A stretch of DNA of 62,402 nt from Clostridia bacterium (GTDB lineage: Bacteria > Bacillota > Clostridia > Oscillospirales > CAG-272). Numbering within the stretch: position 1 is the stretch's first letter; every line of letters begins with the position of its first letter. Below are positions 1 through 62,402 of this stretch, piece after piece. The DNA lies in assembly GCA_017411805.1 (NCBI GenBank), contig JAFQPI010000033.1:1-62402 (forward strand), in the 5' to 3' direction. The position numbers and the translations under genes were made by a program. The notes beneath the pieces were generated by a model that worked only from the letters and a program-made list of their open reading frames with translations, made no database searches and was not told the origin of the DNA.

Positions 1-4
1 AGCC

Positions 5-133
5 GTTTGCGCCCGGTAGGTCTGTTGCTTTGCAACTGACCTACAGTTTGCCGTAGGCAAACATTGGATCATCGTGACGACCGAGTTGTTCCTCGGGCGT
101 CGCGGTGCTGGCAAAGTGGTCTGCACAGCACCG
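5..133. other. run of four hairpins, possible structured RNA end or palindromic repeat
   Basis: Four inverted repeats follow one another without a gene. Positions 16-22/38-44 form a stem with an inner 24-28/32-36 stem, 46-52/56-62 is a 7-bp stem with a GTA loop, 76-85/92-101 is a 10-bp stem with one mismatch, and 103-110/126-133 is an 8-bp stem. A strong terminator-like stem follows at 160-197. This order fits the 3' end of a structured non-coding RNA cut by the window edge, but a palindromic DNA repeat would look the same. I do not recognise the family. Confidence 0.35.
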
Positions 134-159
134 ACCCAACTAAATGTATATGAATATGG

Positions 160-197
160 AAAATCACTGTGTAGTATCAAAATTACACAGTGATTTT
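160..197 (+). terminator. rho-independent terminator-like hairpin
   Basis: A perfect 14-bp stem (160-173 with 184-197) has a 10-nt loop and ends in TTTT followed by an AT-rich stretch on the + strand. It follows the hairpin run at 5-133 and would end a transcript entering from the left edge. Confidence 0.6.
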
Positions 198-218
198 GTA
201 TTATTATGCCTTTTGAAT

Positions 219-527
219 GTGCAAACAACTACGTTTGACTATAATTTTACTATTATGCACATCAAACCACTCCGTACAGGCACCGCGCCGCGCTTGTAAA
301 TGGGCGCGGCACGAGATCCTTCGGCGCCAAGCGGTCTGCGGACGCGCCTCAGGATGACATCGTTGAGCGGAGCTCAACAGTCGGTTCTGCCTCGACGGCT
401 GAACACCGTCGTTTTCCTTTGGAAAACCGTCAGACCCGACGGGCAAGTGCGTAATATGGGCTTCGCCCCTGCACCCCGTTTAGCAAGTGCAAACACAGCT
501 GTTTGACTATTTTTGTGCACTTTGACA
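219..527. repeat. two diverged direct repeats around a GC-rich palindromic block
   Basis: The segments at about 219-266 and 487-527 both begin GTGCAAACA, contain GTTTGACTAT and then a TGCAC. Between them lies a GC-richer stretch with short palindromes, for example GCCGCGC/GCGCGGC near 287-308 and GTTGAGC/GCTCAAC near 363-379, and the string CTCAGGATGACA, which I associate with dispersed repeats in Clostridia genomes. No convincing protein is encoded in 1-660; short open frames here lack ribosome binding sites and family features. Confidence 0.4.
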
Positions 528-593
528 TATCGTTTTTTAGAATAGGGGTTTGTCAGCAGCCTGCCGTTTTTTCAATAAATAACGTCTTTTGTC

Positions 594-622
594 TTGAACA
601 ATTTATTAAGTTATGTTATAAT
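594..622 (+). promoter_or_regulatory. sigma-A promoter for the Gfo/Idh gene
   Basis: TTGAAC at 594-599 and TATAAT at 617-622 are separated by exactly 17 bp and lie 39 bp before the start codon at 661. A ribosome binding site GAAAGGAAG follows at about 645-653. Confidence 0.75.
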
Positions 623-660
623 ATAAACAATTCTTCTGTAAATCGAAAGGAAGTACTTTC

Positions 661-1920
661 ATGAAAGAAAAAATAAACGTTGGTTATATAGGACTCGGAC
701 GCCGCGGACGCGGAATGCTGAAGGCGTGTTTCTCGCAGATGAAGGACGTCAACGTAAAGACTATCTGTGACGTCTCTGAGGAACGCATTGAAATGGGCAA
801 GCAGCTTGTTCTCGAAAAAGGCGGATACACCCCCGCTTCGACCATGGATTATCACGAAATTCTCGCCGATCCCGAGATCGACGCGGTTGTGATTATGACC
901 GGATGGAGCGGCAGAATTGCTATAGCCAAAGAGTCGATGCTCGCGGGCAAATATACCGCTATCGAGGTCGGATGCGCCGACACGCTTGACGAATGTTTTG
1001 AGCTTGTTGAAACCTATGAAAAGACCGGCGTGCCCGTTATGATGCTTGAAAACTGCTGCTACGGACGCCGCGAGATGATGCTTCTGAATATGATCAAGCA
1101 GGGACTCTTCGGTGAGATCGTTCACTGCACGGGCGGTTATCAGCACTATCTTCCCGACGAGGATCTGTTCAGGAATATAGATACCGAAAATCCTCCGCAT
1201 TACAGACTGCCGCATTATATCAAGGAAAACCGCGAGAATTACCCGACTCACGAGCTCGGTCCGATCTCGAAATTTCTTTCGATCAACCGCGGAAACCGTA
1301 TGGTACGCCTCAATTCCGTGGCAACCAAGAGCGTTGCGCTGAATGAGTATTCCGAGCAGAGATTCGGCGCGGACAGTAAGTATGCGACTATGGAATACGC
1401 ACAGGGCGATATTGTCAACACGATCATCACCTGCGCGAACGGCGAGACCATCCTTCTGACCCTCGATACCACTCTCCCGCGTTCGCATTATTCGCGTAAC
1501 ATCTCTGTACGCGGAACGAAGGGTATGTCGATGGAGGATCGCCGCGTTGTCTATCTTCACGGTATCACGCCCGAAAAGACTCAGGATAACGAGGCGGAAT
1601 TCTTTGAAAAATTCGATCACCCTCTCCACCGCGAGTACGAGGCAATGGGCACTCGGGGCGGTCACGGAGGAATGGACTGGCTCGTTTCGCGCGCCTTTGT
1701 TGAAAGCGTGAAAAATGGCACCGATACGCCTATCGATGCTTATGATACAGCCGCTTGGCTCTCGATCGGTTGCCTTTCCGCGGAATCGATCAGGCAGAAC
1801 GGCGCTCCCGTTGAGATCCCCGATTTCACAAACGGCAATTGGAAGAACCGCGCGCCCGCAGTTAAGGGCAAGTATTGCCTTGATGAAATAGTCGAGGATC
1901 TTTCAACGCCGATCTTTTGA
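661..1920 (+). CDS. Gfo/Idh/MocA-family oxidoreductase, GH109-like
   Basis: A 419-residue protein with an N-terminal Rossmann fold: the dinucleotide loop GLGRRGRG lies at about residues 12-19 after a beta strand. The middle has an ENCCYGRRE segment and a YPTHELGP segment, which resemble the NAD-dependent GH109 glycosidase branch of the Gfo/Idh/MocA superfamily. These enzymes bind NAD(P) and oxidise sugars, or in GH109 cleave N-acetylgalactosaminides by redox chemistry. Substrate is unproven. The ATG is preceded by a good ribosome binding site and a consensus promoter. There is no signal peptide, so it is probably cytoplasmic. The next gene has its own promoter, so this is a single-gene transcript. 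Confidence 0.75.
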   Translation: MKEKINVGYIGLGRRGRGMLKACFSQMKDVNVKTICDVSEERIEMGKQLVLEKGGYTPASTMDYHEILADPEIDAVVIMTGWSGRIAIAKESMLAGKYTAIEVGCADTLDECFELVETYEKTGVPVMMLENCCYGRREMMLLNMIKQGLFGEIVHCTGGYQHYLPDEDLFRNIDTENPPHYRLPHYIKENRENYPTHELGPISKFLSINRGNRMVRLNSVATKSVALNEYSEQRFGADSKYATMEYAQGDIVNTIITCANGETILLTLDTTLPRSHYSRNISVRGTKGMSMEDRRVVYLHGITPEKTQDNEAEFFEKFDHPLHREYEAMGTRGGHGGMDWLVSRAFVESVKNGTDTPIDAYDTAAWLSIGCLSAESIRQNGAPVEIPDFTNGNWKNRAPAVKGKYCLDEIVEDLSTPIF

Positions 1921-1941
1921 GCTTGATTTCGTCAGGATAGA

Positions 1942-1970
1942 TTGACAAAACCGCCTTTTTGGAGTATAAT
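1942..1970 (+). promoter_or_regulatory. consensus sigma-A promoter for the EamA gene
   Basis: TTGACA at 1942-1947 and TATAAT at 1965-1970 with a 17-bp spacer. It lies 30 bp before the ATG at 2001; GAGGT at 1988-1992 is the likely ribosome binding site. Confidence 0.85.
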
Positions 1971-2000
1971 TAGACGATAATTTTTCCGAGGTAGTGACAA

Positions 2001-2930
2001 ATGTTACTTTTACTTCCCACGGGCTTGCTTCTCATGGTGTCATTCATTTTCAACGTGGCAACCGTCGTAGTTAAAAAGCTATATAACAAGACCGCTCCCG
2101 CAGGCAGGGAGAGCAATTGGTTTTATAACACTTGTATGAGCTTTGCATGCTTATTATTTATTCTGGTCTTTTCAATAGATCCCACAGCCGCAAATCCTTT
2201 TGCGGGTATCACGGATTTTTCGTTCGCGTCGGCGGGACTAGGGATCATATTCGGTATTCTTGTGCTGGCACAGAGCTATACTTATATGTGGGCTCTTGAA
2301 GTCGGACCGTTCTCGTACACGAGCGTTATCGTGTCGCTGGCGAGTCTGATTTCAGCACTCAGCGGTATTTTCTTTGGCGAAAGCATTGATATTTATCAGT
2401 ATATCGGCATGGGTATTATGGTGTTTTGCATTATATTCTCGACCGATAAAAACAACGGGGGAAGAAAGTCTTCGCTAAAATGGCTTTTGATCGCGCTGAT
2501 CTCGTGCGTGACTAACGGTTTTGTGGGCGTTATGCAGAAGATCCATCAGAGCACGGAATACTCCGCACAGAGCACGGCTTTTCTCGTTTCGGCATTTGCG
2601 TTTATGACTTTGATTTCAGCTATTATATGGTTTTTTGAGAGCAAAAAATCCGGAGAGAAACGATTTGAACCGAAAGCGAGTCAAGCTGCTTTCGCGCTGA
2701 TAAGCGGTGCGACCTTTGCCGTTCCGCACGTTGCAAATCTCTACCTCGCGGGAGCTTTGCCCTCTGCGGTGTTTTTCCCGATCATCAATACGGGCGGACT
2801 GATCCTGACCCTTTTGGCGGCAACGCTTCTTTTCAAGGAAAGATTGACCCGTCTGCAATGGCTCGGAATCGCGCTCGGTCTTATTTCAAGTTTGTTTGTA
2901 AGCGGAACCGTTTCCGCTTGGATAGGATAA
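2001..2930 (+). CDS. EamA/DMT-superfamily membrane transporter
   Basis: A 309-residue very hydrophobic protein with about ten predicted membrane helices in two halves, the usual length and layout of the drug/metabolite transporter (EamA) family. The first helix starts almost at the N terminus. Short charged loops such as the FESKKSGEKRFEPKAS stretch separate the two halves. The substrate cannot be told from sequence. It has its own consensus promoter. The rqcH start follows 10 bp after its stop codon, so the two genes are probably co-transcribed. Confidence 0.8.
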   Translation: MLLLLPTGLLLMVSFIFNVATVVVKKLYNKTAPAGRESNWFYNTCMSFACLLFILVFSIDPTAANPFAGITDFSFASAGLGIIFGILVLAQSYTYMWALEVGPFSYTSVIVSLASLISALSGIFFGESIDIYQYIGMGIMVFCIIFSTDKNNGGRKSSLKWLLIALISCVTNGFVGVMQKIHQSTEYSAQSTAFLVSAFAFMTLISAIIWFFESKKSGEKRFEPKASQAAFALISGATFAVPHVANLYLAGALPSAVFFPIINTGGLILTLLAATLLFKERLTRLQWLGIALGLISSLFVSGTVSAWIG

Positions 2931-2939
2931 TAGGTTACA

Positions 2940-4700
2940 ATGGCATTTGATGCAGGTTTTCTCTCGGCGGTGCTTGCCGAGATCAAGACTTCCGCGGTCG
3001 GCGGAAGAATAGAAAAGGTATATCAGCCTCGTGCGGATGAGATCGTTTTGCAGATGCGCGGACGAGAGGGTGGAAAGAAGCTGCTCTTCCGTTGCGGTGC
3101 ATCCGATCCCCGTGTGGCTTTTACCGAAAATATGCGAGATAATCCCGCAGTCCCGCCCTCGCTCTGTATGCTTCTGCGCAAGCATCTCGGCGGAGCGTTC
3201 CTTACAGACGTAAGGCAAGAGGGATTCGAGCGTGTTGCCGTTTTCGAGTTCGGGACGCGCGATGAAATGGGATTTGATTGCAAAAAGCTCCTAATCGCGG
3301 AGATAATGGGCAAAAATTCGAATCTCATTTTCGCAAACGAGGACGGAAGGATCGTCACCGCGCTTCGTACGGTCGATTTCACCACCTCTCGCCTCCGTCA
3401 GATTCTCCCCGGTATGAGATACGAAATGCCTCCCGCACAGGAAGGAAAGAGCGATCCGCTCACGGAGACTATGGAGGGTTTCATTTCTCGTCTTACGTCA
3501 GCCCCTTGGGAGCAGAACGCTGCAAAGTTTATCAATCAGAATTATCTCGGAGTCGCGCCCGTCGTGGCTCGTGAGATCGTTTTCAGAGCCTCGGGAGACG
3601 CCGCGACTGATTGCGGAAGTATCAATCCCTATCGCCTCTGGCAGGTCTTCTCGGGCGTCTTCAGCGACGTCAGAGAGGGCAGATTCGTTCCTTCGGCTGT
3701 TTATGACGGCAATCGCCCGATCGAGTATTCTTTCCTGCCTCTGACTCAGTACCCGATCGAAGCGCAGCGCACGTACGAGAGTTTTGCAAAGCTTCTTGAC
3801 ACTTATTTCGGTGAGCGCGACCGCGCCGCTTTGATAACGGACCGTGCCTCCGACCTAAAGCATACCGTCTCATCGGCGATATCCCGTGTCCTTCGCAAGA
3901 TCGAGGCGCAGAACGCTGAGCTTGCCGAGTGCGAGCAGGGAGAGGATTTTAAGCGCGACGCAGATCTGATCGTAGCGAATATCTATCGCCTCAAGAAGGG
4001 CGACTGTGAAGTCAGACTCACAGATTATTCCGAGATGACGGAGGACGGTGAGTTTCCCGAGCGAACCATCAAGCTCGATACAAGACTTTCTCCCTCGGAG
4101 AACGCGCAGAAGCTCTATAAAAAGTACAATAAATGCAACACCGCTCGCCGTGAGCTGACGCATCAGCTTGAGCTTGCGGAGAAGGAGGTGGACTATCTCT
4201 ATACCGTCCGAGACGCACTCTCCAGAGCCGAGACGGGCGCGGATCTTGCGGGTATACGCCACGAGCTTGAAGTCGGCGGCTATCTTAAGCAAAAGAAGGG
4301 CGCGGCACCCGCAAAGTCGGTCAAGAATCCGCCCCTGCGCTATATCACGACAAACGGCTACGAGATCCTCTGCGGCAGAAATAATCTGCAGAACGAGGAG
4401 ATCACCTTCAAGACCGCGGCAAAGGACGATTATTGGTTCCACGCCAAGGGCGTTCCGGGTTCTCACGTGCTTATGAAGACCGACGGCGAGGAGCCGCCCG
4501 CGCTCGATATGACCGAGGCGGCGGAGATAGCGGCGTTCAACTCGACCGCCGAGGGCAATAATATCCCCGTCGATTATGCCTTCGCCAAGCACATCAAAAA
4601 GCCCTCGGGAGGCAAGCCGGGACTTGTAATTTATCATACGAATTACACGGCTTATGTTACCCCCGATCCCGAAAGGATAGCGGCGATGCGTCAGAAGTAA
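2940..4700 (+). CDS. rqcH: RqcH/NFACT-family ribosome quality control factor
   Basis: A 586-residue protein with the NFACT-N domain at the N terminus (MAFDAGFLSAV start, RIEKVYQP), a central coiled-coil stretch and a C-terminal NFACT-R domain (DDYWFHAKGVPGSHV, about residues 495-515). RqcH binds stalled 50S subunits with peptidyl-tRNA and recruits tRNA-Ala to add C-terminal alanine tails; older annotation calls the family fibronectin-binding protein A. The residues that align with the functional Asp97-Arg98 pair of Bacillus subtilis RqcH are Glu97-Arg98 here, a conservative change. The ribosome binding site before the ATG is weak, so translation may be coupled to the upstream gene. rpsT follows with its own promoter. 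Confidence 0.85.
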   Translation: MAFDAGFLSAVLAEIKTSAVGGRIEKVYQPRADEIVLQMRGREGGKKLLFRCGASDPRVAFTENMRDNPAVPPSLCMLLRKHLGGAFLTDVRQEGFERVAVFEFGTRDEMGFDCKKLLIAEIMGKNSNLIFANEDGRIVTALRTVDFTTSRLRQILPGMRYEMPPAQEGKSDPLTETMEGFISRLTSAPWEQNAAKFINQNYLGVAPVVAREIVFRASGDAATDCGSINPYRLWQVFSGVFSDVREGRFVPSAVYDGNRPIEYSFLPLTQYPIEAQRTYESFAKLLDTYFGERDRAALITDRASDLKHTVSSAISRVLRKIEAQNAELAECEQGEDFKRDADLIVANIYRLKKGDCEVRLTDYSEMTEDGEFPERTIKLDTRLSPSENAQKLYKKYNKCNTARRELTHQLELAEKEVDYLYTVRDALSRAETGADLAGIRHELEVGGYLKQKKGAAPAKSVKNPPLRYITTNGYEILCGRNNLQNEEITFKTAAKDDYWFHAKGVPGSHVLMKTDGEEPPALDMTEAAEIAAFNSTAEGNNIPVDYAFAKHIKKPSGGKPGLVIYHTNYTAYVTPDPERIAAMRQK

Positions 4701-4750
4701 TTTTTGCAAAAAAATATTTGAAAAATACCAAATTATTTTTGCAAAACCTA

Positions 4751-4779
4751 TTGCAATTAGGAAGCTTTTGTGGTATAAT
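4751..4779 (+). promoter_or_regulatory. extended -10 promoter for rpsT
   Basis: TTGCAA at 4751-4756 and TATAAT at 4774-4779, 17-bp spacer, with a TG motif one base upstream of the -10 box. The leader to rpsT is about 65 nt. Confidence 0.75.
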
Positions 4780-4851
4780 ATTCAACTGTGAAGTATTCGT
4801 AGCGTAACCTCTCAGGCGTAACGGATACACAAAAATAGGGAGGTGAATCTG

Positions 4852-5115
4852 TTGGCAAACATTAAGTCCGCAAAGAAGCGTATTCTTGTAATCGAGAAGA
4901 AGACACTCCAGAACAAGATCGCTCGCACCAAGATGAAGACTATCATCAAGAAGTTCTATGCTGCTGTTGAGTCGGGTGATAAGGCTGCTGCTACCGAGGC
5001 ATACAAGGTTGCAGTTAAGTGTGTTGACCAGGCTGCTGCTCGCGGTATCATTCATAAGAATGCCGCAGCTCATAAGAAGAGCCAGTTTACACTCGCCCTC
5101 AACAAACTCGCGTAA
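4852..5115 (+). CDS. rpsT: 30S ribosomal protein S20
   Basis: An 87-residue basic helical protein with the S20 N terminus ANIKSAKKRI after the start codon. I place the start at the TTG at 4852: GGGAGGTG at 4838-4845 gives 6-7 nt spacing and leaves the canonical (M)ANIKSAKK N terminus. The GTG at 4843 would add three residues and overlap the ribosome binding site. S20 binds 16S rRNA early in 30S assembly. A TTG start is common for rpsT and may limit its expression. It has its own promoter and terminator. Confidence 0.95.
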   Translation: MANIKSAKKRILVIEKKTLQNKIARTKMKTIIKKFYAAVESGDKAAATEAYKVAVKCVDQAAARGIIHKNAAAHKKSQFTLALNKLA

Positions 5116-5127
5116 ACCTGAATATAG

Positions 5128-5165
5128 AAAAAGGGATGCAAGTCGTGCTTGCAGCCTTTTTCTTT
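5128..5165 (+). terminator. rpsT terminator
   Basis: The stem AAAAAGG...CCTTTTT encloses TGCAAG (5137-5142) paired with CTTGCA (5148-5153) and ends in a T run at 5157-5165, 12 bp after the rpsT stop codon. Confidence 0.85.
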
Positions 5166-5176
5166 TATAGAAGAAA

Positions 5177-5196
5177 ACCACGGCAATTGCCGTGGC
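5177..5196 (-). terminator. terminator of the minus-strand GNAT/HD/PTP operon (bidirectional)
   Basis: CCACGGC (5178-5184) pairs with GCCGTGG (5189-5195) across an AATT loop. On the minus strand the stem is followed by TTTTCTTC, just past the stop codon at 5199. On the + strand it is followed by CTTTTACTTTTT, so it may also back up the rpsT terminator. Confidence 0.8.
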
Positions 5197-5198
5197 TT

Positions 5199-5702
5199 TT
5201 ACTTTTTGATCGAATAATAAACACACTTATGCGTTTTTCCTCGGTATTCGGTATCGGAGGTCATTTTGGTGCGCTTCATGCCGCATTTTTCCATAACGCG
5301 GATGCTTGCGATATTATCTTCAAACGCGCCTGCGATTATTTCCGAAAAGCCTTTTGAGAGAAGAGACTTTATGACCGCAGAGAAAGCCTCGGTGGTGTAG
5401 CCCTGATTGTGGTAATCGGGATGCAGAGCGTAGCCCATCTCGATGCATTCGTCGTTGATCTCGCAGTCGTTGATAAGTCCGATCAGCTTGCCGTCAAGAA
5501 AAATACCGAAAAGGTATCTGTCCTCTCTTTGGGAAATATCGCGCAGATACTTAAACAGCTCGAGCTCAGCTTCTCGCGTGTCGAGGTCGGGGATCCTGTA
5601 AGTAGCCGCCACGATATCGTTTTTCAAGACGGACATCATGTCGTCAAAATCGCAATCGCGTATCTCGCCGAGAGTCAGACGGAGAGTTTGGATTTGTCTC
5701 AT
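5199..5702 (-). CDS. GNAT-family N-acetyltransferase (RimJ/RimL type)
   Basis: A 167-residue protein with the GNAT fold. HPDYHNQGYTTEA is the acetyl-CoA pyrophosphate-binding loop, and NIASIRVMEKCGM is the usual C-terminal helix that packs on CoA. Length and the RLTLGEIRDCDFDD start match the RimJ/RimL-like group, which acetylates protein N termini, antibiotics or small amines; the acceptor here is unknown. Its ATG overlaps the stop codon of the HD-GNAT gene by four bases (ATGA), so translation is coupled. It is the last gene of the operon, with a terminator directly after it. Confidence 0.85.
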   Translation of the reverse strand: MRQIQTLRLTLGEIRDCDFDDMMSVLKNDIVAATYRIPDLDTREAELELFKYLRDISQREDRYLFGIFLDGKLIGLINDCEINDECIEMGYALHPDYHNQGYTTEAFSAVIKSLLSKGFSEIIAGAFEDNIASIRVMEKCGMKRTKMTSDTEYRGKTHKCVYYSIKK

Positions 5703-6787
5703 AACTTGATCCAGAACCTCTTCAGATCTACGTTCTCACCGGGCTCGTGTATTGTATATTCGTAAACGCCGCCGTTTGCGAGAATAGTCTTTTCGCTTCC
5801 GATATTGCCGTCAATACAAGTGATCAGAACTTTATCAAGTCCTAGCTCACGGCAGTAAGGAAGCGCCATTTTCAGCATTTGTTTGGCATAACCTTTGCGC
5901 CGCTCACTCGGTCTTACGGAATATCCTATGTGCCCGCCGAATTTTTCAAGATATTCGTTGAAATAATGTCTTACTTGAAGCATACCGAGAACTTTGCTGT
6001 CACTCTTTCTCACGAGCATAAACTGCGTAGCAAGAACACGGTCTGCGGGCAGAGTTTCGGGTGATTCGTAGTCTTTGCATTTCTGAATGAAGTCGAGCGG
6101 ATCATCGAATCTTCTCAAGGCTCCTGTTCCGTCCATTGAGTCGCCCGCGTCAAGGAATTCTTGGCGGTATTCCTTTATCTGATCCGCGTATTCAGCAGAC
6201 GGTTTTATTAAAATCAATTCTTCCATTTTGTTTTCCTCAATTTTCTTAATCGAATCTTTCCTCAATTCCTCGCGCAGCTCGCGTGTCCACGCAGACCATT
6301 CGGTGTTTTTCTGACCGTATACGAGATTTTCCTCGTATTCAAGCGGGATCCAGGTGGAAATGTCGGCTTCGTTGTGGGAAACGACGGCTTCCATATTGTC
6401 GAGCGCTTTGAAAAGCCTCGCCTCGGGAGTCTCGAGGGCGTACATTTCGTCAAAGAGATCGGAAAGCTCCTCACGGATGCCGGCGGGAAGAGAAGAAAGC
6501 AGTTCCTTGATCGCTTTTTCTTCCTCTTTTTCGTGGGTATTGGTTTTGTAAAACGACGGAATGTCGCCCGTGACCGCCTCGCCGAAATCGTGGACGAGGC
6601 ACATTCTGATCACTTTGTTTATGTCAAGCTCCGGATATTCATCGGCACAGAGCATAGCCATGACCGAAAGCCGCCAGGAATGCTCTGCAACGCTTTCACG
6701 CCGTCCGCTTGACGTCCACGAATGCCGTGTGTTGCATTTCAGCTTTTCGATCTTGTTCAGAAATTCTATGTATTCTCTCGGCTTCAT
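5699..6787 (-). CDS. HD-domain phosphohydrolase fused in frame to a GNAT acetyltransferase
   Basis: A 362-residue two-domain protein. Residues 1 to about 187 form an HD phosphohydrolase of the HDDC2/YfbR type, with AEHSWRLS and LVHDFGEAVTGDIP supplying the metal-binding His and Asp residues; relatives dephosphorylate deoxynucleoside monophosphates. From Met188 a complete GNAT domain follows (YSVRPSERRKGYAKQML is the CoA loop). The join is a plain KKIEENK linker with no stop codon. The gene start at 6787 removes an out-of-frame extension into the upstream methyltransferase gene. Met188 has its own ribosome binding site, so a separate GNAT protein may also be made. Confidence 0.8.
   Translation of the reverse strand: MKPREYIEFLNKIEKLKCNTRHSWTSSGRRESVAEHSWRLSVMAMLCADEYPELDINKVIRMCLVHDFGEAVTGDIPSFYKTNTHEKEEEKAIKELLSSLPAGIREELSDLFDEMYALETPEARLFKALDNMEAVVSHNEADISTWIPLEYEENLVYGQKNTEWSAWTRELREELRKDSIKKIEENKMEELILIKPSAEYADQIKEYRQEFLDAGDSMDGTGALRRFDDPLDFIQKCKDYESPETLPADRVLATQFMLVRKSDSKVLGMLQVRHYFNEYLEKFGGHIGYSVRPSERRKGYAKQMLKMALPYCRELGLDKVLITCIDGNIGSEKTILANGGVYEYTIHEPGENVDLKRFWIKL
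6224..6238 (-). promoter_or_regulatory. internal ribosome binding site and ATG in the HD-GNAT gene
   Basis: On the minus strand GAGGA (6238-6234) lies 7 nt before the ATG at 6226-6224, which is codon 188 of the HD-GNAT reading frame and the natural start of the acetyltransferase domain. This suggests that a free 175-residue GNAT protein is made as well as the fusion. Confidence 0.5.
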
Positions 6788-6809
6788 TAATCGAGTGTCC
6801 TTCCTTTGT

Positions 6810-7568
6810 TCAGATCGGTTTCTTCGCCAGATACAGAATATAAGTGTCGCTGAAAATGATCTTGTTGCCCGCCGCGAGTACGGCATCACGGAGTCCTTCA
6901 AATAACTTGGTTTTGTAAGGCTCGGGAATGACCATATGATCGCAATGCGTTCCGCTGTAGGCAACGTATTCGTCAGCCGTGAACTCGCGCTTGCCGTAAA
7001 ATTCACGCTTTTCAAAGTCAACATATCCATAATTCGGTGCGTTGGTGTATTTGAACGAGCCGTGCGTGTACGCGGTCTCGGGCTTGTAGTATTCGGAATA
7101 AACCTTTTGAATAGTGTTGTAGAGTTCCTCATTGGGGGTCTTGTAATCTCCGCGCATAAGAAGCATCGCCAGAGTTCCACCGGGCTTGAGAAGGTCAAAG
7201 ATTTTCGCAAAGGCAATTTCTTCGGGGATCCATTGGATCGTCGCGGCAGAGTAGATCATATCGAATTGGCGGTCACCGAAATCGTGCGTGATGAAATCGT
7301 CGTTTACAATATGGAAACTCGGATAGTGACCGTATTTCTGCTTCATCTTTTCGTAAAGATGCTCGCCGAGTTCAATGGCGTTGTAGTCGCAACCCGTATT
7401 GAGGATCGGATCGGTAGCCTGACCCGTACCGGGACCGAGCTCGAGGACAGACTTGCTCGCGTCAATCTCCGCGTATTCGATCAATGAGGCAAATAGCTCC
7501 GGGGAATATCTCGGACGGTATTTGTCAAACTGCTCAGGGATCGTGTCGAATATCTTTCTGAATTCCAT
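6810..7568 (-). CDS. class I SAM-dependent methyltransferase
   Basis: A 252-residue protein with the Rossmann-like methyltransferase core: motif I is ELGPGTGQ at residues 43-50, and FDMIYSAATIQWIP is the motif II/III region. It resembles the Methyltransf_11/25 group, which methylates small molecules using S-adenosylmethionine; the substrate is not visible. AAGGAG lies at good spacing before the ATG. It follows the GNAT-Sel1-Nudix stop codon by 11 bp and precedes the HD-GNAT start by 22 bp, so it belongs to the same transcript. Confidence 0.85.
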   Translation of the reverse strand: MEFRKIFDTIPEQFDKYRPRYSPELFASLIEYAEIDASKSVLELGPGTGQATDPILNTGCDYNAIELGEHLYEKMKQKYGHYPSFHIVNDDFITHDFGDRQFDMIYSAATIQWIPEEIAFAKIFDLLKPGGTLAMLLMRGDYKTPNEELYNTIQKVYSEYYKPETAYTHGSFKYTNAPNYGYVDFEKREFYGKREFTADEYVAYSGTHCDHMVIPEPYKTKLFEGLRDAVLAAGNKIIFSDTYILYLAKKPI

Positions 7569-7579
7569 AGCGTTCTCCT

Positions 7580-8785
7580 TTATAAAGTGCGCAATAGTTT
7601 TTGGGCTTCCTCATAGAGCCGCGGCGAGACCTGCGGATACGTAAGATTATAGGGTAATTCGTCGAAAACACCGATCTCCTTCATTTCGCTTTCGGGAAGC
7701 TCGCCAAGAGAGTGAACCACCGCAAGAAAGACCATTCCGTTCGAGCATTCTTGCGAATTGAATCCCCAATAGTCGCAGACGGGATAGACGTCCGCGTCTT
7801 TAATTCCGCTCTCCTCAAAAAGCTCGCGGCGCGCGCATTCGATCGGGTCTTCGCCTGCTTCAATATGCCCGCCCTGCGTTTCCCAAGTGTCGCGCTTTTT
7901 GTGCTTGGAAAGGATCCATTTACCCCGATAATTGGCGCAGATTACGGTAAATTTGTATCTTTCGAGATAACCGAGCGGATAAATTCGGCATTTCAGCTCT
8001 TTGCGGATCTCTTCGCGTCCGAGTTTTGGGGCGTTAAGGTCAACTCCCAACTTGCGGCATTTTTCGATAGCCAAATCGTGATCCTGCAAGGCGGCTTTTT
8101 TATACCAAAATGCCGCTTGCTCAATGTCGTTATCTACCTCCTCGCAATATTTTGCAAGATCGTATTGAGCTGAGCTGTCGCCGGTGTATGCTCTGTCGCG
8201 TGCTTTTGTGGGATAAAGTACTGTCTTAAATTTGAAAGTCACCCTATCGTATTTCTTTCCATTGACTTCTCGTATTCCGATGTCTCTTCTACATTCCTTG
8301 AAGCCAAGCTTTTCAGCACAGCGGAGCATACGGACGTTGCCCGACCAAGTTTGCGTGTAAAGCTCGTCTACATCGTTCTCAAAGTAATACTTGATAAAGG
8401 CACGGAGAGCGTTTGTGCCAATACCATTGCCCCAAACATCGGGTTCGCAAATGTCAATGCCAATGGCACGATAAACGGTCTGTCCGTTCTTGATCTCGCC
8501 AAGCCATTCGTAATTCTCGTCAATGGGGTAGGAGCTTACCCAGCCAACGTGTCTGCCGTTCCATTCGATCTCAAACTTCCACCGACGAACATCGTCGGGA
8601 AGGTCTTTTACGGACTCATAGTATTCACGCCAAGACGTGCGCTCGGTTTCCTCGTCCGATTCGATAGGCTCCCACGGAGCATCGGTGTTTGACCACTCGG
8701 TTTCAATGGTAAACCAACGCACATAATCCTCGATGTCGGACTCTATCATATCCCGAAGGATGATGTTTTCATAATTGATTCTCAT
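7580..8785 (-). CDS. GNAT - Sel1-like repeat - Nudix three-domain fusion
   Basis: A 401-residue protein. Residues 1 to about 185 are a GNAT acetyltransferase (PDVWGNGIGTNALR loop). About residues 205-250 form one Sel1/TPR-like repeat (AQYDLAKYCEEV, AAFWYKKAALQ). Residues about 270-401 are a Nudix hydrolase, with a complete Nudix box at 305-328: GGHIEAGED followed by RELFEESG. GNAT transfers acetyl groups, and Nudix cleaves nucleoside diphosphates linked to X. I chose the ATG at 8785, which overlaps the PTP stop codon (ATGA) and has GGAG upstream; a start further upstream would add nine residues inside the PTP gene. The combination suggests detoxification or nucleotide housecleaning. Confidence 0.8.
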   Translation of the reverse strand: MRINYENIILRDMIESDIEDYVRWFTIETEWSNTDAPWEPIESDEETERTSWREYYESVKDLPDDVRRWKFEIEWNGRHVGWVSSYPIDENYEWLGEIKNGQTVYRAIGIDICEPDVWGNGIGTNALRAFIKYYFENDVDELYTQTWSGNVRMLRCAEKLGFKECRRDIGIREVNGKKYDRVTFKFKTVLYPTKARDRAYTGDSSAQYDLAKYCEEVDNDIEQAAFWYKKAALQDHDLAIEKCRKLGVDLNAPKLGREEIRKELKCRIYPLGYLERYKFTVICANYRGKWILSKHKKRDTWETQGGHIEAGEDPIECARRELFEESGIKDADVYPVCDYWGFNSQECSNGMVFLAVVHSLGELPESEMKEIGVFDELPYNLTYPQVSPRLYEEAQKLLRTL

Positions 8786-9243
8786 ATCAAACTCTCCAAA
8801 AGCCCCGCGCATCCCTCATAAATATCTCGATATGCGATATCAAATCTATCGGAGTACCAAGGATCGGCGACGTCACCGGGGCGTGCGGTGTAATCCATCA
8901 GTTTGCGTATTTTGCCCTCGGGATCACCGCCGAGAATGCGGTGCATATTGCGGATATTTGCCGAATCCATACCGACGAAAAGATCGTATTTGTCGTAGTC
9001 CGACTTTTGAAGCTGAACCGCGCGCTTGCCGTTGCAGGAGATGCCGTGCTTGGACAGTTCTGCTTCAGCGGGCGGATAGACGGGATTGCCGATGCCGTTC
9101 CATATCTCCTCGGTGCTCGTCGCGGACGATCTGATCTCAAATTCAGCCTCAAGTCCGCGCTCGGCAACCATTCTTTTGAATATAAATTCCGCCATCGGAC
9201 TGCGGCAGATATTGCCGTGGCACACAAACATGATTTTTCTCAT
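8782..9243 (-). CDS. low-molecular-weight protein-tyrosine phosphatase, 5' end supplied by the inserted element
   Basis: A 153-residue cytoplasmic phosphatase with the P-loop VCHGNICRS: nucleophile Cys8, then Arg14-Ser15 (CX5RS). The general-acid Asp lies in DPWYSD. Such enzymes dephosphorylate tyrosine or arginine phosphates. The ATG has AAGGAGTG in front. A second copy of its first ten codons lies at 38463-38499 directly behind mazG. I therefore infer that this gene was split by the 29-kb element and that codons 1 to about 12, the ribosome binding site and the promoter now come from the element. The stop codon overlaps the next start (ATGA). Confidence 0.9.
   Translation of the reverse strand: MRKIMFVCHGNICRSPMAEFIFKRMVAERGLEAEFEIRSSATSTEEIWNGIGNPVYPPAEAELSKHGISCNGKRAVQLQKSDYDKYDLFVGMDSANIRNMHRILGGDPEGKIRKLMDYTARPGDVADPWYSDRFDIAYRDIYEGCAGLLESLI
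9207..9222 (+). repeat. left attachment-site core of the 29-kb element
   Basis: AGATATTGCCGTGGCA recurs as AGATAGTGCCGTGGCA at 38463-38478 in the same orientation (15 of 16 identical). Similarity continues to the right in both copies because both then encode the start of the PTP gene. The core lies in the conserved P-loop codons and holds an inverted TGCC/GGCA. Confidence 0.7.
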
Positions 9244-9267
9244 CTTTTACACTCCTTATTTTGCTGA

Positions 9268-9296
9268 ATTATACTCAATTATGCCGAGTTTTGCAG
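9268..9296 (-). promoter_or_regulatory. element-borne promoter for the restored PTP operon
   Basis: On the minus strand CTGCAA (9296-9291) and TATAAT (9273-9268) are spaced 17 bp, 25 bp before the PTP start at 9243. It lies inside the element, so the six downstream enzyme genes would be driven from here. The -35 box is weak. Confidence 0.55.
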
Positions 9297-9344
9297 TGCT
9301 TTTGACACTTTTGGATAATCTTACGACTTAAAATCATATTTTTA

Positions 9345-9368
9345 ACTTGGCATAACTTGGCATAACTT
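9345..9368. repeat. tandem 10-bp repeat ACTTGGCATA near the left element end
   Basis: ACTTGGCATA occurs twice in tandem (9345-9354, 9355-9364) and begins a third time. A related inverted sequence, TTATGCCGAG, lies at 9279-9288. Such repeats between core and arm sites could be excisionase or integrase contacts, which is an inference. Confidence 0.45.
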
Positions 9369-9388
9369 TGCTTAGTTTTGCGATCGTT

Positions 9389-9409
9389 TGTCGTAAATTC
9401 TGTCGTAAA
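9389..9409 (+). repeat. left pair of putative integrase arm-type sites
   Basis: TGTCGTAAA occurs at 9389-9397 and 9401-9409. The same pair recurs at 38387-38395 and 38398-38406 just inside the other end. Paired direct repeats at both termini match arm-type sites bound by the N-terminal domain of Tn916/lambda-type integrases. Confidence 0.6.
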
Positions 9410-9419
9410 TTCGGAAGGT

Positions 9420-9713
9420 TTACGATGCTCGTTTTTCACGAGTTTTCTTTGTCGCTTCAATGCCTTCTGTTATTTTACACATATCCTCTGTTGCATTCTT
9501 GAAGCTAAAATGTGTATAGGTGTTTAGCGTGATGCTGATGTCGCTGTGACCCATAATATACTGTAGGGCTTTCGGATTCATTCCTGCCTTTGCCATATTG
9601 GAGCAAAATGTATGTCTGCAAATGTGAGGCGTAATTTTTGGCAACTTTTTCGTATGAGTTTTATCATACTTTTTACAGATGCGCTGAAAGACTTTTTCCC
9701 AATGCAGAGCTAG
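9420..9713 (-). pseudogene. int: tyrosine integrase, C-terminal remnant (Tn916 type)
   Basis: About 98 codons are open, from a stop at 9714-9716 to the stop at 9420. The frame reads WEKVFQRICKKYDKTH...PKITPHICRHTFCSNMAKAGM...LQYIMGHSDISITLNTYTH, which is the catalytic C-terminal domain of Tn916-family tyrosine recombinases: HICRHTF carries HxxR and NTYTH the nucleophile Tyr. The first roughly 290 residues (arm-binding and core-binding domains) are gone, replaced by about 50 bp of AT-rich sequence after xis. The protein should be inactive, so the element cannot excise by itself. Confidence 0.85.
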
Positions 9714-9764
9714 TTAGATTTTATCATAAGTTTGGCGTGGAATCTACATATATATTTTAAATTT

Positions 9765-9995
9765 TTAGATTGTTGTAAGTTTTTCGTCAACAAAGCGTTC
9801 GAATATTTTGCGTTTGATTTGCGGTCTGCTTCCGTTCCAGAGGATATATTCTGCTGTCGGATCTTCATCGATAAGTCTTCTGAGTTTTTTGTCTCCTATA
9901 CGGAAGTACTGAGCTGCTTCTTGTACGCTCAACGTGTATTTCCTCCAAATCGGAATATCATTTATTTCGGTAATCTGTTCACGCTCAATAACCAT
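9765..9995 (-). CDS. xis: Tn916-like excisionase
   Basis: A 76-residue winged-helix protein. IPIWRKYTLSVQEAAQYFRI, GDKKLRRLIDE, LWNGSRPQIKRK and FERFVDEKL follow the Tn916 Xis pattern (about 67 residues) very closely. Xis bends the element ends so that integrase excises rather than integrates. It sits directly upstream of the integrase remnant, the usual order in this family. A ribosome binding site GAGGAT lies before the ATG. It looks intact, but its partner integrase is broken. Confidence 0.85.
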   Translation of the reverse strand: MVIEREQITEINDIPIWRKYTLSVQEAAQYFRIGDKKLRRLIDEDPTAEYILWNGSRPQIKRKIFERFVDEKLTTI

Positions 9996-10209
9996 TTTTA
10001 TTTATCCTCCTTGACTTCATTGTTGCTGTTTGCGATTACAATTGGGGGAACAAACTTGCAATGCTTAAAATTTGTTCCCCAGGAACCCCATACGATTTTG
10101 CCGTTCACAGTATAATAGTTTCCCGATCCAACTTTTTTCGTAAGGATGAAGTGGCAAAACTAAATCAAATGTTGTTTGGGGATACTTATCCTATGTCAGA
10201 ATAATAAAG

Positions 10210-10238
10210 ACAAGGCACCCAAAATCAGGGTACCTTGT
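10210..10238 (-). terminator. hsdR terminator
   Basis: CAAGG-C-ACCC (10211-10220) pairs with GGGT-A-CCTTG (10228-10237), with one internal mismatch, 16 bp past the hsdR stop codon. On the minus strand it is followed by TCTTTATTATT. The rest of 9996-10253 shows no intact gene. Confidence 0.6.
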
Positions 10239-10253
10239 GTTCATTATTAAGCA

Positions 10254-13200
10254 TTACGCAGCCGCATTTGCATTGATCTGATCAATAATTCTTTTAATTC
10301 CAATCCACACGGAAACATCGGTGAACACTTCGACGATGCTACCCTTATCGGTAAACGGCGGTTCCTGAAGCACGGACATATCCTTCATTACGCCGTTTCG
10401 AACAATATACTCGATGATTTGGTTTACAAAATATATCTGCCTCGAATCGAGATTCACGCTGTTGAGATAATCCGCAAAAGCGGCTTTAGCCACAGACATA
10501 TCAAGTCCAACGATCTCACGAACAAACTCACCGAGAGGTTTTCCGCCGTACTCGGCTTCGTAATCCTTTTTGCTGCCCACCTCACTCCACAGAATTTGCT
10601 CCAATGCTTTCACATCGTCCGCGTTCAGCGGAACGTTTGTCTTGAGCTTGGCAATAGCCGCTTGATCCTGATGCTGACGGATATAGAATTCCGCCTTTGC
10701 CTTGTAATTTTTAAGATCGTCGCTATCAAGATCGGATTCGTTCCAATCCGTTGAAAGAATCTCGTCATCAAAATTAGTGATATACTTAATATTGACTCTC
10801 GGAATATATTTTATCAAATTACGAAGATTCTCGCGGATATGCTCGAATTCATTGATTCCCGCGCTTTCGAGATAATCGGTGTGAAGGATCTTGTTGATCA
10901 ACTCCGACTGCACCATGATTTCGGGAATATTCGCAACGCTTGCAATGCCGTTGACCTTTTTGAGCAGATCGGTACGCGCGCGTGAATACTTCTTTCCGGC
11001 GAGATACGCAAGCTCAATGCCATACATCAAAGCATCAAAACGAACTGCAGATGCCTCATCAACGTCGGGAGTGATCAGCGGGGCAAGCTCTTCAGCCATC
11101 AAAAGCGTATCCTCATAGGTGAGGGCGTTATAATTCTCCGCGTTCGCGTAAAGTTCGACGTAGCGCAAATGCTGACGAACCGCAAAATTCTCACGGTTCA
11201 GCTCTCGAACCTTACGCACCATATCATCAACAAGACTCTTACGAAATGCAATCAGATCATCCGTCTGATATTCAAGATCCTGTAGCTTAAACGCGATCTG
11301 TGCTTTGAGCTTAAAGATAGCTCCTTGCAGGGCAATTTGATTTGCCGTAGGTCTGCCGTTGTTCATACGGAAAAACTCAAAATTCCCGCAGAAATCGAAG
11401 ATGTAGAACTTGTCCTTATCCTTGCCGTCCATAAGCCCATCGCAACGACGAGTTCCACGACCGATCATCTGCCAGAACTTTGCCTTGCTCATAACTTTCT
11501 TGAAAAAGACAAGGTTTAACACCTCGGGCACGTCGATACCTGTATCAAGCATATCAACGGAGATCGCAATCTGAGGCAATTTCTTGGGATCGGAAAACTC
11601 ATCGATCGCACTCTGCGCATAGGTCATATAGTTGTCAATGACCTTGGTATATCCGGGCAGATTGGGATATTCTTTGCCAAATATCTCGTGAATTTTTTCG
11701 GCATGCTCGTGGTTCTTTGCAAAAATGATAGTTTTTCCGAGCTTCTCGCCGTAGTCGATGCGCAAACCGTCGTTCATCAAGATATGAAGCACCTGACGGA
11801 TCGTATCCTCGTTAAACACCCACTCGTTAAGCGCGGTGGATGCAATGCTCTCTGGAAGCTCGCCGTTTTCGTCCTCAAAAGTATTCTCATACGCCTCTTT
11901 ATCGGCATCGGAAAGATCATCGTAAACGATACCCTGCTCGATGAATTTCAGCTTGCTTTCGACCGATATAAAATCGACGAGGAATCCGTCGGTTACGGCT
12001 TGAGCAAGCTCATAACCGTAGGTCGGAACACCGTTTTCAAGCTCAAAGATCTCATAAGTATTCTTGTCGATCTCGTCCTTGGGCGTAGCGGTAAGACCCA
12101 CCAGCGGTGCGTCGAAATAATTGAAAATATCCTTGTATTTGTTATAGATCGAGCGGTGCGCCTCGTCAACCACAAGTAGATCAAAATGCCCGACGGTGTA
12201 GAGCTTGCGGTCGTTTTCATCCTTGACCGTGTCGATGCAGTTCATCATCGTCTGATAGGTGGAGAACACGCAGCGCGCGTCGAAATTCTCCTTGTCCTCG
12301 CAGAGATTCGCGACCGACAGATCGGGGAGCATATTCACGAAGGAACGCTTCGCCTGCGTAACGAGCGAATTACGGTCGGCGAGGAAGAGGATATTCTTCA
12401 CCCAACCGTGGTCGAGGAGCACTTTGCAGAGCGCGATGACTGTTCTCGTCTTGCCCGAGCCCGTTGCCATAACGAGCAGAGCCTTGCGGCGGTTCTTCTT
12501 ATCGAAGGACTCGCAAACCGCCTTGATCGCGCCCTCCTGATAGTAACGTCCCGCGATATTTCTGTCCACCATTACGTTCTTAAGGCTTGTGCGCATCATT
12601 TGCAGATTGAAGAGCTTTTCAAGATCGCGCTTGGAGTAGATCGACGCCACGCGGCGCTCGGGATAGAATTTGTCGTTGAGAATACGGGTGTCGAAGCCGT
12701 TCGAGAGGAAGATGATCGGACGGCGTCCGTATTTTTGCTCCAAAAGATCGGCATAGAGCTTTGCCTGCTGTCTGCCCTTGGAAACATCAACGCAGGTGCG
12801 CTTGGCTTCGATCACAGCCAAGGGTCTGCCGTCGTCGCCGTAGAGGACGTAATCGGCGAATCCGACCTCGCTCTTGTTTGGCATTCCGGGGAGCTCGACT
12901 TCATTGAGCCAATCCTTGCCCTCGGTCCAGCCCGCATCCTGGAGCATGAAATCGATATAGATCTTTCTCGTCTTGTATTCGGAGAGATCGAGCGGCTTGG
13001 GGACGTAGGTCTGCTGCTGCTCGGCGCGGCGCGCGGTGAGCTCGTCCTTGAGGGTTTTGTTCTCCTCGATCAGTTGATTGACGTCAATGTCGATATCGGG
13101 AACGAAGGAAAGTGCCTCGTCGACCGTCAGCGCGAGCAGGGAGGGATCGAATTTGTTCTCGGTATACTCGGGCGCGTAGAAATAGGCAACGCAATCGAGG

Positions 13201-13550
13201 AAGACGAAGAGATTTTCAAGACAAAGCTCTGCCTGCTCGAGCGTGACCTTCTTACCGCCGTGCGCGGCATTGTTACCGACTTTTCGGATGAGATCCATTC
13301 GTTTCCAAATATCATATCCGATGATATTTCTGAAATCGGGCGCATCGATCAGAGCCTGCAGCGTATCATTGTACGGCATTTCAAGCTCACGGTCAACCGA
13401 ATACATCCACTTGACCGCAAACTCCATCGCCCGCCGACAGTTCAGCACACAGGAGTCAATGTCAATATGTAAAATCTTCTCCGCCGACACCGCCACACTT
13501 GCAAACGACGCAAAATCGGGGGTGGAGAGTAGGAAATCAAAGTTGGTCAT
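10254..13550 (-). CDS. hsdR: type I restriction enzyme R subunit
   Basis: A 1098-residue translocase-nuclease. An N-terminal DUF4145-like region (1 to about 150) precedes the HsdR nuclease domain with Asp233 and the E248-A-K250 triad of the PD-(D/E)XK fold. The superfamily 2 motor has Walker A MATGSGKT at about 361-368, the DEAH box at 462-465, TATP at 487-490 and motif VI QMIGRGTRR. A C-terminal EcoEI-type region follows. Together with HsdM and HsdS it cuts unmodified DNA after translocation. GGAGG lies 8 nt before the ATG. It is the last gene of the restriction operon, with a terminator behind it. Confidence 0.95.
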   Translation of the reverse strand: MTNFDFLLSTPDFASFASVAVSAEKILHIDIDSCVLNCRRAMEFAVKWMYSVDRELEMPYNDTLQALIDAPDFRNIIGYDIWKRMDLIRKVGNNAAHGGKKVTLEQAELCLENLFVFLDCVAYFYAPEYTENKFDPSLLALTVDEALSFVPDIDIDVNQLIEENKTLKDELTARRAEQQQTYVPKPLDLSEYKTRKIYIDFMLQDAGWTEGKDWLNEVELPGMPNKSEVGFADYVLYGDDGRPLAVIEAKRTCVDVSKGRQQAKLYADLLEQKYGRRPIIFLSNGFDTRILNDKFYPERRVASIYSKRDLEKLFNLQMMRTSLKNVMVDRNIAGRYYQEGAIKAVCESFDKKNRRKALLVMATGSGKTRTVIALCKVLLDHGWVKNILFLADRNSLVTQAKRSFVNMLPDLSVANLCEDKENFDARCVFSTYQTMMNCIDTVKDENDRKLYTVGHFDLLVVDEAHRSIYNKYKDIFNYFDAPLVGLTATPKDEIDKNTYEIFELENGVPTYGYELAQAVTDGFLVDFISVESKLKFIEQGIVYDDLSDADKEAYENTFEDENGELPESIASTALNEWVFNEDTIRQVLHILMNDGLRIDYGEKLGKTIIFAKNHEHAEKIHEIFGKEYPNLPGYTKVIDNYMTYAQSAIDEFSDPKKLPQIAISVDMLDTGIDVPEVLNLVFFKKVMSKAKFWQMIGRGTRRCDGLMDGKDKDKFYIFDFCGNFEFFRMNNGRPTANQIALQGAIFKLKAQIAFKLQDLEYQTDDLIAFRKSLVDDMVRKVRELNRENFAVRQHLRYVELYANAENYNALTYEDTLLMAEELAPLITPDVDEASAVRFDALMYGIELAYLAGKKYSRARTDLLKKVNGIASVANIPEIMVQSELINKILHTDYLESAGINEFEHIRENLRNLIKYIPRVNIKYITNFDDEILSTDWNESDLDSDDLKNYKAKAEFYIRQHQDQAAIAKLKTNVPLNADDVKALEQILWSEVGSKKDYEAEYGGKPLGEFVREIVGLDMSVAKAAFADYLNSVNLDSRQIYFVNQIIEYIVRNGVMKDMSVLQEPPFTDKGSIVEVFTDVSVWIGIKRIIDQINANAAA

Positions 13551-13569
13551 AATTGGACCTCCGTTATTT

Positions 13570-14805
13570 TTAAATGAAATCGGAAACAGTTAACAAACCT
13601 GTTTTACTAATGAATAATTCTATAATTCTATCACGCAAAACTTTACCAGAAAGATATGCTTCGAACAAAAGCAAAAGAACATCTGTTGTAATAATCAAGC
13701 TTCCATATCGATGAGCAAGATCAATTTGCCTTTCGTGTACGTCATCTCTTTCCTCAAGTGGCTTGTTTCTTAACGGATTAACAATTAAGATGCCTTTGAT
13801 TATTTCTTTTTTTCCTTCTGTCTCTAAATAGTCTTGGTATGTTTGACAGTGGACCTCTAGTTGTGATACATTTTCGTTTTTAACATTAGAGGTAATGCCT
13901 TTAATTTCACCAATAAACGTAATTTCTGGGAGAATGATTTTAAAATCTTCTTTCTTTTCATCAACAAATTCTGTCAAATTGCACCCTATTATTTTATCCA
14001 AAATATCAAATACTGATTCGACGAGCGGGTCTCCATTTTCATATAAAATTCTCTTATAGAACATATTATTTAACAGTTTTTCATTTGCTTCTTTGATTAT
14101 GTTGCTTTGGTTCTCTATTTCTAGTTTTGCATTGACAATACGTTCATTTTGTATTTCGTCGTCATTAAATTTATAATCACTAATCCACTCTGGAATACTA
14201 CTATTATCGTTGATCATACCTATTGCAACTAAGAAATCATTGATCGGGGTATTCTTTGATGAAAGATCTAATGATGTGAGCAATAAATGAGAATCGACTA
14301 ATACTGTTGTAGTGTGCTCCCCACCATTACTTAACGTTATTGGTGTTCCTGTTAATGAAAGATGATGAAAATAAAAAGCTGCATTCATTTCTGATTTACC
14401 ACATAATGTAGTGGAATTTTCATAAACAAAATCATAGCGACATCGATTGGCTAACAGGTGATTGAGATGCCCCTTTAAAGAATAGATCATATCCTTTAGT
14501 TGTTCGGATTGCATGTATTTACCACCACTATAACAATAATGATAAGTATAGTTTTGAGGAAAACAAATAACCACTTTTGATTTCCTAGCGCTATCAATCA
14601 ATACTTTCAAGCTATCAAAATCTTTAATAGCATTAATTGAGTCTTTCGATGAGTCTTTCGAATACCATAATTCTTTTGTTTGCAAACAGATAATGTTTAA
14701 TTCAAACTCATCAAATGCACGCGGCTCACTTAGCGATGAATATGTGTAATTATGTTCGGTGCCATATTGAATTTTCTTTTCATAACTTATAACTTGTATT
14801 TTCAT
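13570..14805 (-). CDS. unrecognised protein with a putative PD-(D/E)XK nuclease domain
   Basis: A 411-residue protein that I cannot assign by name. Residues 1 to about 200 look like mixed alpha/beta, about 218-248 like a coiled coil, and the C-terminal part has Asp287, then E300-I-K302 in a strand (ITFIGEIKG), followed by a helix with Q316 and Q321. That spacing is typical of the PD-(D/E)XK nuclease fold. The ATG at 14805 has GAGGAGG in front; a longer frame starting at 14865 has no such site. The gene is clearly more AT-rich than hsdM or hsdR. It lies between the FRG gene and hsdR, so it is probably a defence effector or accessory. Confidence 0.55.
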   Translation of the reverse strand: MKIQVISYEKKIQYGTEHNYTYSSLSEPRAFDEFELNIICLQTKELWYSKDSSKDSINAIKDFDSLKVLIDSARKSKVVICFPQNYTYHYCYSGGKYMQSEQLKDMIYSLKGHLNHLLANRCRYDFVYENSTTLCGKSEMNAAFYFHHLSLTGTPITLSNGGEHTTTVLVDSHLLLTSLDLSSKNTPINDFLVAIGMINDNSSIPEWISDYKFNDDEIQNERIVNAKLEIENQSNIIKEANEKLLNNMFYKRILYENGDPLVESVFDILDKIIGCNLTEFVDEKKEDFKIILPEITFIGEIKGITSNVKNENVSQLEVHCQTYQDYLETEGKKEIIKGILIVNPLRNKPLEERDDVHERQIDLAHRYGSLIITTDVLLLLFEAYLSGKVLRDRIIELFISKTGLLTVSDFI

Positions 14806-14836
14806 ATAAACCTCCTCGGTATAATAAACCCCGTTG

Positions 14837-15697
14837 CTAATCAGTAACCACTTGAATTGAACCATACTGTCTAACAGTCCCTTGATCTTCCTCAGGAAAT
14901 CTTTTCATCAATACTTCATAGCCCGAATCGAAATACATAGCAGGGAACAAACTATTTACAGTTAAAAAGTCATTAGTCCCCAACCATTTAAATCCTAATT
15001 CAACAGGGATTCTCGCCACCCCGACTATTAAGTCACTATAATCTGCAGGATATGGTTCATTTTTCCTCAACATGAACGCGTGTTGTGCATGCGGTCTTAA
15101 AAAATATGAAGGGCTAGCATTGCGTAAATCAACCAAGCAAGTCTTATTGCCACTATATACTCCCTTGTATTCTGTCATTACCCTCGCATCACTTGCAATT
15201 AATAAAATGTACGCATATTGCTCTGTACTTTTATGGAAATAAACATATTCGTGAGAATTAACTATAACAGATTTAGCTTGATGTAAAGCAAACCAAAGTG
15301 CAACCCATACGTTATCCACCAAATCAATATACGGAGTTTTGATACCATAGTGTTGTAACAATGGCTCTAATACATTTCTCTCATACTGATAAAACGATTT
15401 AACTGTATCCTTAAAACAGTTTATCCTTTTATTGTACTTCATTGTAATACTTTCTATGTTCGTCTTTCCTCTGTATAACGAAGGAATTAACGCACCATTA
15501 TATAACGATGTCTGCCCACGCAAATATACATTATGCTCTTTACAATTCATGTACTTGCCATATCCAATAAATTGGGTTAAATCATGTATTGTTTCGATAG
15601 TATATACATTTATTATATCCCTAGACGAGAGTGTAATGGTTTCAAATAAAATATCAGACGGTGTTTTTTCTTCAAAACGACAAATCCTATTTAACAT
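14837..15697 (-). CDS. FRG-domain protein
   Basis: A 286-residue protein with the FRG signature. VYLRGQTSLY and ALIPSLYRG (residues about 58-76) carry the RGQ and PS..R motifs, and QHYGIKTPYIDLVDNVWVAL (about 115-134) matches the family's QHYGLPTRLLDWT block. FRG domains are common in phage-defence islands; their biochemical activity is not settled. I choose the ATG at 15697 because GAGGAAAG lies just upstream; the TTG at 15715 would lie on that site. Very AT-rich codon use sets it apart from the restriction genes. It is followed by the putative nuclease gene after 31 bp. Confidence 0.8.
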   Translation of the reverse strand: MLNRICRFEEKTPSDILFETITLSSRDIINVYTIETIHDLTQFIGYGKYMNCKEHNVYLRGQTSLYNGALIPSLYRGKTNIESITMKYNKRINCFKDTVKSFYQYERNVLEPLLQHYGIKTPYIDLVDNVWVALWFALHQAKSVIVNSHEYVYFHKSTEQYAYILLIASDARVMTEYKGVYSGNKTCLVDLRNASPSYFLRPHAQHAFMLRKNEPYPADYSDLIVGVARIPVELGFKWLGTNDFLTVNSLFPAMYFDSGYEVLMKRFPEEDQGTVRQYGSIQVVTD

Positions 15698-15710
15698 ATA
15701 TCTTTCCTCA

Positions 15711-15788
15711 CCCAAAATATTTTTGCATCAACGTTTTTTGAGCGTTTGAATTTTTTTGTGTCTTTGCTATATTACCGATTTTGATTTG
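15711..15788 (-). pseudogene. remnant of a second hsdS 3' end
   Basis: This stretch matches the 3' end of hsdS at 16241-16319. The first about 30 bases agree except at a few positions (CCCAAA, TATTTTTGCATCAACG, TTTTTT) and both end with GATTTTGATTTG. In the hsdS frame it would encode a damaged form of the ETLKKALMQKYFG tail. It indicates that the small membrane gene was captured between hsdS and a duplicated, now decayed, hsdS tail. Confidence 0.65.
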
Positions 15789-15792
15789 CTTT

Positions 15793-16224
15793 TTATTCAA
15801 GTGTAAACCAAAGATCTCCATTCTTCAAATCTTTCGGAGGTTCATTTCCTATATGTATTTTAGGCATGGCATCGACCTCATTTTTCAATTTCCGTATTTC
15901 CGCGTCAATAGGCTTCTTCTTCTCCTCAAACAGAGCGTTAATATCTTCTTCTGTTACAGGCTGTAATTCAATTGGGGATTGACCAATTTTATCCAATGCC
16001 TTGTTGATAATTTGAACAAGTTGAGCTTGCTGAACCTGAATTGCTCTGTCTATAAGATCAGATTTGTGCTGAATTTTATCAAGCAAATCCTTCGTATTAT
16101 TATAGTTTTTCGTGCTTCTGTCTGCTTCTTTTTTAGACGAAACCATTGCTACAACAGCGAGAATAATTGATATGACACCTACAACCAATGATGCGATTCC
16201 CAATATAAAAGACCAAAGTTCCAT
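15793..16224 (-). CDS. small membrane-anchored coiled-coil protein
   Basis: A 143-residue protein with one membrane segment at the N terminus (about residues 3-31, WSFILGIASLVVGVISIIL...), then a charged region rich in helix formers, predicted to be coiled coil, and a short C-terminal tail ending DLKNGDLWFTLE. No known domain is recognised. The ATG at 16224 has AAAGGAGAAGG upstream. The gene lies 13 bp after hsdS and before the hsdS-tail remnant, the FRG gene and the nuclease-like gene, so it may act with them, for example as a membrane sensor or anchor. That role is inference. Confidence 0.55.
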   Translation of the reverse strand: MELWSFILGIASLVVGVISIILAVVAMVSSKKEADRSTKNYNNTKDLLDKIQHKSDLIDRAIQVQQAQLVQIINKALDKIGQSPIELQPVTEEDINALFEEKKKPIDAEIRKLKNEVDAMPKIHIGNEPPKDLKNGDLWFTLE

Positions 16225-16237
16225 TTTTCCTTCTCCT

Positions 16238-17401
16238 TTACCCAAAGTATTTTTGCATCAACGCTTTTTTTAGTGTTTCGAGCTTTTCAAGGCTCTTTTG
16301 AATTTCTGATTTTGATTTGTCGGTCTGTTCGACGAAGGCTGCAAATTGATTTTGCAGTTCAAGTGGTGGCAGTATTGCAATAATCGCACCAATTCCATCT
16401 TGGCTTATTGTATACTGTCCTGCCGATGTTTTAATTTGCTCTCGCATTTGACTTTTGCCATAATCACTATTCAAAAGTACACTCATAAAGCAACCATTGA
16501 TTTTTGCCTCATCAAAATGCACACGAATAATATGGTCGTTATGGAAAACAGGTTCGTCAATACTTTTGAAAACTGCACATCTACCCACATAATCGGGGTT
16601 TCCATTTACTCTTGCAAAAAGAAAATCATTATCGACAAGTTCATACCTTTTCTTTTCAGTTTCATTCAAGCAAATTCTGTTGGGTGCAGAGTAATCAATA
16701 AACCCATTTTGTAGTTCTACCAACCTCAAAACAATGCTACCGTCTACATCTTTTCCTCTACGAGCCATACCGTTGTTTGCGTTAATAATTAAAGCAGATA
16801 GGGGAGCAGTTTCCCAAGATTTAGGATTAACAACTGGGTCACCAAAGAGTTCGACAAATCGTGCTTTGACAAGCTCGTCCAATTTTGAAAGTTGCTGTTT
16901 GCGGATAAAAATCAAATTGCTAATTTGATCCAATTCTTTTGAAATTTTCTCCTGTTTTTCTATTGCAAGCAAAGGAATGTCATACTCTTTCAACCATTCG
17001 GTACTCATGTTTTTCTGAGCAACGCCTTTGGCAGATTCTATGCATTTGTTTTCGAAATAGTCAGAGTTCAAAAAATTGAACAAAAAAGACTTGCTTAAAA
17101 TGGTTTCGTCCTTAATTCGCAAACAAGCTACTCGCTGATTCAGTGCAGCAGGTAAAAATTCTTTTTGTAATAAAGCAACACGTCCTACATTTCCTGTGAG
17201 AGATAAAAGAAGATCGCCTTCCATAAGCTCATACTTTTTATATTCATTATTATCTATCGGATAGAAAACAGGGGTAGAATCCTCAATATACCCTTTTTGA
17301 ACATTTGCAATGCGTATGATTCTGATACCTGAACCTACATATTGCTCACTTTTAAATGCATAGCCATTCAAAATGTCACATAAATCTCCCAGTCTTGCCA
17401 T
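16238..17401 (-). CDS. hsdS: type I restriction-modification specificity subunit
   Basis: A 387-residue protein with two target-recognition domains. The first spans about 1-165, then a conserved central helix with ARFVELFGDPVVNPKSWE, then the second domain, and a C-terminal helix KLETLKKALMQKYFG. HsdS determines the split DNA target of the HsdR2M2S complex. The ATG overlaps the hsdM stop codon by one base (TGATG), showing translational coupling. The two domains are AT-richer than hsdM, as expected for recombining specificity genes. A damaged duplicate of its 3' end lies downstream at 15711-15788. Confidence 0.95.
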   Translation of the reverse strand: MARLGDLCDILNGYAFKSEQYVGSGIRIIRIANVQKGYIEDSTPVFYPIDNNEYKKYELMEGDLLLSLTGNVGRVALLQKEFLPAALNQRVACLRIKDETILSKSFLFNFLNSDYFENKCIESAKGVAQKNMSTEWLKEYDIPLLAIEKQEKISKELDQISNLIFIRKQQLSKLDELVKARFVELFGDPVVNPKSWETAPLSALIINANNGMARRGKDVDGSIVLRLVELQNGFIDYSAPNRICLNETEKKRYELVDNDFLFARVNGNPDYVGRCAVFKSIDEPVFHNDHIIRVHFDEAKINGCFMSVLLNSDYGKSQMREQIKTSAGQYTISQDGIGAIIAILPPLELQNQFAAFVEQTDKSKSEIQKSLEKLETLKKALMQKYFG

Positions 17402-18897
17402 CACAGCATCTCCTCCAACTCCTTAAGCCCCTTTGTGATCTCCGCTTCGAGTGTGTGCAGGTCTGCCATGATCTCGGCGGGGGAGGGGTATTCTACGGGT
17501 TTATATTCGGTCTTTTTGTACTTATTTATCGAGAGGTCGTAGTCGTTGCCGACGATCTCGTCCTTGGGAACGAAGAAGGATTTTTCGGTGCGTTCGCGGT
17601 CGGTTTCGCCGTCAAGGTTATGGAATCGCGCGATAATGTCGGGGATATCGTTCTCTGTCGCGGCTGTGCGCTTGTCGTCAAGGCTGAAGCCGTCGGCTTG
17701 CATATCGTAGAACCAGACCTTATCCGTGCCGCCGTGTCCCGTCTTTGTGAAGATCAGAATTCCCGTTGACACGCCTGCGTAGGGCTTGAACACGCCCGAG
17801 GGCATCGAGATCACGGCTTCGAGGCGGTTCTCCTCGATTAGAGCCTTGCGGATCGCTTTATGCGCCGTTGACGAGCCGAAAAGCACTCCGTCTGGAACGA
17901 TGCAGGCGCATCTGCCGCCCGTGCGGAGCATTCGAAGCATCAGCGCGAGGAAGAGCAGCTCGGTCTTCTTGGTCTTGCAAACCTTGAGAAGATCGGCGGA
18001 AACGGTATCGTAATCAAGGCTTCCCTTGAACGGGGGATTCGCCAGGATCAGCGAATACTTGTCCTTATCGGGGTTCTGATCGGATAAGCTGTCGCGGTAT
18101 TCGATATATGGGTGGTCAACTCCGTGCGTCATCATATTCATCGCACCGATTCGGAGCATCGTTCTGTCCATATCGTATCCGTGGAACATTCCGTTCATAT
18201 AATGCGCCTTCTTTTGGCGGTCGAAGAAGATCTCTTCCTTCTTTTTCTCCTTGAGATAGTCGCCCGCCGCAACGAGGAAGCCCGAGGTTCCGCAAGCGGG
18301 GTCGCAGATGATCTCGTCCGCGCCCGGATCCATCAGCTCGACCATCATACGGATGATATGTCGCGGCGTGCGGAACTGACCGTTCAGTCCCGACTGCGAG
18401 ATCTTGGAAAGAAGGTACTCGTAAACGTCGCCGCGGATGTCGGTGTCCTTGATCTGCGCCATCTGAGCGTAGATATCGTCGAGCACGGTGACGATCTTTT
18501 CGAGAAGCAGGGGCGTGGGGATCTTGAAGATGGCGTCGTCCATATATTTCGAATACGCGCTTTCCTTGTCGTCGTGCAGATTCTTGATGAAGGGGAACAC
18601 CCATTCCTGAACCGTGGAGTACATCTTTCCCGCGGGATAGTCGTGGAACACCGACCATTTGAGCTGATTGCCCTCAACCTCGCGCTCGCCGATCTTTACC
18701 TTGTCGGCAAAGATGCTCTCGTGAGGCAGTCCGAGCATGATCGCCTCCTTCGCGCGGAGGTTGTCGGTGTCGTCAAGGTCGCGGATGAACATTAAATAAG
18801 TTATCTGCTCGATAACGTCAAGCGGATTGACAAGTCCGCCCGCCGCGAATATATCCCAAAGTCCGTCTATTCTGTTTTTAAGCTCGCCTGTGATCAT
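17401..18897 (-). CDS. hsdM: type I restriction-modification DNA methyltransferase subunit
   Basis: A 498-residue N6-adenine methyltransferase. Residues 1 to about 140 are the helical HsdM N-terminal domain. The SAM-binding motif DPACGTSGF lies at 199-207 and the catalytic NPPF at 287-290. It methylates host DNA at the site chosen by HsdS and also forms part of the restriction complex. Its ATG overlaps the fic stop codon by four bases. The gene lacks the CTG-rich low-GC character of the downstream accessory genes, which suggests different origins within the operon. Confidence 0.95.
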   Translation of the reverse strand: MITGELKNRIDGLWDIFAAGGLVNPLDVIEQITYLMFIRDLDDTDNLRAKEAIMLGLPHESIFADKVKIGEREVEGNQLKWSVFHDYPAGKMYSTVQEWVFPFIKNLHDDKESAYSKYMDDAIFKIPTPLLLEKIVTVLDDIYAQMAQIKDTDIRGDVYEYLLSKISQSGLNGQFRTPRHIIRMMVELMDPGADEIICDPACGTSGFLVAAGDYLKEKKKEEIFFDRQKKAHYMNGMFHGYDMDRTMLRIGAMNMMTHGVDHPYIEYRDSLSDQNPDKDKYSLILANPPFKGSLDYDTVSADLLKVCKTKKTELLFLALMLRMLRTGGRCACIVPDGVLFGSSTAHKAIRKALIEENRLEAVISMPSGVFKPYAGVSTGILIFTKTGHGGTDKVWFYDMQADGFSLDDKRTAATENDIPDIIARFHNLDGETDRERTEKSFFVPKDEIVGNDYDLSINKYKKTEYKPVEYPSPAEIMADLHTLEAEITKGLKELEEML

Positions 18898-19961
18898 TTT
18901 TCATTCTCCTTATCGTGATTCCACATATATGCGGTATAACGTCCGCCGCCGATCTTCAGAATTTCTCCACTTGAAACCAAGTCGTTCAGCGCTCTCTGTA
19001 CGGTGACCTGGCTGATATCGGGGCATTTTTTCATTATTTCGGTTTTGGTTATCTTTCCGAGAGTGTCTTTGATAATCTCTCTGACTCGATCGGGTTTTGA
19101 CATATTGCCGTCAGCGATCAGCTTGACTCTCGAAGAGAACTCGCGGTATGCCGCCAGCACCACTCCGAGCGTATACTGTACGAAGGGAAGATAATTGTTT
19201 TTGTCTTCGTGCCAATTCGCCGAGCTGTTTCCGAGTGCTTCGTAATAAGTTTCTTTGGTTTGTTCGATCAGCTTTTCGATACTGATATATTTTCCGACGA
19301 TATAACCTGCGCGGTATAGGAGAAGAAGTGTCAGAAGTCGGCTCATTCTGCCGTTGCCGTCGTTGAACGGGTGAATGCAGAGGAAGTCGAGTATAAACAT
19401 CGGGATAATAAGAAGCGGATCAACGTCGGTTTGAGCCAGGATTTCATCAAAAGCTTCACAAATCGCGTCGATTGCGATGGGAGTTTCCCAAGCCGGGACC
19501 GGTTTGAAGCGAACAATCCGATTACCGGAGCTGTCTTCCTGAGCAATTACGTTATCGGATTTTTTATATTCGCCGCCTTTGGATGCTCCGTTGAACTTGT
19601 TCATATCACGATGCAGTTGCAGTATGATTGACGGCTTGAGAGGGATGAAATCGTGGTTTTCGTGTATGGTTGCGAGAACGTCGCGATAGCCCGCGATCTC
19701 TTGCTCATTTCTTGTTTTGGGAGTTGTTTTGTTTACAACAAGGCTCTTAAGACGGTCATCGGAGGTGTAGATACCTTCAATTTTATTTGATGCCTCGGTA
19801 CTCTGTATTCTTGCTATCTCGACAAGCTGTGTCAGCGTATCGGCTTTTGCTTCTATAAATAAGGTTTGCTCGCCTTTGTATTCGTGAATCTGTGTCAATA
19901 AGGACACAATTTCCGGCGTGAGCAACTTTTGCCATTTGTTTTGATAATTATAATTACGCAT
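18894..19961 (-). CDS. Fic-family AMP-transferase with C-terminal winged helix
   Basis: A 355-residue protein. The active-site loop HPFNDGNGR lies at residues 197-205, intact, and an inhibitory-helix motif S58-N-K-I-E62-G63 lies upstream, as in class II autoinhibited Fic proteins that transfer AMP from ATP to target proteins. The last about 70 residues look like a winged helix-turn-helix (TKTEIMKKCPDISQVTVQRAL), so it may bind DNA. It is the first gene of the restriction operon and overlaps hsdM by four bases. The promoter upstream is filled with repeated CAATTTG-type half-sites, which fits autoregulation by this protein; that link is inference. Confidence 0.85.
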   Translation of the reverse strand: MRNYNYQNKWQKLLTPEIVSLLTQIHEYKGEQTLFIEAKADTLTQLVEIARIQSTEASNKIEGIYTSDDRLKSLVVNKTTPKTRNEQEIAGYRDVLATIHENHDFIPLKPSIILQLHRDMNKFNGASKGGEYKKSDNVIAQEDSSGNRIVRFKPVPAWETPIAIDAICEAFDEILAQTDVDPLLIIPMFILDFLCIHPFNDGNGRMSRLLTLLLLYRAGYIVGKYISIEKLIEQTKETYYEALGNSSANWHEDKNNYLPFVQYTLGVVLAAYREFSSRVKLIADGNMSKPDRVREIIKDTLGKITKTEIMKKCPDISQVTVQRALNDLVSSGEILKIGGGRYTAYMWNHDKENEK

Positions 19962-19991
19962 ATAAACCTCTAAATATAATATTATATTTTT

Positions 19992-20020
19992 ATTATAGCA
20001 CCAATTTGGTCATTTGTCAA
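19992..20020 (-). promoter_or_regulatory. consensus promoter of the fic-hsd operon
   Basis: On the minus strand TTGACA (20020-20015) and TATAAT (19997-19992) are spaced exactly 17 bp, 31 bp before the fic start. AGAGG lies before the ATG. The spacer contains an operator-like half-site. Confidence 0.85.
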
Positions 20021-20057
20021 CACCAATTTGATCATTTTGACAAAAATGATCAAATTG
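20002..20057. promoter_or_regulatory. three-copy operator overlapping the fic-hsd promoter
   Basis: The 15-mer CAATTTGGTCATTTG (20002-20016) recurs as CAATTTGATCATTTT (20024-20038), and the reverse complement of the latter lies at 20043-20057, making a perfect 15-bp inverted repeat with a GACA loop. The first copy sits between the -10 and -35 boxes, and the palindrome abuts the -35 box. This is what a repressor operator looks like. Confidence 0.65.
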
Positions 20058-20060
20058 AAA

Positions 20061-20087
20061 AATCGGATGTAAAAATTACATCCGATT
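20061..20087 (-). terminator. terminator separating the ABC locus from the fic operon
   Basis: A perfect 12-bp stem (20061-20072 with 20076-20087) has an AAA loop. On the minus strand it is followed by TTTCAATTTG after an AT-rich stem end. It would stop leftward read-through from the ABC locus. Confidence 0.6.
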
Positions 20088-20157
20088 AGAATATCACAAA
20101 GCTTTTTTGTTATAATTATTATATCACAAAAAGGTTTATTTGTCTATAACTAAACAG

Positions 20158-20189
20158 CGCCGAGAGCGACCGTTTGGTTGCTCTCGGCG
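20158..20189 (-). terminator. strong hairpin after the ABC-lipoprotein locus
   Basis: CGCCGAGAGCGACC (20158-20171) pairs with 20176-20189 over a GTTT loop, 14 bp including one G-T pair. The tail is TATATTTTATG on the + strand and GCTGTTTAG on the minus strand. It lies 120-150 bp past the last gene of the locus. Apart from these hairpins, 20088-20311 shows nothing gene-like. Confidence 0.5.
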
Positions 20190-20311
20190 GTATATTTTAT
20201 GTTTATTATTTAACGCAATGACGAACAATAAAAAAATAATCAAAATCTATTCCATAAGGAAATATCTTCTCCCGGCAATATTTCTGTTTCATTTTTTCAA
20301 AACAGTTTGAC

Positions 20312-21574
20312 TTAATACCATCCAATGTAATCCACCTCACCGGTCTGAATATTTATGCGAGCTACTGCACCTATATGTCCTTCGTCGTATCTGCAATCGG
20401 AATCCGAATAGATTTCTTTCAGCTCACCCCAATCATAGGTGTGGGTATAGATATAATTGCCCACAACTATATAGTTACCGCTCAGCGAATAGGTCTCATA
20501 TCCTTCGGGGAACTCGCAGAAGACCTTTTCCATGACTCCGTCGTACGAAACCCGCCTGATGTCGTATACGTCGCAGTAAAGATCCTCTCCGTGGTTCTTG
20601 CCGATTATCTTCTGCGATACAGCGGAATAATAGATGAAATTTTCTGTATAGTAACAATAATCCGCCTTGATAGTGCTGTCTGCGGCAAGTCTTTCGGGTT
20701 CGCCGCCCGAGGTCGGGATCTTCCAGAAAGAAGTTCCGTCTTCATCTGTGGTATGATAATAGATATATCCGTCCGACAGAGCCATACGGTCGGGATAAAA
20801 GCTTGAGAGATTGTTTTCTTCAAATGAATAGATATATTCCTTTTCGGGCAAAACAGTGCCCGCCTTCACCCTGAATATACCTCCGCGCGGCTCGCAAAGG
20901 TAGATATATCCGTCTTCACAACCGATCAGATCATCTCTTACCGAGTCATCGTATACAATAACATCGATCATTTTTCCGTTTTTGAGGTTAACTCCGACAA
21001 GATCGGATATAAAGATTTTGTCTTCGGGAGATTTTTCTTCCTCTTCTTTGAAATAACTACGGTAAAAGTAAATGTAACCGTCATAAACCATCATTCTGAC
21101 GTATTGGCGAGAGCATTCGGTTCTGTCATACAGGCTTTTCAGCTCGGTACTTAAAAAGTCAAAAGAGGATATTGACTCCTCGGTCCCGATACTACCCATA
21201 ACAAGTTTGTCGAAATAAAACACGCCATCTTTAACGCAAAAAGCAGAGGATATCGAGAAAAGCTTGCAGTTTTCGTCCTCATGGTTGCAAACGGGATCAG
21301 GACAAACTGTTGTTTTTACTCCGGTCATGGGATCAATTTTATATAGAACAGATTTGCTTTTGAAATACAGATAGTTTTCGTAAAAACCGTAATACGAATT
21401 GGTATTATTCTGAAATTCAAGAGGAACGTCATCCGAATGGATATAAGTAAATTCGGGAGGCGCCGGGGTATTAGCAGGTTCTTTTGTCAGTATCGGAGGA
21501 TAATTCGGCTTGCTGCACGACGCAAGCAGAATCGTAAACAGAAAAATCCACGTAATCGCTATTGATTTTTTCAT
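20312..21574 (-). CDS. surface lipoprotein with CxDPxCxH motif (locus lipoprotein 5)
   Basis: A 420-residue exported lipoprotein. The signal peptide ends in the lipobox LASC (about residues 17-20). A short proline-rich linker follows, then repeated 'DGYIYF/YYH' strands of a beta-propeller-like (DUF5050-like) fold. The motif CPDPVCNH with a following Cys lies near residue 100. The ATG at 21574 has GAGGTG at good distance; the GTG three codons earlier is less likely. It is the last gene of the ECF/ABC locus. The motif is shared with lipoproteins at 26169, 27516 and 33696. Function is unknown, perhaps extracellular sensing or binding. Confidence 0.65.
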   Translation of the reverse strand: MKKSIAITWIFLFTILLASCSKPNYPPILTKEPANTPAPPEFTYIHSDDVPLEFQNNTNSYYGFYENYLYFKSKSVLYKIDPMTGVKTTVCPDPVCNHEDENCKLFSISSAFCVKDGVFYFDKLVMGSIGTEESISSFDFLSTELKSLYDRTECSRQYVRMMVYDGYIYFYRSYFKEEEEKSPEDKIFISDLVGVNLKNGKMIDVIVYDDSVRDDLIGCEDGYIYLCEPRGGIFRVKAGTVLPEKEYIYSFEENNLSSFYPDRMALSDGYIYYHTTDEDGTSFWKIPTSGGEPERLAADSTIKADYCYYTENFIYYSAVSQKIIGKNHGEDLYCDVYDIRRVSYDGVMEKVFCEFPEGYETYSLSGNYIVVGNYIYTHTYDWGELKEIYSDSDCRYDEGHIGAVARINIQTGEVDYIGWY

Positions 21575-21590
21575 CAAATACACCTCATTT

Positions 21591-22784
21591 TTAATAGTAA
21601 ACTATATTTGCGCCTCTCTCCTTGTAATTGTTCTCCCTGAAATACTCGTCCATATACGAGCCTTTCTTGACGTAAAAGGTCAACGCCTCATTAAAATCGG
21701 TCCCATACTTCATCTCACTCATCGTTTCCCACACGGACATCACCGACGATCTGATTGACTCGGGAAAATAGACCTCGGTGAGATTAGGAACAGCATTAAA
21801 CCAACAGCTTCTCAATTCCTCAACGCCTTCTTCAAATACAACCTTTTTGAGATTAGGTTTTCCGTCGATGTGATTGATCACACGCCGGACACTCCCGGGA
21901 ATCGTTATTGTTTCAACGATATCATTGTTTTCAAACCACATAACAACGGTTTCGATTCCCGCGGGAACCGTTACGTGCTTTTGGGTCGAATAACATCTCA
22001 GTGCTATCGAATTATCTTTGCCTGCACAATAAAAGTCACCGCACTCCAGCCCCTTGAGACTTTGCATAAATCCCGTGGGTATACTGTAAAAATCAGCGAT
22101 CGTTGTTAAATTCGGAGGAAGTACAACGTCCACAAGCTCCCTCGTACCGTAAAAGGCATGCGCTCCTATCGCCGTCACCGAATCGGGGATGATAAGTTCC
22201 GAAAGCGAGATACACTGATAAAAGGTATTCTCTTTGATCTCCGTGATCCCATCGGGGATCTTCAGGCGTCTGAGCTTTTCACACTTATAAAACGCGCCTT
22301 CTCCGATCTCCCGTACGTTATCCGAAAACTCAATATAAGCCAGACGTAAGCAACGCTTGAACGCATAATCTCCGATCTCGGTTACAGTCGGGGGCAATTC
22401 TACCTTTACGAGACATTCGCCTCTTGAACGGAGGCTCGCACCGTGGTAATATTCCCCAAACGTTCCTTCACGTATAACGCTCACGGGCAATCCATCGATA
22501 TATGCCGGAACGACAAGCTCTTTTACGGCAGATTTCCCTTGAGTATTGATATATTCATACCAATTGTCCATCGCGGGATCAATAAACGCCTCTATTTCCA
22601 CGTGATCGGGAAAGGCAACATATTCAAACATATCCATAAATGGCTCCGCGCGGGCTTGCCATTCGTCAATTTTGGCTAATTCTTCGGGGGACATAGTCGT
22701 TTCCTCGGGTTCTTCCGTACTATCGGAACACGAACAGAGAAGCAACAAAAGCGCGGCGAGAATAACAAGCAAACTTTTCTTCAT
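21591..22784 (-). CDS. leucine-rich-repeat (BspA-like) lipoprotein
   Basis: A 397-residue lipoprotein: signal peptide with lipobox LLCSC at about residues 14-18, then an acid-rich linker (EEPEETT), then several LRR_5 (BspA-type) repeats, for example VTEIGDYAFKRCLRLAYIEF, VREIGEGAFYKCEKL and ITEIKENTFYQCISL. Such repeats form curved solenoids used for binding on the outer face of the membrane. The start at 22784 lies one base after the ATPase stop codon, with GGGAGG inside the ATPase end; a longer frame into the ATPase gene is not credible. Co-transcribed with the ABC genes. Confidence 0.8.
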   Translation of the reverse strand: MKKSLLVILAALLLLLCSCSDSTEEPEETTMSPEELAKIDEWQARAEPFMDMFEYVAFPDHVEIEAFIDPAMDNWYEYINTQGKSAVKELVVPAYIDGLPVSVIREGTFGEYYHGASLRSRGECLVKVELPPTVTEIGDYAFKRCLRLAYIEFSDNVREIGEGAFYKCEKLRRLKIPDGITEIKENTFYQCISLSELIIPDSVTAIGAHAFYGTRELVDVVLPPNLTTIADFYSIPTGFMQSLKGLECGDFYCAGKDNSIALRCYSTQKHVTVPAGIETVVMWFENNDIVETITIPGSVRRVINHIDGKPNLKKVVFEEGVEELRSCWFNAVPNLTEVYFPESIRSSVMSVWETMSEMKYGTDFNEALTFYVKKGSYMDEYFRENNYKERGANIVYY

Positions 22785-22785
22785 C

Positions 22786-23715
22786 TTAGTTTCCTCCCGA
22801 TTCTTCACCGAAGACGTAGAGGTAATAATCCTCAAGCGTGGGAGCAACGGTTGTTGCGGTCTTTTTGCCGGACGATACGGGTTCTTCATCCGAAAGAACG
22901 CGGAGAATGGCGTTGCCCGTCTTGTCGTCGCGCGTGATGTTGGTCACGCGGTATTTCTGCTGAAGCTCGACGACCTCGCTTTCGGGTGCGGGGAGATTCC
23001 AGACCTTGCCCTCGATCTTTCGGACAAGCTCTGCGGGCGGTGCGTTGTCAACGATCACGCCCTTTTTCAGCATTATTACGTCGCGCGCGACGAATTCAAC
23101 GTCGGAAACGACGTGTGTTGCAATGATTACGATCTTGTCGAACGCGATTCGTGAAATGAAGTTTCGAATTGCGATTCGCTGTTTCGGGTCGAGACCCGCT
23201 GTCGGCTCGTCGAGAATGAGTACCGACGGATTGCCGAGTACGGCTTGTGCAAGCGCGAGTCTCTGCTTCATACCGCCCGAAAGCGCACCGATGCGTCTGC
23301 GGGGAATGTCGTCAAGCTCGACGGCTTTGAGAATGTTTTCGATCTCGGATTTGATATATTTTCTCTTTTCTCTGCCTTTGAGATGCGATCCGACGTCCTT
23401 GAGAGCCGCCATGTACCACATAAAGCGTTCGACTGTGAAATTCGGGTACATTCCGGGGTACTGCGGCATAAAACCGAGCTTTTCGCGGAAACGGACGCCC
23501 ATCTTGAATATGCTTTCGGGCTCACCGCCGTCCGAGAAGAGGATCTCGCCCTCGTCGGATTTGAGGTTGTCGGTGATGATGTTCATAAGGGTCGATTTGC
23601 CCGAGCCGTTCGGTCCGAGAAGGGCATAGATACCCGGTTCAAGCTCTGCGGTAAAATGCTGAAGAGCCTTGTTACTTCCGTAGGCTTTCGATACGTTATT
23701 TATTGTCAGTTTCAT
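22786..23715 (-). CDS. ABC transporter ATPase (copy A)
   Basis: A 309-residue ATP-binding protein of the ABC-2/YtrB-like type. Walker A GPNGSGKST at residues 34-42, Q-loop MPQYPGMYP, signature LSGGMKQR, Walker B VLILDEPTAGLD and H-loop ATHVV are all intact. About 60 C-terminal residues extend past the domain, ending YYLYVFGEESGGN. It should energise the double permease encoded just upstream (23719-26109). By eye it differs from copy B (29004-29933) at only about 12 of 309 positions, although the linked permeases are far more diverged. Confidence 0.9.
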   Translation of the reverse strand: MKLTINNVSKAYGSNKALQHFTAELEPGIYALLGPNGSGKSTLMNIITDNLKSDEGEILFSDGGEPESIFKMGVRFREKLGFMPQYPGMYPNFTVERFMWYMAALKDVGSHLKGREKRKYIKSEIENILKAVELDDIPRRRIGALSGGMKQRLALAQAVLGNPSVLILDEPTAGLDPKQRIAIRNFISRIAFDKIVIIATHVVSDVEFVARDVIMLKKGVIVDNAPPAELVRKIEGKVWNLPAPESEVVELQQKYRVTNITRDDKTGNAILRVLSDEEPVSSGKKTATTVAPTLEDYYLYVFGEESGGN

Positions 23716-23718
23716 ACT

Positions 23719-26109
23719 TTATCTCCTTTTATCTGTCCACTTGCGGTTTGCGGCGAGCATCAAGCCGACTGTTGCGGCTGTCCAGATGAGAAATACGATC
23801 GCATAGCTACCGAAAGAGCCGAAAAGATCCTTTCCCATACTCCATTTGGCAAGCTTATCGACCTGCTGGAGCCCGAAATAGTCGCACCAGATCGGAACGG
23901 AAAGCCCCGTCATACCGAGCGCGTGCGGAACGAGCGTTACGATCGCCGCCACGATGATGCAATTGATGAATTTCCCGAGCAGGCAGGAGAGCGCAAAGGT
24001 CATAAATCCGAGAAGCACTATGGCAAGCACGTCTGCCGCGCAGACGAACATCGAATACTGCAATAGCGTCAGCTCTGCCGGTGCATTTGCATATTGTGTC
24101 AGCGAGACTATCGGCACGCCCGCGTCGGGCAGCTCCCATAGTTTGATTACTGAAAGCACTTCGAGTCCGATGCATAGCACCGACCCGATAAGTGCCGCGA
24201 TGCTGATCGCCGCGCATTTTGCACGGAAAGTCTCGCCGCGACCGCACTTTGTCGAGCGCAATATCTGCTTGAAGCCGCCGCCCGATTGTCGCTCGCTATG
24301 CTCCATACTGAATCCGATGCTTCCCGCAATAATGACGATCAGGTATAAATACATATCGTAATCGCGATTGTTGAGCTGTTTCCAGCCCGTGTCGTAAACG
24401 AAACTGCCGCTGATGCCTTCTTTTGCGAGATTTTGCAGATGCTGTGAGATGGAATATATTGCCGCAAGCGGAATCTCGATCTGCTCTGCGCGCGAATAGT
24501 CAACCAGAAAGGCGCGGAATTCGTCCTTTTTGATCTCACCTTTGGTATACGCCGACTGCATCTTGTCGTATTTGTTTATCGTTTCTTTCGCCCAACTCAG
24601 CTCTGCCTGTATGTATTCGTGCTTTTCTTCGGTCCATTCGCCTCGGACCTCTGAAAGATAATTATAATATATCTCGTCCTTGGAGTAAATATCCTTGTAA
24701 TGCTCTATGGTATTTACCGCTTTGAGGGCGACGAGCGCGATCATAACGAGTATCAAGCCGCGGCTGAGGTAGATTTTATAATGCTCAATCAACAAGATCG
24801 AAGTCGATCGGAATCGCAGTCCGTGCATTGTCGTGATACGGTTGATTAACTTTTCATAAGAGATCTTGATCTTATTGAAAATCTCGCGGAAGATGGGGAT
24901 TCGCAGATCCTTTGTTCCGAATTTATCGAATCCGAACACGGCGAGAAGGGTAAATATCACGCAAAGAATGAGTGAAAGACCGATGAGGACGATCCAACAA
25001 TACACGAATTCTCCGAAGAGAGACATTCCGTGGACGTATGAAAAGAGCGCACCACCGTCCGCCGCCGCAAAGAGGTTAAGGTACTGAAGGGGATTGTTCG
25101 TCGTTTTGTAATTGAATTTCCAAAGCAAGAGATTGAGCGCGGCAAAGAGCGAGCCGCCCGCAAGCGCGACCACCGCACCGCGGAAGAGTGCCGCGATGAG
25201 GGTGCTGAAAGTGCAGAAAACGACCGCCGCGAGGACCACTCCCGCGATATGTATCAGCGCATATTGCCAAATGTCGGCGACGAAGGGCACAAGTTCAAAG
25301 CCCGAGACCGCTTGAATGGCGTTTATCGGTGACGAATAGCCGTTTTTTATTCCGACGCCCAAAAAGGAAGTCAGGCAAAACATTACTCCGACGCCCGCGC
25401 TTACAGTCATGGCAGCCGAGCATTTTGCAAAAGCCGTATGGCGTCTTCCTTTTTTTAATGTACGGATAAGCTCAAGTGTCCCGCAGCGTCCTTCAACGCC
25501 GAAAACCGAAGAGCCAAGCAGGGTCAGCGCCACAAGCATAAGCACGGTTCCCGCGTTGTAATTCAGCCACGCGTCCCAACCGTTTACGTACTCAACGTCA
25601 ATACTGCCCACGACGGGCTCCTCGAGCGCGGTATAGGTGTCTATTGCCTTTTGCTGATAGACGTAAAGGAAATCGCCCTCTTCTATTCCTTTTCTTTTAA
25701 GGAGACGTTTATTATTCTCTCCGTTGGATATAACACGGCTTATCGCTTCTTCAACATCCGCTGTTCTGCGGAGCACTCTGTTCAGAGCATTAAGCAGATC
25801 GTCGTCGTTATAGGCATCGCTTTTTGAATAGACGTCGGGGACCGCATCGGCAAGCTCGACACCCTCGAGATATTCTTCCGAATCAAAGAAATTATTCTTT
25901 GCGGTCGCGCGGTCGTGGCGATATTGCTCTATCTCCTCAGGATGCTCAAAATAATATTCAACGAAATCCACGATATCCTCTGCGGGGACTTTGCCGACCT
26001 CGGGTGCTTCGCGGTAAGCAAGAATACCGTTTGTCAGAAGCAAAATAGTGAGAACGACAATGAAAAAGCGGTTGCCAAATATCTTTTTCAGTTCACTTTT
26101 GTATAGCAT
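23719..26109 (-). CDS. double-length ABC-2 permease (copy 3)
   Basis: A 796-residue membrane protein made of two homologous halves of about 400 residues. Each has an N-terminal helix, a long helical extracytoplasmic domain, then about five helices. The halves share the element G..L.ILRSTK.GR...F.AK (TLELIRTLKKGRRHTAFAK in half one; FKQILRSTKCGRGETFRAK in half two), so the protein is a fused permease dimer. It lacks the N-terminal extension of the 35096 permease. GAGGG lies before the ATG, and the ATPase follows after 3 bp. The transported substrate is unknown; export of a peptide or lipid-like compound is possible. Confidence 0.8.
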   Translation of the reverse strand: MLYKSELKKIFGNRFFIVVLTILLLTNGILAYREAPEVGKVPAEDIVDFVEYYFEHPEEIEQYRHDRATAKNNFFDSEEYLEGVELADAVPDVYSKSDAYNDDDLLNALNRVLRRTADVEEAISRVISNGENNKRLLKRKGIEEGDFLYVYQQKAIDTYTALEEPVVGSIDVEYVNGWDAWLNYNAGTVLMLVALTLLGSSVFGVEGRCGTLELIRTLKKGRRHTAFAKCSAAMTVSAGVGVMFCLTSFLGVGIKNGYSSPINAIQAVSGFELVPFVADIWQYALIHIAGVVLAAVVFCTFSTLIAALFRGAVVALAGGSLFAALNLLLWKFNYKTTNNPLQYLNLFAAADGGALFSYVHGMSLFGEFVYCWIVLIGLSLILCVIFTLLAVFGFDKFGTKDLRIPIFREIFNKIKISYEKLINRITTMHGLRFRSTSILLIEHYKIYLSRGLILVMIALVALKAVNTIEHYKDIYSKDEIYYNYLSEVRGEWTEEKHEYIQAELSWAKETINKYDKMQSAYTKGEIKKDEFRAFLVDYSRAEQIEIPLAAIYSISQHLQNLAKEGISGSFVYDTGWKQLNNRDYDMYLYLIVIIAGSIGFSMEHSERQSGGGFKQILRSTKCGRGETFRAKCAAISIAALIGSVLCIGLEVLSVIKLWELPDAGVPIVSLTQYANAPAELTLLQYSMFVCAADVLAIVLLGFMTFALSCLLGKFINCIIVAAIVTLVPHALGMTGLSVPIWCDYFGLQQVDKLAKWSMGKDLFGSFGSYAIVFLIWTAATVGLMLAANRKWTDKRR

Positions 26110-26168
26110 ATTAGAACCCTCTTATATAATTGCAGAGCCGACGAGTTGGCTCTGCGGATAAAATACTA

Positions 26169-27503
26169 TTAGGAGGCTGTTTCAGCCGAATACTCCCAAA
26201 AGCGGTCGGGAAGGATCACTTCATATCTCATTGTATCGATAGTGAGGCGCATAGTAACTCCTTGCTGTGCGCGGTTGTCGTCATGAACGTATCTGCCCAA
26301 GGCGTAAATATACCTGCCATCTGCATAAAGGATCTCGTCAATAAGATAGTTTTGATTTGAAATATCAAGCTCCTTGCAGTCGCCCGTTCGGATATCAATG
26401 CTGTAAAGGGTGGAACTTTCGAACCACTGAGTTTTGCTTGACATTCCGCTGTAGTTAAGCGTTGATCGCGTGTATAAACCGGTGTTTATAATTGTATATA
26501 CAGTTCCATCATTATATCCCCAATACGTCGGAGACGGAGACGGCAGATCGCTCGGTATCTTACCTTCCATATCCGAAAGCAGAATCGGCTCGGCATTCAT
26601 ATCCGAATCGGAAAATGCAAATATTTTCGTTCCCCTCTTCGCGTAGATAAATTCCTCGTCAGCCTCAAGTATTATCAAACCGTTAGTAATATCATCGCTC
26701 AAGAGAGAAAAGAAGTCAAGCTTTTCGTGCAGAGGCTCGACGTTCTGATAATTCATATCCGAACGGAAATAATGTATCTGATCGCGTGTGGGCAAAACGT
26801 CCTCTTCTGGAGTCCAATCGTTTGCATCATATCGGATGCCGTAAAACCTGTCGTTGATGATGGTTCTTATAATGACATTATCTTCCTCAAATACCCTCTC
26901 GGGTTCTCCGCCCTCGAGCGAGATACGATATTGGGTTCGCACTCCGCTTCTTGTTTCAACGTAATACAAATAATCCTTGTAAACGAAGAGCTCGCTCCTC
27001 CTCGGCTTTGTTGGCGAGGTCTTCCATTCGTCATATGTTGCCCAGACGTCGGAAGCATTCAGATAATCTTCGCAAAGCAGAGTTGTTTTTACATTGGAAT
27101 AGGGTCTCGATAAGCAGATATCGACGGGATTGAAAATGAGCAAGGCAGGCTCTCCTTTATATAAGAAAGCAGCGATCTGCTCCGTACGACCGCCGATTGT
27201 GGTCGTTGCGAGACAGCATATTTTGCGGTTCCTGTGATCACAAACAGTATCAAAACAGGGTACGTAAATTTCAAAATCTGCAGCATCATATTCACTTGCA
27301 TACACATTGGATTTTGTGAAGGAAACGCCCCACGGAAAATAAATATCATTCTCCAACCGCGCTACATTGCTTAAATGATAAGCCATCCTCTGCGGCTCGG
27401 GCTGTTCGGTTATCTCACCGTCGGACGGAGGCTCAGGCGTCTTTTGGCAAGAGCAACTGAATAACATTAACGTTGCTAAAATGATCAAGAAAAATCTTTT
27501 CAT
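26169..27503 (-). CDS. surface lipoprotein with CxDxVCxH motif (locus lipoprotein 4)
   Basis: A 444-residue lipoprotein with signal peptide and lipobox LFSC (about residues 14-17). It carries CFDTVCDHRNRKICC near residue 85 and a propeller-like body with repeated 'YYVETRSG.RTQYRI', 'GGEPERV' and 'TLYSIDIRTGDCKELD' strands. It is a close paralogue of the preceding gene (27516-28856): both have EQPEPQ.MAYH after the linker and end with related sequences (TIDTMRYEVILPD). AGAGGAG lies before the ATG. The role is unrecognised; its position before a permease-ATPase pair suggests it is the outer-face partner of the transporter. Confidence 0.65.
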   Translation of the reverse strand: MKRFFLIILATLMLFSCSCQKTPEPPSDGEITEQPEPQRMAYHLSNVARLENDIYFPWGVSFTKSNVYASEYDAADFEIYVPCFDTVCDHRNRKICCLATTTIGGRTEQIAAFLYKGEPALLIFNPVDICLSRPYSNVKTTLLCEDYLNASDVWATYDEWKTSPTKPRRSELFVYKDYLYYVETRSGVRTQYRISLEGGEPERVFEEDNVIIRTIINDRFYGIRYDANDWTPEEDVLPTRDQIHYFRSDMNYQNVEPLHEKLDFFSLLSDDITNGLIILEADEEFIYAKRGTKIFAFSDSDMNAEPILLSDMEGKIPSDLPSPSPTYWGYNDGTVYTIINTGLYTRSTLNYSGMSSKTQWFESSTLYSIDIRTGDCKELDISNQNYLIDEILYADGRYIYALGRYVHDDNRAQQGVTMRLTIDTMRYEVILPDRFWEYSAETAS

Positions 27504-27515
27504 AATAATCTCCTC

Positions 27516-28856
27516 TCAATTTGCAGTCGTTTCGGCGGAATCCTCGAGGAAACCGTCGGGGAGGATCACCTCATATCTCATGGTATCGAGAGTTAGGCGT
27601 ATTGTGACGCTTCCTTTTCCTCTGCCATCATCGTGCGCGTATTTGCTTATCCCGTAAACGTACTTACTGTCGGCATAAAGGATATATGACAAGAGATAAT
27701 TCTGACTCGAAATATCCCAAGATCTGCACTCACCCGTTCCGATATCAAAGCTGTAAAGCATTGATTTTTCATACCATTGAGTGGCAGTAACCAAATTTCC
27801 TTTCAAATTTCGATGGTATATACCGGTATTAATTACGGCATATATAACGCCGTCGTTGTACCACAAACTCTCCCACGCGTTTTTATCCGGGTCGGTCGGG
27901 AGTTTTTCAGTCATATCAGACATCAATATCGGTTCTGCGTGTATATCCGAATCGGGGATCTTCCAAACCTTCATATCATCAAGCACGTATAAATAATCGG
28001 CGTCTGCATCAAAAAGAACCTTTGACATTAACCTCAAATTTTGTTTGGTGGGAAGAGAAAACAAGTCAAGAATCTCGGGCAAGAGTTCTACGTTTTCATA
28101 ATTCATATCAGAACGGAAATAGTACATTTGGGTCTTGTCTTCTTCGTCTTTTTCATATCTGATGCCGAAATATTTATCATTGATAATGGTTTTGACGATA
28201 ATATCATCTTCTTCAAATACTCTTTCGGGCTCGCCGCCTGTGAGCGGGATGCGGTATTGCGTCCGCGTGCCGTTGTTAATTTCGGAGTAGTAGAAATAAT
28301 CTTTGTAAACCAGAGGATTGCTTTTTCTCGGTGTAGAGCGGAGGGCTTCATGATATTCCGTAACCTCGGAGGGCTCGCGGAGGGAACTGATATTTACGAT
28401 ATCCTCAGACACAAGATTGAGCTTTTCATTTAAGTAGGGCATTGATAAGCTTACGTCGTAATCACTGAAAAGAACCAGGGAAATCTCACCGTCATACATA
28501 AAAGCTGAAATTTTATCGGTATAATGGCTCAAAGTGCCTACAGCAATGCAGCATTTGGTGCGGTCATAATGGTTGCATACCGCATCAAAGCAGGGAATGA
28601 AGAGCTCGAAATTCTCTGCACCGTATTCTGTAGCTAAGATCTGTGCTTTGCCGGATAAGGATGCACCGTTGACAAAATAAATATCGTCGCCGAGTCTCGA
28701 TGCGTCGCTGAAATGGTACGCCATATACTGCGGCTCGGGTTGTTCTATTGCATCAATGCCCGAAGTGTTATCTTGCACTATCGGTTGCTCCACGCAAGAG
28801 CAATTAAAGAGTAAGATTATAACAAAGATAAACAATATTGCTATTTTCGCTTTCAT
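27516..28856 (-). CDS. surface lipoprotein with CxDxVCxH motif (locus lipoprotein 3)
   Basis: A 446-residue lipoprotein, lipobox LFNC at about residues 16-19, with CFDAVCNHYDRTKCC near residue 88 and the same propeller-like repeats as its tandem paralogue at 26169-27503. AAGGAGG lies before the ATG. It starts after a 147-bp gap behind ATPase copy B, the largest gap in the locus, so an internal promoter is possible but none is convincing. The pair looks like a tandem duplication that has diverged, most likely to widen the range of what is bound. Confidence 0.65.
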   Translation of the reverse strand: MKAKIAILFIFVIILLFNCSCVEQPIVQDNTSGIDAIEQPEPQYMAYHFSDASRLGDDIYFVNGASLSGKAQILATEYGAENFELFIPCFDAVCNHYDRTKCCIAVGTLSHYTDKISAFMYDGEISLVLFSDYDVSLSMPYLNEKLNLVSEDIVNISSLREPSEVTEYHEALRSTPRKSNPLVYKDYFYYSEINNGTRTQYRIPLTGGEPERVFEEDDIIVKTIINDKYFGIRYEKDEEDKTQMYYFRSDMNYENVELLPEILDLFSLPTKQNLRLMSKVLFDADADYLYVLDDMKVWKIPDSDIHAEPILMSDMTEKLPTDPDKNAWESLWYNDGVIYAVINTGIYHRNLKGNLVTATQWYEKSMLYSFDIGTGECRSWDISSQNYLLSYILYADSKYVYGISKYAHDDGRGKGSVTIRLTLDTMRYEVILPDGFLEDSAETTAN

Positions 28857-28935
28857 CGCTGCCTCCTTGATTCCGTGCGAATAATATTCACTTTTACACC
28901 AAAATCATACAACAAAAGCATCATCGACTTGTGTT

Positions 28936-28953
28936 CAACTTGTAATCAAGTTG
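28936..28953. repeat. inverted repeat in the gap between the two ABC modules
   Basis: CAACTTG-TAAT-CAAGTTG (28936-28953) lies in the 147-bp gap 28857-29003. It could be a weak terminator after copy B or an operator; no strong promoter boxes were found next to it. A second short stem, AGCCC/GGGCT, lies at 28980-28992. Confidence 0.4.
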
Positions 28954-29003
28954 TAAAAATACAGAAGCCAAAAACAAGGAGCCCGAGTGGGCTACATGAT
29001 CAT

Positions 29004-29933
29004 TTAGTTGCCTCCCGATTCCTCTCCGAAGACATAGAGGTAATAGTCCTCAAGCGTGGGGGCGACGGTGGTTGCGGGTTTGTCTGCGGTGGAAATCGGT
29101 TCTTCCTCGGAGAGAACACGGAGGATGGCGTCGCCCGTCTTGTCGTCGCGGGTGATGTTGGTCACGCGGTATTTCTGCTGAAGCTCGACGACCTCATCCT
29201 CGGGTGCGGGGAGATTCCAGACCTTGCCCTCGATCTTTCGGACGAGCTCTGCGGGCGGGGCGTTGTCTACGATCACGCCCTTTTTCAGCATTATTACGTC
29301 GCGTGCGACGAATTCAACGTCGGAAACGACGTGTGTAGCGATAATGACGATCTTATCGAACGCGATTCTCGAGATGAAATTACGTATTGCGATTCGCTGT
29401 TTCGGGTCGAGACCTGCTGTCGGTTCATCGAGAATGAGTACCGACGGATTGCCGAGGACTGCTTGTGCAAGCGCAAGTCTCTGCTTCATACCGCCCGAAA
29501 GCGCACCGATGCGTCTGCGGGGAATGTCATCAAGTTCGACGGCTTTGAGGATGTTTTCGATCTCGGATTTGATATATTTTCTCTTTTCTCTGCCTTTGAG
29601 ATGCGATCCGACGTCCTTGAGAGCCGCCATATACCACATAAAGCGTTCGACGGTGAAATTCGGGTACATTCCGGGGTACTGGGGCATAAATCCGAGCTTT
29701 TCGCGGAAACGGACGCCCATTTTCAGGATGTTTTCGGGCTCGCCGCCGTCCGAGAAGAGTATCTCTCCCTCATCGGATTTGAGGTTGTCGGTGATGATGT
29801 TCATAAGGGTCGATTTGCCCGAGCCGTTCGGTCCGAGAAGGGCGTAGATTCCCGGCTCGAGGTCTGCGGTGAAGTGTTGGAGTGCCTTGTTACTTCCATA
29901 TGCCTTTGAGACGTTGTTTATTGAGAGCTTCAT
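29004..29933 (-). CDS. ABC transporter ATPase (copy B)
   Basis: A 309-residue ATPase nearly identical to copy A at 22786-23715. It has the same intact Walker A, signature LSGGMKQR, Walker B and H-loop; the differences cluster in the last 75 residues. Its ATG overlaps the upstream permease stop codon by four bases. It should power the 29930-32281 permease. The nucleotide sequences of the two copies are also very alike, which points to recent duplication or gene conversion inside the locus. Confidence 0.9.
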   Translation of the reverse strand: MKLSINNVSKAYGSNKALQHFTADLEPGIYALLGPNGSGKSTLMNIITDNLKSDEGEILFSDGGEPENILKMGVRFREKLGFMPQYPGMYPNFTVERFMWYMAALKDVGSHLKGREKRKYIKSEIENILKAVELDDIPRRRIGALSGGMKQRLALAQAVLGNPSVLILDEPTAGLDPKQRIAIRNFISRIAFDKIVIIATHVVSDVEFVARDVIMLKKGVIVDNAPPAELVRKIEGKVWNLPAPEDEVVELQQKYRVTNITRDDKTGDAILRVLSEEEPISTADKPATTVAPTLEDYYLYVFGEESGGN

Positions 29934-32281
29934 GTTTTCAGCCTCCTTGTTTTATGATATGTATTGCACCAAGCCGATCGCGCTGCGGTTATTATGGCGA
30001 TCATGGCAAGAGAAAGGATTATTACTGCCGATATCGGCATTGCGAAGGGGGAATCGGGAGTTGCGGCTTCCGAGAGCTTTATCAATTCCGCGCCCGCCGC
30101 GAGGGGCAGATAATCGATCTTCGAGAGCACCGTAAGTCCCGAATTGCCGGCGATAGCAGACGGCAAAAGGATCACGAGCGCGGAGATCAGCATGACCGAT
30201 ATATTTTTCTTCACCTCCGCCGATAATGCGAAAACTCCAAGCGAGAAGACGACCGTTGCAAAGAACCTCAAAAATGTTCCCGCAAGCGCGAAATCAAGCA
30301 GGTCTACACCCGAAAACCGTATTCCCGCCTCACTTTGTACCTTTGAGAAAAGTATGATCGACGCGCTTTCGGGATGCGGTAGGGTATAGTTTTTGAGTAT
30401 CAGATAAAAGTCCGCGGCTTCAAAAATCACGAAAGCAGTAAAGGCGCAGATCACGGCAAGCGAAAGCTTCGAGCTGAAGGTCTTCCCTCTGCCCAGCTTT
30501 GTCGTGCGCAGAATATCGGCAAATCTGCCCGAGGACGAGCTTTTTCCGAATTCAACGCCGAAAATATTGCAAAGCGCGATAAGTATTATAGCAAAAGCAA
30601 GCAGATCGGCATCGCGCCCGAGAAGCAGACTCCAACCGCTTTCGTACAGGAAAAGCGCATCTCTGTCGCCAAGATCGCGAAGCTCGCGCAGCCTTTGCGA
30701 ATACCCAAGCGCGCGCTCGGCGGCATTTTTATGCGAATATGCATAATTCGCCGCCTCGATGATCTCCATTCGCTCCTCGTTCGAAAGCTCGTCGCCGCTA
30801 TCCTGCATAGCCTCGTACCTTTTGATCGCGGCATTGATATACGCGATCTCGTCCGCAATATATTTGGCCTTTTCATCGGTGTACTCGCCGTCGAGACGCT
30901 CCATATATTCGCGGTAGAATATCTCGTCGGCGTCCTTCGGGCTCGAGTATGAGGTCATAGCCGAATTGAAGCGAAAGACTGCAAGCAGAATGAGGATCAG
31001 GATGATCCCGATCTTGCTGAGTATCTTTTGCGCCTCAAAAGCCGTCATAGACGAGCGGCAAACACAAAGCACGGGCATTTTCTTTTCGCGTGAGCGCGGA
31101 AGGCTCAACTTCTTTATCATTACGGACAGAATTCCGACAGACGTGAAATATCCCCGACCTTGCGCGATAGTGAGGTAAGCCGACAACGCCGATATTACGA
31201 TCAGCGGCAAGAGCAGCCACAATCCGAAATATTCAAAGCGGACGAGCGAGCCGAAAACGTCTGCGGCGTAATAGCGCGAGAATATTCCGTTGCAATCGCA
31301 GAGCGAAAAGAGATTAAAATGAGCGCAGGGGTTGTTGACGGAGGTGTATTTTGCGGTATTAAGCAGGTAATTGACAAGAATAAGCAGACCCGCGCCCGAA
31401 AACGAGATCACGTAGTCGCACTTGAGCGTCGTTACCGCCGCGCAGATCAGCGCGAAGACAAGCACCGCGGCAAGGCGCAAAAAGCTGTGGATCGCGAAAT
31501 AATCGCCGACAGTTATGATGTACGGACAATAATCGAGCCCCGAGAGGATCTGTACCGGCACTTGCGGCGACGAAAATCCGAGCTTTACCGCGATCACAAG
31601 GAATGATGCGCCCGAAAATATCACGGTAATCAAAAGCGAAAGCAGAATGACTGCGCCGAGCTTGGCTCCCGAAAGAGATTTGCATCCTCTCTTTGTACTC
31701 CGAAGAAGCGGATATATGCCGTCGGTCTTTTCGGGAATGTATACGGTACAGACGAGCAGAAAGACCGCGGCAAGGATAAAGTAAGTCGTATAAGTCTGTG
31801 AGAAATAATTGCTCCAGCCCGAGACGATCGCGACTGGGAGCGTCACCTCCTCCGAGGCGATCAGATAAAGGCTTTCGCAGTTTTTCTGATAATCATAAAT
31901 GAAATCGCCCTCTCCGTAGCCGTCTCGTTCAAGCTCAAGTGACTTTCTGCGCGCAGATTCGGAGACTTTAAGAAGTTTTTCGGGGTATTGCTCATTGCTC
32001 TCCGCCTTGCGGATGACACTGCGCAGATGGGAGTACTCTTGGGGCACTTCAATGCCTGCCTTGGAATCGGCTTCGTATTCGGCATAAAGCGCACGCGCCG
32101 CTTCGGGGTCACTGTTATAAAGCTGATAAGCTTCAACCAGTCCCTCGTTGCGAAGCTGTGAAGTACTCTTGCGCATCGAAAAAACACAGAGCGAAGTGCA
32201 TATTACGAGCAGCACGGCGGTTATAACCATGAAAAAACGCTGTCCGAATACTTTTTTTATTTCATAGTAGAGTTGTTTCAT
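29930..32281 (-). CDS. double-length ABC-2 permease (copy 2)
   Basis: A 783-residue permease with the same two-half layout as the other two in the locus. The motif appears as YPLLRSTKRGCKSLSGAK in half one and FADILRTTKLGRGKTFSSK in half two. Long extracytoplasmic helical segments follow the first helix of each half, for example DGYGEGDFIYDYQKN. It has diverged strongly from copy 3, although the linked ATPases are almost the same. It follows the lipoprotein at 32288 by 6 bp and overlaps its ATPase by 4 bp, so the three are translated together. Confidence 0.8.
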   Translation of the reverse strand: MKQLYYEIKKVFGQRFFMVITAVLLVICTSLCVFSMRKSTSQLRNEGLVEAYQLYNSDPEAARALYAEYEADSKAGIEVPQEYSHLRSVIRKAESNEQYPEKLLKVSESARRKSLELERDGYGEGDFIYDYQKNCESLYLIASEEVTLPVAIVSGWSNYFSQTYTTYFILAAVFLLVCTVYIPEKTDGIYPLLRSTKRGCKSLSGAKLGAVILLSLLITVIFSGASFLVIAVKLGFSSPQVPVQILSGLDYCPYIITVGDYFAIHSFLRLAAVLVFALICAAVTTLKCDYVISFSGAGLLILVNYLLNTAKYTSVNNPCAHFNLFSLCDCNGIFSRYYAADVFGSLVRFEYFGLWLLLPLIVISALSAYLTIAQGRGYFTSVGILSVMIKKLSLPRSREKKMPVLCVCRSSMTAFEAQKILSKIGIILILILLAVFRFNSAMTSYSSPKDADEIFYREYMERLDGEYTDEKAKYIADEIAYINAAIKRYEAMQDSGDELSNEERMEIIEAANYAYSHKNAAERALGYSQRLRELRDLGDRDALFLYESGWSLLLGRDADLLAFAIILIALCNIFGVEFGKSSSSGRFADILRTTKLGRGKTFSSKLSLAVICAFTAFVIFEAADFYLILKNYTLPHPESASIILFSKVQSEAGIRFSGVDLLDFALAGTFLRFFATVVFSLGVFALSAEVKKNISVMLISALVILLPSAIAGNSGLTVLSKIDYLPLAAGAELIKLSEAATPDSPFAMPISAVIILSLAMIAIITAARSAWCNTYHKTRRLKT

Positions 32282-32287
32282 AATAAT

Positions 32288-33658
32288 TTATGGCCTGTTT
32301 TCCCAGTTACAAGAAGTTCCTCCGCTGAGGGCATCGTCCTTCAGCGAGATTCCCCACGCGAGCGAGCCCTCCAGCTCGGTCACCTTAACGCTATCGCCGT
32401 CAAGCGTTACCAAAAGCTGAGTATGGATGTATCTTCCGTCGATCTCTTTATTGACCGAAAGCGCAACGCCGTTACCCGCCACATGACGGAAGGTGTGCTG
32501 GAAGGGTACGGTGGAACCGAGGCTGTCTTTTCTGATAGGCGAATTTTTGGAATTGAATCCGTAAAGATAATAATCATCGATGCATACGAATTCTTCTCCC
32601 GTGGAGCCCAGTATCTCGCCGCGGTATATTATTCCGCCCGTCATATCTCTGTATGTGATTTTACCTTCTGCGTGATCCTGATCGGGAAACTCGCGCGTAC
32701 GCTCGGGATCATTCAATGTATAATAGAACGCAGCTCCGCTGAATACACAGTCACAAATATTTCTCTCGAGCAAAACACGCCTTGTCATTATTCCGTTTTC
32801 CGTCTCAAGAATTACGTACTGCCAAAGAGAGAGTCCGCTCGGACTTTCGCCGTCATATTCAAGATTGAAAAAGTACAGCGATTCGCCGAGACCCGGGCAG
32901 GCATAGAACCTTCCTACAGATGATGGTATATCAACAAGCTTTGTCGGTTCTGTATCATCCGGTGATGCGGAATACAAAGCCGTATAAGCACTTTTTTGGC
33001 GCGAAACAGAATACAGAGTTCCTTCATATACTAAAAGCGGATAATATCGTCCTCCCGCATATGCGGGAAAATCAAGTCTTTCAATTTTGCCCGCCGCGGC
33101 TTCCGACATATCGAGAACGATCGAATAATCCGAGGTTTTTTTCTTGCTGAAATAGTAATAAGGACGATCGGTTTTATAGCTCAGCGAATATTCTTCAAGA
33201 TTGATTCCGTCGAAGCGAACCGTATTACGCTTAATATTCGCAACGTCCGAAAGGTCATATACGTTAAAGGTCATTCCAAGTTCATCGGAAACGACAATAG
33301 AGCAAGCAGTCGTGCCGAAAACAAGCATATGCTGATTTATGCCGCATTCGCAGGGAGTCTTTTCGCAAAAACAGAGATCGACAAAATTTCCGTCCTTGTC
33401 GACAAGCTCATTGTTGCCGGTAAAATTGTCCATATTCAGAACTGTATAATAGCTTTCCTCCGTAATGCGGGCAAAAAAGGCATCGAATCTTGTTCTGTCG
33501 TCTCCCTCGGACCATTCTTCGGTGGCTATACCCGATTCTTCCGACACATCATTTGATGAATGATCGGTATCATCCCCTTGATCCGGCTGTAACGTACAAG
33601 CCAGGATAATGATGACCAAGACAAATATTATCGGTAAAACCCAAGCTATCTTTTTCAT
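32288..33658 (-). CDS. surface lipoprotein (locus lipoprotein 2)
   Basis: A 456-residue lipoprotein with signal peptide and lipobox ILAC (about residues 19-22), then an acidic Asp/Ser/Glu-rich linker. The body has propeller-like strands such as RYYPLLVYEGTLYSVSRQ and ESLYFFNLEYDG. Its Cys cluster is a variant, LCFCEKTPCECG, in place of the CxDxxCxH motif of its neighbours. I take the ATG at 33658, with GGAGG 6 nt upstream; the start four codons earlier has no such site. Function is unrecognised; it precedes permease copy 2 and is probably its surface partner. Confidence 0.6.
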   Translation of the reverse strand: MKKIAWVLPIIFVLVIIILACTLQPDQGDDTDHSSNDVSEESGIATEEWSEGDDRTRFDAFFARITEESYYTVLNMDNFTGNNELVDKDGNFVDLCFCEKTPCECGINQHMLVFGTTACSIVVSDELGMTFNVYDLSDVANIKRNTVRFDGINLEEYSLSYKTDRPYYYFSKKKTSDYSIVLDMSEAAAGKIERLDFPAYAGGRYYPLLVYEGTLYSVSRQKSAYTALYSASPDDTEPTKLVDIPSSVGRFYACPGLGESLYFFNLEYDGESPSGLSLWQYVILETENGIMTRRVLLERNICDCVFSGAAFYYTLNDPERTREFPDQDHAEGKITYRDMTGGIIYRGEILGSTGEEFVCIDDYYLYGFNSKNSPIRKDSLGSTVPFQHTFRHVAGNGVALSVNKEIDGRYIHTQLLVTLDGDSVKVTELEGSLAWGISLKDDALSGGTSCNWENRP

Positions 33659-33695
33659 TGTTTCCTCCAAAATTTTAAGAATTGGTCCGAGGTGT

Positions 33696-35036
33696 TCAAC
33701 TTTTTTCGCTTGCCAGATCCATAGGGATAGTCTCGATATTTGTTATTGTCGAATGTTGGGGATCTGTGCGGTCTAGTTCTGCTGTAATGTAAGTTATATC
33801 ACCGTTTTCCATATCAATTATAACCAATCCGCGCTTCAGATTAAGCATATCATAGCCTTCTCCGTTATCCTTGGGAAGATATCCGCAAAGATCGTAAGTA
33901 TATATTTTGTTATCATACACCATAAGATCATTTCCGCTCTGCCCGAGATACATCAGCGAATAATCACCGCTGAATTCAAAAGCCACGGTCTGCTCGCCCG
34001 TCTCAATATCGAGCTTATACATATATCTCGGATGTGTTTCTTGTTCCGATCCATCCGGAAGTACTATGGTTATCTTTTCCTGCGGAACGTAATAAAGGTT
34101 TCTTCCATCGTGCAAGCCTCCCCAATACATACCGCCGTTCAGCTCGTGTTTGGATTTTTCGTTACCCTCAAAATCAGTTCGGTAAAAATAATAGGTATCA
34201 GAATCCATATTATTGGGATCTTTTGATTTAAAAAACAGCTCCTTGCCATCGGTAAATATAAAAGCCATTCTTCTGTCCCATATCTTTTTAAAATCCCCCG
34301 GAGCTTCCTCGTCTGAAATGTAAGTTACGGTTTCTTCGGGATCTGTAGCATACAGCTTTCCCCCATAGGCTCCGATCAGTCTGTATTGAGGACTGCTCTC
34401 TGTTGCATCGCCGAATATTTTTATTTCGCCCGTCAGCATATCGATCTGCTTGAAATTATAATAATTCTTATTTTCCTTTACTTCGATATTGTGATAATAC
34501 AAATATCTCTCGCTTATGCAGTATTGATTGTTCATAGCAGCATCTTCGTCAATCAAAGTGTGCGTCATCTTTGCGAGATCGTATACATACATAGAAGGCT
34601 TTACTTCGCTTGATTGTCCGGATAGCCTCCCGCTCTTCATTGACGAATATACGAGCATATCGGGGAACATACGGAAGAAATTTATCGGATTTGTTTTGAG
34701 CAGTCTGCAGGTGGCATCATCTCCCGAATGGCTGCAGAGCGGATCGACACAAACCGAACTGACTTCTTCGGTAAGATAATCATACTTAAAAATTCCGTTA
34801 GTTGCGCCGTGAAAATATATGTAGTCTTTGCCGAACTGTATGTGCTTGAGTGAACCGTGTATTCTGAAAATTCCGAAAGGACTTTCAAATTCTTCGGCAA
34901 CACCACCGCTCGGCACCTCGTCACCGCTGTTGCCGCTTCTTTTCAGTATCAAAGCACAGCTGACTATTGCTATTACCGGAATAAGCAAAACCAATGAAAT
35001 GATAATTAATTTTTTCTTTTGCAAAGAATTTTTCAA
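33696..35036 (-). CDS. surface lipoprotein with CxDPLCxH motif (locus lipoprotein 1), TTG start
   Basis: A 446-residue protein with a positively charged N terminus, one hydrophobic segment and a lipobox-like AIVSC at about residues 23-27, so it is either a lipoprotein or N-terminally anchored. CVDPLCSHSGDDATC lies near residue 95, and the body shows propeller-like repeats ('KHIQFGKDYIYFHGATNGIFKYD'-type strands). The only start with a ribosome binding site is the TTG at 35036 (GGAGA 7 nt upstream); no ATG fits. It follows permease copy 1. Function is unknown. Confidence 0.6.
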   Translation of the reverse strand: MKNSLQKKKLIIISLVLLIPVIAIVSCALILKRSGNSGDEVPSGGVAEEFESPFGIFRIHGSLKHIQFGKDYIYFHGATNGIFKYDYLTEEVSSVCVDPLCSHSGDDATCRLLKTNPINFFRMFPDMLVYSSMKSGRLSGQSSEVKPSMYVYDLAKMTHTLIDEDAAMNNQYCISERYLYYHNIEVKENKNYYNFKQIDMLTGEIKIFGDATESSPQYRLIGAYGGKLYATDPEETVTYISDEEAPGDFKKIWDRRMAFIFTDGKELFFKSKDPNNMDSDTYYFYRTDFEGNEKSKHELNGGMYWGGLHDGRNLYYVPQEKITIVLPDGSEQETHPRYMYKLDIETGEQTVAFEFSGDYSLMYLGQSGNDLMVYDNKIYTYDLCGYLPKDNGEGYDMLNLKRGLVIIDMENGDITYITAELDRTDPQHSTITNIETIPMDLASEKS

Positions 35037-35048
35037 GATGATCTCCTT

Positions 35049-35099
35049 TCATTCAAGCTCGAAAGTGAAATACTTTCCGCTTTCCATATTTCTTTTCAT
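35049..35099 (-). CDS. 16-codon reading frame coupled to permease copy 1
   Basis: An ATG at 35099 overlaps the permease stop codon (ATGA) and opens a 16-residue frame, MKRNMESGKYFTFELE, which ends 12 bp before the next gene. It could be a tiny peptide, or the leftover N terminus of another permease, since KYFTFEL resembles the SELKKIFG and YELRKLL starts of the permeases in this locus. I favour the remnant reading. Confidence 0.25.
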   Translation of the reverse strand: MKRNMESGKYFTFELE

Positions 35100-37612
35100 T
35101 TCACATACATCTTTCTCGCGGGCATCATAATGCCTCCGACTGCCGCGGCTGCGGCTGTTATCCAGATCGCGAGCATTCCCCAATCCGAGCCGAAAAGTGC
35201 GGTCTCGGCGGAATTGATGAGGATCGGCGTGCCGGCAAGGAGGTTGAGGAAATTGAGCGGTTCTGCCGCGCTGATGCCGAATCCAACGCAGAATGCGGGA
35301 AGAAGTGTCAGCACTATAACGGCTCCGAGCACGGGCAGATATCTGCAAAGGAGCTCGGAGAGCGCGCAGACGAGCATTGCCATCAAAAGTGCTCCCGTCG
35401 TGCGCAGGATCAGAAATACCGCAAGATAACCGCCAACGGTCAGATCGGTGGTGACCGCGGAAAATTCCCTGATCGAGACTAAAGGCGCCGCAAGTGCAGG
35501 CATCTCGAAATTCGAGAAGATCGTGATAACGTCAACCGCGCTCATAACAAGCGTCAGCGTCAGCGAGATTATTGCCGCGCTGATAAGCTTTGCCGAGAAG
35601 GTCTGCTCGCGTCCTTTTTTTGTTGAGCGGAGTATGCGTGCAAATCCGCCCTTCTCACCGCGCGAAAAGTATTCCGACGCGAATATTCCCGCAAGCACCA
35701 GAAGGATCGCGGTATAGAGGAAGAGATCGGCGTCGCCCGAGTAGAGCTTCTGCCAACCCGTGTCATAAATGAACCATCCGCCGTTCGCGTTTTCCGTCAG
35801 ATAATCGGCATGATCCTCGATAACGCGAAGCAGCTCGTCGCGCGATTCGGCGTAATTGTAGCGCGCAAGGTAATCATAATATTCCTCAAAGCCGATCTCA
35901 TTTTCGCGGTACGCCTCGTTCATCGTCTCTTTCTGAGAAATGACGCTGTTGATCTCCACGCGCTCAGCCGAGATATATTCGAGCTTTTCATCGGTCAGCG
36001 GACCCTCGAGACGTGTCATATATTCATAATATACCTCGTCGCTGTATGATCTCGGCGCGCTGTAGACCTCAGTCGAATATCCGACCTTGACGCAAAGCAG
36101 GATCACAAGCGCGATTATAAAACGCGAGGAAATGAGTGTTTTGAATATTTCCGCAGAGATCAGCGATGACGAATAGCTGCGTACACGGCGTATGCGCTTT
36201 GCACTCGATCTTGCAAGGTGCGATGAAAATTTGCGCCGTGCGATCTCAAGCTCCGCGCGGATGGTATCAATAAATCCGAATCTGATGCCGACGAAGCCGC
36301 ACGTGTGCATAATAATGCAGAAAACAATGCTCACGAGCCCCAAAACCGCAAAAACGGTAAGAACAAAGGGTAAAAATTCGCAGAGGTTGCCGAAAACATT
36401 CAGCGATCTGTAACGCTCGAAAAAGCCAGTAGCATCCATAACGCCGACGAGATTCAGCATCCTTACCGTCTCGCCCGGCAGTTTTGAGGTATATAGGAGG
36501 TAGTTAAGAATCCAAATTGCAAGTCCGCCGACAAAGATCACGGCATAATTCGAGAAGACCACCGATAATACCGCAACAAGAAGCGCGAGAAGCGCGAATG
36601 AGGAAAGCTTTATTGCAACGGTTGCGGCAAGCGTCTCGCCTATCGTCAGGCAATAGGGCGAGAGAACAAAGCTATTCAGCGACTGAATAGCATTCATTGG
36701 CGAGGAATATCCCACTCTGATGCCGAAGATCGCAAAGGTGGATGCCGTGAAGATAAGCGTTATGAGCCCCGACATAATGAGGACGGCGAGGATCTTTGCG
36801 ATCGCCGTGGTAAGCCTGCCTTCCTTTGCACTACGCAGTACGGGAAGGAATCCGTTCTGCTTTTCCTGTGCAAAGATCAGCGCGGAGATCATAATTATCA
36901 TGATCGAGATAAAGATATTTACCGCGTCGTAGGCAAAATAACTGCTCCAGCCGTAAGAATACTCGACTCCTATTCTTACGTTGTCAAGCGCAGCGGAATA
37001 CTCCTCTATGATCTTCTGCTGATAGAGGTAAACGTAATCCTCCTCGCCTGCGCCGATCCCCGGAAGCGATCCGAGATTGCGCTCGGCGCTATCTATGATG
37101 GGCTCGATCTTTCCGCGATACGTCTCGGCTTTTTCTATTGCCGAATAAAGTGCGCGGAAAAGCATCGCGTCCGAGATGTCCTCCGAGGTCGAATAGACGT
37201 CGGGGTAGCGTTGCATCTCAAAATCATCGTTACCCGCGGCGGCAGCCTCCTTCATAAGGAGATACTGTTCTTCCTCGAACACCTTCATCTTTTCGTAATG
37301 CGCATCGTATTCCTCGGGAGACTCAAAATATCCCTCGATAAACTGCGCTATCATACGGTTTTCCGCAGGATATCGGGCACCCCCGACCGAATCCCACGCG
37401 ATTGCGGAATTGATCAGCAAAAGAACGAGCAGGAATATCCAAAGATATTTGACAGCCAAAAGCTTGCGAAGCTCATATCCGACAAATCTCGTTTTTTCTC
37501 TTTTGATCTTTTTTTCGCTTGCGGCGGCAAGGAGTTCGCCTTCGTCATCCGCGCCTGTTATCCACTTGTCGGAAATATTACTTATTCCCGCGAATAAATC
37601 GTCTCTTCTCAT
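35096..37612 (-). CDS. double-length ABC-2 permease (copy 1) with extra N-terminal, possibly anti-sigma, segment
   Basis: An 838-residue permease built like copies 2 and 3, with the motifs FLPVLRSAKEGRLTTAIAK and FARILRSTKKGREQTFSAK in its halves. Unlike them it begins with about 45 cytoplasmic residues (RRDDLFAGISNISDKWITGADDEG...) before the first helix. That segment resembles the N termini of Clostridia proteins encoded next to ECF sigma factors and thought to hold the sigma factor. Its ATG overlaps the sigma stop codon by four bases. No ATPase gene follows it directly, so it would have to share copies A or B, or work as a sensor rather than a transporter. Confidence 0.75.
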   Translation of the reverse strand: MRRDDLFAGISNISDKWITGADDEGELLAAASEKKIKREKTRFVGYELRKLLAVKYLWIFLLVLLLINSAIAWDSVGGARYPAENRMIAQFIEGYFESPEEYDAHYEKMKVFEEEQYLLMKEAAAAGNDDFEMQRYPDVYSTSEDISDAMLFRALYSAIEKAETYRGKIEPIIDSAERNLGSLPGIGAGEEDYVYLYQQKIIEEYSAALDNVRIGVEYSYGWSSYFAYDAVNIFISIMIIMISALIFAQEKQNGFLPVLRSAKEGRLTTAIAKILAVLIMSGLITLIFTASTFAIFGIRVGYSSPMNAIQSLNSFVLSPYCLTIGETLAATVAIKLSSFALLALLVAVLSVVFSNYAVIFVGGLAIWILNYLLYTSKLPGETVRMLNLVGVMDATGFFERYRSLNVFGNLCEFLPFVLTVFAVLGLVSIVFCIIMHTCGFVGIRFGFIDTIRAELEIARRKFSSHLARSSAKRIRRVRSYSSSLISAEIFKTLISSRFIIALVILLCVKVGYSTEVYSAPRSYSDEVYYEYMTRLEGPLTDEKLEYISAERVEINSVISQKETMNEAYRENEIGFEEYYDYLARYNYAESRDELLRVIEDHADYLTENANGGWFIYDTGWQKLYSGDADLFLYTAILLVLAGIFASEYFSRGEKGGFARILRSTKKGREQTFSAKLISAAIISLTLTLVMSAVDVITIFSNFEMPALAAPLVSIREFSAVTTDLTVGGYLAVFLILRTTGALLMAMLVCALSELLCRYLPVLGAVIVLTLLPAFCVGFGISAAEPLNFLNLLAGTPILINSAETALFGSDWGMLAIWITAAAAAVGGIMMPARKMYVK

Positions 37613-38148
37613 AAAGATATTCCTCCCTTCAATAAAAACTCTTTCAATTCCTTCCGTGACCTTCCGAGACTCTTGCTGACCTTGTTTTCGGATAGTCCGG
37701 TTTTCTTTGCGATCCCCTTGACAGAATCTGCATAGAAATATCTGCGCACGAAAATCAGCGCGTCGAGCTTCGGCAAGGATTCAAGGAAACGGTCGATGCA
37801 TTTTCCGATCTCCGCAGATTCGTAATCGGGCATCTCGGCGGGGATACATTCGTCAAGCTCCGTTATGATCGCACTCCGCTTTTGTCTGTTTTGTGCCTTC
37901 AGGGCATTAAACGCGAGATTTCTGATTATGCGGCAGGCAAAGCTCTTGAGCGATGCGGGACGCTCGGGTGGGATCGAATTCCAAAGTCGGAGATAGAGGT
38001 CGTTCAGACATTCCTCCGCGGTCAGCTCGTCGCCCGTTATATCGAGCGCAAGCTTCAGGCACAAAGCCTTGTATTTCTTTTCAAAAAGACTAAGCCCCGC
38101 CTCATCGCGCTCAAATAACAGCTCGATGATCCTCTGCTCGTCATTCAT
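37609..38148 (-). CDS. ECF-type RNA polymerase sigma factor
   Basis: A 179-residue sigma-70 family protein. Region 2 is at about 18-85 (LTAEECLNDLYLRLWN, SFACRIIRNLAFNALKAQNR) and region 4 at about 125-175 (SLPKLDALIFVRRYFYADSVKGIAKKTGLSENKVSKSLGRSRKEL). No region 3 or 1.1 is present. I place the start at the ATG at 38148, with AAAGGAGG 8 nt upstream; a longer GTG frame lacks this. It heads the whole 18-kb lipoprotein/ABC locus on the minus strand and is coupled by ATGA to permease copy 1, its likely regulator. Confidence 0.9.
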   Translation of the reverse strand: MNDEQRIIELLFERDEAGLSLFEKKYKALCLKLALDITGDELTAEECLNDLYLRLWNSIPPERPASLKSFACRIIRNLAFNALKAQNRQKRSAIITELDECIPAEMPDYESAEIGKCIDRFLESLPKLDALIFVRRYFYADSVKGIAKKTGLSENKVSKSLGRSRKELKEFLLKGGISL

Positions 38149-38178
38149 AAGACCGCCTCCTTTCTTTAGTGCTTCATT

Positions 38179-38282
38179 ATATAAGACAACATTTTTCGGG
38201 TTTTCTGCTGCTTTTAGTAAAAACACTTAAAAAAATTCTAAATTTTTTAGATAAAAACTCTTCAGTATATAAATATAAGACA
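38179..38282 (-). promoter_or_regulatory. two copies of TGTCTTATAT upstream of the ECF gene
   Basis: On the minus strand TGTCTTATAT occurs at 38282-38273 and again at 38188-38179, where it runs into TATAAT about 30 bp before the sigma start. A repeated GTC-type box upstream of an ECF gene is what an autoregulated ECF -10 element would look like. The -35 half is not clear. Confidence 0.4.
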
Positions 38283-38320
38283 GAAAAAACAGCTCTAAGT
38301 TTCGCTATTTACAAAAAATA

Positions 38321-38352
38321 AAGCTGCCTTTGTAAATTAACACAGGCAGCTT
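38321..38352. terminator. hairpin at the right end of the element
   Basis: AAGCTGCCT (38321-38329) pairs with AGGCAGCTT (38344-38352), with an inner TGT/ACA pair. The tails are GTCACTC on the + strand and TATTTTTTGT on the minus strand, so it would work best as a minus-strand terminator that insulates the ECF locus from the host operon. The rest of 38283-38462 shows no gene. Confidence 0.5.
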
Positions 38353-38386
38353 GTCACTCTACATATTCATAGTTTGGCTCGTCAAA

Positions 38387-38406
38387 TGTCGTAAAAGTGT
38401 CGTAAA
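38387..38406 (+). repeat. right pair of putative integrase arm-type sites
   Basis: TGTCGTAAA at 38387-38395 and 38398-38406, matching the pair at 9389-9409 in sequence and orientation, 57 bp inside the right core. Confidence 0.6.
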
Positions 38407-38462
38407 TCAGAGGCTCGATGTGCGGAAATCCTTGTTTTAACAAGGATTTTGGGCATCTGTTA

Positions 38463-38478
38463 AGATAGTGCCGTGGCA
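38463..38478 (+). repeat. right attachment-site core of the 29-kb element
   Basis: AGATAGTGCCGTGGCA, 15 of 16 identical to 9207-9222 and in the same orientation. To its right lies the orphan 5' end of the original PTP gene. Confidence 0.7.
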
Positions 38479-38499
38479 GACGAACATTATTCTTACCAT
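38463..38499 (-). pseudogene. orphan 5' end of the original PTP gene
   Basis: On the minus strand, ATG at 38499 opens MVRIMFVCHG and then diverges at the core (TILT instead of the NICRSP of a real phosphatase). The ATG overlaps the mazG stop codon by 7 bases (ATGGTAA), as genes in a working operon do. The intact gene at 8782-9243 begins MRKIMFVCHG. The stub therefore marks where the element entered. Confidence 0.75.
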
Positions 38500-38819
38500 C
38501 GCGTCATATTCCTCTCGAATTTCTTGATGTATGCCTCGCGGAGTTCATCGGATGTTATGCTGTAGCAGAGCATTACGTCGTGGTAGTACATCAGTACGTC
38601 CGCCATCTCTTCGACGAGGTGCGTGCGGAGAGAGGGATCTGCGATCGCCTCGTCGCATCCGTTTTTCTTTATGATGTCCGCAACCTCTCCGATCTCTCCG
38701 ATCATCCAAAGAAGCTTGTTTTGTCCGATCTCGGGGCAGATAGGCTCCCATTTATCCTTGTATTTATCCTGCAGCTTTCTCTGCATCTCAAGCATTTCAT
38801 TTACGGTTAATTCAGCCAT
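38493..38819 (-). CDS. MazG-like nucleotide pyrophosphohydrolase
   Basis: A 108-residue all-helical protein. GEIGEVADIIKK and HLVEEMADVLMYYHD carry the acidic ExxE...ExxD residues that bind magnesium in the MazG/dUTPase-like family, which hydrolyses (d)NTPs to monophosphates and so removes damaged or unwanted nucleotides. Its length fits the short single-domain MazG-like group. AAAGGAGC lies before the ATG, 1 bp after the kinase stop codon. The orphan PTP start overlaps its 3' end. Confidence 0.8.
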   Translation of the reverse strand: MAELTVNEMLEMQRKLQDKYKDKWEPICPEIGQNKLLWMIGEIGEVADIIKKNGCDEAIADPSLRTHLVEEMADVLMYYHDVMLCYSITSDELREAYIKKFERNMTRW

Positions 38820-38820
38820 T

Positions 38821-39693
38821 TCAAGCTCCTTTGTACCATTTCGGTATTACGTTTTTAAAATTATCGTACCAATCAAGCACGTCGCGTGCCTGATTCATCA
38901 TTGTGTTAATCTCCTGATCTCCGAACGGGATCGCCCACGGGATCGATGAGAGCATATTACTTCCGATATAGAGCGCGAGAAGCTCCCAAAATTTGTGCGG
39001 AACATCGCCGCCGAAGTAGCCGTCAACGTTGCCCGAGGCAAATGCGGGTGCCGCCTGAGCGCACCATACGATACGGTTGAATTCCTCCCAAGGATCGCCG
39101 AAATCGTAACGGTCAAAGTCGATGATGACAATATGCCCGTCCTCGATCATCATATTTCCTATGTGGTAGTCGCCGTGCTGATAGCATTGCGGACGATTCT
39201 TCAGCAGAAAACGGTTTGTGGCGAGGTAATCAAGAATATAATGATCGCCCTCAAACTTGATCGGACATTCCTCGTATTTTATGATCTTGCGGTCGATCTT
39301 AGCGTTGAATCTCGGCTCCCATTCGGGCTGATCTTCGGGCGCGGGTATCGAATGTATCAGACGGAGCATCGCGCCCGCCTCGTATCCAAGACGGTATTGC
39401 TCATCCGCGCACATTTCTTTGACCGCATCCTCCGCGTCAACACCATCGACGAATCGCTGGAGCATATAATATCCGTCAGCACACTCACCGCAGTCGACGG
39501 GATCGCACATCGAAACACCAAGTGCTTCGACCTTTTTCTGCATACGGAACATATCCGCGTAACGCTCACCCCTTGCGGAATTCGTCACGCGCAAAAGATA
39601 TACTTTCCCTGTTGCATCCACAGCACGGTATTTTCTGTCACCCGACCAACCTTTTCTGATCTCGGTAAGCTCGATAAAATCCGGTAACGGCAT
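38821..39693 (-). CDS. APH-like small-molecule phosphotransferase
   Basis: A 290-residue protein of the aminoglycoside phosphotransferase (protein-kinase-like) fold. The catalytic loop HGDYHIGN is at residues 173-180 and the metal-binding IDFDRYDFGDP at about 191-201, both intact. Family members phosphorylate aminoglycosides, macrolides, choline or sugars; the acceptor here is unknown, and resistance should not be assumed. It is the first gene of the minus-strand operon, which continues through mazG and, before the insertion, into PTP. Promoter boxes lie 25-53 bp upstream. Confidence 0.85.
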   Translation of the reverse strand: MPLPDFIELTEIRKGWSGDRKYRAVDATGKVYLLRVTNSARGERYADMFRMQKKVEALGVSMCDPVDCGECADGYYMLQRFVDGVDAEDAVKEMCADEQYRLGYEAGAMLRLIHSIPAPEDQPEWEPRFNAKIDRKIIKYEECPIKFEGDHYILDYLATNRFLLKNRPQCYQHGDYHIGNMMIEDGHIVIIDFDRYDFGDPWEEFNRIVWCAQAAPAFASGNVDGYFGGDVPHKFWELLALYIGSNMLSSIPWAIPFGDQEINTMMNQARDVLDWYDNFKNVIPKWYKGA

Positions 39694-39717
39694 ATCATCA
39701 CCTCCAATGGTTATCTA

Positions 39718-39746
39718 ATTATAACATAATCAATAAACAAATTCAA
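39718..39746 (-). promoter_or_regulatory. promoter of the kinase-mazG operon
   Basis: On the minus strand TTGAAT (39746-39741) and TATAAT (39723-39718) are spaced 17 bp; the kinase start is at 39693 with GGAGG at about 39700-39704. It is divergent from the promoter at 39797-39825. Confidence 0.75.
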
Positions 39747-39796
39747 GCATTATAAACTCAACTTACCGTTGACGGAGATATTTTTTTCGCAACTTC

Positions 39797-39825
39797 TTGC
39801 AACAGCGGCAATTATGTGATATAAT
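39797..39825 (+). promoter_or_regulatory. promoter of the transglutaminase-kinase-glycosyltransferase operon
   Basis: TTGCAA (39797-39802) and TATAAT (39820-39825), 17-bp spacer, with a TG one base before the -10 box. The ATG is at 39853. Confidence 0.75.
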
Positions 39826-39852
39826 TAGAAAAAAGCCTTGGGGTAACCTGCT

Positions 39853-41223
39853 ATGATCAGATTTCGCGAAGAAGATATAAAATATATTGCCGTCGAGCTT
39901 CCCGACGAGGTGAAGTTTTTCAAGTTCTCGGGAGATTTTGAGGGAGAAGAGAAGACGGTGCTCCGTCTGCTTGAGGGTGAATTGCCGATTCCTCTCCGCC
40001 GCCGTCTTGAACTCGAGCTTGAGATCTGCCGCGAGATGCAGAGGGATTATTATACCGATTTCGACACACTTCTCGGAAAGATTCAAGAAAAGTATCCCGC
40101 TTGTACCGCAGAAAACCTCGAATACATCATTTCGACGGGTACGGCGGATTATATCAGAAAAAACGGCGTGCGCTATTTTCAGCGTTCGGCGAGATTGAAT
40201 ATACTCGAATGTCGCCGAGCTTATCTTGAATCGCTGACGAGCGGCGTATATGACGACGCCTACCGAAACGAGCTTCGCCACGAGAATCTTGATATAATGA
40301 AGAAGCACGGTTACCGCAAGGTGCGCTACCGAGTCCGTGAGTGGCTTGAGGTCGCCGAGCACGCAGAGAGGGAGGGGAAGACGATCCGCGTCCATCTGCC
40401 CTATCCCGCAATTTGCGAGGAGCAGAGCGACATAGTGCTTCACTCCTCGTCACATCCCGTATATATCTCGGATGCAGATCAGAGAACGGCTTTCATCGAG
40501 ACCGAGTATAAGAAGGGCGATCATTTTGAGATCGAATTTTCCTATACTCTTACGGTTCCCTATCACGATCTTGACCCCGCAAAGGTCTTACCCGAGCAAC
40601 CGAACTTTTATACCGAAGAGGAACTTCCACAGATCAGACTCACGCCCTTCATCCGCTCGCTTGCAAAAGAGATCAAGGGTGACGAGACAAATCCCCTTCT
40701 TTTGGCTTGGAGGGCATACGAATACGTCACGACTCACGTGACCTACTCCTATATGCGCGAGTATCTTTGTATTGAAAACATTCCCGAATTCGCGCTTTTG
40801 CAGGGGCGCGGAGACTGCGGAGTAATGGCTCTTGCCTTTATCTCGCTTTGCCGTGCTATGGGAGTTCCCGCGCGTTGGCAGTCGGGAAGCCATTGCCGTC
40901 CCACAGGCATCGGAAGCCACGACTGGGCTCAGTTCTACGTTGCGCCCTGGGGTTGGCTACATGCCGACATCTCCTTCGGAGAGGGCGCGTACAAGCACGG
41001 TGACTATGAACTTTGGAAGCATTATTGCGGAGGCTTTGATACCTTCCGCGAGATAAATAACAATTCTCTCGGGGCACCATTTGATCCGCCGAAGAAGTTC
41101 CTTCGAACCGATCCTTATGACAATCAGAGCGGCGAGGCGGAGTATGATGACGAAGGCCTCGGCTTCGGCGATATTCGCAAGGGAAGATGTATTGTTGAAT
41201 TTGAAGACCTTACGGGGAGGTAA
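39853..41223 (+). CDS. transglutaminase-like cysteine protease-fold protein
   Basis: A 456-residue cytoplasmic protein. The C-terminal half is a transglutaminase-like core with the full triad Cys322 (GRGDCGVMAL), His356 (HDWAQFY) and Asp372 (HADISF). The N-terminal about 200 residues are helical, with a beta domain resembling the one in other bacterial transglutaminase-like proteins before the core. Such proteins act as peptidases, amidases or cross-linkers. No signal peptide is seen. It is first in a three-gene + strand operon; the next gene starts 3 bp after its stop codon. The substrate is unknown. Confidence 0.8.
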   Translation: MIRFREEDIKYIAVELPDEVKFFKFSGDFEGEEKTVLRLLEGELPIPLRRRLELELEICREMQRDYYTDFDTLLGKIQEKYPACTAENLEYIISTGTADYIRKNGVRYFQRSARLNILECRRAYLESLTSGVYDDAYRNELRHENLDIMKKHGYRKVRYRVREWLEVAEHAEREGKTIRVHLPYPAICEEQSDIVLHSSSHPVYISDADQRTAFIETEYKKGDHFEIEFSYTLTVPYHDLDPAKVLPEQPNFYTEEELPQIRLTPFIRSLAKEIKGDETNPLLLAWRAYEYVTTHVTYSYMREYLCIENIPEFALLQGRGDCGVMALAFISLCRAMGVPARWQSGSHCRPTGIGSHDWAQFYVAPWGWLHADISFGEGAYKHGDYELWKHYCGGFDTFREINNNSLGAPFDPPKKFLRTDPYDNQSGEAEYDDEGLGFGDIRKGRCIVEFEDLTGR

Positions 41224-41226
41224 ATT

Positions 41227-42105
41227 ATGAAGAAATACGTAATTGCGGTTGACGGCGGCGGAACAAAGACCGTCGGTACTCTTGCCGATCTCAGCGGCGA
41301 GGTTTTGAACTATAAGGTCTGCGGCGCATCGAATCCGAACGACATAGGTGAGGAAGCCGCATGTAAGATGATATCCTCCCTCGTGCGTAAGCTTGCGGAT
41401 GAGGCGGATGGTTGGATCGCTGCGGTCTACGCTGGCATCTCGGGCGCGGTTGGTCACGAGAAAGCACTTAAGCGCGCGATCCATAAGGCTTGCCCCGACA
41501 CGACCGTCAGAGTGGAGAGCGACGTTTACAATCTCTTTGGACTCCTTCCGGGAGACCCGAACCGCGATGCCGCCGCTATAATTTGCGGTACGGGAAGCGT
41601 TTGCTTCGTACGTAAGGAGGGAGAGCTCCACCGTATCGGCGGATGGGGATATCTCCTTGATTCTAACGGCGGCGCATATTCGGTCGGAAGGGATGGACTT
41701 GAAGCCGCTCTGCGCCACGTTGACGGCAGAGGAAAAAAGACCTGTCTATACGAGCTTGCCGAGGCGTATCTCGGGGACAAGCCCGAGGTCTCGATCGGTA
41801 AGATATACAGCGGCGGAAAGCCTTTTATCGCGGGATTTGCCCCCGAGGTCTTCCGTGCAGCCGCGGAGAAAGACGAGGTTGCGATCTATATCACGTCAAA
41901 GGCTGTCGGCGCGGTCAGAGAATACGTAAACATTGCCGCAAAGCTTATCGGCAAGAATTTTGATTGCATAATCGGCGGAGGAATGATGCATGATCCGCTT
42001 ATGAAGATGATGCTCCGCGAAATATCGGGTGTGAATCTGATCTATTCCGAGCGCGAACAGGTTTTCGGCGCGCTCAATCAGGCGCTCGGAATGATTGAGA
42101 GATAA
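41227..42105 (+). CDS. BadF/BadG-family ATPase, N-acetylglucosamine-kinase-like
   Basis: A 292-residue protein of the ASKHA (hexokinase/acetate kinase) fold. The phosphate-1 loop is VDGGGTKT (residues 8-15), CGTGS lies near residue 121 as the phosphate-2 loop, and GGWGYLLDSNGGAYSVGRDG is typical of the BadF/BadG/BcrA/BcrD ATPase family with N-acetylglucosamine kinases. It probably phosphorylates an amino sugar recovered from the cell wall or environment. The ATG follows the transglutaminase gene with GGGGAGG overlapping that gene's end, and the sugar transferase starts 2 bp after it. Confidence 0.8.
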   Translation: MKKYVIAVDGGGTKTVGTLADLSGEVLNYKVCGASNPNDIGEEAACKMISSLVRKLADEADGWIAAVYAGISGAVGHEKALKRAIHKACPDTTVRVESDVYNLFGLLPGDPNRDAAAIICGTGSVCFVRKEGELHRIGGWGYLLDSNGGAYSVGRDGLEAALRHVDGRGKKTCLYELAEAYLGDKPEVSIGKIYSGGKPFIAGFAPEVFRAAAEKDEVAIYITSKAVGAVREYVNIAAKLIGKNFDCIIGGGMMHDPLMKMMLREISGVNLIYSEREQVFGALNQALGMIER

Positions 42106-42107
42106 AA

Positions 42108-42719
42108 ATGAATTATCAAGGAAAGAGGAGAATATACGTCTGCTTCGTCAAGCGTGCGCTTGACGTGCTTTTGGCGTGCATTCTCCTTTTTCTGCTTTTG
42201 CCAATTTTTTTATTCACCGCTCCGGCAGTTCGTATCAGACTTGGATCACCCGTGTTTTTCAAGCAGGAGCGAGGAGGGCTCGGAGGTAAGTCCTTTGTAA
42301 TCTTTAAGTTCCGTACCATGACGGATGACAAGGATAAAAACGGTGAATTGTTGCCCGATGACAAACGTCTTACCCGATTCGGAAGATTTTTGCGCCGCAC
42401 GAGTATCGACGAGCTTCCGCAGCTTTGGAACATTCTTCGCGGAGAGATGTCCTTCGTCGGTCCCCGCCCTCAGCTTTCGGAATTTTTGCCCCATTATACC
42501 GAGGAAGAAAAACTGCGCCACTCTGTCCGTCCCGGGCTTACCGGTCTCGCTCAGGTCAGCGGACGTAACGCGCTTCGGTGGAAAAAACGCTTTGAGCTTG
42601 ATTTGTTTTATGTTGAAAAGGTATCCTTTGGGCTCGATCTTAAGATCCTTTTCTTAACCTTCGGGGCTCTTTTTGTGCGAAATAACGATTCGGATATCGA
42701 AAGCTTTTATGATAGATAA
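42108..42719 (+). CDS. sugar-phosphate transferase for undecaprenyl phosphate (PglC/WcaJ type)
   Basis: A 203-residue monotopic phosphoglycosyl transferase. A hydrophobic N-terminal hairpin helix (VKRALDVLLACILLFLLLPIFLF) is followed by KFRTM, RFLRRTSIDELPQLWNIL and FVGPRPQ, all hallmark motifs of the small bacterial sugar transferases; the catalytic Asp-Glu pair is in IDELPQ. It loads a sugar-1-phosphate onto undecaprenyl phosphate at the inner membrane, the first step of glycan or glycoprotein building. No other glycan genes lie beside it, so the pathway is not shown here. Confidence 0.9.
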   Translation: MNYQGKRRIYVCFVKRALDVLLACILLFLLLPIFLFTAPAVRIRLGSPVFFKQERGGLGGKSFVIFKFRTMTDDKDKNGELLPDDKRLTRFGRFLRRTSIDELPQLWNILRGEMSFVGPRPQLSEFLPHYTEEEKLRHSVRPGLTGLAQVSGRNALRWKKRFELDLFYVEKVSFGLDLKILFLTFGALFVRNNDSDIESFYDR

Positions 42720-42760
42720 AAACACCGCAAATGTGTTTGATTGCGGTGTTTTTGCTTTTT
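42716..42760 (+). terminator. terminator of the sugar-transferase operon
   Basis: AACACCGCAA (42721-42730) pairs with TTGCGGTGTT (42741-42750), followed by TTTGCTTTTT, directly after the stop codon. Confidence 0.9.
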
Positions 42761-42810
42761 ATCCCAAAAAAGTATTGATTTATCCCAAAATCCGCACAAT
42801 AATAAAATAT

Positions 42811-42820
42811 ATGCTATAAT
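42811..42820 (+). promoter_or_regulatory. extended -10 promoter before the second ECF sigma gene
   Basis: TGC-TATAAT (-10 box 42815-42820) lies 110 bp upstream of the sigma gene. The -35 region is not consensus, so the TG extension would have to carry it. AAAGGAGGAG at 42914-42923 is the ribosome binding site of the gene. Confidence 0.5.
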
Positions 42821-42929
42821 AAAAGTGTGCTCGGGGTTTGTAAATAAAATGTAAACAACGCATCCGATGTGAAAAAATACGATATTTAATTCGTTATAAG
42901 AGTGACCGAAAGTAAAGGAGGAGAATTTA

Positions 42930-43433
42930 ATGAAAAAGCTTGATTTCTCCGCAGTTTTCAAGGAATATTACCCACTTGTCCGTGCTTATTGTTTGAGTAG
43001 ATTTGGAATTGACGGATATGACGCGGACGACTACGTATCGCAAGCATTTTCGGATCTTTGGCTTAAATGGGAGGATTTTTCAAGTGCTTCTCCGCCTGCG
43101 GTATATTCATGGCTTTGCAAACGGGCGCGATCAATATTCATTGATGAGTACCGCAGAAAAAAACGCGCTCCCGATGAAGTTGAATACAACGAGGAATTGC
43201 ACGGAATCGCCGAAATCGACGGCGTTTTGGAGGATGAGGCCTATCAAGCTTACATAGCCGAGATACGTTCTAAGCTCGGCGAGCGCGAAAATGAGATATT
43301 TACTGCCATGGTCGAGCAGTCGCTCGGCATTGATAAAACAGCGGAAATACTTGGCATGAACCGCGCGGGAACACTGACGGCATGGTACCGATTGCGGACG
43401 AAGCTTGGCGAGATACTGAAAAATATTTTTTGA
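42930..43433 (+). CDS. ECF-type RNA polymerase sigma factor
   Basis: A 167-residue sigma factor. Region 2 spans about 8-75 (FKEYYPLVRAYC, DADDYVSQAFSDLWLKW, SWLCKRARSIFIDEYRRKKR) and region 4 about 110-165 (LGERENEIFTAMVEQSLGIDKTAEILGMNRAGTLTAWYRLRTKL). It is unrelated in detail to the sigma factor at 37609. A very strong AAAGGAGGAG lies before the ATG. The GLUG-repeat membrane protein starts 89 bp downstream and is its likely regulator, so the pair should form a surface-sensing switch. Confidence 0.9.
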   Translation: MKKLDFSAVFKEYYPLVRAYCLSRFGIDGYDADDYVSQAFSDLWLKWEDFSSASPPAVYSWLCKRARSIFIDEYRRKKRAPDEVEYNEELHGIAEIDGVLEDEAYQAYIAEIRSKLGERENEIFTAMVEQSLGIDKTAEILGMNRAGTLTAWYRLRTKLGEILKNIF

Positions 43434-43522
43434 AAAATGAAAATATTTCACCGATTATTCGTTTATATGGCGAAGGCGAAAAGCCGGCCGGCAATCACAC
43501 AACGCCTTTGAAAGGAGCAAAA

Positions 43523-45265
43523 ATGAAAAACTTAAAAGATAAAAGTGAAAAACTTCTGCTCGGTAAGATCATTGAAGCCGAAGTCGATACGGGCAACCCC
43601 GATATGAAGCTCGTTCGCAAATGTGTTGAAAAGATCGAAGCTACCGCAGGCAAGCTCACAGAGTCCGATATCGAAGCAAAACTTGCAAAGATCACGGGCG
43701 CAAAGAAAAATGAACACGCCACCGCAAGATTCAAGAAGCGCAAGCTTCTCGTGTCGCTCATAGCAGCTTCACTCGCGGTCATCATGGTATCCGCTGTTGC
43801 CGCATCCCCGACTCTCTGGGGCTGGCTCAGCTTCCCCTTTACACGTGATTCGGGCAGACTTACCGAGGTGCCTGAGGGATACGTCGGCATTTATACCGCC
43901 GAGGACCTCGATCTCATCCGTAATGATCCGGACGGAAACTTCATCCTCATGGCTGATATCGACCTCGGGGGCAAGGAGCATACCCCCATCGGCGACCACC
44001 TCAATCCCTTTGACGGAAAGTTCAACGGCAACGGCCACGTGATCTCGAACTTCACTATCACCGCCTCGGGCGCGGCGATTCGGGAGACGGTTGCTTGGGA
44101 GGAGATGGAGGCGAGATATCAAAGAAATATTGAAAAGCTCAAATCGGGAAAATACCTTATCGACGCCTTCAGTCTTCCCGCTTATTCCATCTTTGGACTT
44201 GACGGAAGATTTGATGACCGCTTTGGTAAGGTGAGCGATGAATACGATATGCAATATATCTCGACCGTCGGCTTCTTTGGCAATGCCTCGAACGCGACGC
44301 TGAGCGGACTCGGAATTGAAAATGCAACCGTTACCGTTACAGATGCCGACTACGCGGCGGTGGGGGTTATTGCGGGCAGGGTCGGATACATCAGCTCCTG
44401 CTACGTCAAGAATTCGACTGTTACCGTAGGCGCAAATACAAAGGACGTTGAAGCCTACGCGAACGGTAAGGAAATGGATATGTACGAGTATATGACCGGA
44501 AGCGACACCGCAAGTGTCGGCAGCGGATTTGACCGTCCTTACAGCGTTTCTGCGGGTCTGCTCGTCGGCGAAGTTTTTGCGATTGACAGTTGTTATACCG
44601 ACGGTGTACTTAACGCTTCCGGCACGGGAAGTGATAATATCGATTATTCCACTCTCTCTGCGGGTCTCATCGCGGGTTACGGCGGATCGGCTGTAAGCTC
44701 ATACTCCGTCGGCAGCGTCAATATCGAGGGCAACGCTTTCAGAAGCATGGGTATATTCGGCAAGAAATGCCTTACACCGTCATTTATGCCCAATCATATT
44801 TTTGAATCCCTGGTTAACGACTGTATGAGCGGCGGACACTATTACTTCGGTGATCCCGACAGAAATAGCGAAGAGAAGAGACCATGCTTCGAAAAGGTAT
44901 TGTTCTGTCATTACTACGTTAGCGGTTCCGATATCGAGGTGCTGATGGCTGATGGCGTGGCGAATATTGACGATATTGAAATGATATATTTTGTTGACGG
45001 TGACGGAACCAGAACGATGGATTCCTACGCTAAAACGTCAGGTAGCTTCACTCACGGCGAATGGCTGAAGCTTATGTATATCGTTGAGAAGCTTGGCGAT
45101 TTTGATGCTATCGAGCAGCTTTACCGTGATGCCGGAATGCGTATCGGCACCATCTGCTGCTACACTCCTTCGGGCAAGGAAAATGTGAAATACTACGAGG
45201 GCTTTGATTTTGCCGAAGTCTGGACGATGAAAGACGGAATGCCCGTGCTTAAGATTTTCGGATAA
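43523..45265 (+). CDS. one-TM surface protein with GLUG-like repeats, putative anti-sigma partner
   Basis: A 580-residue protein. Residues 1 to about 80 are a charged helical cytoplasmic region (KLLLGKIIEAEVDTG..., ESDIEAKLAKITGAKK), one membrane helix follows at about 76-98, and a large outer part comes after it. The outer part begins with IYTAEDLDLIRNDPDGNFILMADIDL, typical of GLUG-containing adhesin-like proteins, and has repeats such as AGLLVGEVFAIDSCYTDG and AGLIAGYGGSAVSSYSVG. The start at 43523 has AAAGGAG upstream; an upstream frame overlapping the sigma gene is not credible. The layout fits a transmembrane regulator that holds the ECF sigma factor until an outside signal arrives (inference). 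Confidence 0.7.
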   Translation: MKNLKDKSEKLLLGKIIEAEVDTGNPDMKLVRKCVEKIEATAGKLTESDIEAKLAKITGAKKNEHATARFKKRKLLVSLIAASLAVIMVSAVAASPTLWGWLSFPFTRDSGRLTEVPEGYVGIYTAEDLDLIRNDPDGNFILMADIDLGGKEHTPIGDHLNPFDGKFNGNGHVISNFTITASGAAIRETVAWEEMEARYQRNIEKLKSGKYLIDAFSLPAYSIFGLDGRFDDRFGKVSDEYDMQYISTVGFFGNASNATLSGLGIENATVTVTDADYAAVGVIAGRVGYISSCYVKNSTVTVGANTKDVEAYANGKEMDMYEYMTGSDTASVGSGFDRPYSVSAGLLVGEVFAIDSCYTDGVLNASGTGSDNIDYSTLSAGLIAGYGGSAVSSYSVGSVNIEGNAFRSMGIFGKKCLTPSFMPNHIFESLVNDCMSGGHYYFGDPDRNSEEKRPCFEKVLFCHYYVSGSDIEVLMADGVANIDDIEMIYFVDGDGTRTMDSYAKTSGSFTHGEWLKLMYIVEKLGDFDAIEQLYRDAGMRIGTICCYTPSGKENVKYYEGFDFAEVWTMKDGMPVLKIFG

Positions 45266-45273
45266 TATGAATT

Positions 45274-45310
45274 TTCCCGAGCGGCGAATGACGCTCGGGA
45301 ACTTTTTTTA
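45274..45310 (+). terminator. terminator of the ECF/GLUG operon
   Basis: TTCCCGAGCG (45274-45283) pairs with CGCTCGGGAA (45292-45301), followed by CTTTTTTTA. Confidence 0.9.
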
Positions 45311-45319
45311 CCAAACCCC

Positions 45320-45348
45320 TTGACAACTATGATATAAAGTGATATAAT
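45320..45348 (+). promoter_or_regulatory. consensus promoter of the lysine-transporter operon
   Basis: TTGACA (45320-45325) and TATAAT (45343-45348) with a 17-bp spacer. The transcript starts at about 45355, just before the riboswitch. Confidence 0.9.
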
Positions 45349-45375
45349 GTTTCAGAATTGAATAGTCGAATCAAA

Positions 45376-45545
45376 GAATTGTTAGAGGTGCGGCTGTAAA
45401 GAGTAGGCGTCGTGTGATACCGGGATCGTGTATCGGCGTTCGAAAGGTGCGGCTGCCGAAACGGATCTTCTGCCGGAGAGGGTTCGTTGGGGGATGCGAG
45501 AATATCGTATCAACTGTCACAGTGATTTATTGTGGAGTGCTACAT
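45376..45545 (+). ncRNA. lysine riboswitch (L box)
   Basis: The leader has the conserved lysine-aptamer blocks in order and spacing: TTAGAGGTGCGG at 45382-45393, AAGAGTA at 45399-45405, GAAAGGTGCGGCTGCCGAA at 45442-45460, and a closing TGTCACAGTG...TGTGGAG region around 45515-45537. It lies between a consensus promoter and a terminator hairpin ahead of an amino-acid ABC transporter, the usual place. Lysine binding should favour the terminator and shut down uptake. This identifies lysine as the likely substrate of the operon. Confidence 0.88.
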
Positions 45546-45580
45546 GTTCGATTGTATTTATCCGTATGGATATATATGGC

Positions 45581-45606
45581 GGTCGGAGCACTTGCTTCGG
45601 CCTTTT
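45581..45606 (+). terminator. riboswitch expression-platform terminator
   Basis: GGTCGGAGC (45581-45589) pairs with GCTTCGGCC (45594-45602), with two wobble pairs, followed by TTTTC. It lies 42 bp before the first gene of the operon. Confidence 0.75.
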
Positions 45607-45647
45607 CAATTTGAAAAAATTACTTCATTAATAAGGAGAAAAAGAAA

Positions 45648-46520
45648 ATGAAGAAACTCACAGCCATCATCCTCTCGCTCGTGCTTCTTTGCACGGCACT
45701 CACCGCTTGCTCTTCCAGAGAGAAGACAGACATCAGCACAGCTAAGAATATTTCCGAGCTCAAGGGCGCGATCATCGCGGCTCAGACCGGAACCTTCCAT
45801 CTCGACGCTCTCGCTCAGATCGAAGGCATCACAGTTCAGGAATACCCCGATTTTATCGGTCTTCTCACAGCTCTTAAGTCGGGCGCTATCGACGGCTACG
45901 TTGCAGAGGAGCCCACAGCGATCTCCAATTGCACTCCCGACAGCGGACTCGCATACCTCCCCTTCGTAAACAATGACACAGGCTTTACCGCTACCGACGC
46001 TCAGACCGGTATCGCAGTTGCGTTCAAGACCGGCTCCGAAATGGTTGCAAAGGTGAATCCCATTATCGCAGGTATCTCCGCAGAGACCCGCACCAATCTT
46101 ATGAAGCAGATGTGTACTCTCGCTGACGATAAGACTGCCGATATCGGAACTCTTGCTCTCTCGTCTTCCAAGACCGATACGTCCGCAGGCACTCTCAAGA
46201 TCGCTATGGAGTGTGCTTATGAGCCTTTCAACTGGACTCAGACCAACGATGCCAACGGCGCGGTTCCGATCAGCAACGTAGAAGGCATGTACGCAAACGG
46301 CTATGATGTTCAGATTGCAAAGTATATCGCGGCTGAGCTCGGAATGGCACTCGAGATCCATTCCCTTGAATGGGACGCTCTTATTCCCGCAGTTCAGGCA
46401 GGCACCGTTGACGGCATCATCGCAGGTATGAGCCCCACAGCAGAGAGAGAAGAAGAGGTTGACTTTACAGAGTGCTACTATAACTCCAACCTCGTAATCA
46501 TCTATAAGATCCAGAAGTAA
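45648..46520 (+). CDS. amino-acid (lysine) ABC transporter binding lipoprotein, circularly permuted
   Basis: A 290-residue lipoprotein with lipobox LTAC (Cys21). Residues about 32-165 match what is normally the second half of a family 3 binding protein (NISELKGAIIAAQTGT..., GLLTALKSGAIDGYVAEEPTA). Residues 181-288 match what is normally the first half (GTLKIAMECAYEPFNW, GYDVQIAKYIAAELGM, LIPAVQAGTVDGIIAGMSPTAERE, VDFTECYYNS). The order is therefore swapped, a circular permutation joined by a Ser/Thr linker (171-180). The fold could still close, since the two ends lie near each other in this family. It delivers lysine to the membrane pair encoded next; the riboswitch supports the substrate. 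Confidence 0.85.
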   Translation: MKKLTAIILSLVLLCTALTACSSREKTDISTAKNISELKGAIIAAQTGTFHLDALAQIEGITVQEYPDFIGLLTALKSGAIDGYVAEEPTAISNCTPDSGLAYLPFVNNDTGFTATDAQTGIAVAFKTGSEMVAKVNPIIAGISAETRTNLMKQMCTLADDKTADIGTLALSSSKTDTSAGTLKIAMECAYEPFNWTQTNDANGAVPISNVEGMYANGYDVQIAKYIAAELGMALEIHSLEWDALIPAVQAGTVDGIIAGMSPTAEREEEVDFTECYYNSNLVIIYKIQK

Positions 46521-47287
46521 TGACTTTCTTTATTCAGATTTGGGAGATCTTAAAGGAGTTTTATCCCTTCCTTCTCAAAGGTATTGGAATGACTCTTCTG
46601 ATCTCCCTGATCGGTACTGTTGCCGGTCTCGTTATCGGTCTGCTGACCGGTATTATCAGAACCACACCCTTTTCCAAAAATAAGCTCCTTCGCGTTATTC
46701 ATAAGATAGTAAACGGCATAATCGCGGTCTACATAGAGATCTTCCGCGGTACTCCCATGATGGTACAGGCAATGGTCATTTTCTGGGGCTATGCGTTTAT
46801 GAACGACGGACAGACTCTTCCGCTTATCCCCGCGGGTATATTTATCGTTTCGATAAATACCGGTGCTTATATGGCGGAGATCGTTCGCGGCGGTATTATT
46901 TCTATCGACAAGGGTCAGTTCGAGGGCGCGTATTCTGTCGGAATGACTCATTGGCAGGCAATGCTTTACGTCGTTGTTCCTCAGGTAATGCGCAACATCC
47001 TTCCCTCTGTCAGCAACGAGTTCGTTATCAATATCAAGGATACCTCGGTGCTTAACGTAATCGGCGTCGCCGAGCTCTATTTCATGGCGGGTAAGATCAT
47101 ATACATCAATCTTGAAATATTCCAGACCTACACTATCGTCTGTGTACTCTATTTCATCATGACCTTCTCGGTAACGAGAATCCTCCGCCTTTTCGAAAAG
47201 AAGCTGAACGGCAGGGAGAATTACACCATCTGCGGCTCGCAGTCGGATCCGGCGGCTGAGATCCACATAAAGGAGGAAGCAAAATGA
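46520..47287 (+). CDS. amino-acid ABC transporter permease (HisM/GlnP type)
   Basis: A 255-residue membrane protein with about five helices and the permease EAA loop near the middle ([32 protein letters not shown]), as in His/Glu/Gln-type importers. It shares one base with the stop codon of the binding-protein gene (TAATG). It forms a homodimer or pairs with itself, as only one permease gene is present. It ends with a longer charged tail (about 20 residues) that overlaps the ATPase start by four bases. Confidence 0.93.
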
Positions 47288-48012
47288 AAGAGATAGTTCT
47301 TGAACATCTTGAAAAAAGCTTCGGCGACCATAAGGTCCTCCTTGATGTAAACCTTACAGTCGACAAAGGGGAGGTCATCAGCGTTATCGGATCTTCGGGA
47401 TCGGGTAAGAGCACTATGCTCCGTTGCATCAACCTTCTCGAGGAGCCGAGCGGAGGTGTTATCCGATATAAGGACGAGGATATCCGCAAGCTCAATCTTT
47501 CAAAATACCGCGCCGAGGTTGGAATGGTATTCCAGCAGTTCAATCTTTTTGACAATATGACAGCACTTGAGAATTGCGTAAAGCCGCAGATCAAGGTACT
47601 TGGCAGAAAGAGAGACGAGGCAGAGAAGATAGCAAGAGAGTTTATCGAAAAGGTCGGAATGACCGCATTCGTAAACGCTCGTCCGAGACAGCTTTCGGGC
47701 GGACAGAAGCAGAGAATAGCGATCGCCCGCGCACTTTCGATGAACCCGGAGGTCATCCTCTTTGACGAGCCTACCTCTGCACTCGACCCCGAAATGGTCG
47801 GCGAGGTACTCGATGTAATCAAGAGCCTTGCAAAATCCGGACTTACCATGATCGTCGTAACTCACGAGATGGCGTTCGCGCGCGAGGTCTCTGACAGAGT
47901 CATCTTCATGGACGGCGGCGTCGTCCTCGAGGAAGGCACTCCGGAAAAGCTCTTCGGAAATCCGAAGATGCCGAGAACACGCGAGTTCTTGTCGAGATTT
48001 CTTAATGGATAA
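47284..48012 (+). CDS. amino-acid ABC transporter ATPase (GlnQ type)
   Basis: A 242-residue ATPase of the polar amino-acid importer family. Walker [10 protein letters not shown] at about 38-46, Q-loop [12 protein letters not shown], signature LSGGQKQR, Walker [20 protein letters not shown] and H-loop THEM are all intact. Its ATG overlaps the permease stop codon (ATGA). It completes the riboswitch-controlled three-gene lysine importer, followed by a strong terminator. Confidence 0.95.
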
Positions 48013-48013
48013 A

Positions 48014-48049
48014 ACAAAAAAGCTCATCCGTGGGGATGAGCTTTTTTGT
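48014..48049. terminator. bidirectional terminator between convergent genes
   Basis: A perfect 16-bp stem (48014-48029 with 48034-48049) over a GTGG loop has A and T runs at its ends, so it works for the transporter operon on the + strand and the repressor gene on the minus strand. Confidence 0.95.
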
Positions 48050-48057
48050 ATCATTAA

Positions 48058-48873
48058 TTATCTCTTTCTCAATCTTCCCAAAACCTTACCGATGCAGGAT
48101 ACGTTCTCAAAATCTTTGAGCATTATCCTACCGTATTCGGGATTGAGAGAGATGAGACAATCTCCGCCATAGACCTTGAAGTAGCCCGCGCCGTCAAGTA
48201 CGAAGATTCCCGATTCGCCGACCTCGACTCCTTCGGAATTCTGAACGAGAAGAACGTCTCCGTCGTGGTATTTCGGCTCCATGCTGTTTCCGCTGATGCG
48301 GAGAGCAAAGTCCGCGCCTGCAGTCGCTTCGCTGACCGTGATGCTGACGCTTTCAGCTGCGTCGCCGTCAAGATACTCGCCGATGCCCGCGGAGACGGGA
48401 AGATCGTAGAGAGGGATAGAACGCTTGGTGACTCTGCCCGCGCCGCTGTCCTTGTATCTGTTTGCAATGGGCGCGGTGATGACGGGAGTTGTCTCTCGTG
48501 AGAAGACGGGAGCGGTAATAACTGCGGGATGCTCCTCGCTTGAAACACGCTCGCGCTCCTTGCCTGCTACGAGCATCAGAAGCTCCTTACCGTGTGTGTC
48601 GAGACGGCGGTATTCCTCGATCAGCCTGATCTCGTTACCGTCGAGAGTGAAGTTGTTCGTGTTCTCGGGAATGCCGCTGACAACGTAATCAAGCGAGCAG
48701 CCGAGCGCATCGCATATTGCGATCATGTTCGAAAGCTTGACAGAATCCGAAAGACCCGCCAGTAGCTTCGAGAGCGTTCCGAGCGGAATTCCCGAAAGAC
48801 GCGCAAGCTCTTCGTTAGTGATCTTCTTCTCATTCTTGATCTGCTTTATTCTTTCAATGTATTCAAAACCCAT
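48058..48873 (-). CDS. XRE-type repressor with S24 (LexA-like) autocleavage domain
   Basis: A 271-residue protein. Residues about 6-65 form a helix-turn-helix (NEELARLSGIPLGTLSKLLAG). The C-terminal S24 peptidase domain has Ser197 (GNSMEP) and Lys233 (YFKVYGG) as the catalytic pair, and Ala162-Gly163 in PVSAGIGEYL as the expected self-cleavage site. Such proteins cleave themselves when RecA filaments form, which releases repressed promoters. Its own promoter holds a TTCCG-type motif that also occurs in the divergent promoter of the next gene, so both may be under its control. It could be a host SOS-like regulator or a prophage-derived repressor; no phage genes lie nearby. Confidence 0.85.
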   Translation of the reverse strand: MGFEYIERIKQIKNEKKITNEELARLSGIPLGTLSKLLAGLSDSVKLSNMIAICDALGCSLDYVVSGIPENTNNFTLDGNEIRLIEEYRRLDTHGKELLMLVAGKERERVSSEEHPAVITAPVFSRETTPVITAPIANRYKDSGAGRVTKRSIPLYDLPVSAGIGEYLDGDAAESVSITVSEATAGADFALRISGNSMEPKYHDGDVLLVQNSEGVEVGESGIFVLDGAGYFKVYGGDCLISLNPEYGRIMLKDFENVSCIGKVLGRLRKR

Positions 48874-48904
48874 TTTGAAACCCCTTGATTCCTTTGATGG
48901 AATT

Positions 48905-48933
48905 ATTATACCACAAAAATTCCGATTTGTAAA
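48905..48933 (-). promoter_or_regulatory. promoter of the S24 repressor gene
   Basis: On the minus strand TTTACA (48933-48928) and TATAAT (48910-48905), 17-bp spacer; a CGGAA motif (TTCCG at 48920-48924 on the + strand) lies in the spacer. Confidence 0.75.
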
Positions 48934-48972
48934 TAGAAAAATAAAAAATTTTCCGAAAATGATAAAAATATC

Positions 48973-49001
48973 TTGACAAACGCAATCGAATGTGGTATAA
49001 T
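48973..49001 (+). promoter_or_regulatory. promoter of the small membrane-protein gene
   Basis: TTGACA (48973-48978) and TATAAT (48996-49001), 17-bp spacer, TG extension. It is divergent from the repressor promoter. Confidence 0.85.
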
Positions 49002-49008
49002 AATGTCA

Positions 49009-49028
49009 GAACAGTTCCGAAAGCGGAA
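49009..49028. promoter_or_regulatory. candidate S24-repressor operator
   Basis: Just downstream of the -10 box lie GAAC-A-GTTC (49009-49017) and the overlapping palindrome TTCCG-AAAG-CGGAA (49015-49028). Further TTCCG copies are at 48920-48924 and 48951-48955. Bound repressor here would block both divergent promoters. Confidence 0.5.
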
Positions 49029-49051
49029 TTACTTATAATAAGAGGTGCAAA

Positions 49052-49354
49052 ATGAATAAGTGTATTGATAGAAATTACAATTGCAAAATCGGCAGAAATT
49101 CTTCCGTATATAATGAAGTCTTCGGCGAGAAGCTGATCTCCTTTTTCTGCCTTATCATAGCTTTCTTTGAGGACAGAACAGTTGATACCGTGTGTCGCGT
49201 TATCTCCGGCGCCGCGATCGTGGTTGGTATCTTCTTCTACGTTTCTGCGGTAATGGCGGGAACTCTCGGCGTTCTTTCCATAGTCATTTACGGATTGATG
49301 ATAATCACGGCTTCAGCGTTTGTTTTCAGAACAGGCGCACTCAGATGCTCTTAA
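49052..49354 (+). CDS. small membrane protein under a LexA-like divergent regulator
   Basis: A 100-residue protein. The N-terminal 30 residues are polar with two Cys, one or two hydrophobic stretches follow between about 30 and 95 (VISGAAIVVGIFFYVSAVMA, LGVLSIVIYGLMIITASAFVF), and a short tail ends RCS. No family is recognised. GAGGTG lies before the ATG. The divergent layout with an S24 repressor and the shared operator motif recall lexA-yneA of Bacillus, where a small membrane protein halts division during DNA damage; sequence similarity to YneA is not seen. Its 3' end overlaps that of the convergent transporter gene by 14 bp. Confidence 0.6.
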   Translation: MNKCIDRNYNCKIGRNSSVYNEVFGEKLISFFCLIIAFFEDRTVDTVCRVISGAAIVVGIFFYVSAVMAGTLGVLSIVIYGLMIITASAFVFRTGALRCS

Positions 49355-50465
49355 GCTTTTCCTTGCCTGAATATTCTTTTATAGTGCGCCATAAAACAAG
49401 CAGAATCGGCGCGATTATGATTCCCGCGAAACCGAACAAACGGTATCCAATATAAAAGGATGAAAGGGCCAAGAGCGGATGAACGCCAAGGCTTTCTCCC
49501 ACGATCTTGGGTTCTATGAATTGCCTTACGATAACGATTATTACATATAATATAATAAGACCGATGCCGCGAAACAGATTGCGCCCGATCAGGCAAAAGA
49601 TCGCCCACGGTAGGAGTATGATACCAACGCCGAGAACGGGCAGTATATCTATGACCGCGCTTACGGCGGCGATCAAAAATGAATATTCAATACCGAGTAC
49701 ACTCAAGCCGAAGAATATTTCGGCAAACGTTATCAGCATTATTATAGAATAGGAGCGCAGATAGCCGATCACGGCTACTGCGGCTTCTTTTTTTATATGT
49801 GATATTATCCTTTCTGCCGAGGACGGAAGTATGCTTCTGATGCCGCGCTTTATCCGAGCGGTGTCAAGCGTAAAATAGAAAGCCGTGATGATCGTGACGA
49901 CCACTCCGAGAAACAGATCGGGCAGGGCAGAGAGGAGCGATGTAAGGATTCCGGGGATCGCGGAGCCGATTGCGGAAAGCGAATCTCCGAGAAATGTGGA
50001 GATATAGTCGTTGATCTTTTCTGCGGTCTTGTTATTTTCTGCTTCTCCCCTGTTAGGAAAAAATGATGCTATCTTGTTGCTCATATCGGAGATAAGTTTT
50101 GATGCCTTATCAAAAAAATCCGAGATCACCCCGCCATTTTCTCCTATGCCGTCGGCGAGATTCCCGAGCTCGCTTATCAAGCGTTTGACGGTAAGAAAAA
50201 GTATTGCAATAAAAACGGCGAGAAGGAAAAGCAGAACGGCAAAGGATACTGTCTTTTTTGATGCTTGCGTATGTTTTTCGAGTTTTGCAGCAAGTGCCGA
50301 TGACAGAATCCCTATTCCGGCTCCGAGCAAAAGCGGAAGCAAAAGCGCAAATAAATATTTGAAAGCAACGTAAGCCGCCGCCAAGGCTGCGATAACGCAG
50401 AATATCATTGAGGCGATCCTGACCCAATCCGGAGAGCGGGATAAGTTTGGCGATTTATTATTCAT
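49341..50465 (-). CDS. AI-2E family transporter (YtvI/PerM-like)
   Basis: A 374-residue membrane protein with about seven or eight helices. A first helix pair is followed by a long soluble segment (about 95-165), then the C-terminal helices with GIEYSFLIAAVSAVIDILPVLGVGIILLPWA, the hallmark of the AI-2E transporter (UPF0118) family. Members export signals, ions or act in sporulation (YtvI); the role here is open. Length is normal. It is a single minus-strand gene before the rpoB operon. Between its start and rpoB (50466-50784) I see only the rpoB promoter and leader. Confidence 0.85.
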   Translation of the reverse strand: MNNKSPNLSRSPDWVRIASMIFCVIAALAAAYVAFKYLFALLLPLLLGAGIGILSSALAAKLEKHTQASKKTVSFAVLLFLLAVFIAILFLTVKRLISELGNLADGIGENGGVISDFFDKASKLISDMSNKIASFFPNRGEAENNKTAEKINDYISTFLGDSLSAIGSAIPGILTSLLSALPDLFLGVVVTIITAFYFTLDTARIKRGIRSILPSSAERIISHIKKEAAVAVIGYLRSYSIIMLITFAEIFFGLSVLGIEYSFLIAAVSAVIDILPVLGVGIILLPWAIFCLIGRNLFRGIGLIILYVIIVIVRQFIEPKIVGESLGVHPLLALSSFYIGYRLFGFAGIIIAPILLVLWRTIKEYSGKEKLKSI

Positions 50466-50588
50466 AGCTTATTCTCCTTTTTAAATAGATTTTATGCTCA
50501 AAAAATGATTGTTTATACAAAAAGTCTTTCAACTGATAATTCAGATTAAAATTTTTTTGAAAAAAAGGAACTTTTTTCGGTTTTGGTA

Positions 50589-50617
50589 TTGACAAATCGC
50601 AAAATAGGGTGTATAAT
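50589..50617 (+). promoter_or_regulatory. consensus promoter of rpoBC
   Basis: TTGACA (50589-50594) and TATAAT (50612-50617), 17-bp spacer. It gives a leader of about 160 nt, in which no clear attenuator or riboswitch was seen. Confidence 0.85.
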
Positions 50618-50784
50618 ATTAAACTGCATTATAATCGCTTAATATGTCTAAAAATGGGTCGGGTTTGTTTCGTAACTGCGGTTTATATATTAATATTGTA
50701 TGAAAATATTTTGTGGCCATCAGAGCCGAAAAAACTCGAAATGATGTTAAAAGCGAAAAATACTTGAATGGAGTGATTGAATTT

Positions 50785-53700
50785 ATGGTCAATGTAACAG
50801 ACCAGGTGCTCGGAAAGAATTTAAGAAAATCCTTTTCCAAAACCCGCACTACACTCGAAATCCCGAATCTTATTGAGATTCAGACAAATTCCTTCAAATG
50901 GTTCCTCGAGGAAGGACTTGCAGAGGTTCTCCGCGACGTATCGCCCATCGTGGACTACAGCGGAAATCTTTCTATCGAATTCGTTTCCTATTCGATAGAC
51001 TCTAAGCCTAAATATCCCGTTGAGGAATGTAAGGAGAGAGACGTAAACTACGCGGCTCCCCTGAAGGTCAACGTACGTCTCAACAATAAGGAGACGGGAG
51101 AAGTCAAGCAGACCGATATTTATATGGGTGACTTCCCGATCATGACAGAAAACGGCACATTCGTTATCAACGGTGCCGAGCGTGTCATCGTCTCTCAGAT
51201 CATTCGTTCGCCGGGTATGTACTACGCATCCGACATCGATAAGACGGGAAAGAAAACCTTTACCGCACAGATCATCCCCTACCGCGGTGCATGGCTTGAG
51301 TATGAGGTTGACAGCAACAACGTTATCTACGTCAGAATAGATAAGAACCGTAAGCTGCCCCTTACCATGTTTATCCGTGCCCTCGGTCTCAGCCTCGATC
51401 CCGAGACCGGCAATATGATTGCAGGTATCGAGAGCGCAGAGGATATTTTCAATATGTTCGGCGACGATATCCGTCTCCGCGCAACTCTTGAGAAGGACGA
51501 GTCGGAGGCTTCTGCTATCAACCGCCGTTCTAGCGCATCGGTCGAGTCTCTCCGCGAGATCTTCCGTAAGCTCCGTCCCGGCGAGCCTATTCAGGTCGAC
51601 GCCGCTCTTACACTTATCAACAACTTCTTCTTCGATCCCAAGAGATACGATATCGCTCCCGTCGGACGCTATAAGTTCGATAAGAAGCTCGCTATCTCCG
51701 AGAGAATCGCAAACCGCCGTCTTGCTGCTCCCGTAGTAAGCACTATCAGCGGAGAGCTCCTCTTTGAGGAAGGCCACGTTATTACTCCTGAGGAAGCACT
51801 CGAGATCGAATACGCGGCTGTAAACGAGGTTGAGATCGCGCTCGATAACGGCGAGGTCATCAAGGTGTTCTCCAACCACACCTGCTGGCCCGAGAAGATC
51901 ATTGGTGACAAGCTCCTCGACTGCGGAGTGCGCGAGAAGGTTTCCACTCCCGTTCTCCTTTCCATTATGGAAGAGTGCGGCGGCGACCTCGACGCTATCA
52001 AGGCTGCGTGCCGTGCGAGAATCAACGAGCTCTGCCCCAAGCACATCACCCGCGAGGATATCTTTGCAACCATCAACTATCTGCTTAACCTCGCTCACGA
52101 TGTTGGAACAACCGACGATATCGACCACCTTGGCAACCGTCGTATTCGTTCCGTAGGCGAGCAGCTTCAGAACCAGATCAGAATCGGCTTCTCCCGTATG
52201 GAGAAGATCATCCGTGAGCGTATGACCACTCAGGATAACGAGAAGCTGACTCCTCAGGCTCTTATCAACATCAGACCCGTTGCAACCGTTATCCGTGAGT
52301 TCTTCGGCTCTTCTCAGCTTTCTCAGTTTATGGATCAGGCTAACCCCCTTTCCGAGCTGACTCATAAGCGTCGTCTTTCGGCGCTCGGTCCCGGCGGTCT
52401 TTCCCGTGACCGCGCTTCCTTCGACGTCCGTGACGTACACTACACCCACTACGGCCGTATGTGTCCCATCGAGACTCCCGAAGGTCCCAACATCGGTCTT
52501 ATCTCCTATCTCGCAACCTACGCGCGCATCAGCGAGTACGGCTTCATCGAGGCTCCCTACCGCAAGGTAGACCGCGCAACCCGCCGCGTTACCGACGAGG
52601 TCGTTTATATGACCGCAGACGTTGAGGATAATTACATCATCGCGCAGGCTAACGAGCCTCTCGACGAGAACGGTTGCTTCATTAATAATACCGTTACCGC
52701 CCGCGATAAGAACGAGTTCCGCGAGGTTTCGGTCGATGAGATCGACTTCATGGACGTATCCCCCAAGATGGTAGTATCTGCAGCTACCGCAATGATCCCC
52801 TTCCTTGAGAACGATGATAACTCCCGTGCTCTTATGGGATCGAACATGCAGAAGCAGGCAGTTCCGCTTATGGTCACCGATTCACCCATTGTCGGTACCG
52901 GTATGGAATATAAGGTAGCGCGTGACTCGGGCGTCGTTGTTCTTGCTAAGAACGCAGGTGTCGTTGAGCACGTTGAGACCGCAAAGATCGTTATCCGCAC
53001 CGATGACGGACGCAAGGATAGCTACGATCTTATCAAGTTTAAGCGTACCAACCAGGGTACTTGCTGTAACCAGAGACCTCTCGTTGTTCACGGCGAGAGA
53101 GTAGAGAAGGGACAGGTCATTGCTGACGGTCCCGCAACCTCGAAGGGCGAGATCGCTCTCGGTAAGAACGCTCTTATCGGATTTATGACCTGGGAAGGTT
53201 ATAACTACGAGGACGCGGTCCTTCTCAATGAAAACCTTGTAAGAAACGACGTTTACACATCGCTTCATATCGAGGTATATACTCACGAGGCAAGAGATAC
53301 CAAGCTCGGTAGCGAGGAGATCACCCGTGAGATCCAGAACGTAGGTGAAGATGCTCTCCGCAACCTCGATGCATACGGCGTTGTAAAGAAGGGTACCGAG
53401 GTTCATGCCGGCGATATCCTTGTAGGTAAGATCACTCCCAAGGGAGAGACCGACCTTACCGCAGAAGAGAGACTCCTCCGCGCGATTTTCGGTGAGAAGA
53501 CCCGCGAGACCAGAGATACCTCGCTCAGACTGCCTCACGGCGAATCGGGTATCGTCGTTGACGTTCGCGTATTCTCTCATGAGCAGGGCGATGAGCTTCC
53601 CACCGGTGTAAACAAGGTCGTTCACGTTTATATCGCACAGAAGAGAAAGATCTCCGTAGGTGACAAGATGGCAGGTCGTCACGGTAATAAGGGTGTCGTT

Positions 53701-54690
53701 TCGCGCATCCTTCCTCCCGAGGATATGCCCTTCCTTCCCGACGGAACTCCTCTTGATATCGTTCTTAACCCCCTGGGCGTTCCTTCCCGAATGAACATCG
53801 GTCAGGTTCTTGAGGTTCACCTTGGAATCGCCGCTCGTAAGCTCGGCTGGAAGATCATGACTCCCGTATTCGACGGTGCAAACGAGAAGGACATTCTCGA
53901 GTGCATGAAGATGGCGAATATGTGGCGTGACGTATTCCCCGGAGAGAACGTGGACGGCAAGGAGACCCGCGAGATCACCGATCCCGTGACCGGCCAGACG
54001 AAGCGTCAGGTAATCGACGGTAAGACCGTGCTTTATGACGGACGTACCGGCGAGCCCTTCGATAACCCCGTAACCGTAGGTATCATGTACTACCTCAAGC
54101 TCCATCACCTCGTTGACGATAAGATCCACGCCCGTTCCAACGGTCCGTACTCTCTCGTTACACAGCAGCCTCTCGGCGGTAAGGCACAGTTCGGCGGCCA
54201 GCGTTTCGGAGAGATGGAGGTTTGGGCACTCGAGGCATACGGTGCAGCTTATACACTTCAGGAGATCCTGACCGTCAAGTCGGACGACGTCAACGGACGC
54301 CGCAAGGCATACGAGGCGATCATCCAGGGTCAGAATATCCCCACTCCCGGCGTTCCCGAGGCATTCAAGGTCCTTGTCAAGGAGCTTCAGTCGCTCTGTC
54401 TTGACATCCGAGTCCTTAATGAGCAGGGCGAGGAGATCAAGCTCTCTTCCGTTGTTGAAGAGGAGCAGCCTCAGTATCTCAGCCGCCGTGACAGCGACGC
54501 GATCGACGATGCAGTCGGTCAGACGGGCAGCGAGGATGAATACGGTCGCGGAGGATTCCTCTTTGCAGACGAGGACGGCGAGTTCGACCTCGGCGAGGAT
54601 GAAGAGGATGAGAGCGACGACGAGTATACCGAGGAATATGAATATGAGTCCGAGGATGATTACGATTCCGAAGACGGATACGATAACTGA
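50785..54690 (+). CDS. rpoB: DNA-directed RNA polymerase beta subunit
   Basis: A 1301-residue beta subunit. The start [19 protein letters not shown] at 50785 matches relatives and has GGAG 11 nt upstream; a GTG 24 codons earlier has no such site. The rifampicin region [23 protein letters not shown] and [12 protein letters not shown] is wild type at the usual resistance positions. [18 protein letters not shown] and the C-terminal clamp [18 protein letters not shown] are present. The last about 60 residues are an unusually acidic tail ([33 protein letters not shown], broken here for reading). rplJ/rplL do not precede it. rpoC follows after 17 bp. Confidence 0.97.
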
Positions 54691-54707
54691 TTTAAAGGAG
54701 AATAGCT

Positions 54708-57700
54708 ATGGATAATAATGAATTTGCCTCTATAAAAATAGGTCTGGCGTCTCCGGATATGATCAGAGAATGGTCCTACGGCGAGGTAACCAAGCCGGAG
54801 ACTATCAACTACCGTACACTTAAGGCTGAGGTTGGAGGTCTTTTCTGTGAAAAGATCTTTGGCCCGACAAAGGACGGCGCTTGTATGTGCGGTAAATATA
54901 AGAATTCCCACAACGTCCGCGAAAAGATCATTTGCGATAAGTGCGGCGTTGAGGTAACTACCAAGAGAGTACGCCGTGAAAGAATGGGTCACATCGAGCT
55001 TGCATGCCCTGTTTCCCATATCTGGTATTTCAAGGCGTCTCCCTCGAGAATGGCTCTCGTTCTCGATATCTCCTCAAAGCAGCTCGAGCAGGTCCTCTAT
55101 TTCGCAGAAAACGTAGTTCTCGATCCCGGAAACACTCCCCTTGAAAAGGGTATGGTCCTTTCCGAGAAACAGTATCTCGAGTACCGCGAGATGTATGAGA
55201 ACGAGTTCCGCGTCGGAATGGGTGCGGAGGCTATCAAGGAGCTCCTTGCAGGCATCGATATCGATGCTCTTGCGGCTCAGCTTCGCGAGGATCTCGCTAT
55301 TACAACAAGCCAGAAGAAGGCAAGACTCATCAAGAGACTTGAGGTCATCGAGTCCTTCCGCCGCTCGGGCAATAAGCTCGAATGGATGGTTCTTGACGTT
55401 CTTCCCGTTCTTCCTCCCGATATCAGAGCGATGGTTCAGCTCGACGGCGGACGCTTTGCTTCCTCCGACCTTAATGAGCTCTATCGCCGCGTTATCAGCA
55501 GAAATAACCGTCTTAAGAAGCTGATCGAGATCTCGACTCCCGAGATCGTTATCCGTAACGAGAAGCGTATGCTTCAGGAAGCGGTCGACGCTCTTATCGA
55601 CAACGGACGTCGCGGAAAGCCCGTAACCGGTCCTTCCAACCGTCCTCTCAAGTCACTCTCCGAGATGCTCCGCGGTAAGCAGGGACGCTTCCGTCAGAAC
55701 CTTCTCGGTAAGCGTGTTGACTACTCCGGCCGTTCGGTTATCGTCGTAGGTCCTCAGCTGAAGATCTATCAGTGCGGTCTGCCTAAGGAAATGGCTCTCG
55801 AGCTGTTCAAGCCCTTCGTTATCAAGAGACTTGTCGAAATGGGCAAGGCTACCAACGTCAAGGAAGCTCAGAAGAAGATCGATCGCGCGCAGGTCAGCAA
55901 CGACGAGGTTTGGGACGCACTCGAAAACGTAATCAAGGAGCATCCCGTACTTCTCAACCGTGCTCCTACACTCCACAGACTTTCCATTCAGGCATTCGAG
56001 CCCGTGCTCGTTGAGGGTAGAGCTATCAAGCTCCATCCCCTTGTATGTACCGCGTTCAACGCCGACTTCGACGGCGACCAGATGCCTGTACACGTACCGC
56101 TTTCCGCAGAGGCTCAGGCTGAGTCGAGATTCCTTATGCTCTCGGCTAACAACCTCTTAAAGCCCGTTGACGGACGCGCGGTCACTGTTCCTACCCAGGA
56201 TATGATCCTCGGATCCTACTATCTCTCGATCGTTCGTAACGACGAGCCCGGAGCAGGAGGAATCTACCGTAACTTTGACGAGGCAAATATGGCTTACCTT
56301 AACGGTCAGCTCGGACTTCATGCTCCTATTGCCCTCAGAGTCAGCCGCAAGACCTCTTCGGGCGTTGAAGAGGGAATTATCGGTATCAAGAAGGGCGATA
56401 ACGGCGAGCGCGGTGTAAATCGCGGCGCAGACGCAGTAACCCTCGGACGTCTTATCTTCAACCAGCACATTCCTCAGGATCTTGGCTTCGTTGACAGAAA
56501 CGACCCCGAAAAGAAGCTTGATCTCGAGATCGCTTCTATTATTACAAAGAAGGAACTTGGCCAGATCATCAACGCGTGCATCAAGAGACACAACTCCGCG
56601 AAGACCGCTGAGATGCTTGATGCGATCAAGGAGATGGGCTATAAGTACTCCACAAGAGCATCCTTCTCAATCTCGGTATACGATATGACTATCCCGAAGG
56701 AGAAGAAGCAGCTCGTAAGCGATGCTGAGAAGGAAGTTGAAACTCTCGGCAAGTACTTCCAGAAGGGTCTTCTTTCTGAGCAGGAAAGATACGAGAAAGT
56801 CGTTGCAGTTTGGAACCGCACTACGAACGAAGTTACCGGTGCTCTCCAGGCAGGCTTCTCGACCTACAACCCGATCAAGATCATGTCGGACTCCGGAGCC
56901 CGTGGTTCGATAACCCAGATGCGTCAGCTCGCAGGTATGCGTGGACCTATGTTCGCTACCAACGGTAAGACCATGGAGATCCCGATCAAGTCGAACTTCC
57001 GCGAGGGTATGAAGATATTCGAGTACTTTATGGGTGCACGTTCCTCCCGTAAATCGCTTTCGGATACCGCTCTTCGTACAGCGGACTCGGGTTATCTTAC
57101 CCGTCGTCTCGTTGACGTTTCGCAGGACGTTATCGTCCGCGAAGAGAAGTGCGGAACACAGCACGGCGCAATTATCAGAGCTATCACCGACGGTGATGCG
57201 ACCAAACCCATCGAGCCGCTCGAGGACAGACTCGTCGGCAGATATACCATGGGCGACGTCATTAATCCCGAAAACGGTGAGATCCTCGTTCCCGATGACA
57301 CCATGCTTACCGAGGCAATGGTCAAGAAGATCATCGCCGCAGGTATTACCGAGGTTCGCATAAGAACAGTTATCCATTGTCGCGCTCGTCACGGTATCTG
57401 CGCACATTGCTATGGCGCGGACCTTGCAAGCGGACGTAAGGTCAACGTCGGTGAGGCTGTCGGTATCATCGCTGCTCAGTCGATCGGTGAGCCCGGTACT
57501 CAGCTTACCATGCGTACCTTCCACTCGGGAGGCGTTGCAGGTGCCGATATTACCCAGGGTCTTCCCAGAGTTGAAGAACTCTTTGAAGCAAGAACACCTA
57601 AGAAGCCCGCTATCCTCAGCGCGCTTGACGGTGTTGCTCATATTCAGCCCGATGAGAATCCCAATATCCAGGACGTTGTCGTATTCAATGCCGAAACGGG

Positions 57701-58403
57701 CGAGTCTGCAACCTATCAGATCCCCTACGGCAGACGTATTTCGATCGCCGACGGTGCTGAGGTCAAGCGCGGAGACGCTCTTACCGAGGGTTCAAAGGCT
57801 CCCGCTGATATCATGGAATATCTCGGTCCGGATGCTGTGTATGATTATATCATCAGCGAAACACAGAAGGTTTACCGTTCTCAGTCGGTTAATATCAACG
57901 ATAAGCATATCGAGGTTATCGCACGTCAGATGACTCGTAAGCTCCGTATTGAGGATACCGGTGATACGAATATGCTGGTTGGAACTCTCGTTTCCGTCAA
58001 TGAATTCGATGACGAAAATGAAAAGGTCCGCGAGCGTATCGCAGCAGGTGAGACCGAGCTTCATGAAGCAACATGCTCGCCCGTCCTTCTCGGTATCTCA
58101 AAGGCAGCTCTCCAGACAGATTCCTTCTTGTCTGCAGCATCCTTCCAGGAGACCACAAAGGTCCTCACGGAGGCTGCTATCAAGGGTAAGGTCGATAATC
58201 TGCTCGGACTCAAGGAGAACGTTATTATCGGTAAGCTGATTCCCGCAGGTACGGGTATGGCTTGCTACAACAACGTAGACGTTCTTGCCGCAGAGGACAC
58301 TGCTCCCACCTCTCCCGAGGGAGGCGACAGCATTATTTCCGTTGACGTAAACGATGACGATTCGTCTTCCGAGGAGATCGCTTCCGAGTCGGTTGCCGAA
58401 TAA
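54708..58403 (+). CDS. rpoC: DNA-directed RNA polymerase beta' subunit
   Basis: A 1231-residue beta' subunit. The N-terminal zinc site uses Cys59, Cys61, Cys76 and Cys79. The catalytic NADFDGDQM lies at residues 451-459, with Asp453, Asp455 and Asp457 binding the active-site magnesium. The trigger loop and bridge helix region [17 protein letters not shown] (near 730) and the second zinc cluster around [13 protein letters not shown] are present. The C terminus ends in an acidic Ser/Glu-rich tail. AAAGGAG lies before the ATG. A terminator follows the gene. Confidence 0.97.
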
Positions 58404-58438
58404 TTTGTGAGCGATATAACAATTAATTAACATTTTAC

Positions 58439-58482
58439 GCCTACTTCCGAAACAATTTCGGAAGTAGGCTGAATGTCTTTTT
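58439..58482 (+). terminator. rpoBC terminator
   Basis: GCCTACTTCCGAAA (58439-58452) pairs perfectly with 58456-58469 over a CAA loop; TCTTTTTAG follows at 58476-58484. Confidence 0.85.
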
Positions 58483-58570
58483 AGGTTTGTGCATTTTGAC
58501 GGTAAAAATACTTGTTAAAAAGTGTGTAATTGTGCAAATGACAGAAAATTTATGCATTTTTTAAAGGGTA

Positions 58571-58599
58571 TTGACAATCGATCGAAAAAATGCTATAAT
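58571..58599 (+). promoter_or_regulatory. consensus promoter of the str operon (rpsL-rpsG-fusA-tuf)
   Basis: TTGACA (58571-58576) and TATAAT (58594-58599), 17-bp spacer and TG extension, 146 bp before the rpsL start. Nothing else is seen in the 58404-58744 gap apart from the rpoBC terminator and the GAAAGGAGG ribosome binding site at 58725-58733. Confidence 0.9.
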
Positions 58600-58744
58600 A
58601 ATGCGAATTATGCTGAGGTTTTGTGGCTTCGGCTGAGTTTTTTGAAGGAAAAACACTCAAAGAGCTCGATTTTTGACAGTTTTGCGAGCCTTCCGTTCGC
58701 ATCTGTATATAAACAATTCGGAAGAAAGGAGGATTAGCAGAAGG

Positions 58745-59167
58745 ATGCCAACCTTTAACCAGCTTGTCAGACAGGGTCGTACAGACAAGGTGTACAAGTC
58801 CAAAGCAGCAGTGCTTCAGAAGGGCTTCAACACCATCAAGAACGAGAGCACCGATCTCCCCTCGCCCCAGAAGAGAGGCGTTTGCACCAAGGTAACCACC
58901 ACAACCCCCAAGAAGCCTAACTCCGCGCTCCGTAAGATCGCAAGAGTTCGTCTTTCCAACGGTCTTGAGGCAACCACCTACATTCCCGGTGAAGGACACA
59001 ACCTGCAGGAGCACTCCGTCGTTCTCATCAGAGGCGGTAGAGTAAGAGACCTGCCCGGTGTACGTTATCACATTATCCGCGGCACACTCGATACACAGGG
59101 TGTAGCAGCACGCAGACAGGCCCGTTCCAAGTACGGAACAAAGACACCGAAGGACGCAAAGAAATAA
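58745..59167 (+). CDS. rpsL: 30S ribosomal protein S12
   Basis: A 140-residue S12. The start [12 protein letters not shown] at 58745 follows [33 protein letters not shown] has the usual Lys at the position of E. coli Lys43. At the position of E. coli Lys88 the loop reads GGRVRDLPG, so the residue is Arg101 here. In E. coli and Mycobacterium a Lys-to-Arg change at this site gives streptomycin resistance. S12 is near the decoding centre. The gene starts the str operon with its own promoter. Confidence 0.97.
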
Positions 59168-59303
59168 TTCGGTGAAGGTATCAGCATGTTTTTAGCTACT
59201 CATTTCCGTTTGTTTATATACTGCGGACAGAAGAGCGCTAACAGGAGAATATGCTTTTGAGTACCTATGATTTCATTCAAAATTAATGAAGGAGGGAAGT
59301 ACA

Positions 59304-59774
59304 GTGCCGAGAAGAGGTCGTATATCCAAGAGAGACGTATTGCCGGATCCTATTTACAAGTCCAAGCTCGTAACAAAGCTTGTTAACAATGTAATGCTCG
59401 ACGGCAAGAAGGGTGTTGCTCAGACTATCGTTTACGATGCATTTGAGATCGTAGAAGCAAAGTCGGGAAAGAATGCCCTTGAAGTATTTGTCGAAGCTCT
59501 TGAAAACGTAATGCCGGTTCTTGAGGTTAAGGCTCGCCGTGTAGGCGGTTCTACCTATCAGGTTCCGCTTGAGGTTAGAGCAGACAGACGTCAGACCCTG
59601 GGTCTCCGCTGGATGGTAGGTTATGCCAGAAAGCGCGGCGAACGTACCATGGCAGAAAAGCTTGCAGGCGAGATCCTCGATGCAATCAACAATGCCGGCG
59701 GAGCGTTCAAGAAGAAGGAAGAGACTCACCGTATGGCTGAAGCAAACAAGGCGTTTGCTCACTACAGATATTAA
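59304..59774 (+). CDS. rpsG: 30S ribosomal protein S7
   Basis: A 156-residue S7 with the family start [32 protein letters not shown] and [16 protein letters not shown] place the start at the GTG at 59304, since GGAGG lies 8 nt upstream and the canonical (M)PRRG follows; an ATG six codons earlier overlaps the ribosome binding site. S7 nucleates assembly of the 30S head and usually autoregulates the operon. Confidence 0.97.
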
Positions 59775-59839
59775 TTTATCTGAAAGAATTGATTATTTTA
59801 AAAAACTTATAAGAAATCGAACAATTAAGGAGACTATCT

Positions 59840-61924
59840 ATGTCAAGAGAATATTCGCTCGAGTGTACTCGTAATATCGGTATCATGGCTCATATTGACG
59901 CCGGTAAGACGACTACAAGCGAAAGAATACTGTTCTATACGGGTGTTAACCACAAGCTGGGTGAAACACACGACGGCGATTCCACCATGGACTGGATGGC
60001 TCAGGAGAAGGAGAGAGGTATTACTATCACTTCTGCCGCAACCACCTGCCATTGGAAGAATACCCGTATTAATATCATCGATACTCCCGGCCACGTTGAC
60101 TTTACCGTTGAGGTTGAGCGTTCGCTCAGAGTTCTTGACGGTGCAGTAGCAGTCTTCTGTGCTAAGGGAGGCGTTGAGCCCCAGTCTGAAACCGTTTGGA
60201 GACAGGCTACAAAATATAGTGTACCGCGTCTTGCGTACATTAACAAGATGGATATCACCGGTGCGGACTTCTACCGCGTTGTGGGTATGATGAGGGATAG
60301 ACTGGGCGCAAACCCCGTTCCGATTCAGCTCCCGATTGGCAAGGAAGACAGTTTCCGTGGTATCATCGACCTCATGACTATGGAGGCAACCGTTTATTAC
60401 GATGACCTCGGTAAGGACATGAGAATCGAGCCCATTCCCGCAGATATGCAGGAAATGGCTGAAGAATACCGTGAAAAGATGATCGAGTCTGCTGCAGAGG
60501 CTGACGAAGAGCTCATGATGAAGTACCTTGAGGGCGAGGACATCACCAACGAAGAGATCAAGGTCGCAATCAGAAAGGCAACCATTGAAAACCTTATGGT
60601 TCCCGTAGTTTGCGGTACTTCCTTCAGAAATAAGGGCGTTCAGAAGCTTCTTGACGCGATCGTTGACTATATGCCCGCACCTACAGACGTTCCCGATATC
60701 ACCGGTGTCAACCCCGAGACCGGCGAAGACGACAGCCGTCCTTCGAGCGATGAAGCTCCTTTTGCGGCTCTCGCATTCAAGATCGCAACCGACCCCTTCG
60801 TAGGAAAGCTTTGCTTCTTCCGCGTATACTCCGGTTCGATCCACGCAGGCGACACTGTCTGGAACGCATCCAAGGGCAAGAGAGAAAGAATGGGTCGTAT
60901 CGTTCAGATGCACGCTAACAACCGTAAGGATATCGACGTCGTTTACGCCGGCGATATCGCAGCAGTCGTTTCGGTAAAGAACACCGGTACCGGTGACTCT
61001 CTCTGTGACGACAAGCATCCCATCGTTCTCGAATCTATGGAATTCCCCGAGCCCGTTATCAGAGTTGCTATCGAGCCCAAGACCCGTGCAGGTCTTGAGA
61101 AGATGGGTATCGCTCTTGCTAAGCTCGCAGAGGAAGACCCCACGTTCAGAACCTACACCGACGATGAGACCGGTCAGACCATCATCGCAGGTATGGGTGA
61201 GCTCCACCTTGAAATTATCGTTGACAGACTTCTTCGTGAGTTCAAGGTAGAGGCAAACATCGGTAAGCCCCAGGTCGCTTACAAGGAGACTATCCGTAAG
61301 ACAGTTGACCATGAGTGCAAGTATAAGAAGCAGTCCGGCGGTTCGGGTCAGTACGCTCACGTTAAGATCATCGTTGAGCCCAACGAGCCCGGCGCAGGTT
61401 ACGAATTCGTTAACTCCGTTACCGGCGGTGCAGTTCCGAAGGAATTCATCGAGCCTGTTAACCAGGGTATCCAGGGCGCAATGCAGTGCGGTGTCCTTGC
61501 AGGCTACAACGTAGTTGACGTTAAGGTAACACTTTACGACGGTTCTTATCACGAGGTTGACTCCTCCGAAATGGCGTTCAAGATCTGCGGATCTATGGCG
61601 TTCAAGGAGGCTATGAGAAAGGCTGACCCCGTTCTTACCGAGCCTATTATGAAGGTAACCACCATTACTCCCAATGATTATCTTGGCGACGTAATCGGTG
61701 ACTTCAACTCCCGCCGTGGTGCAATTCAGGCTATGAATGACGACGGTAAGGGATCTACCGAGATCATCGCAGACGTTCCGCTGTCCGAAATGTTCGGATA
61801 TGCAACCGACCTGCGTTCCAAGTCTCAGGGACGTGCGCTCTATTCTATGGAGCCGCACAACTTTGCTCAGGTTCCCAAGAGCATCCAGGAGGGCATCGTA
61901 ACTGCCCGCGCAAAGCAGAACTGA
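59840..61924 (+). CDS. fusA: elongation factor G
   Basis: A 694-residue translocase GTPase. G1 AHIDAGKTT lies near residue 17, the switch I/effector region at [19 protein letters not shown]3 DTPGHVDF and G4 NKMD follow. Domain II and the C-terminal domains IV and V ([19 protein letters not shown]) are complete, and the length is normal for EF-G. AAGGAG lies 8 nt before the ATG. Third gene of the str operon. Confidence 0.98.
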
Positions 61925-61985
61925 TAGTTTCTTTGCACTAAATTTAAATTAAAATAAAAAAGAAATTTTTACGGAGGATTCCAAA

Positions 61986-62402
61986 ATGGCTAAGTCTACG
62001 TTCGAAAGAACCAAACCGCACGTAAACATTGGTACCATCGGTCACGTTGACCATGGTAAGACCACCCTTACCGCTGCTATCACCAAGTACCTCTCCCTCG
62101 CACAGGGTAGCGTAGAGTTCCTGGCATACGACCAGATCGACAACGCTCCTGAGGAGAAGGCAAGAGGTATCACAATCAACACCCGTCACGTTGAGTACGA
62201 GACCGACGCTCGTCACTACGCACACGTTGACTGCCCCGGCCACGCTGACTATGTTAAGAACATGATCACAGGCGCAGCACAGATGGACGGTGCAATCCTC
62301 GTAGTATCAGCAGCAGACGGTCCGATGCCCCAGACAAGAGAGCATATCCTCTTGGCAAGACAGGTTGGTGTTCCTTACATCGTAGTATTCATGAACAAGA
62401 CA
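61986..62402 (+). CDS. tuf: elongation factor Tu, 5' part (cut by the window edge)
   Basis: The first 139 codons of EF-Tu: [27 protein letters not shown]-type start with G1 GHVDHGKT, effector loop [10 protein letters not shown] with Thr, and G3 DCPGHADY are present. GGAGG lies at 61973-61977. The gene continues past 62402. Last visible gene of the str operon. Confidence 0.97.

Follow-up and report, generated by a model that had tools for sequence, protein, structure and literature searches.

The window analyzed here, a stretch of 62,402 nucleotides of DNA, carries a 29-kb mobile island at positions 9207–38478, within the active-site (P-loop) codons of an LMW protein tyrosine phosphatase (LMW-PTP) gene. 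At the left end of the island lies an intact, rebuilt PTP gene of 153 aa (8782–9243, minus strand; PF01451, 5e-31), which begins MRKIMFVCHGNICRSPMAE. At the right end, an orphan PTP 5' end of 20 codons (38437–38499, minus strand), reading MVRIMFVCHGTILTDAQNPC up to its stop codon, overlaps the stop of a mazG-like gene (38493–38819), and a hairpin on the element side (38426–38449, minus strand; z −2.6 for an 86-nt stretch) marks the end of the orphan frame. The mazG-like gene and an APH-fold kinase gene (38821–39693) make up the upstream portion of a split operon, and a GNAT/Nudix gene (7580–8812) belongs to its downstream portion; all are on the minus strand. The kinase scored 21.9 bits, far below the NCBIfam resistance-enzyme cut-off of 205. 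A sequence-only reading of this DNA had described the flanking genes as minus-strand, packed and functionally alike, with an intact PTP gene on the left and a PTP start overlapping the mazG stop on the right, and our analysis agreed on each of these points.

Ends and contents of the element

The element is bounded by a direct repeat, AGATATTGCCGTGGCA at 9207–9222 and AGATAGTGCCGTGGCA at 38463–38478. The sequence-only reading had found this repeat to match at 15 of 16 positions, which was confirmed. No third copy was present in the window at up to three mismatches on either strand, and the pattern AGATANTGCCGTGGCA gave two matches in the window, compared with 0 in 100 shuffles. Because the two copies carry one mismatch, the exchange could be limited to a 10-bp block, TGCCACGGCA in the minus-strand reading (9213–9222 on the left and 38469–38478 on the right), over which the junctions are identical and to either side of which they diverge. 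The block reads TGC CAC GGC A and thus comprises the codons for Cys, which we take to be the catalytic residue as in the LMW-PTP family, His and Gly, plus the first base of Asn. In the rebuilt gene, the codons from the ATG (9243) to the exchange block are element-derived, and the remainder is host sequence. In the PTP motif CxGNxCRS, the Asn is encoded by AAT in the rebuilt gene, and its place in the orphan is taken by Thr (ACT); the repeat mismatch therefore most likely arrived with the element.

The block was conserved beyond the window. Among 30 PTP loci, including those of the window and genome G103, the exact TGCCACGGCA was found in 21 and CHGN in 27. When nine junction pairs were laid out, the whole block agreed in seven (in G122 with TGCCATGGCA); the pairs of G103 and G136 showed differences within the block, for which later change or a tolerance of mismatches must be assumed.

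Just inside each end lies a paired TGTCGTAAA (9389–9409 and 38387–38406, plus strand), already noticed in the sequence-only reading, which we infer to be arm-type sites of the integrase. Occurrences begin at 9389, 9401, 38387 and 38398, and a single extra copy lies at 24390; the pair pattern matched twice, both times at the ends, versus 0 in 100 shuffles. The paired repeat TTTACGACAGAATTTAC of L218, an element of genome G233 from another family, also occurs at 9389–9409 of the window, at an equal distance after the integrase.

An excisionase and an integrase remnant had been proposed at the left end, and both are real. The Tn916-type excisionase (Xis) gene lies at 9765–9995 (minus strand; PF09035, 2.8e-22). 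The integrase is not intact, although intact ones exist in relatives: only its C-terminal part is left (9420–9713, minus strand; PF00589; listed ORF 9420–9644), with homology reaching 9713 for most queries and 9725 or 9821 for three. As the integrase is truncated, this copy is probably stranded, being unable to move alone. A tblastn search with 44 integrases revealed no second remnant in the window.

The cargo falls into two minus-strand blocks. The first, a defence block (10254–19961), encodes a type I restriction system, with HsdR (10254–13550), HsdS (16238–17404) and HsdM (17401–18897), together with an FRG-domain protein (14837–15715), a SoFic-like Fic protein (18894–19961) and two unknown ORFs (13570–14865 and 15793–16245). 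The second (20312–38226) encodes an ECF sigma factor at its end (37609–38226), three paralogous proteins of 783–838 aa, two ABC ATPases, an LRR protein and others. The paralogous proteins (23719–26109, 29930–32281 and 35096–37612) had no Pfam match; the flanking two are 29–31% identical to the middle one, and two of the three adjoin ABC ATPases. Distant homologues of these proteins are found in relatives. No Pfam match to a conjugation module (relaxase, coupling protein, type IV secretion) was obtained for 20 of the 21 main minus-strand ORFs, with ORF 27516–28856 covered by an NCBIfam scan only, and no phage replication, structural or lysis genes were detected in the element by Pfam.

An HsdR protein 97% identical to that of the window was found in genome G005, in a different context on a short contig. 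At the DNA level, window positions 10254–13554 and positions 229–3529 of the G005 stretch L258 are 92% identical, the match stopping at the gene limits, and the G005 gene adjoins, by eye, a serine-recombinase-like gene. A match confined to the gene, next to such a neighbor, suggests that HsdR cargo was probably exchanged between elements.

The two blocks differ in G+C content (0.435 and 0.474), and stacking is known at this site in other genomes, both of which would fit a 29.3-kb segment composed of at least two stacked elements, for instance a restriction island and a separate sigma/ABC segment. However, the absence of a third repeat copy means that there is no internal P-loop stub, and only a single integrase remnant was detected with the 44 integrases. 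We consider such a composite unlikely and refer to the segment as one integrated element below.

Uninterrupted operons in relatives and a second element

A search of 117 genomes matched mazG in 14 and PTP in 41, counting the window's own. In two genomes of the same genus, G005 and G010, the kinase, mazG and PTP genes are consecutive, and PTP begins on the last codons of mazG. The uninterrupted PTP of these genomes reads MVKIMFVCHGNICRS and MVRIMFVCHGNICRS, and homology to the left-flank GNAT/Nudix gene follows beyond it, so that both window flanks align around PTP. The spacing is not that of the window flanks: in G005, ~320 nt separate the kinase gene from mazG, and in G010 the GNAT/Nudix match lies ~1.2 kb from PTP. 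G005 thus keeps an uninterrupted PTP although it carries the near-identical HsdR. These findings support the proposal of the sequence-only reading that one operon was split by a site-specific element, for which an uninterrupted kinase–mazG–PTP operon in relatives had been the suggested check. Neither both PTP copies without the island nor a mazG–PTP stub without an element was seen in the genomes examined. PTP was present as one copy in 40 of the 41 matching genomes and as two copies side by side in G090, where two different PTP genes lie head to tail (L065, 8838–9809). In G001, no PTP was matched and mazG is not followed by a P-loop stub; this genome may have lost its PTP gene.

The same insertion into P-loop codons, a second check that had been suggested, does occur in other genomes. 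In G103 (matching JAGASR010000039.1), a genome of the same taxonomic order but a different family, a second element has an integrase ORF of 429 aa (65% identity to the window remnant over 55 residues), an Xis-like gene and a rebuilt PTP, which is 78% identical to that of the window. The corresponding orphan, beginning MHKIMFVCHGNIL, lies on the same contig, ~37.5 kb from the rebuilt PTP. Ten proteins of the G103 element were scanned with PHROGs; a phage-type DNA polymerase, a DnaB-like helicase, an anaerobic ribonucleotide reductase and an endolysin were identified, and no structural phage gene was found among the ten.

We also considered whether the PTP gene had been duplicated or rearranged within the operon, the intervening genes being chromosomal. 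Both PTP starts encode a nearly identical peptide, as a duplication would predict, and one cargo protein has homologues, albeit at ~24–32% identity, in a further 18 of the 117 genomes. A duplication would not explain why G005 and G010 carry a single PTP directly after mazG, why the identical junction type recurs elsewhere with other contents, or why an integrase or its remnant sits at the same end in the family-defining loci. We regard this explanation as highly improbable.

An integrase family adjoining PTP starts

A pattern-based, not exhaustive, search of 84,980 species genomes with the G103 integrase as the query yielded 30 loci. In 23 of them (including L073, from the query's own genome), the integrase is followed on its own strand by a PTP start, and 19 of these 23 starts continue into the active-site motif. 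The four without run-on are three stubs (L072, L076 and L092) and a frameshifted gene (L074). In the latter (from 7358 onwards; Flavonifractor sp. AGMB03687), the integrase-adjacent PTP is out of frame exactly at the P-loop codons, reflecting either a real frameshift or a sequencing error. For the remaining seven loci, a PTP start could not be demonstrated: L081 runs into a contig end, L098, L099 and L100 are fragments (a 23-residue match in L100), L096 is truncated, the integrase of L097 is 35% identical with no PTP start shown, and in L094, with an integrase 51% identical, PTP is absent from 1.8 kb of sequence.

A survey of 391 genomes of the class at E ≤ 1e-60 detected integrase relatives at 24 places in 22 genomes. 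Nine of the 24, all ~51–57% identical, precede a PTP start running into the motif. The 15 others comprise L225 and L227 (~52% identity) and 13 integrases at ≤45%, none of which (0/13) has a PTP within 500 nt downstream. The arm-binding domain PF02920 and the catalytic domain PF00589 were detected in all three intact PTP-adjacent integrases scanned (G103, G129 and G122) and in one integrase within a 20-kb segment of Blautia described below.

On a tree of 57 integrases, PTP use required four changes, compared with a shuffled mean of 15.6, and 0 of 500 shuffles gave a number as low. PTP use was absent from 10 rows forming an outer group, read here as Tn916-like, and from six of the seven rows of a supported subclade. 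L209 and L214, whose integrases are followed by a stub only after 938 and 2,972 nt, were labeled "no"; L081, L192 and L096 were dropped, having little or nothing readable downstream or a truncated integrase. The named records come mainly from Lachnospiraceae, plus Oscillospiraceae and Selenomonadaceae; the hosts are mostly draft genomes or MAGs, and L086, labeled Gastranaerophilales, may be a mislabeled contig. Judging by these loci, related Tn916-type integrases in Bacillota, on phage-like elements and islands, appear to share the PTP P-loop as their target in many gut bacteria.

For the far ends, a degenerate P-loop-start pattern was searched in 22 of these genomes, giving 73 places; 60 stretches covering 64 of these were read. 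By eye, the 64 places contained 22 orphan stubs, in 16 of the 22 genomes, while many others were out of frame and chance-like. Same-contig pairs enclose segments of ~18.6 kb in Schwartzia succinivorans, ~21.5 kb in a Selenomonas ruminantium MAG and ~7 kb in Flavonifractor, and segments in series were found in Blautia massiliensis GD8 (~20 and 115 kb) and G135 (~1 and 4.5 kb). Type I restriction genes are part of the Schwartzia element, as is a gene of the AbiEii family. In the 20-kb Blautia segment, the integrase lies away from the end and an IS66 transposase is present, so this segment is not a clean single element.

On viral contigs, a protein search with PTP gave no relative, and one with the integrase gave a single relative, L101, with no PTP start in the remaining 394 nt. 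Here (L101, 7180–7603), the integrase, which is 54% identical, is followed by what resembles, by eye, the beginning of a LysR-type regulator gene; a change of target is possible. The PTP-start DNA pattern retrieved 18 viral stretches with 19 matches, namely four long PTP frames (149–157 aa) and 15 stubs, and an integrase relative is present on 14 of the 18. Among seven stretches from annotated records, a PTP start follows the integrase in one (L193). The 54-kb viral contig L201 has two integrases in series (3353–12621), with a PTP start stub after each, and probably represents stacked elements.

A stub without a PTP body was found in L203, L205, L210 and L211. A stretch of 3,894 bp that runs to the P-loop codons is 99.95% identical in L211 and L212; past it, L212 enters a PTP gene, and the two look like the free and the integrated state of one element. 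L203 is identical to L211 over 4,728 bp, including the stub and the sequence that follows, and alternatively both may contain the same integrated neighbor.

In most loci, the integrase and PTP are neighbors on one strand, which could also arise from an ordinary conserved gene order, with PTP carried, for example, as a passenger gene. On that explanation, however, the orphan stubs would not be expected to stop shortly past the P-loop start and to lie at distances of as much as tens of kb, nor would the PTP body be expected to continue the host operon, as it does in G005 and G010. The free-looking elements (L203, L205, L210 and L211) have the stub alone, and the integrases at ≤45% identity lack a nearby PTP. 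We see very little room for a mere gene-order association and return to integration into the P-loop codons.

Proposed gene-restoring integration and its implications

The sequence-only reading had further proposed that the element carries a replacement 5' end for its target gene. Ahead of the element-side start, an RBS-like sequence was found in 32 of 41 cases, versus a shuffled mean of 4.6; elements thus bring the start codon and usually an RBS. A promoter was not supported as part of this package. In the window, a scan of 9180–9480 gave two sigma-70-like sites, both on the opposite strand. Between integrase and PTP, −10-like boxes were no more frequent than in shuffled sequence (8 of 41 intervals versus a mean of 11.6), and exact TATAAT occurred once (shuffled mean 1.2). 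The claim is therefore restricted to the start codon and RBS. A paired TTAC pattern, a candidate for arm sites, was present in 23 of the 41 intervals (shuffled mean 0.58, largest 3), the other 18 not fitting; by eye, L203 and L205 have a different paired repeat past the stub.

We consider it very likely that a Tn916-type integrase recombined a circular element into the PTP P-loop codons, restoring the gene. The attachment site of the circle would contain an RBS and the beginning of the coding sequence, from the ATG through TGC CAC GGC A, and the tyrosine integrase would recombine it with the P-loop codons of the host PTP. The crossover would join the element codons to the host AATATCTGCCGC and make the phosphatase frame whole again, with the initial codons of the host gene left behind at the opposite end, where they form the 20-codon orphan. 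Since the element supplies its own copy of the PTP start, the gene would be simultaneously cut and restored. The rebuilt gene retains the target sequence, so that further elements may insert and stack. The window copy, with most of its integrase lost, is probably fixed. Junctions, empty sites, recurrence, tandem stacks and one element in two states are all read directly from the DNA. As the window integrase is only a remnant, the enzyme that would have carried out the reaction is deduced from its relatives. Because the host PTP start overlaps mazG, its translation is probably coupled to mazG, and would be uncoupled after insertion.

Both gene-restoring integration and insertion into the 5' end of a gene are already known. 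SCCmec and related cassettes are inserted in rlmH, which stays functional, and can stack; they rely on serine recombinases and occupy the gene's 3' end, whereas the PTP case involves tyrosine integrases and the 5' end. General features of the Tn916 family are shared with the present elements, namely a PF02920 plus PF00589 integrase, a PF09035 excisionase and paired short repeats inside the ends. Unlike these elements, Tn916 is described, in the available text of one source, as having low specificity and no flanking direct repeats (PMC4701971); the PTP-targeting family has one target gene (23 of 30 loci) and matching ends in the pairs shown. According to the same text, streptococcal ICEs insert site-specifically in the 5' end of ftsK, rbgA or ebfC, and resemble the present elements in having a tyrosine integrase that adjoins the target, direct repeats of 12–54 bp and the 5' end of a conserved gene as their site (PMC4701971). 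The present elements instead target a phosphatase at its catalytic P-loop, the word "phosphatase" being absent from the main text of that source (PMC4701971), and the window element has no recognized conjugation gene among the ORFs tested. The Lactobacillus crispatus prophage PhiM247 uses the 5' end of msrA, with an attachment site spanning 96 nt of the gene (PMC10763512). It is alike in that the site includes the 5' end of a protein gene and unlike in the gene used, and the available part of that source describes no integrase family sharing an enzyme active-site target (PMC10763512). The active-site codons of LMW-PTP as an insertion target were not found in the open-licence literature among the matches listed.

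An enzyme active site is highly conserved, which would make it an insertion target common to many species; to exploit PTP, elements must encode the matching piece of the enzyme. If true, this would account for a hotspot of insertions in Clostridia and Selenomonadaceae of the gut. The MxKILFVCHG stubs would serve as precise element-end markers for annotation, and integrases with a common natural target may aid gene placement in gut bacteria that are difficult to handle. More speculatively, and at a strength that we would call doubtful though worth entertaining, the P-loop may be a Bacillota-wide docking site for phages, islands and stacks that substitute their own version for the first part of a signalling enzyme, including the catalytic Cys codon. 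PTP would then shift from a mazG-coupled start to an element-controlled one, perhaps via integrase transcripts, and insertion and loss would act as a switch of phosphatase level. This raises the question of whether a host phosphatase is under the control of mobile elements.
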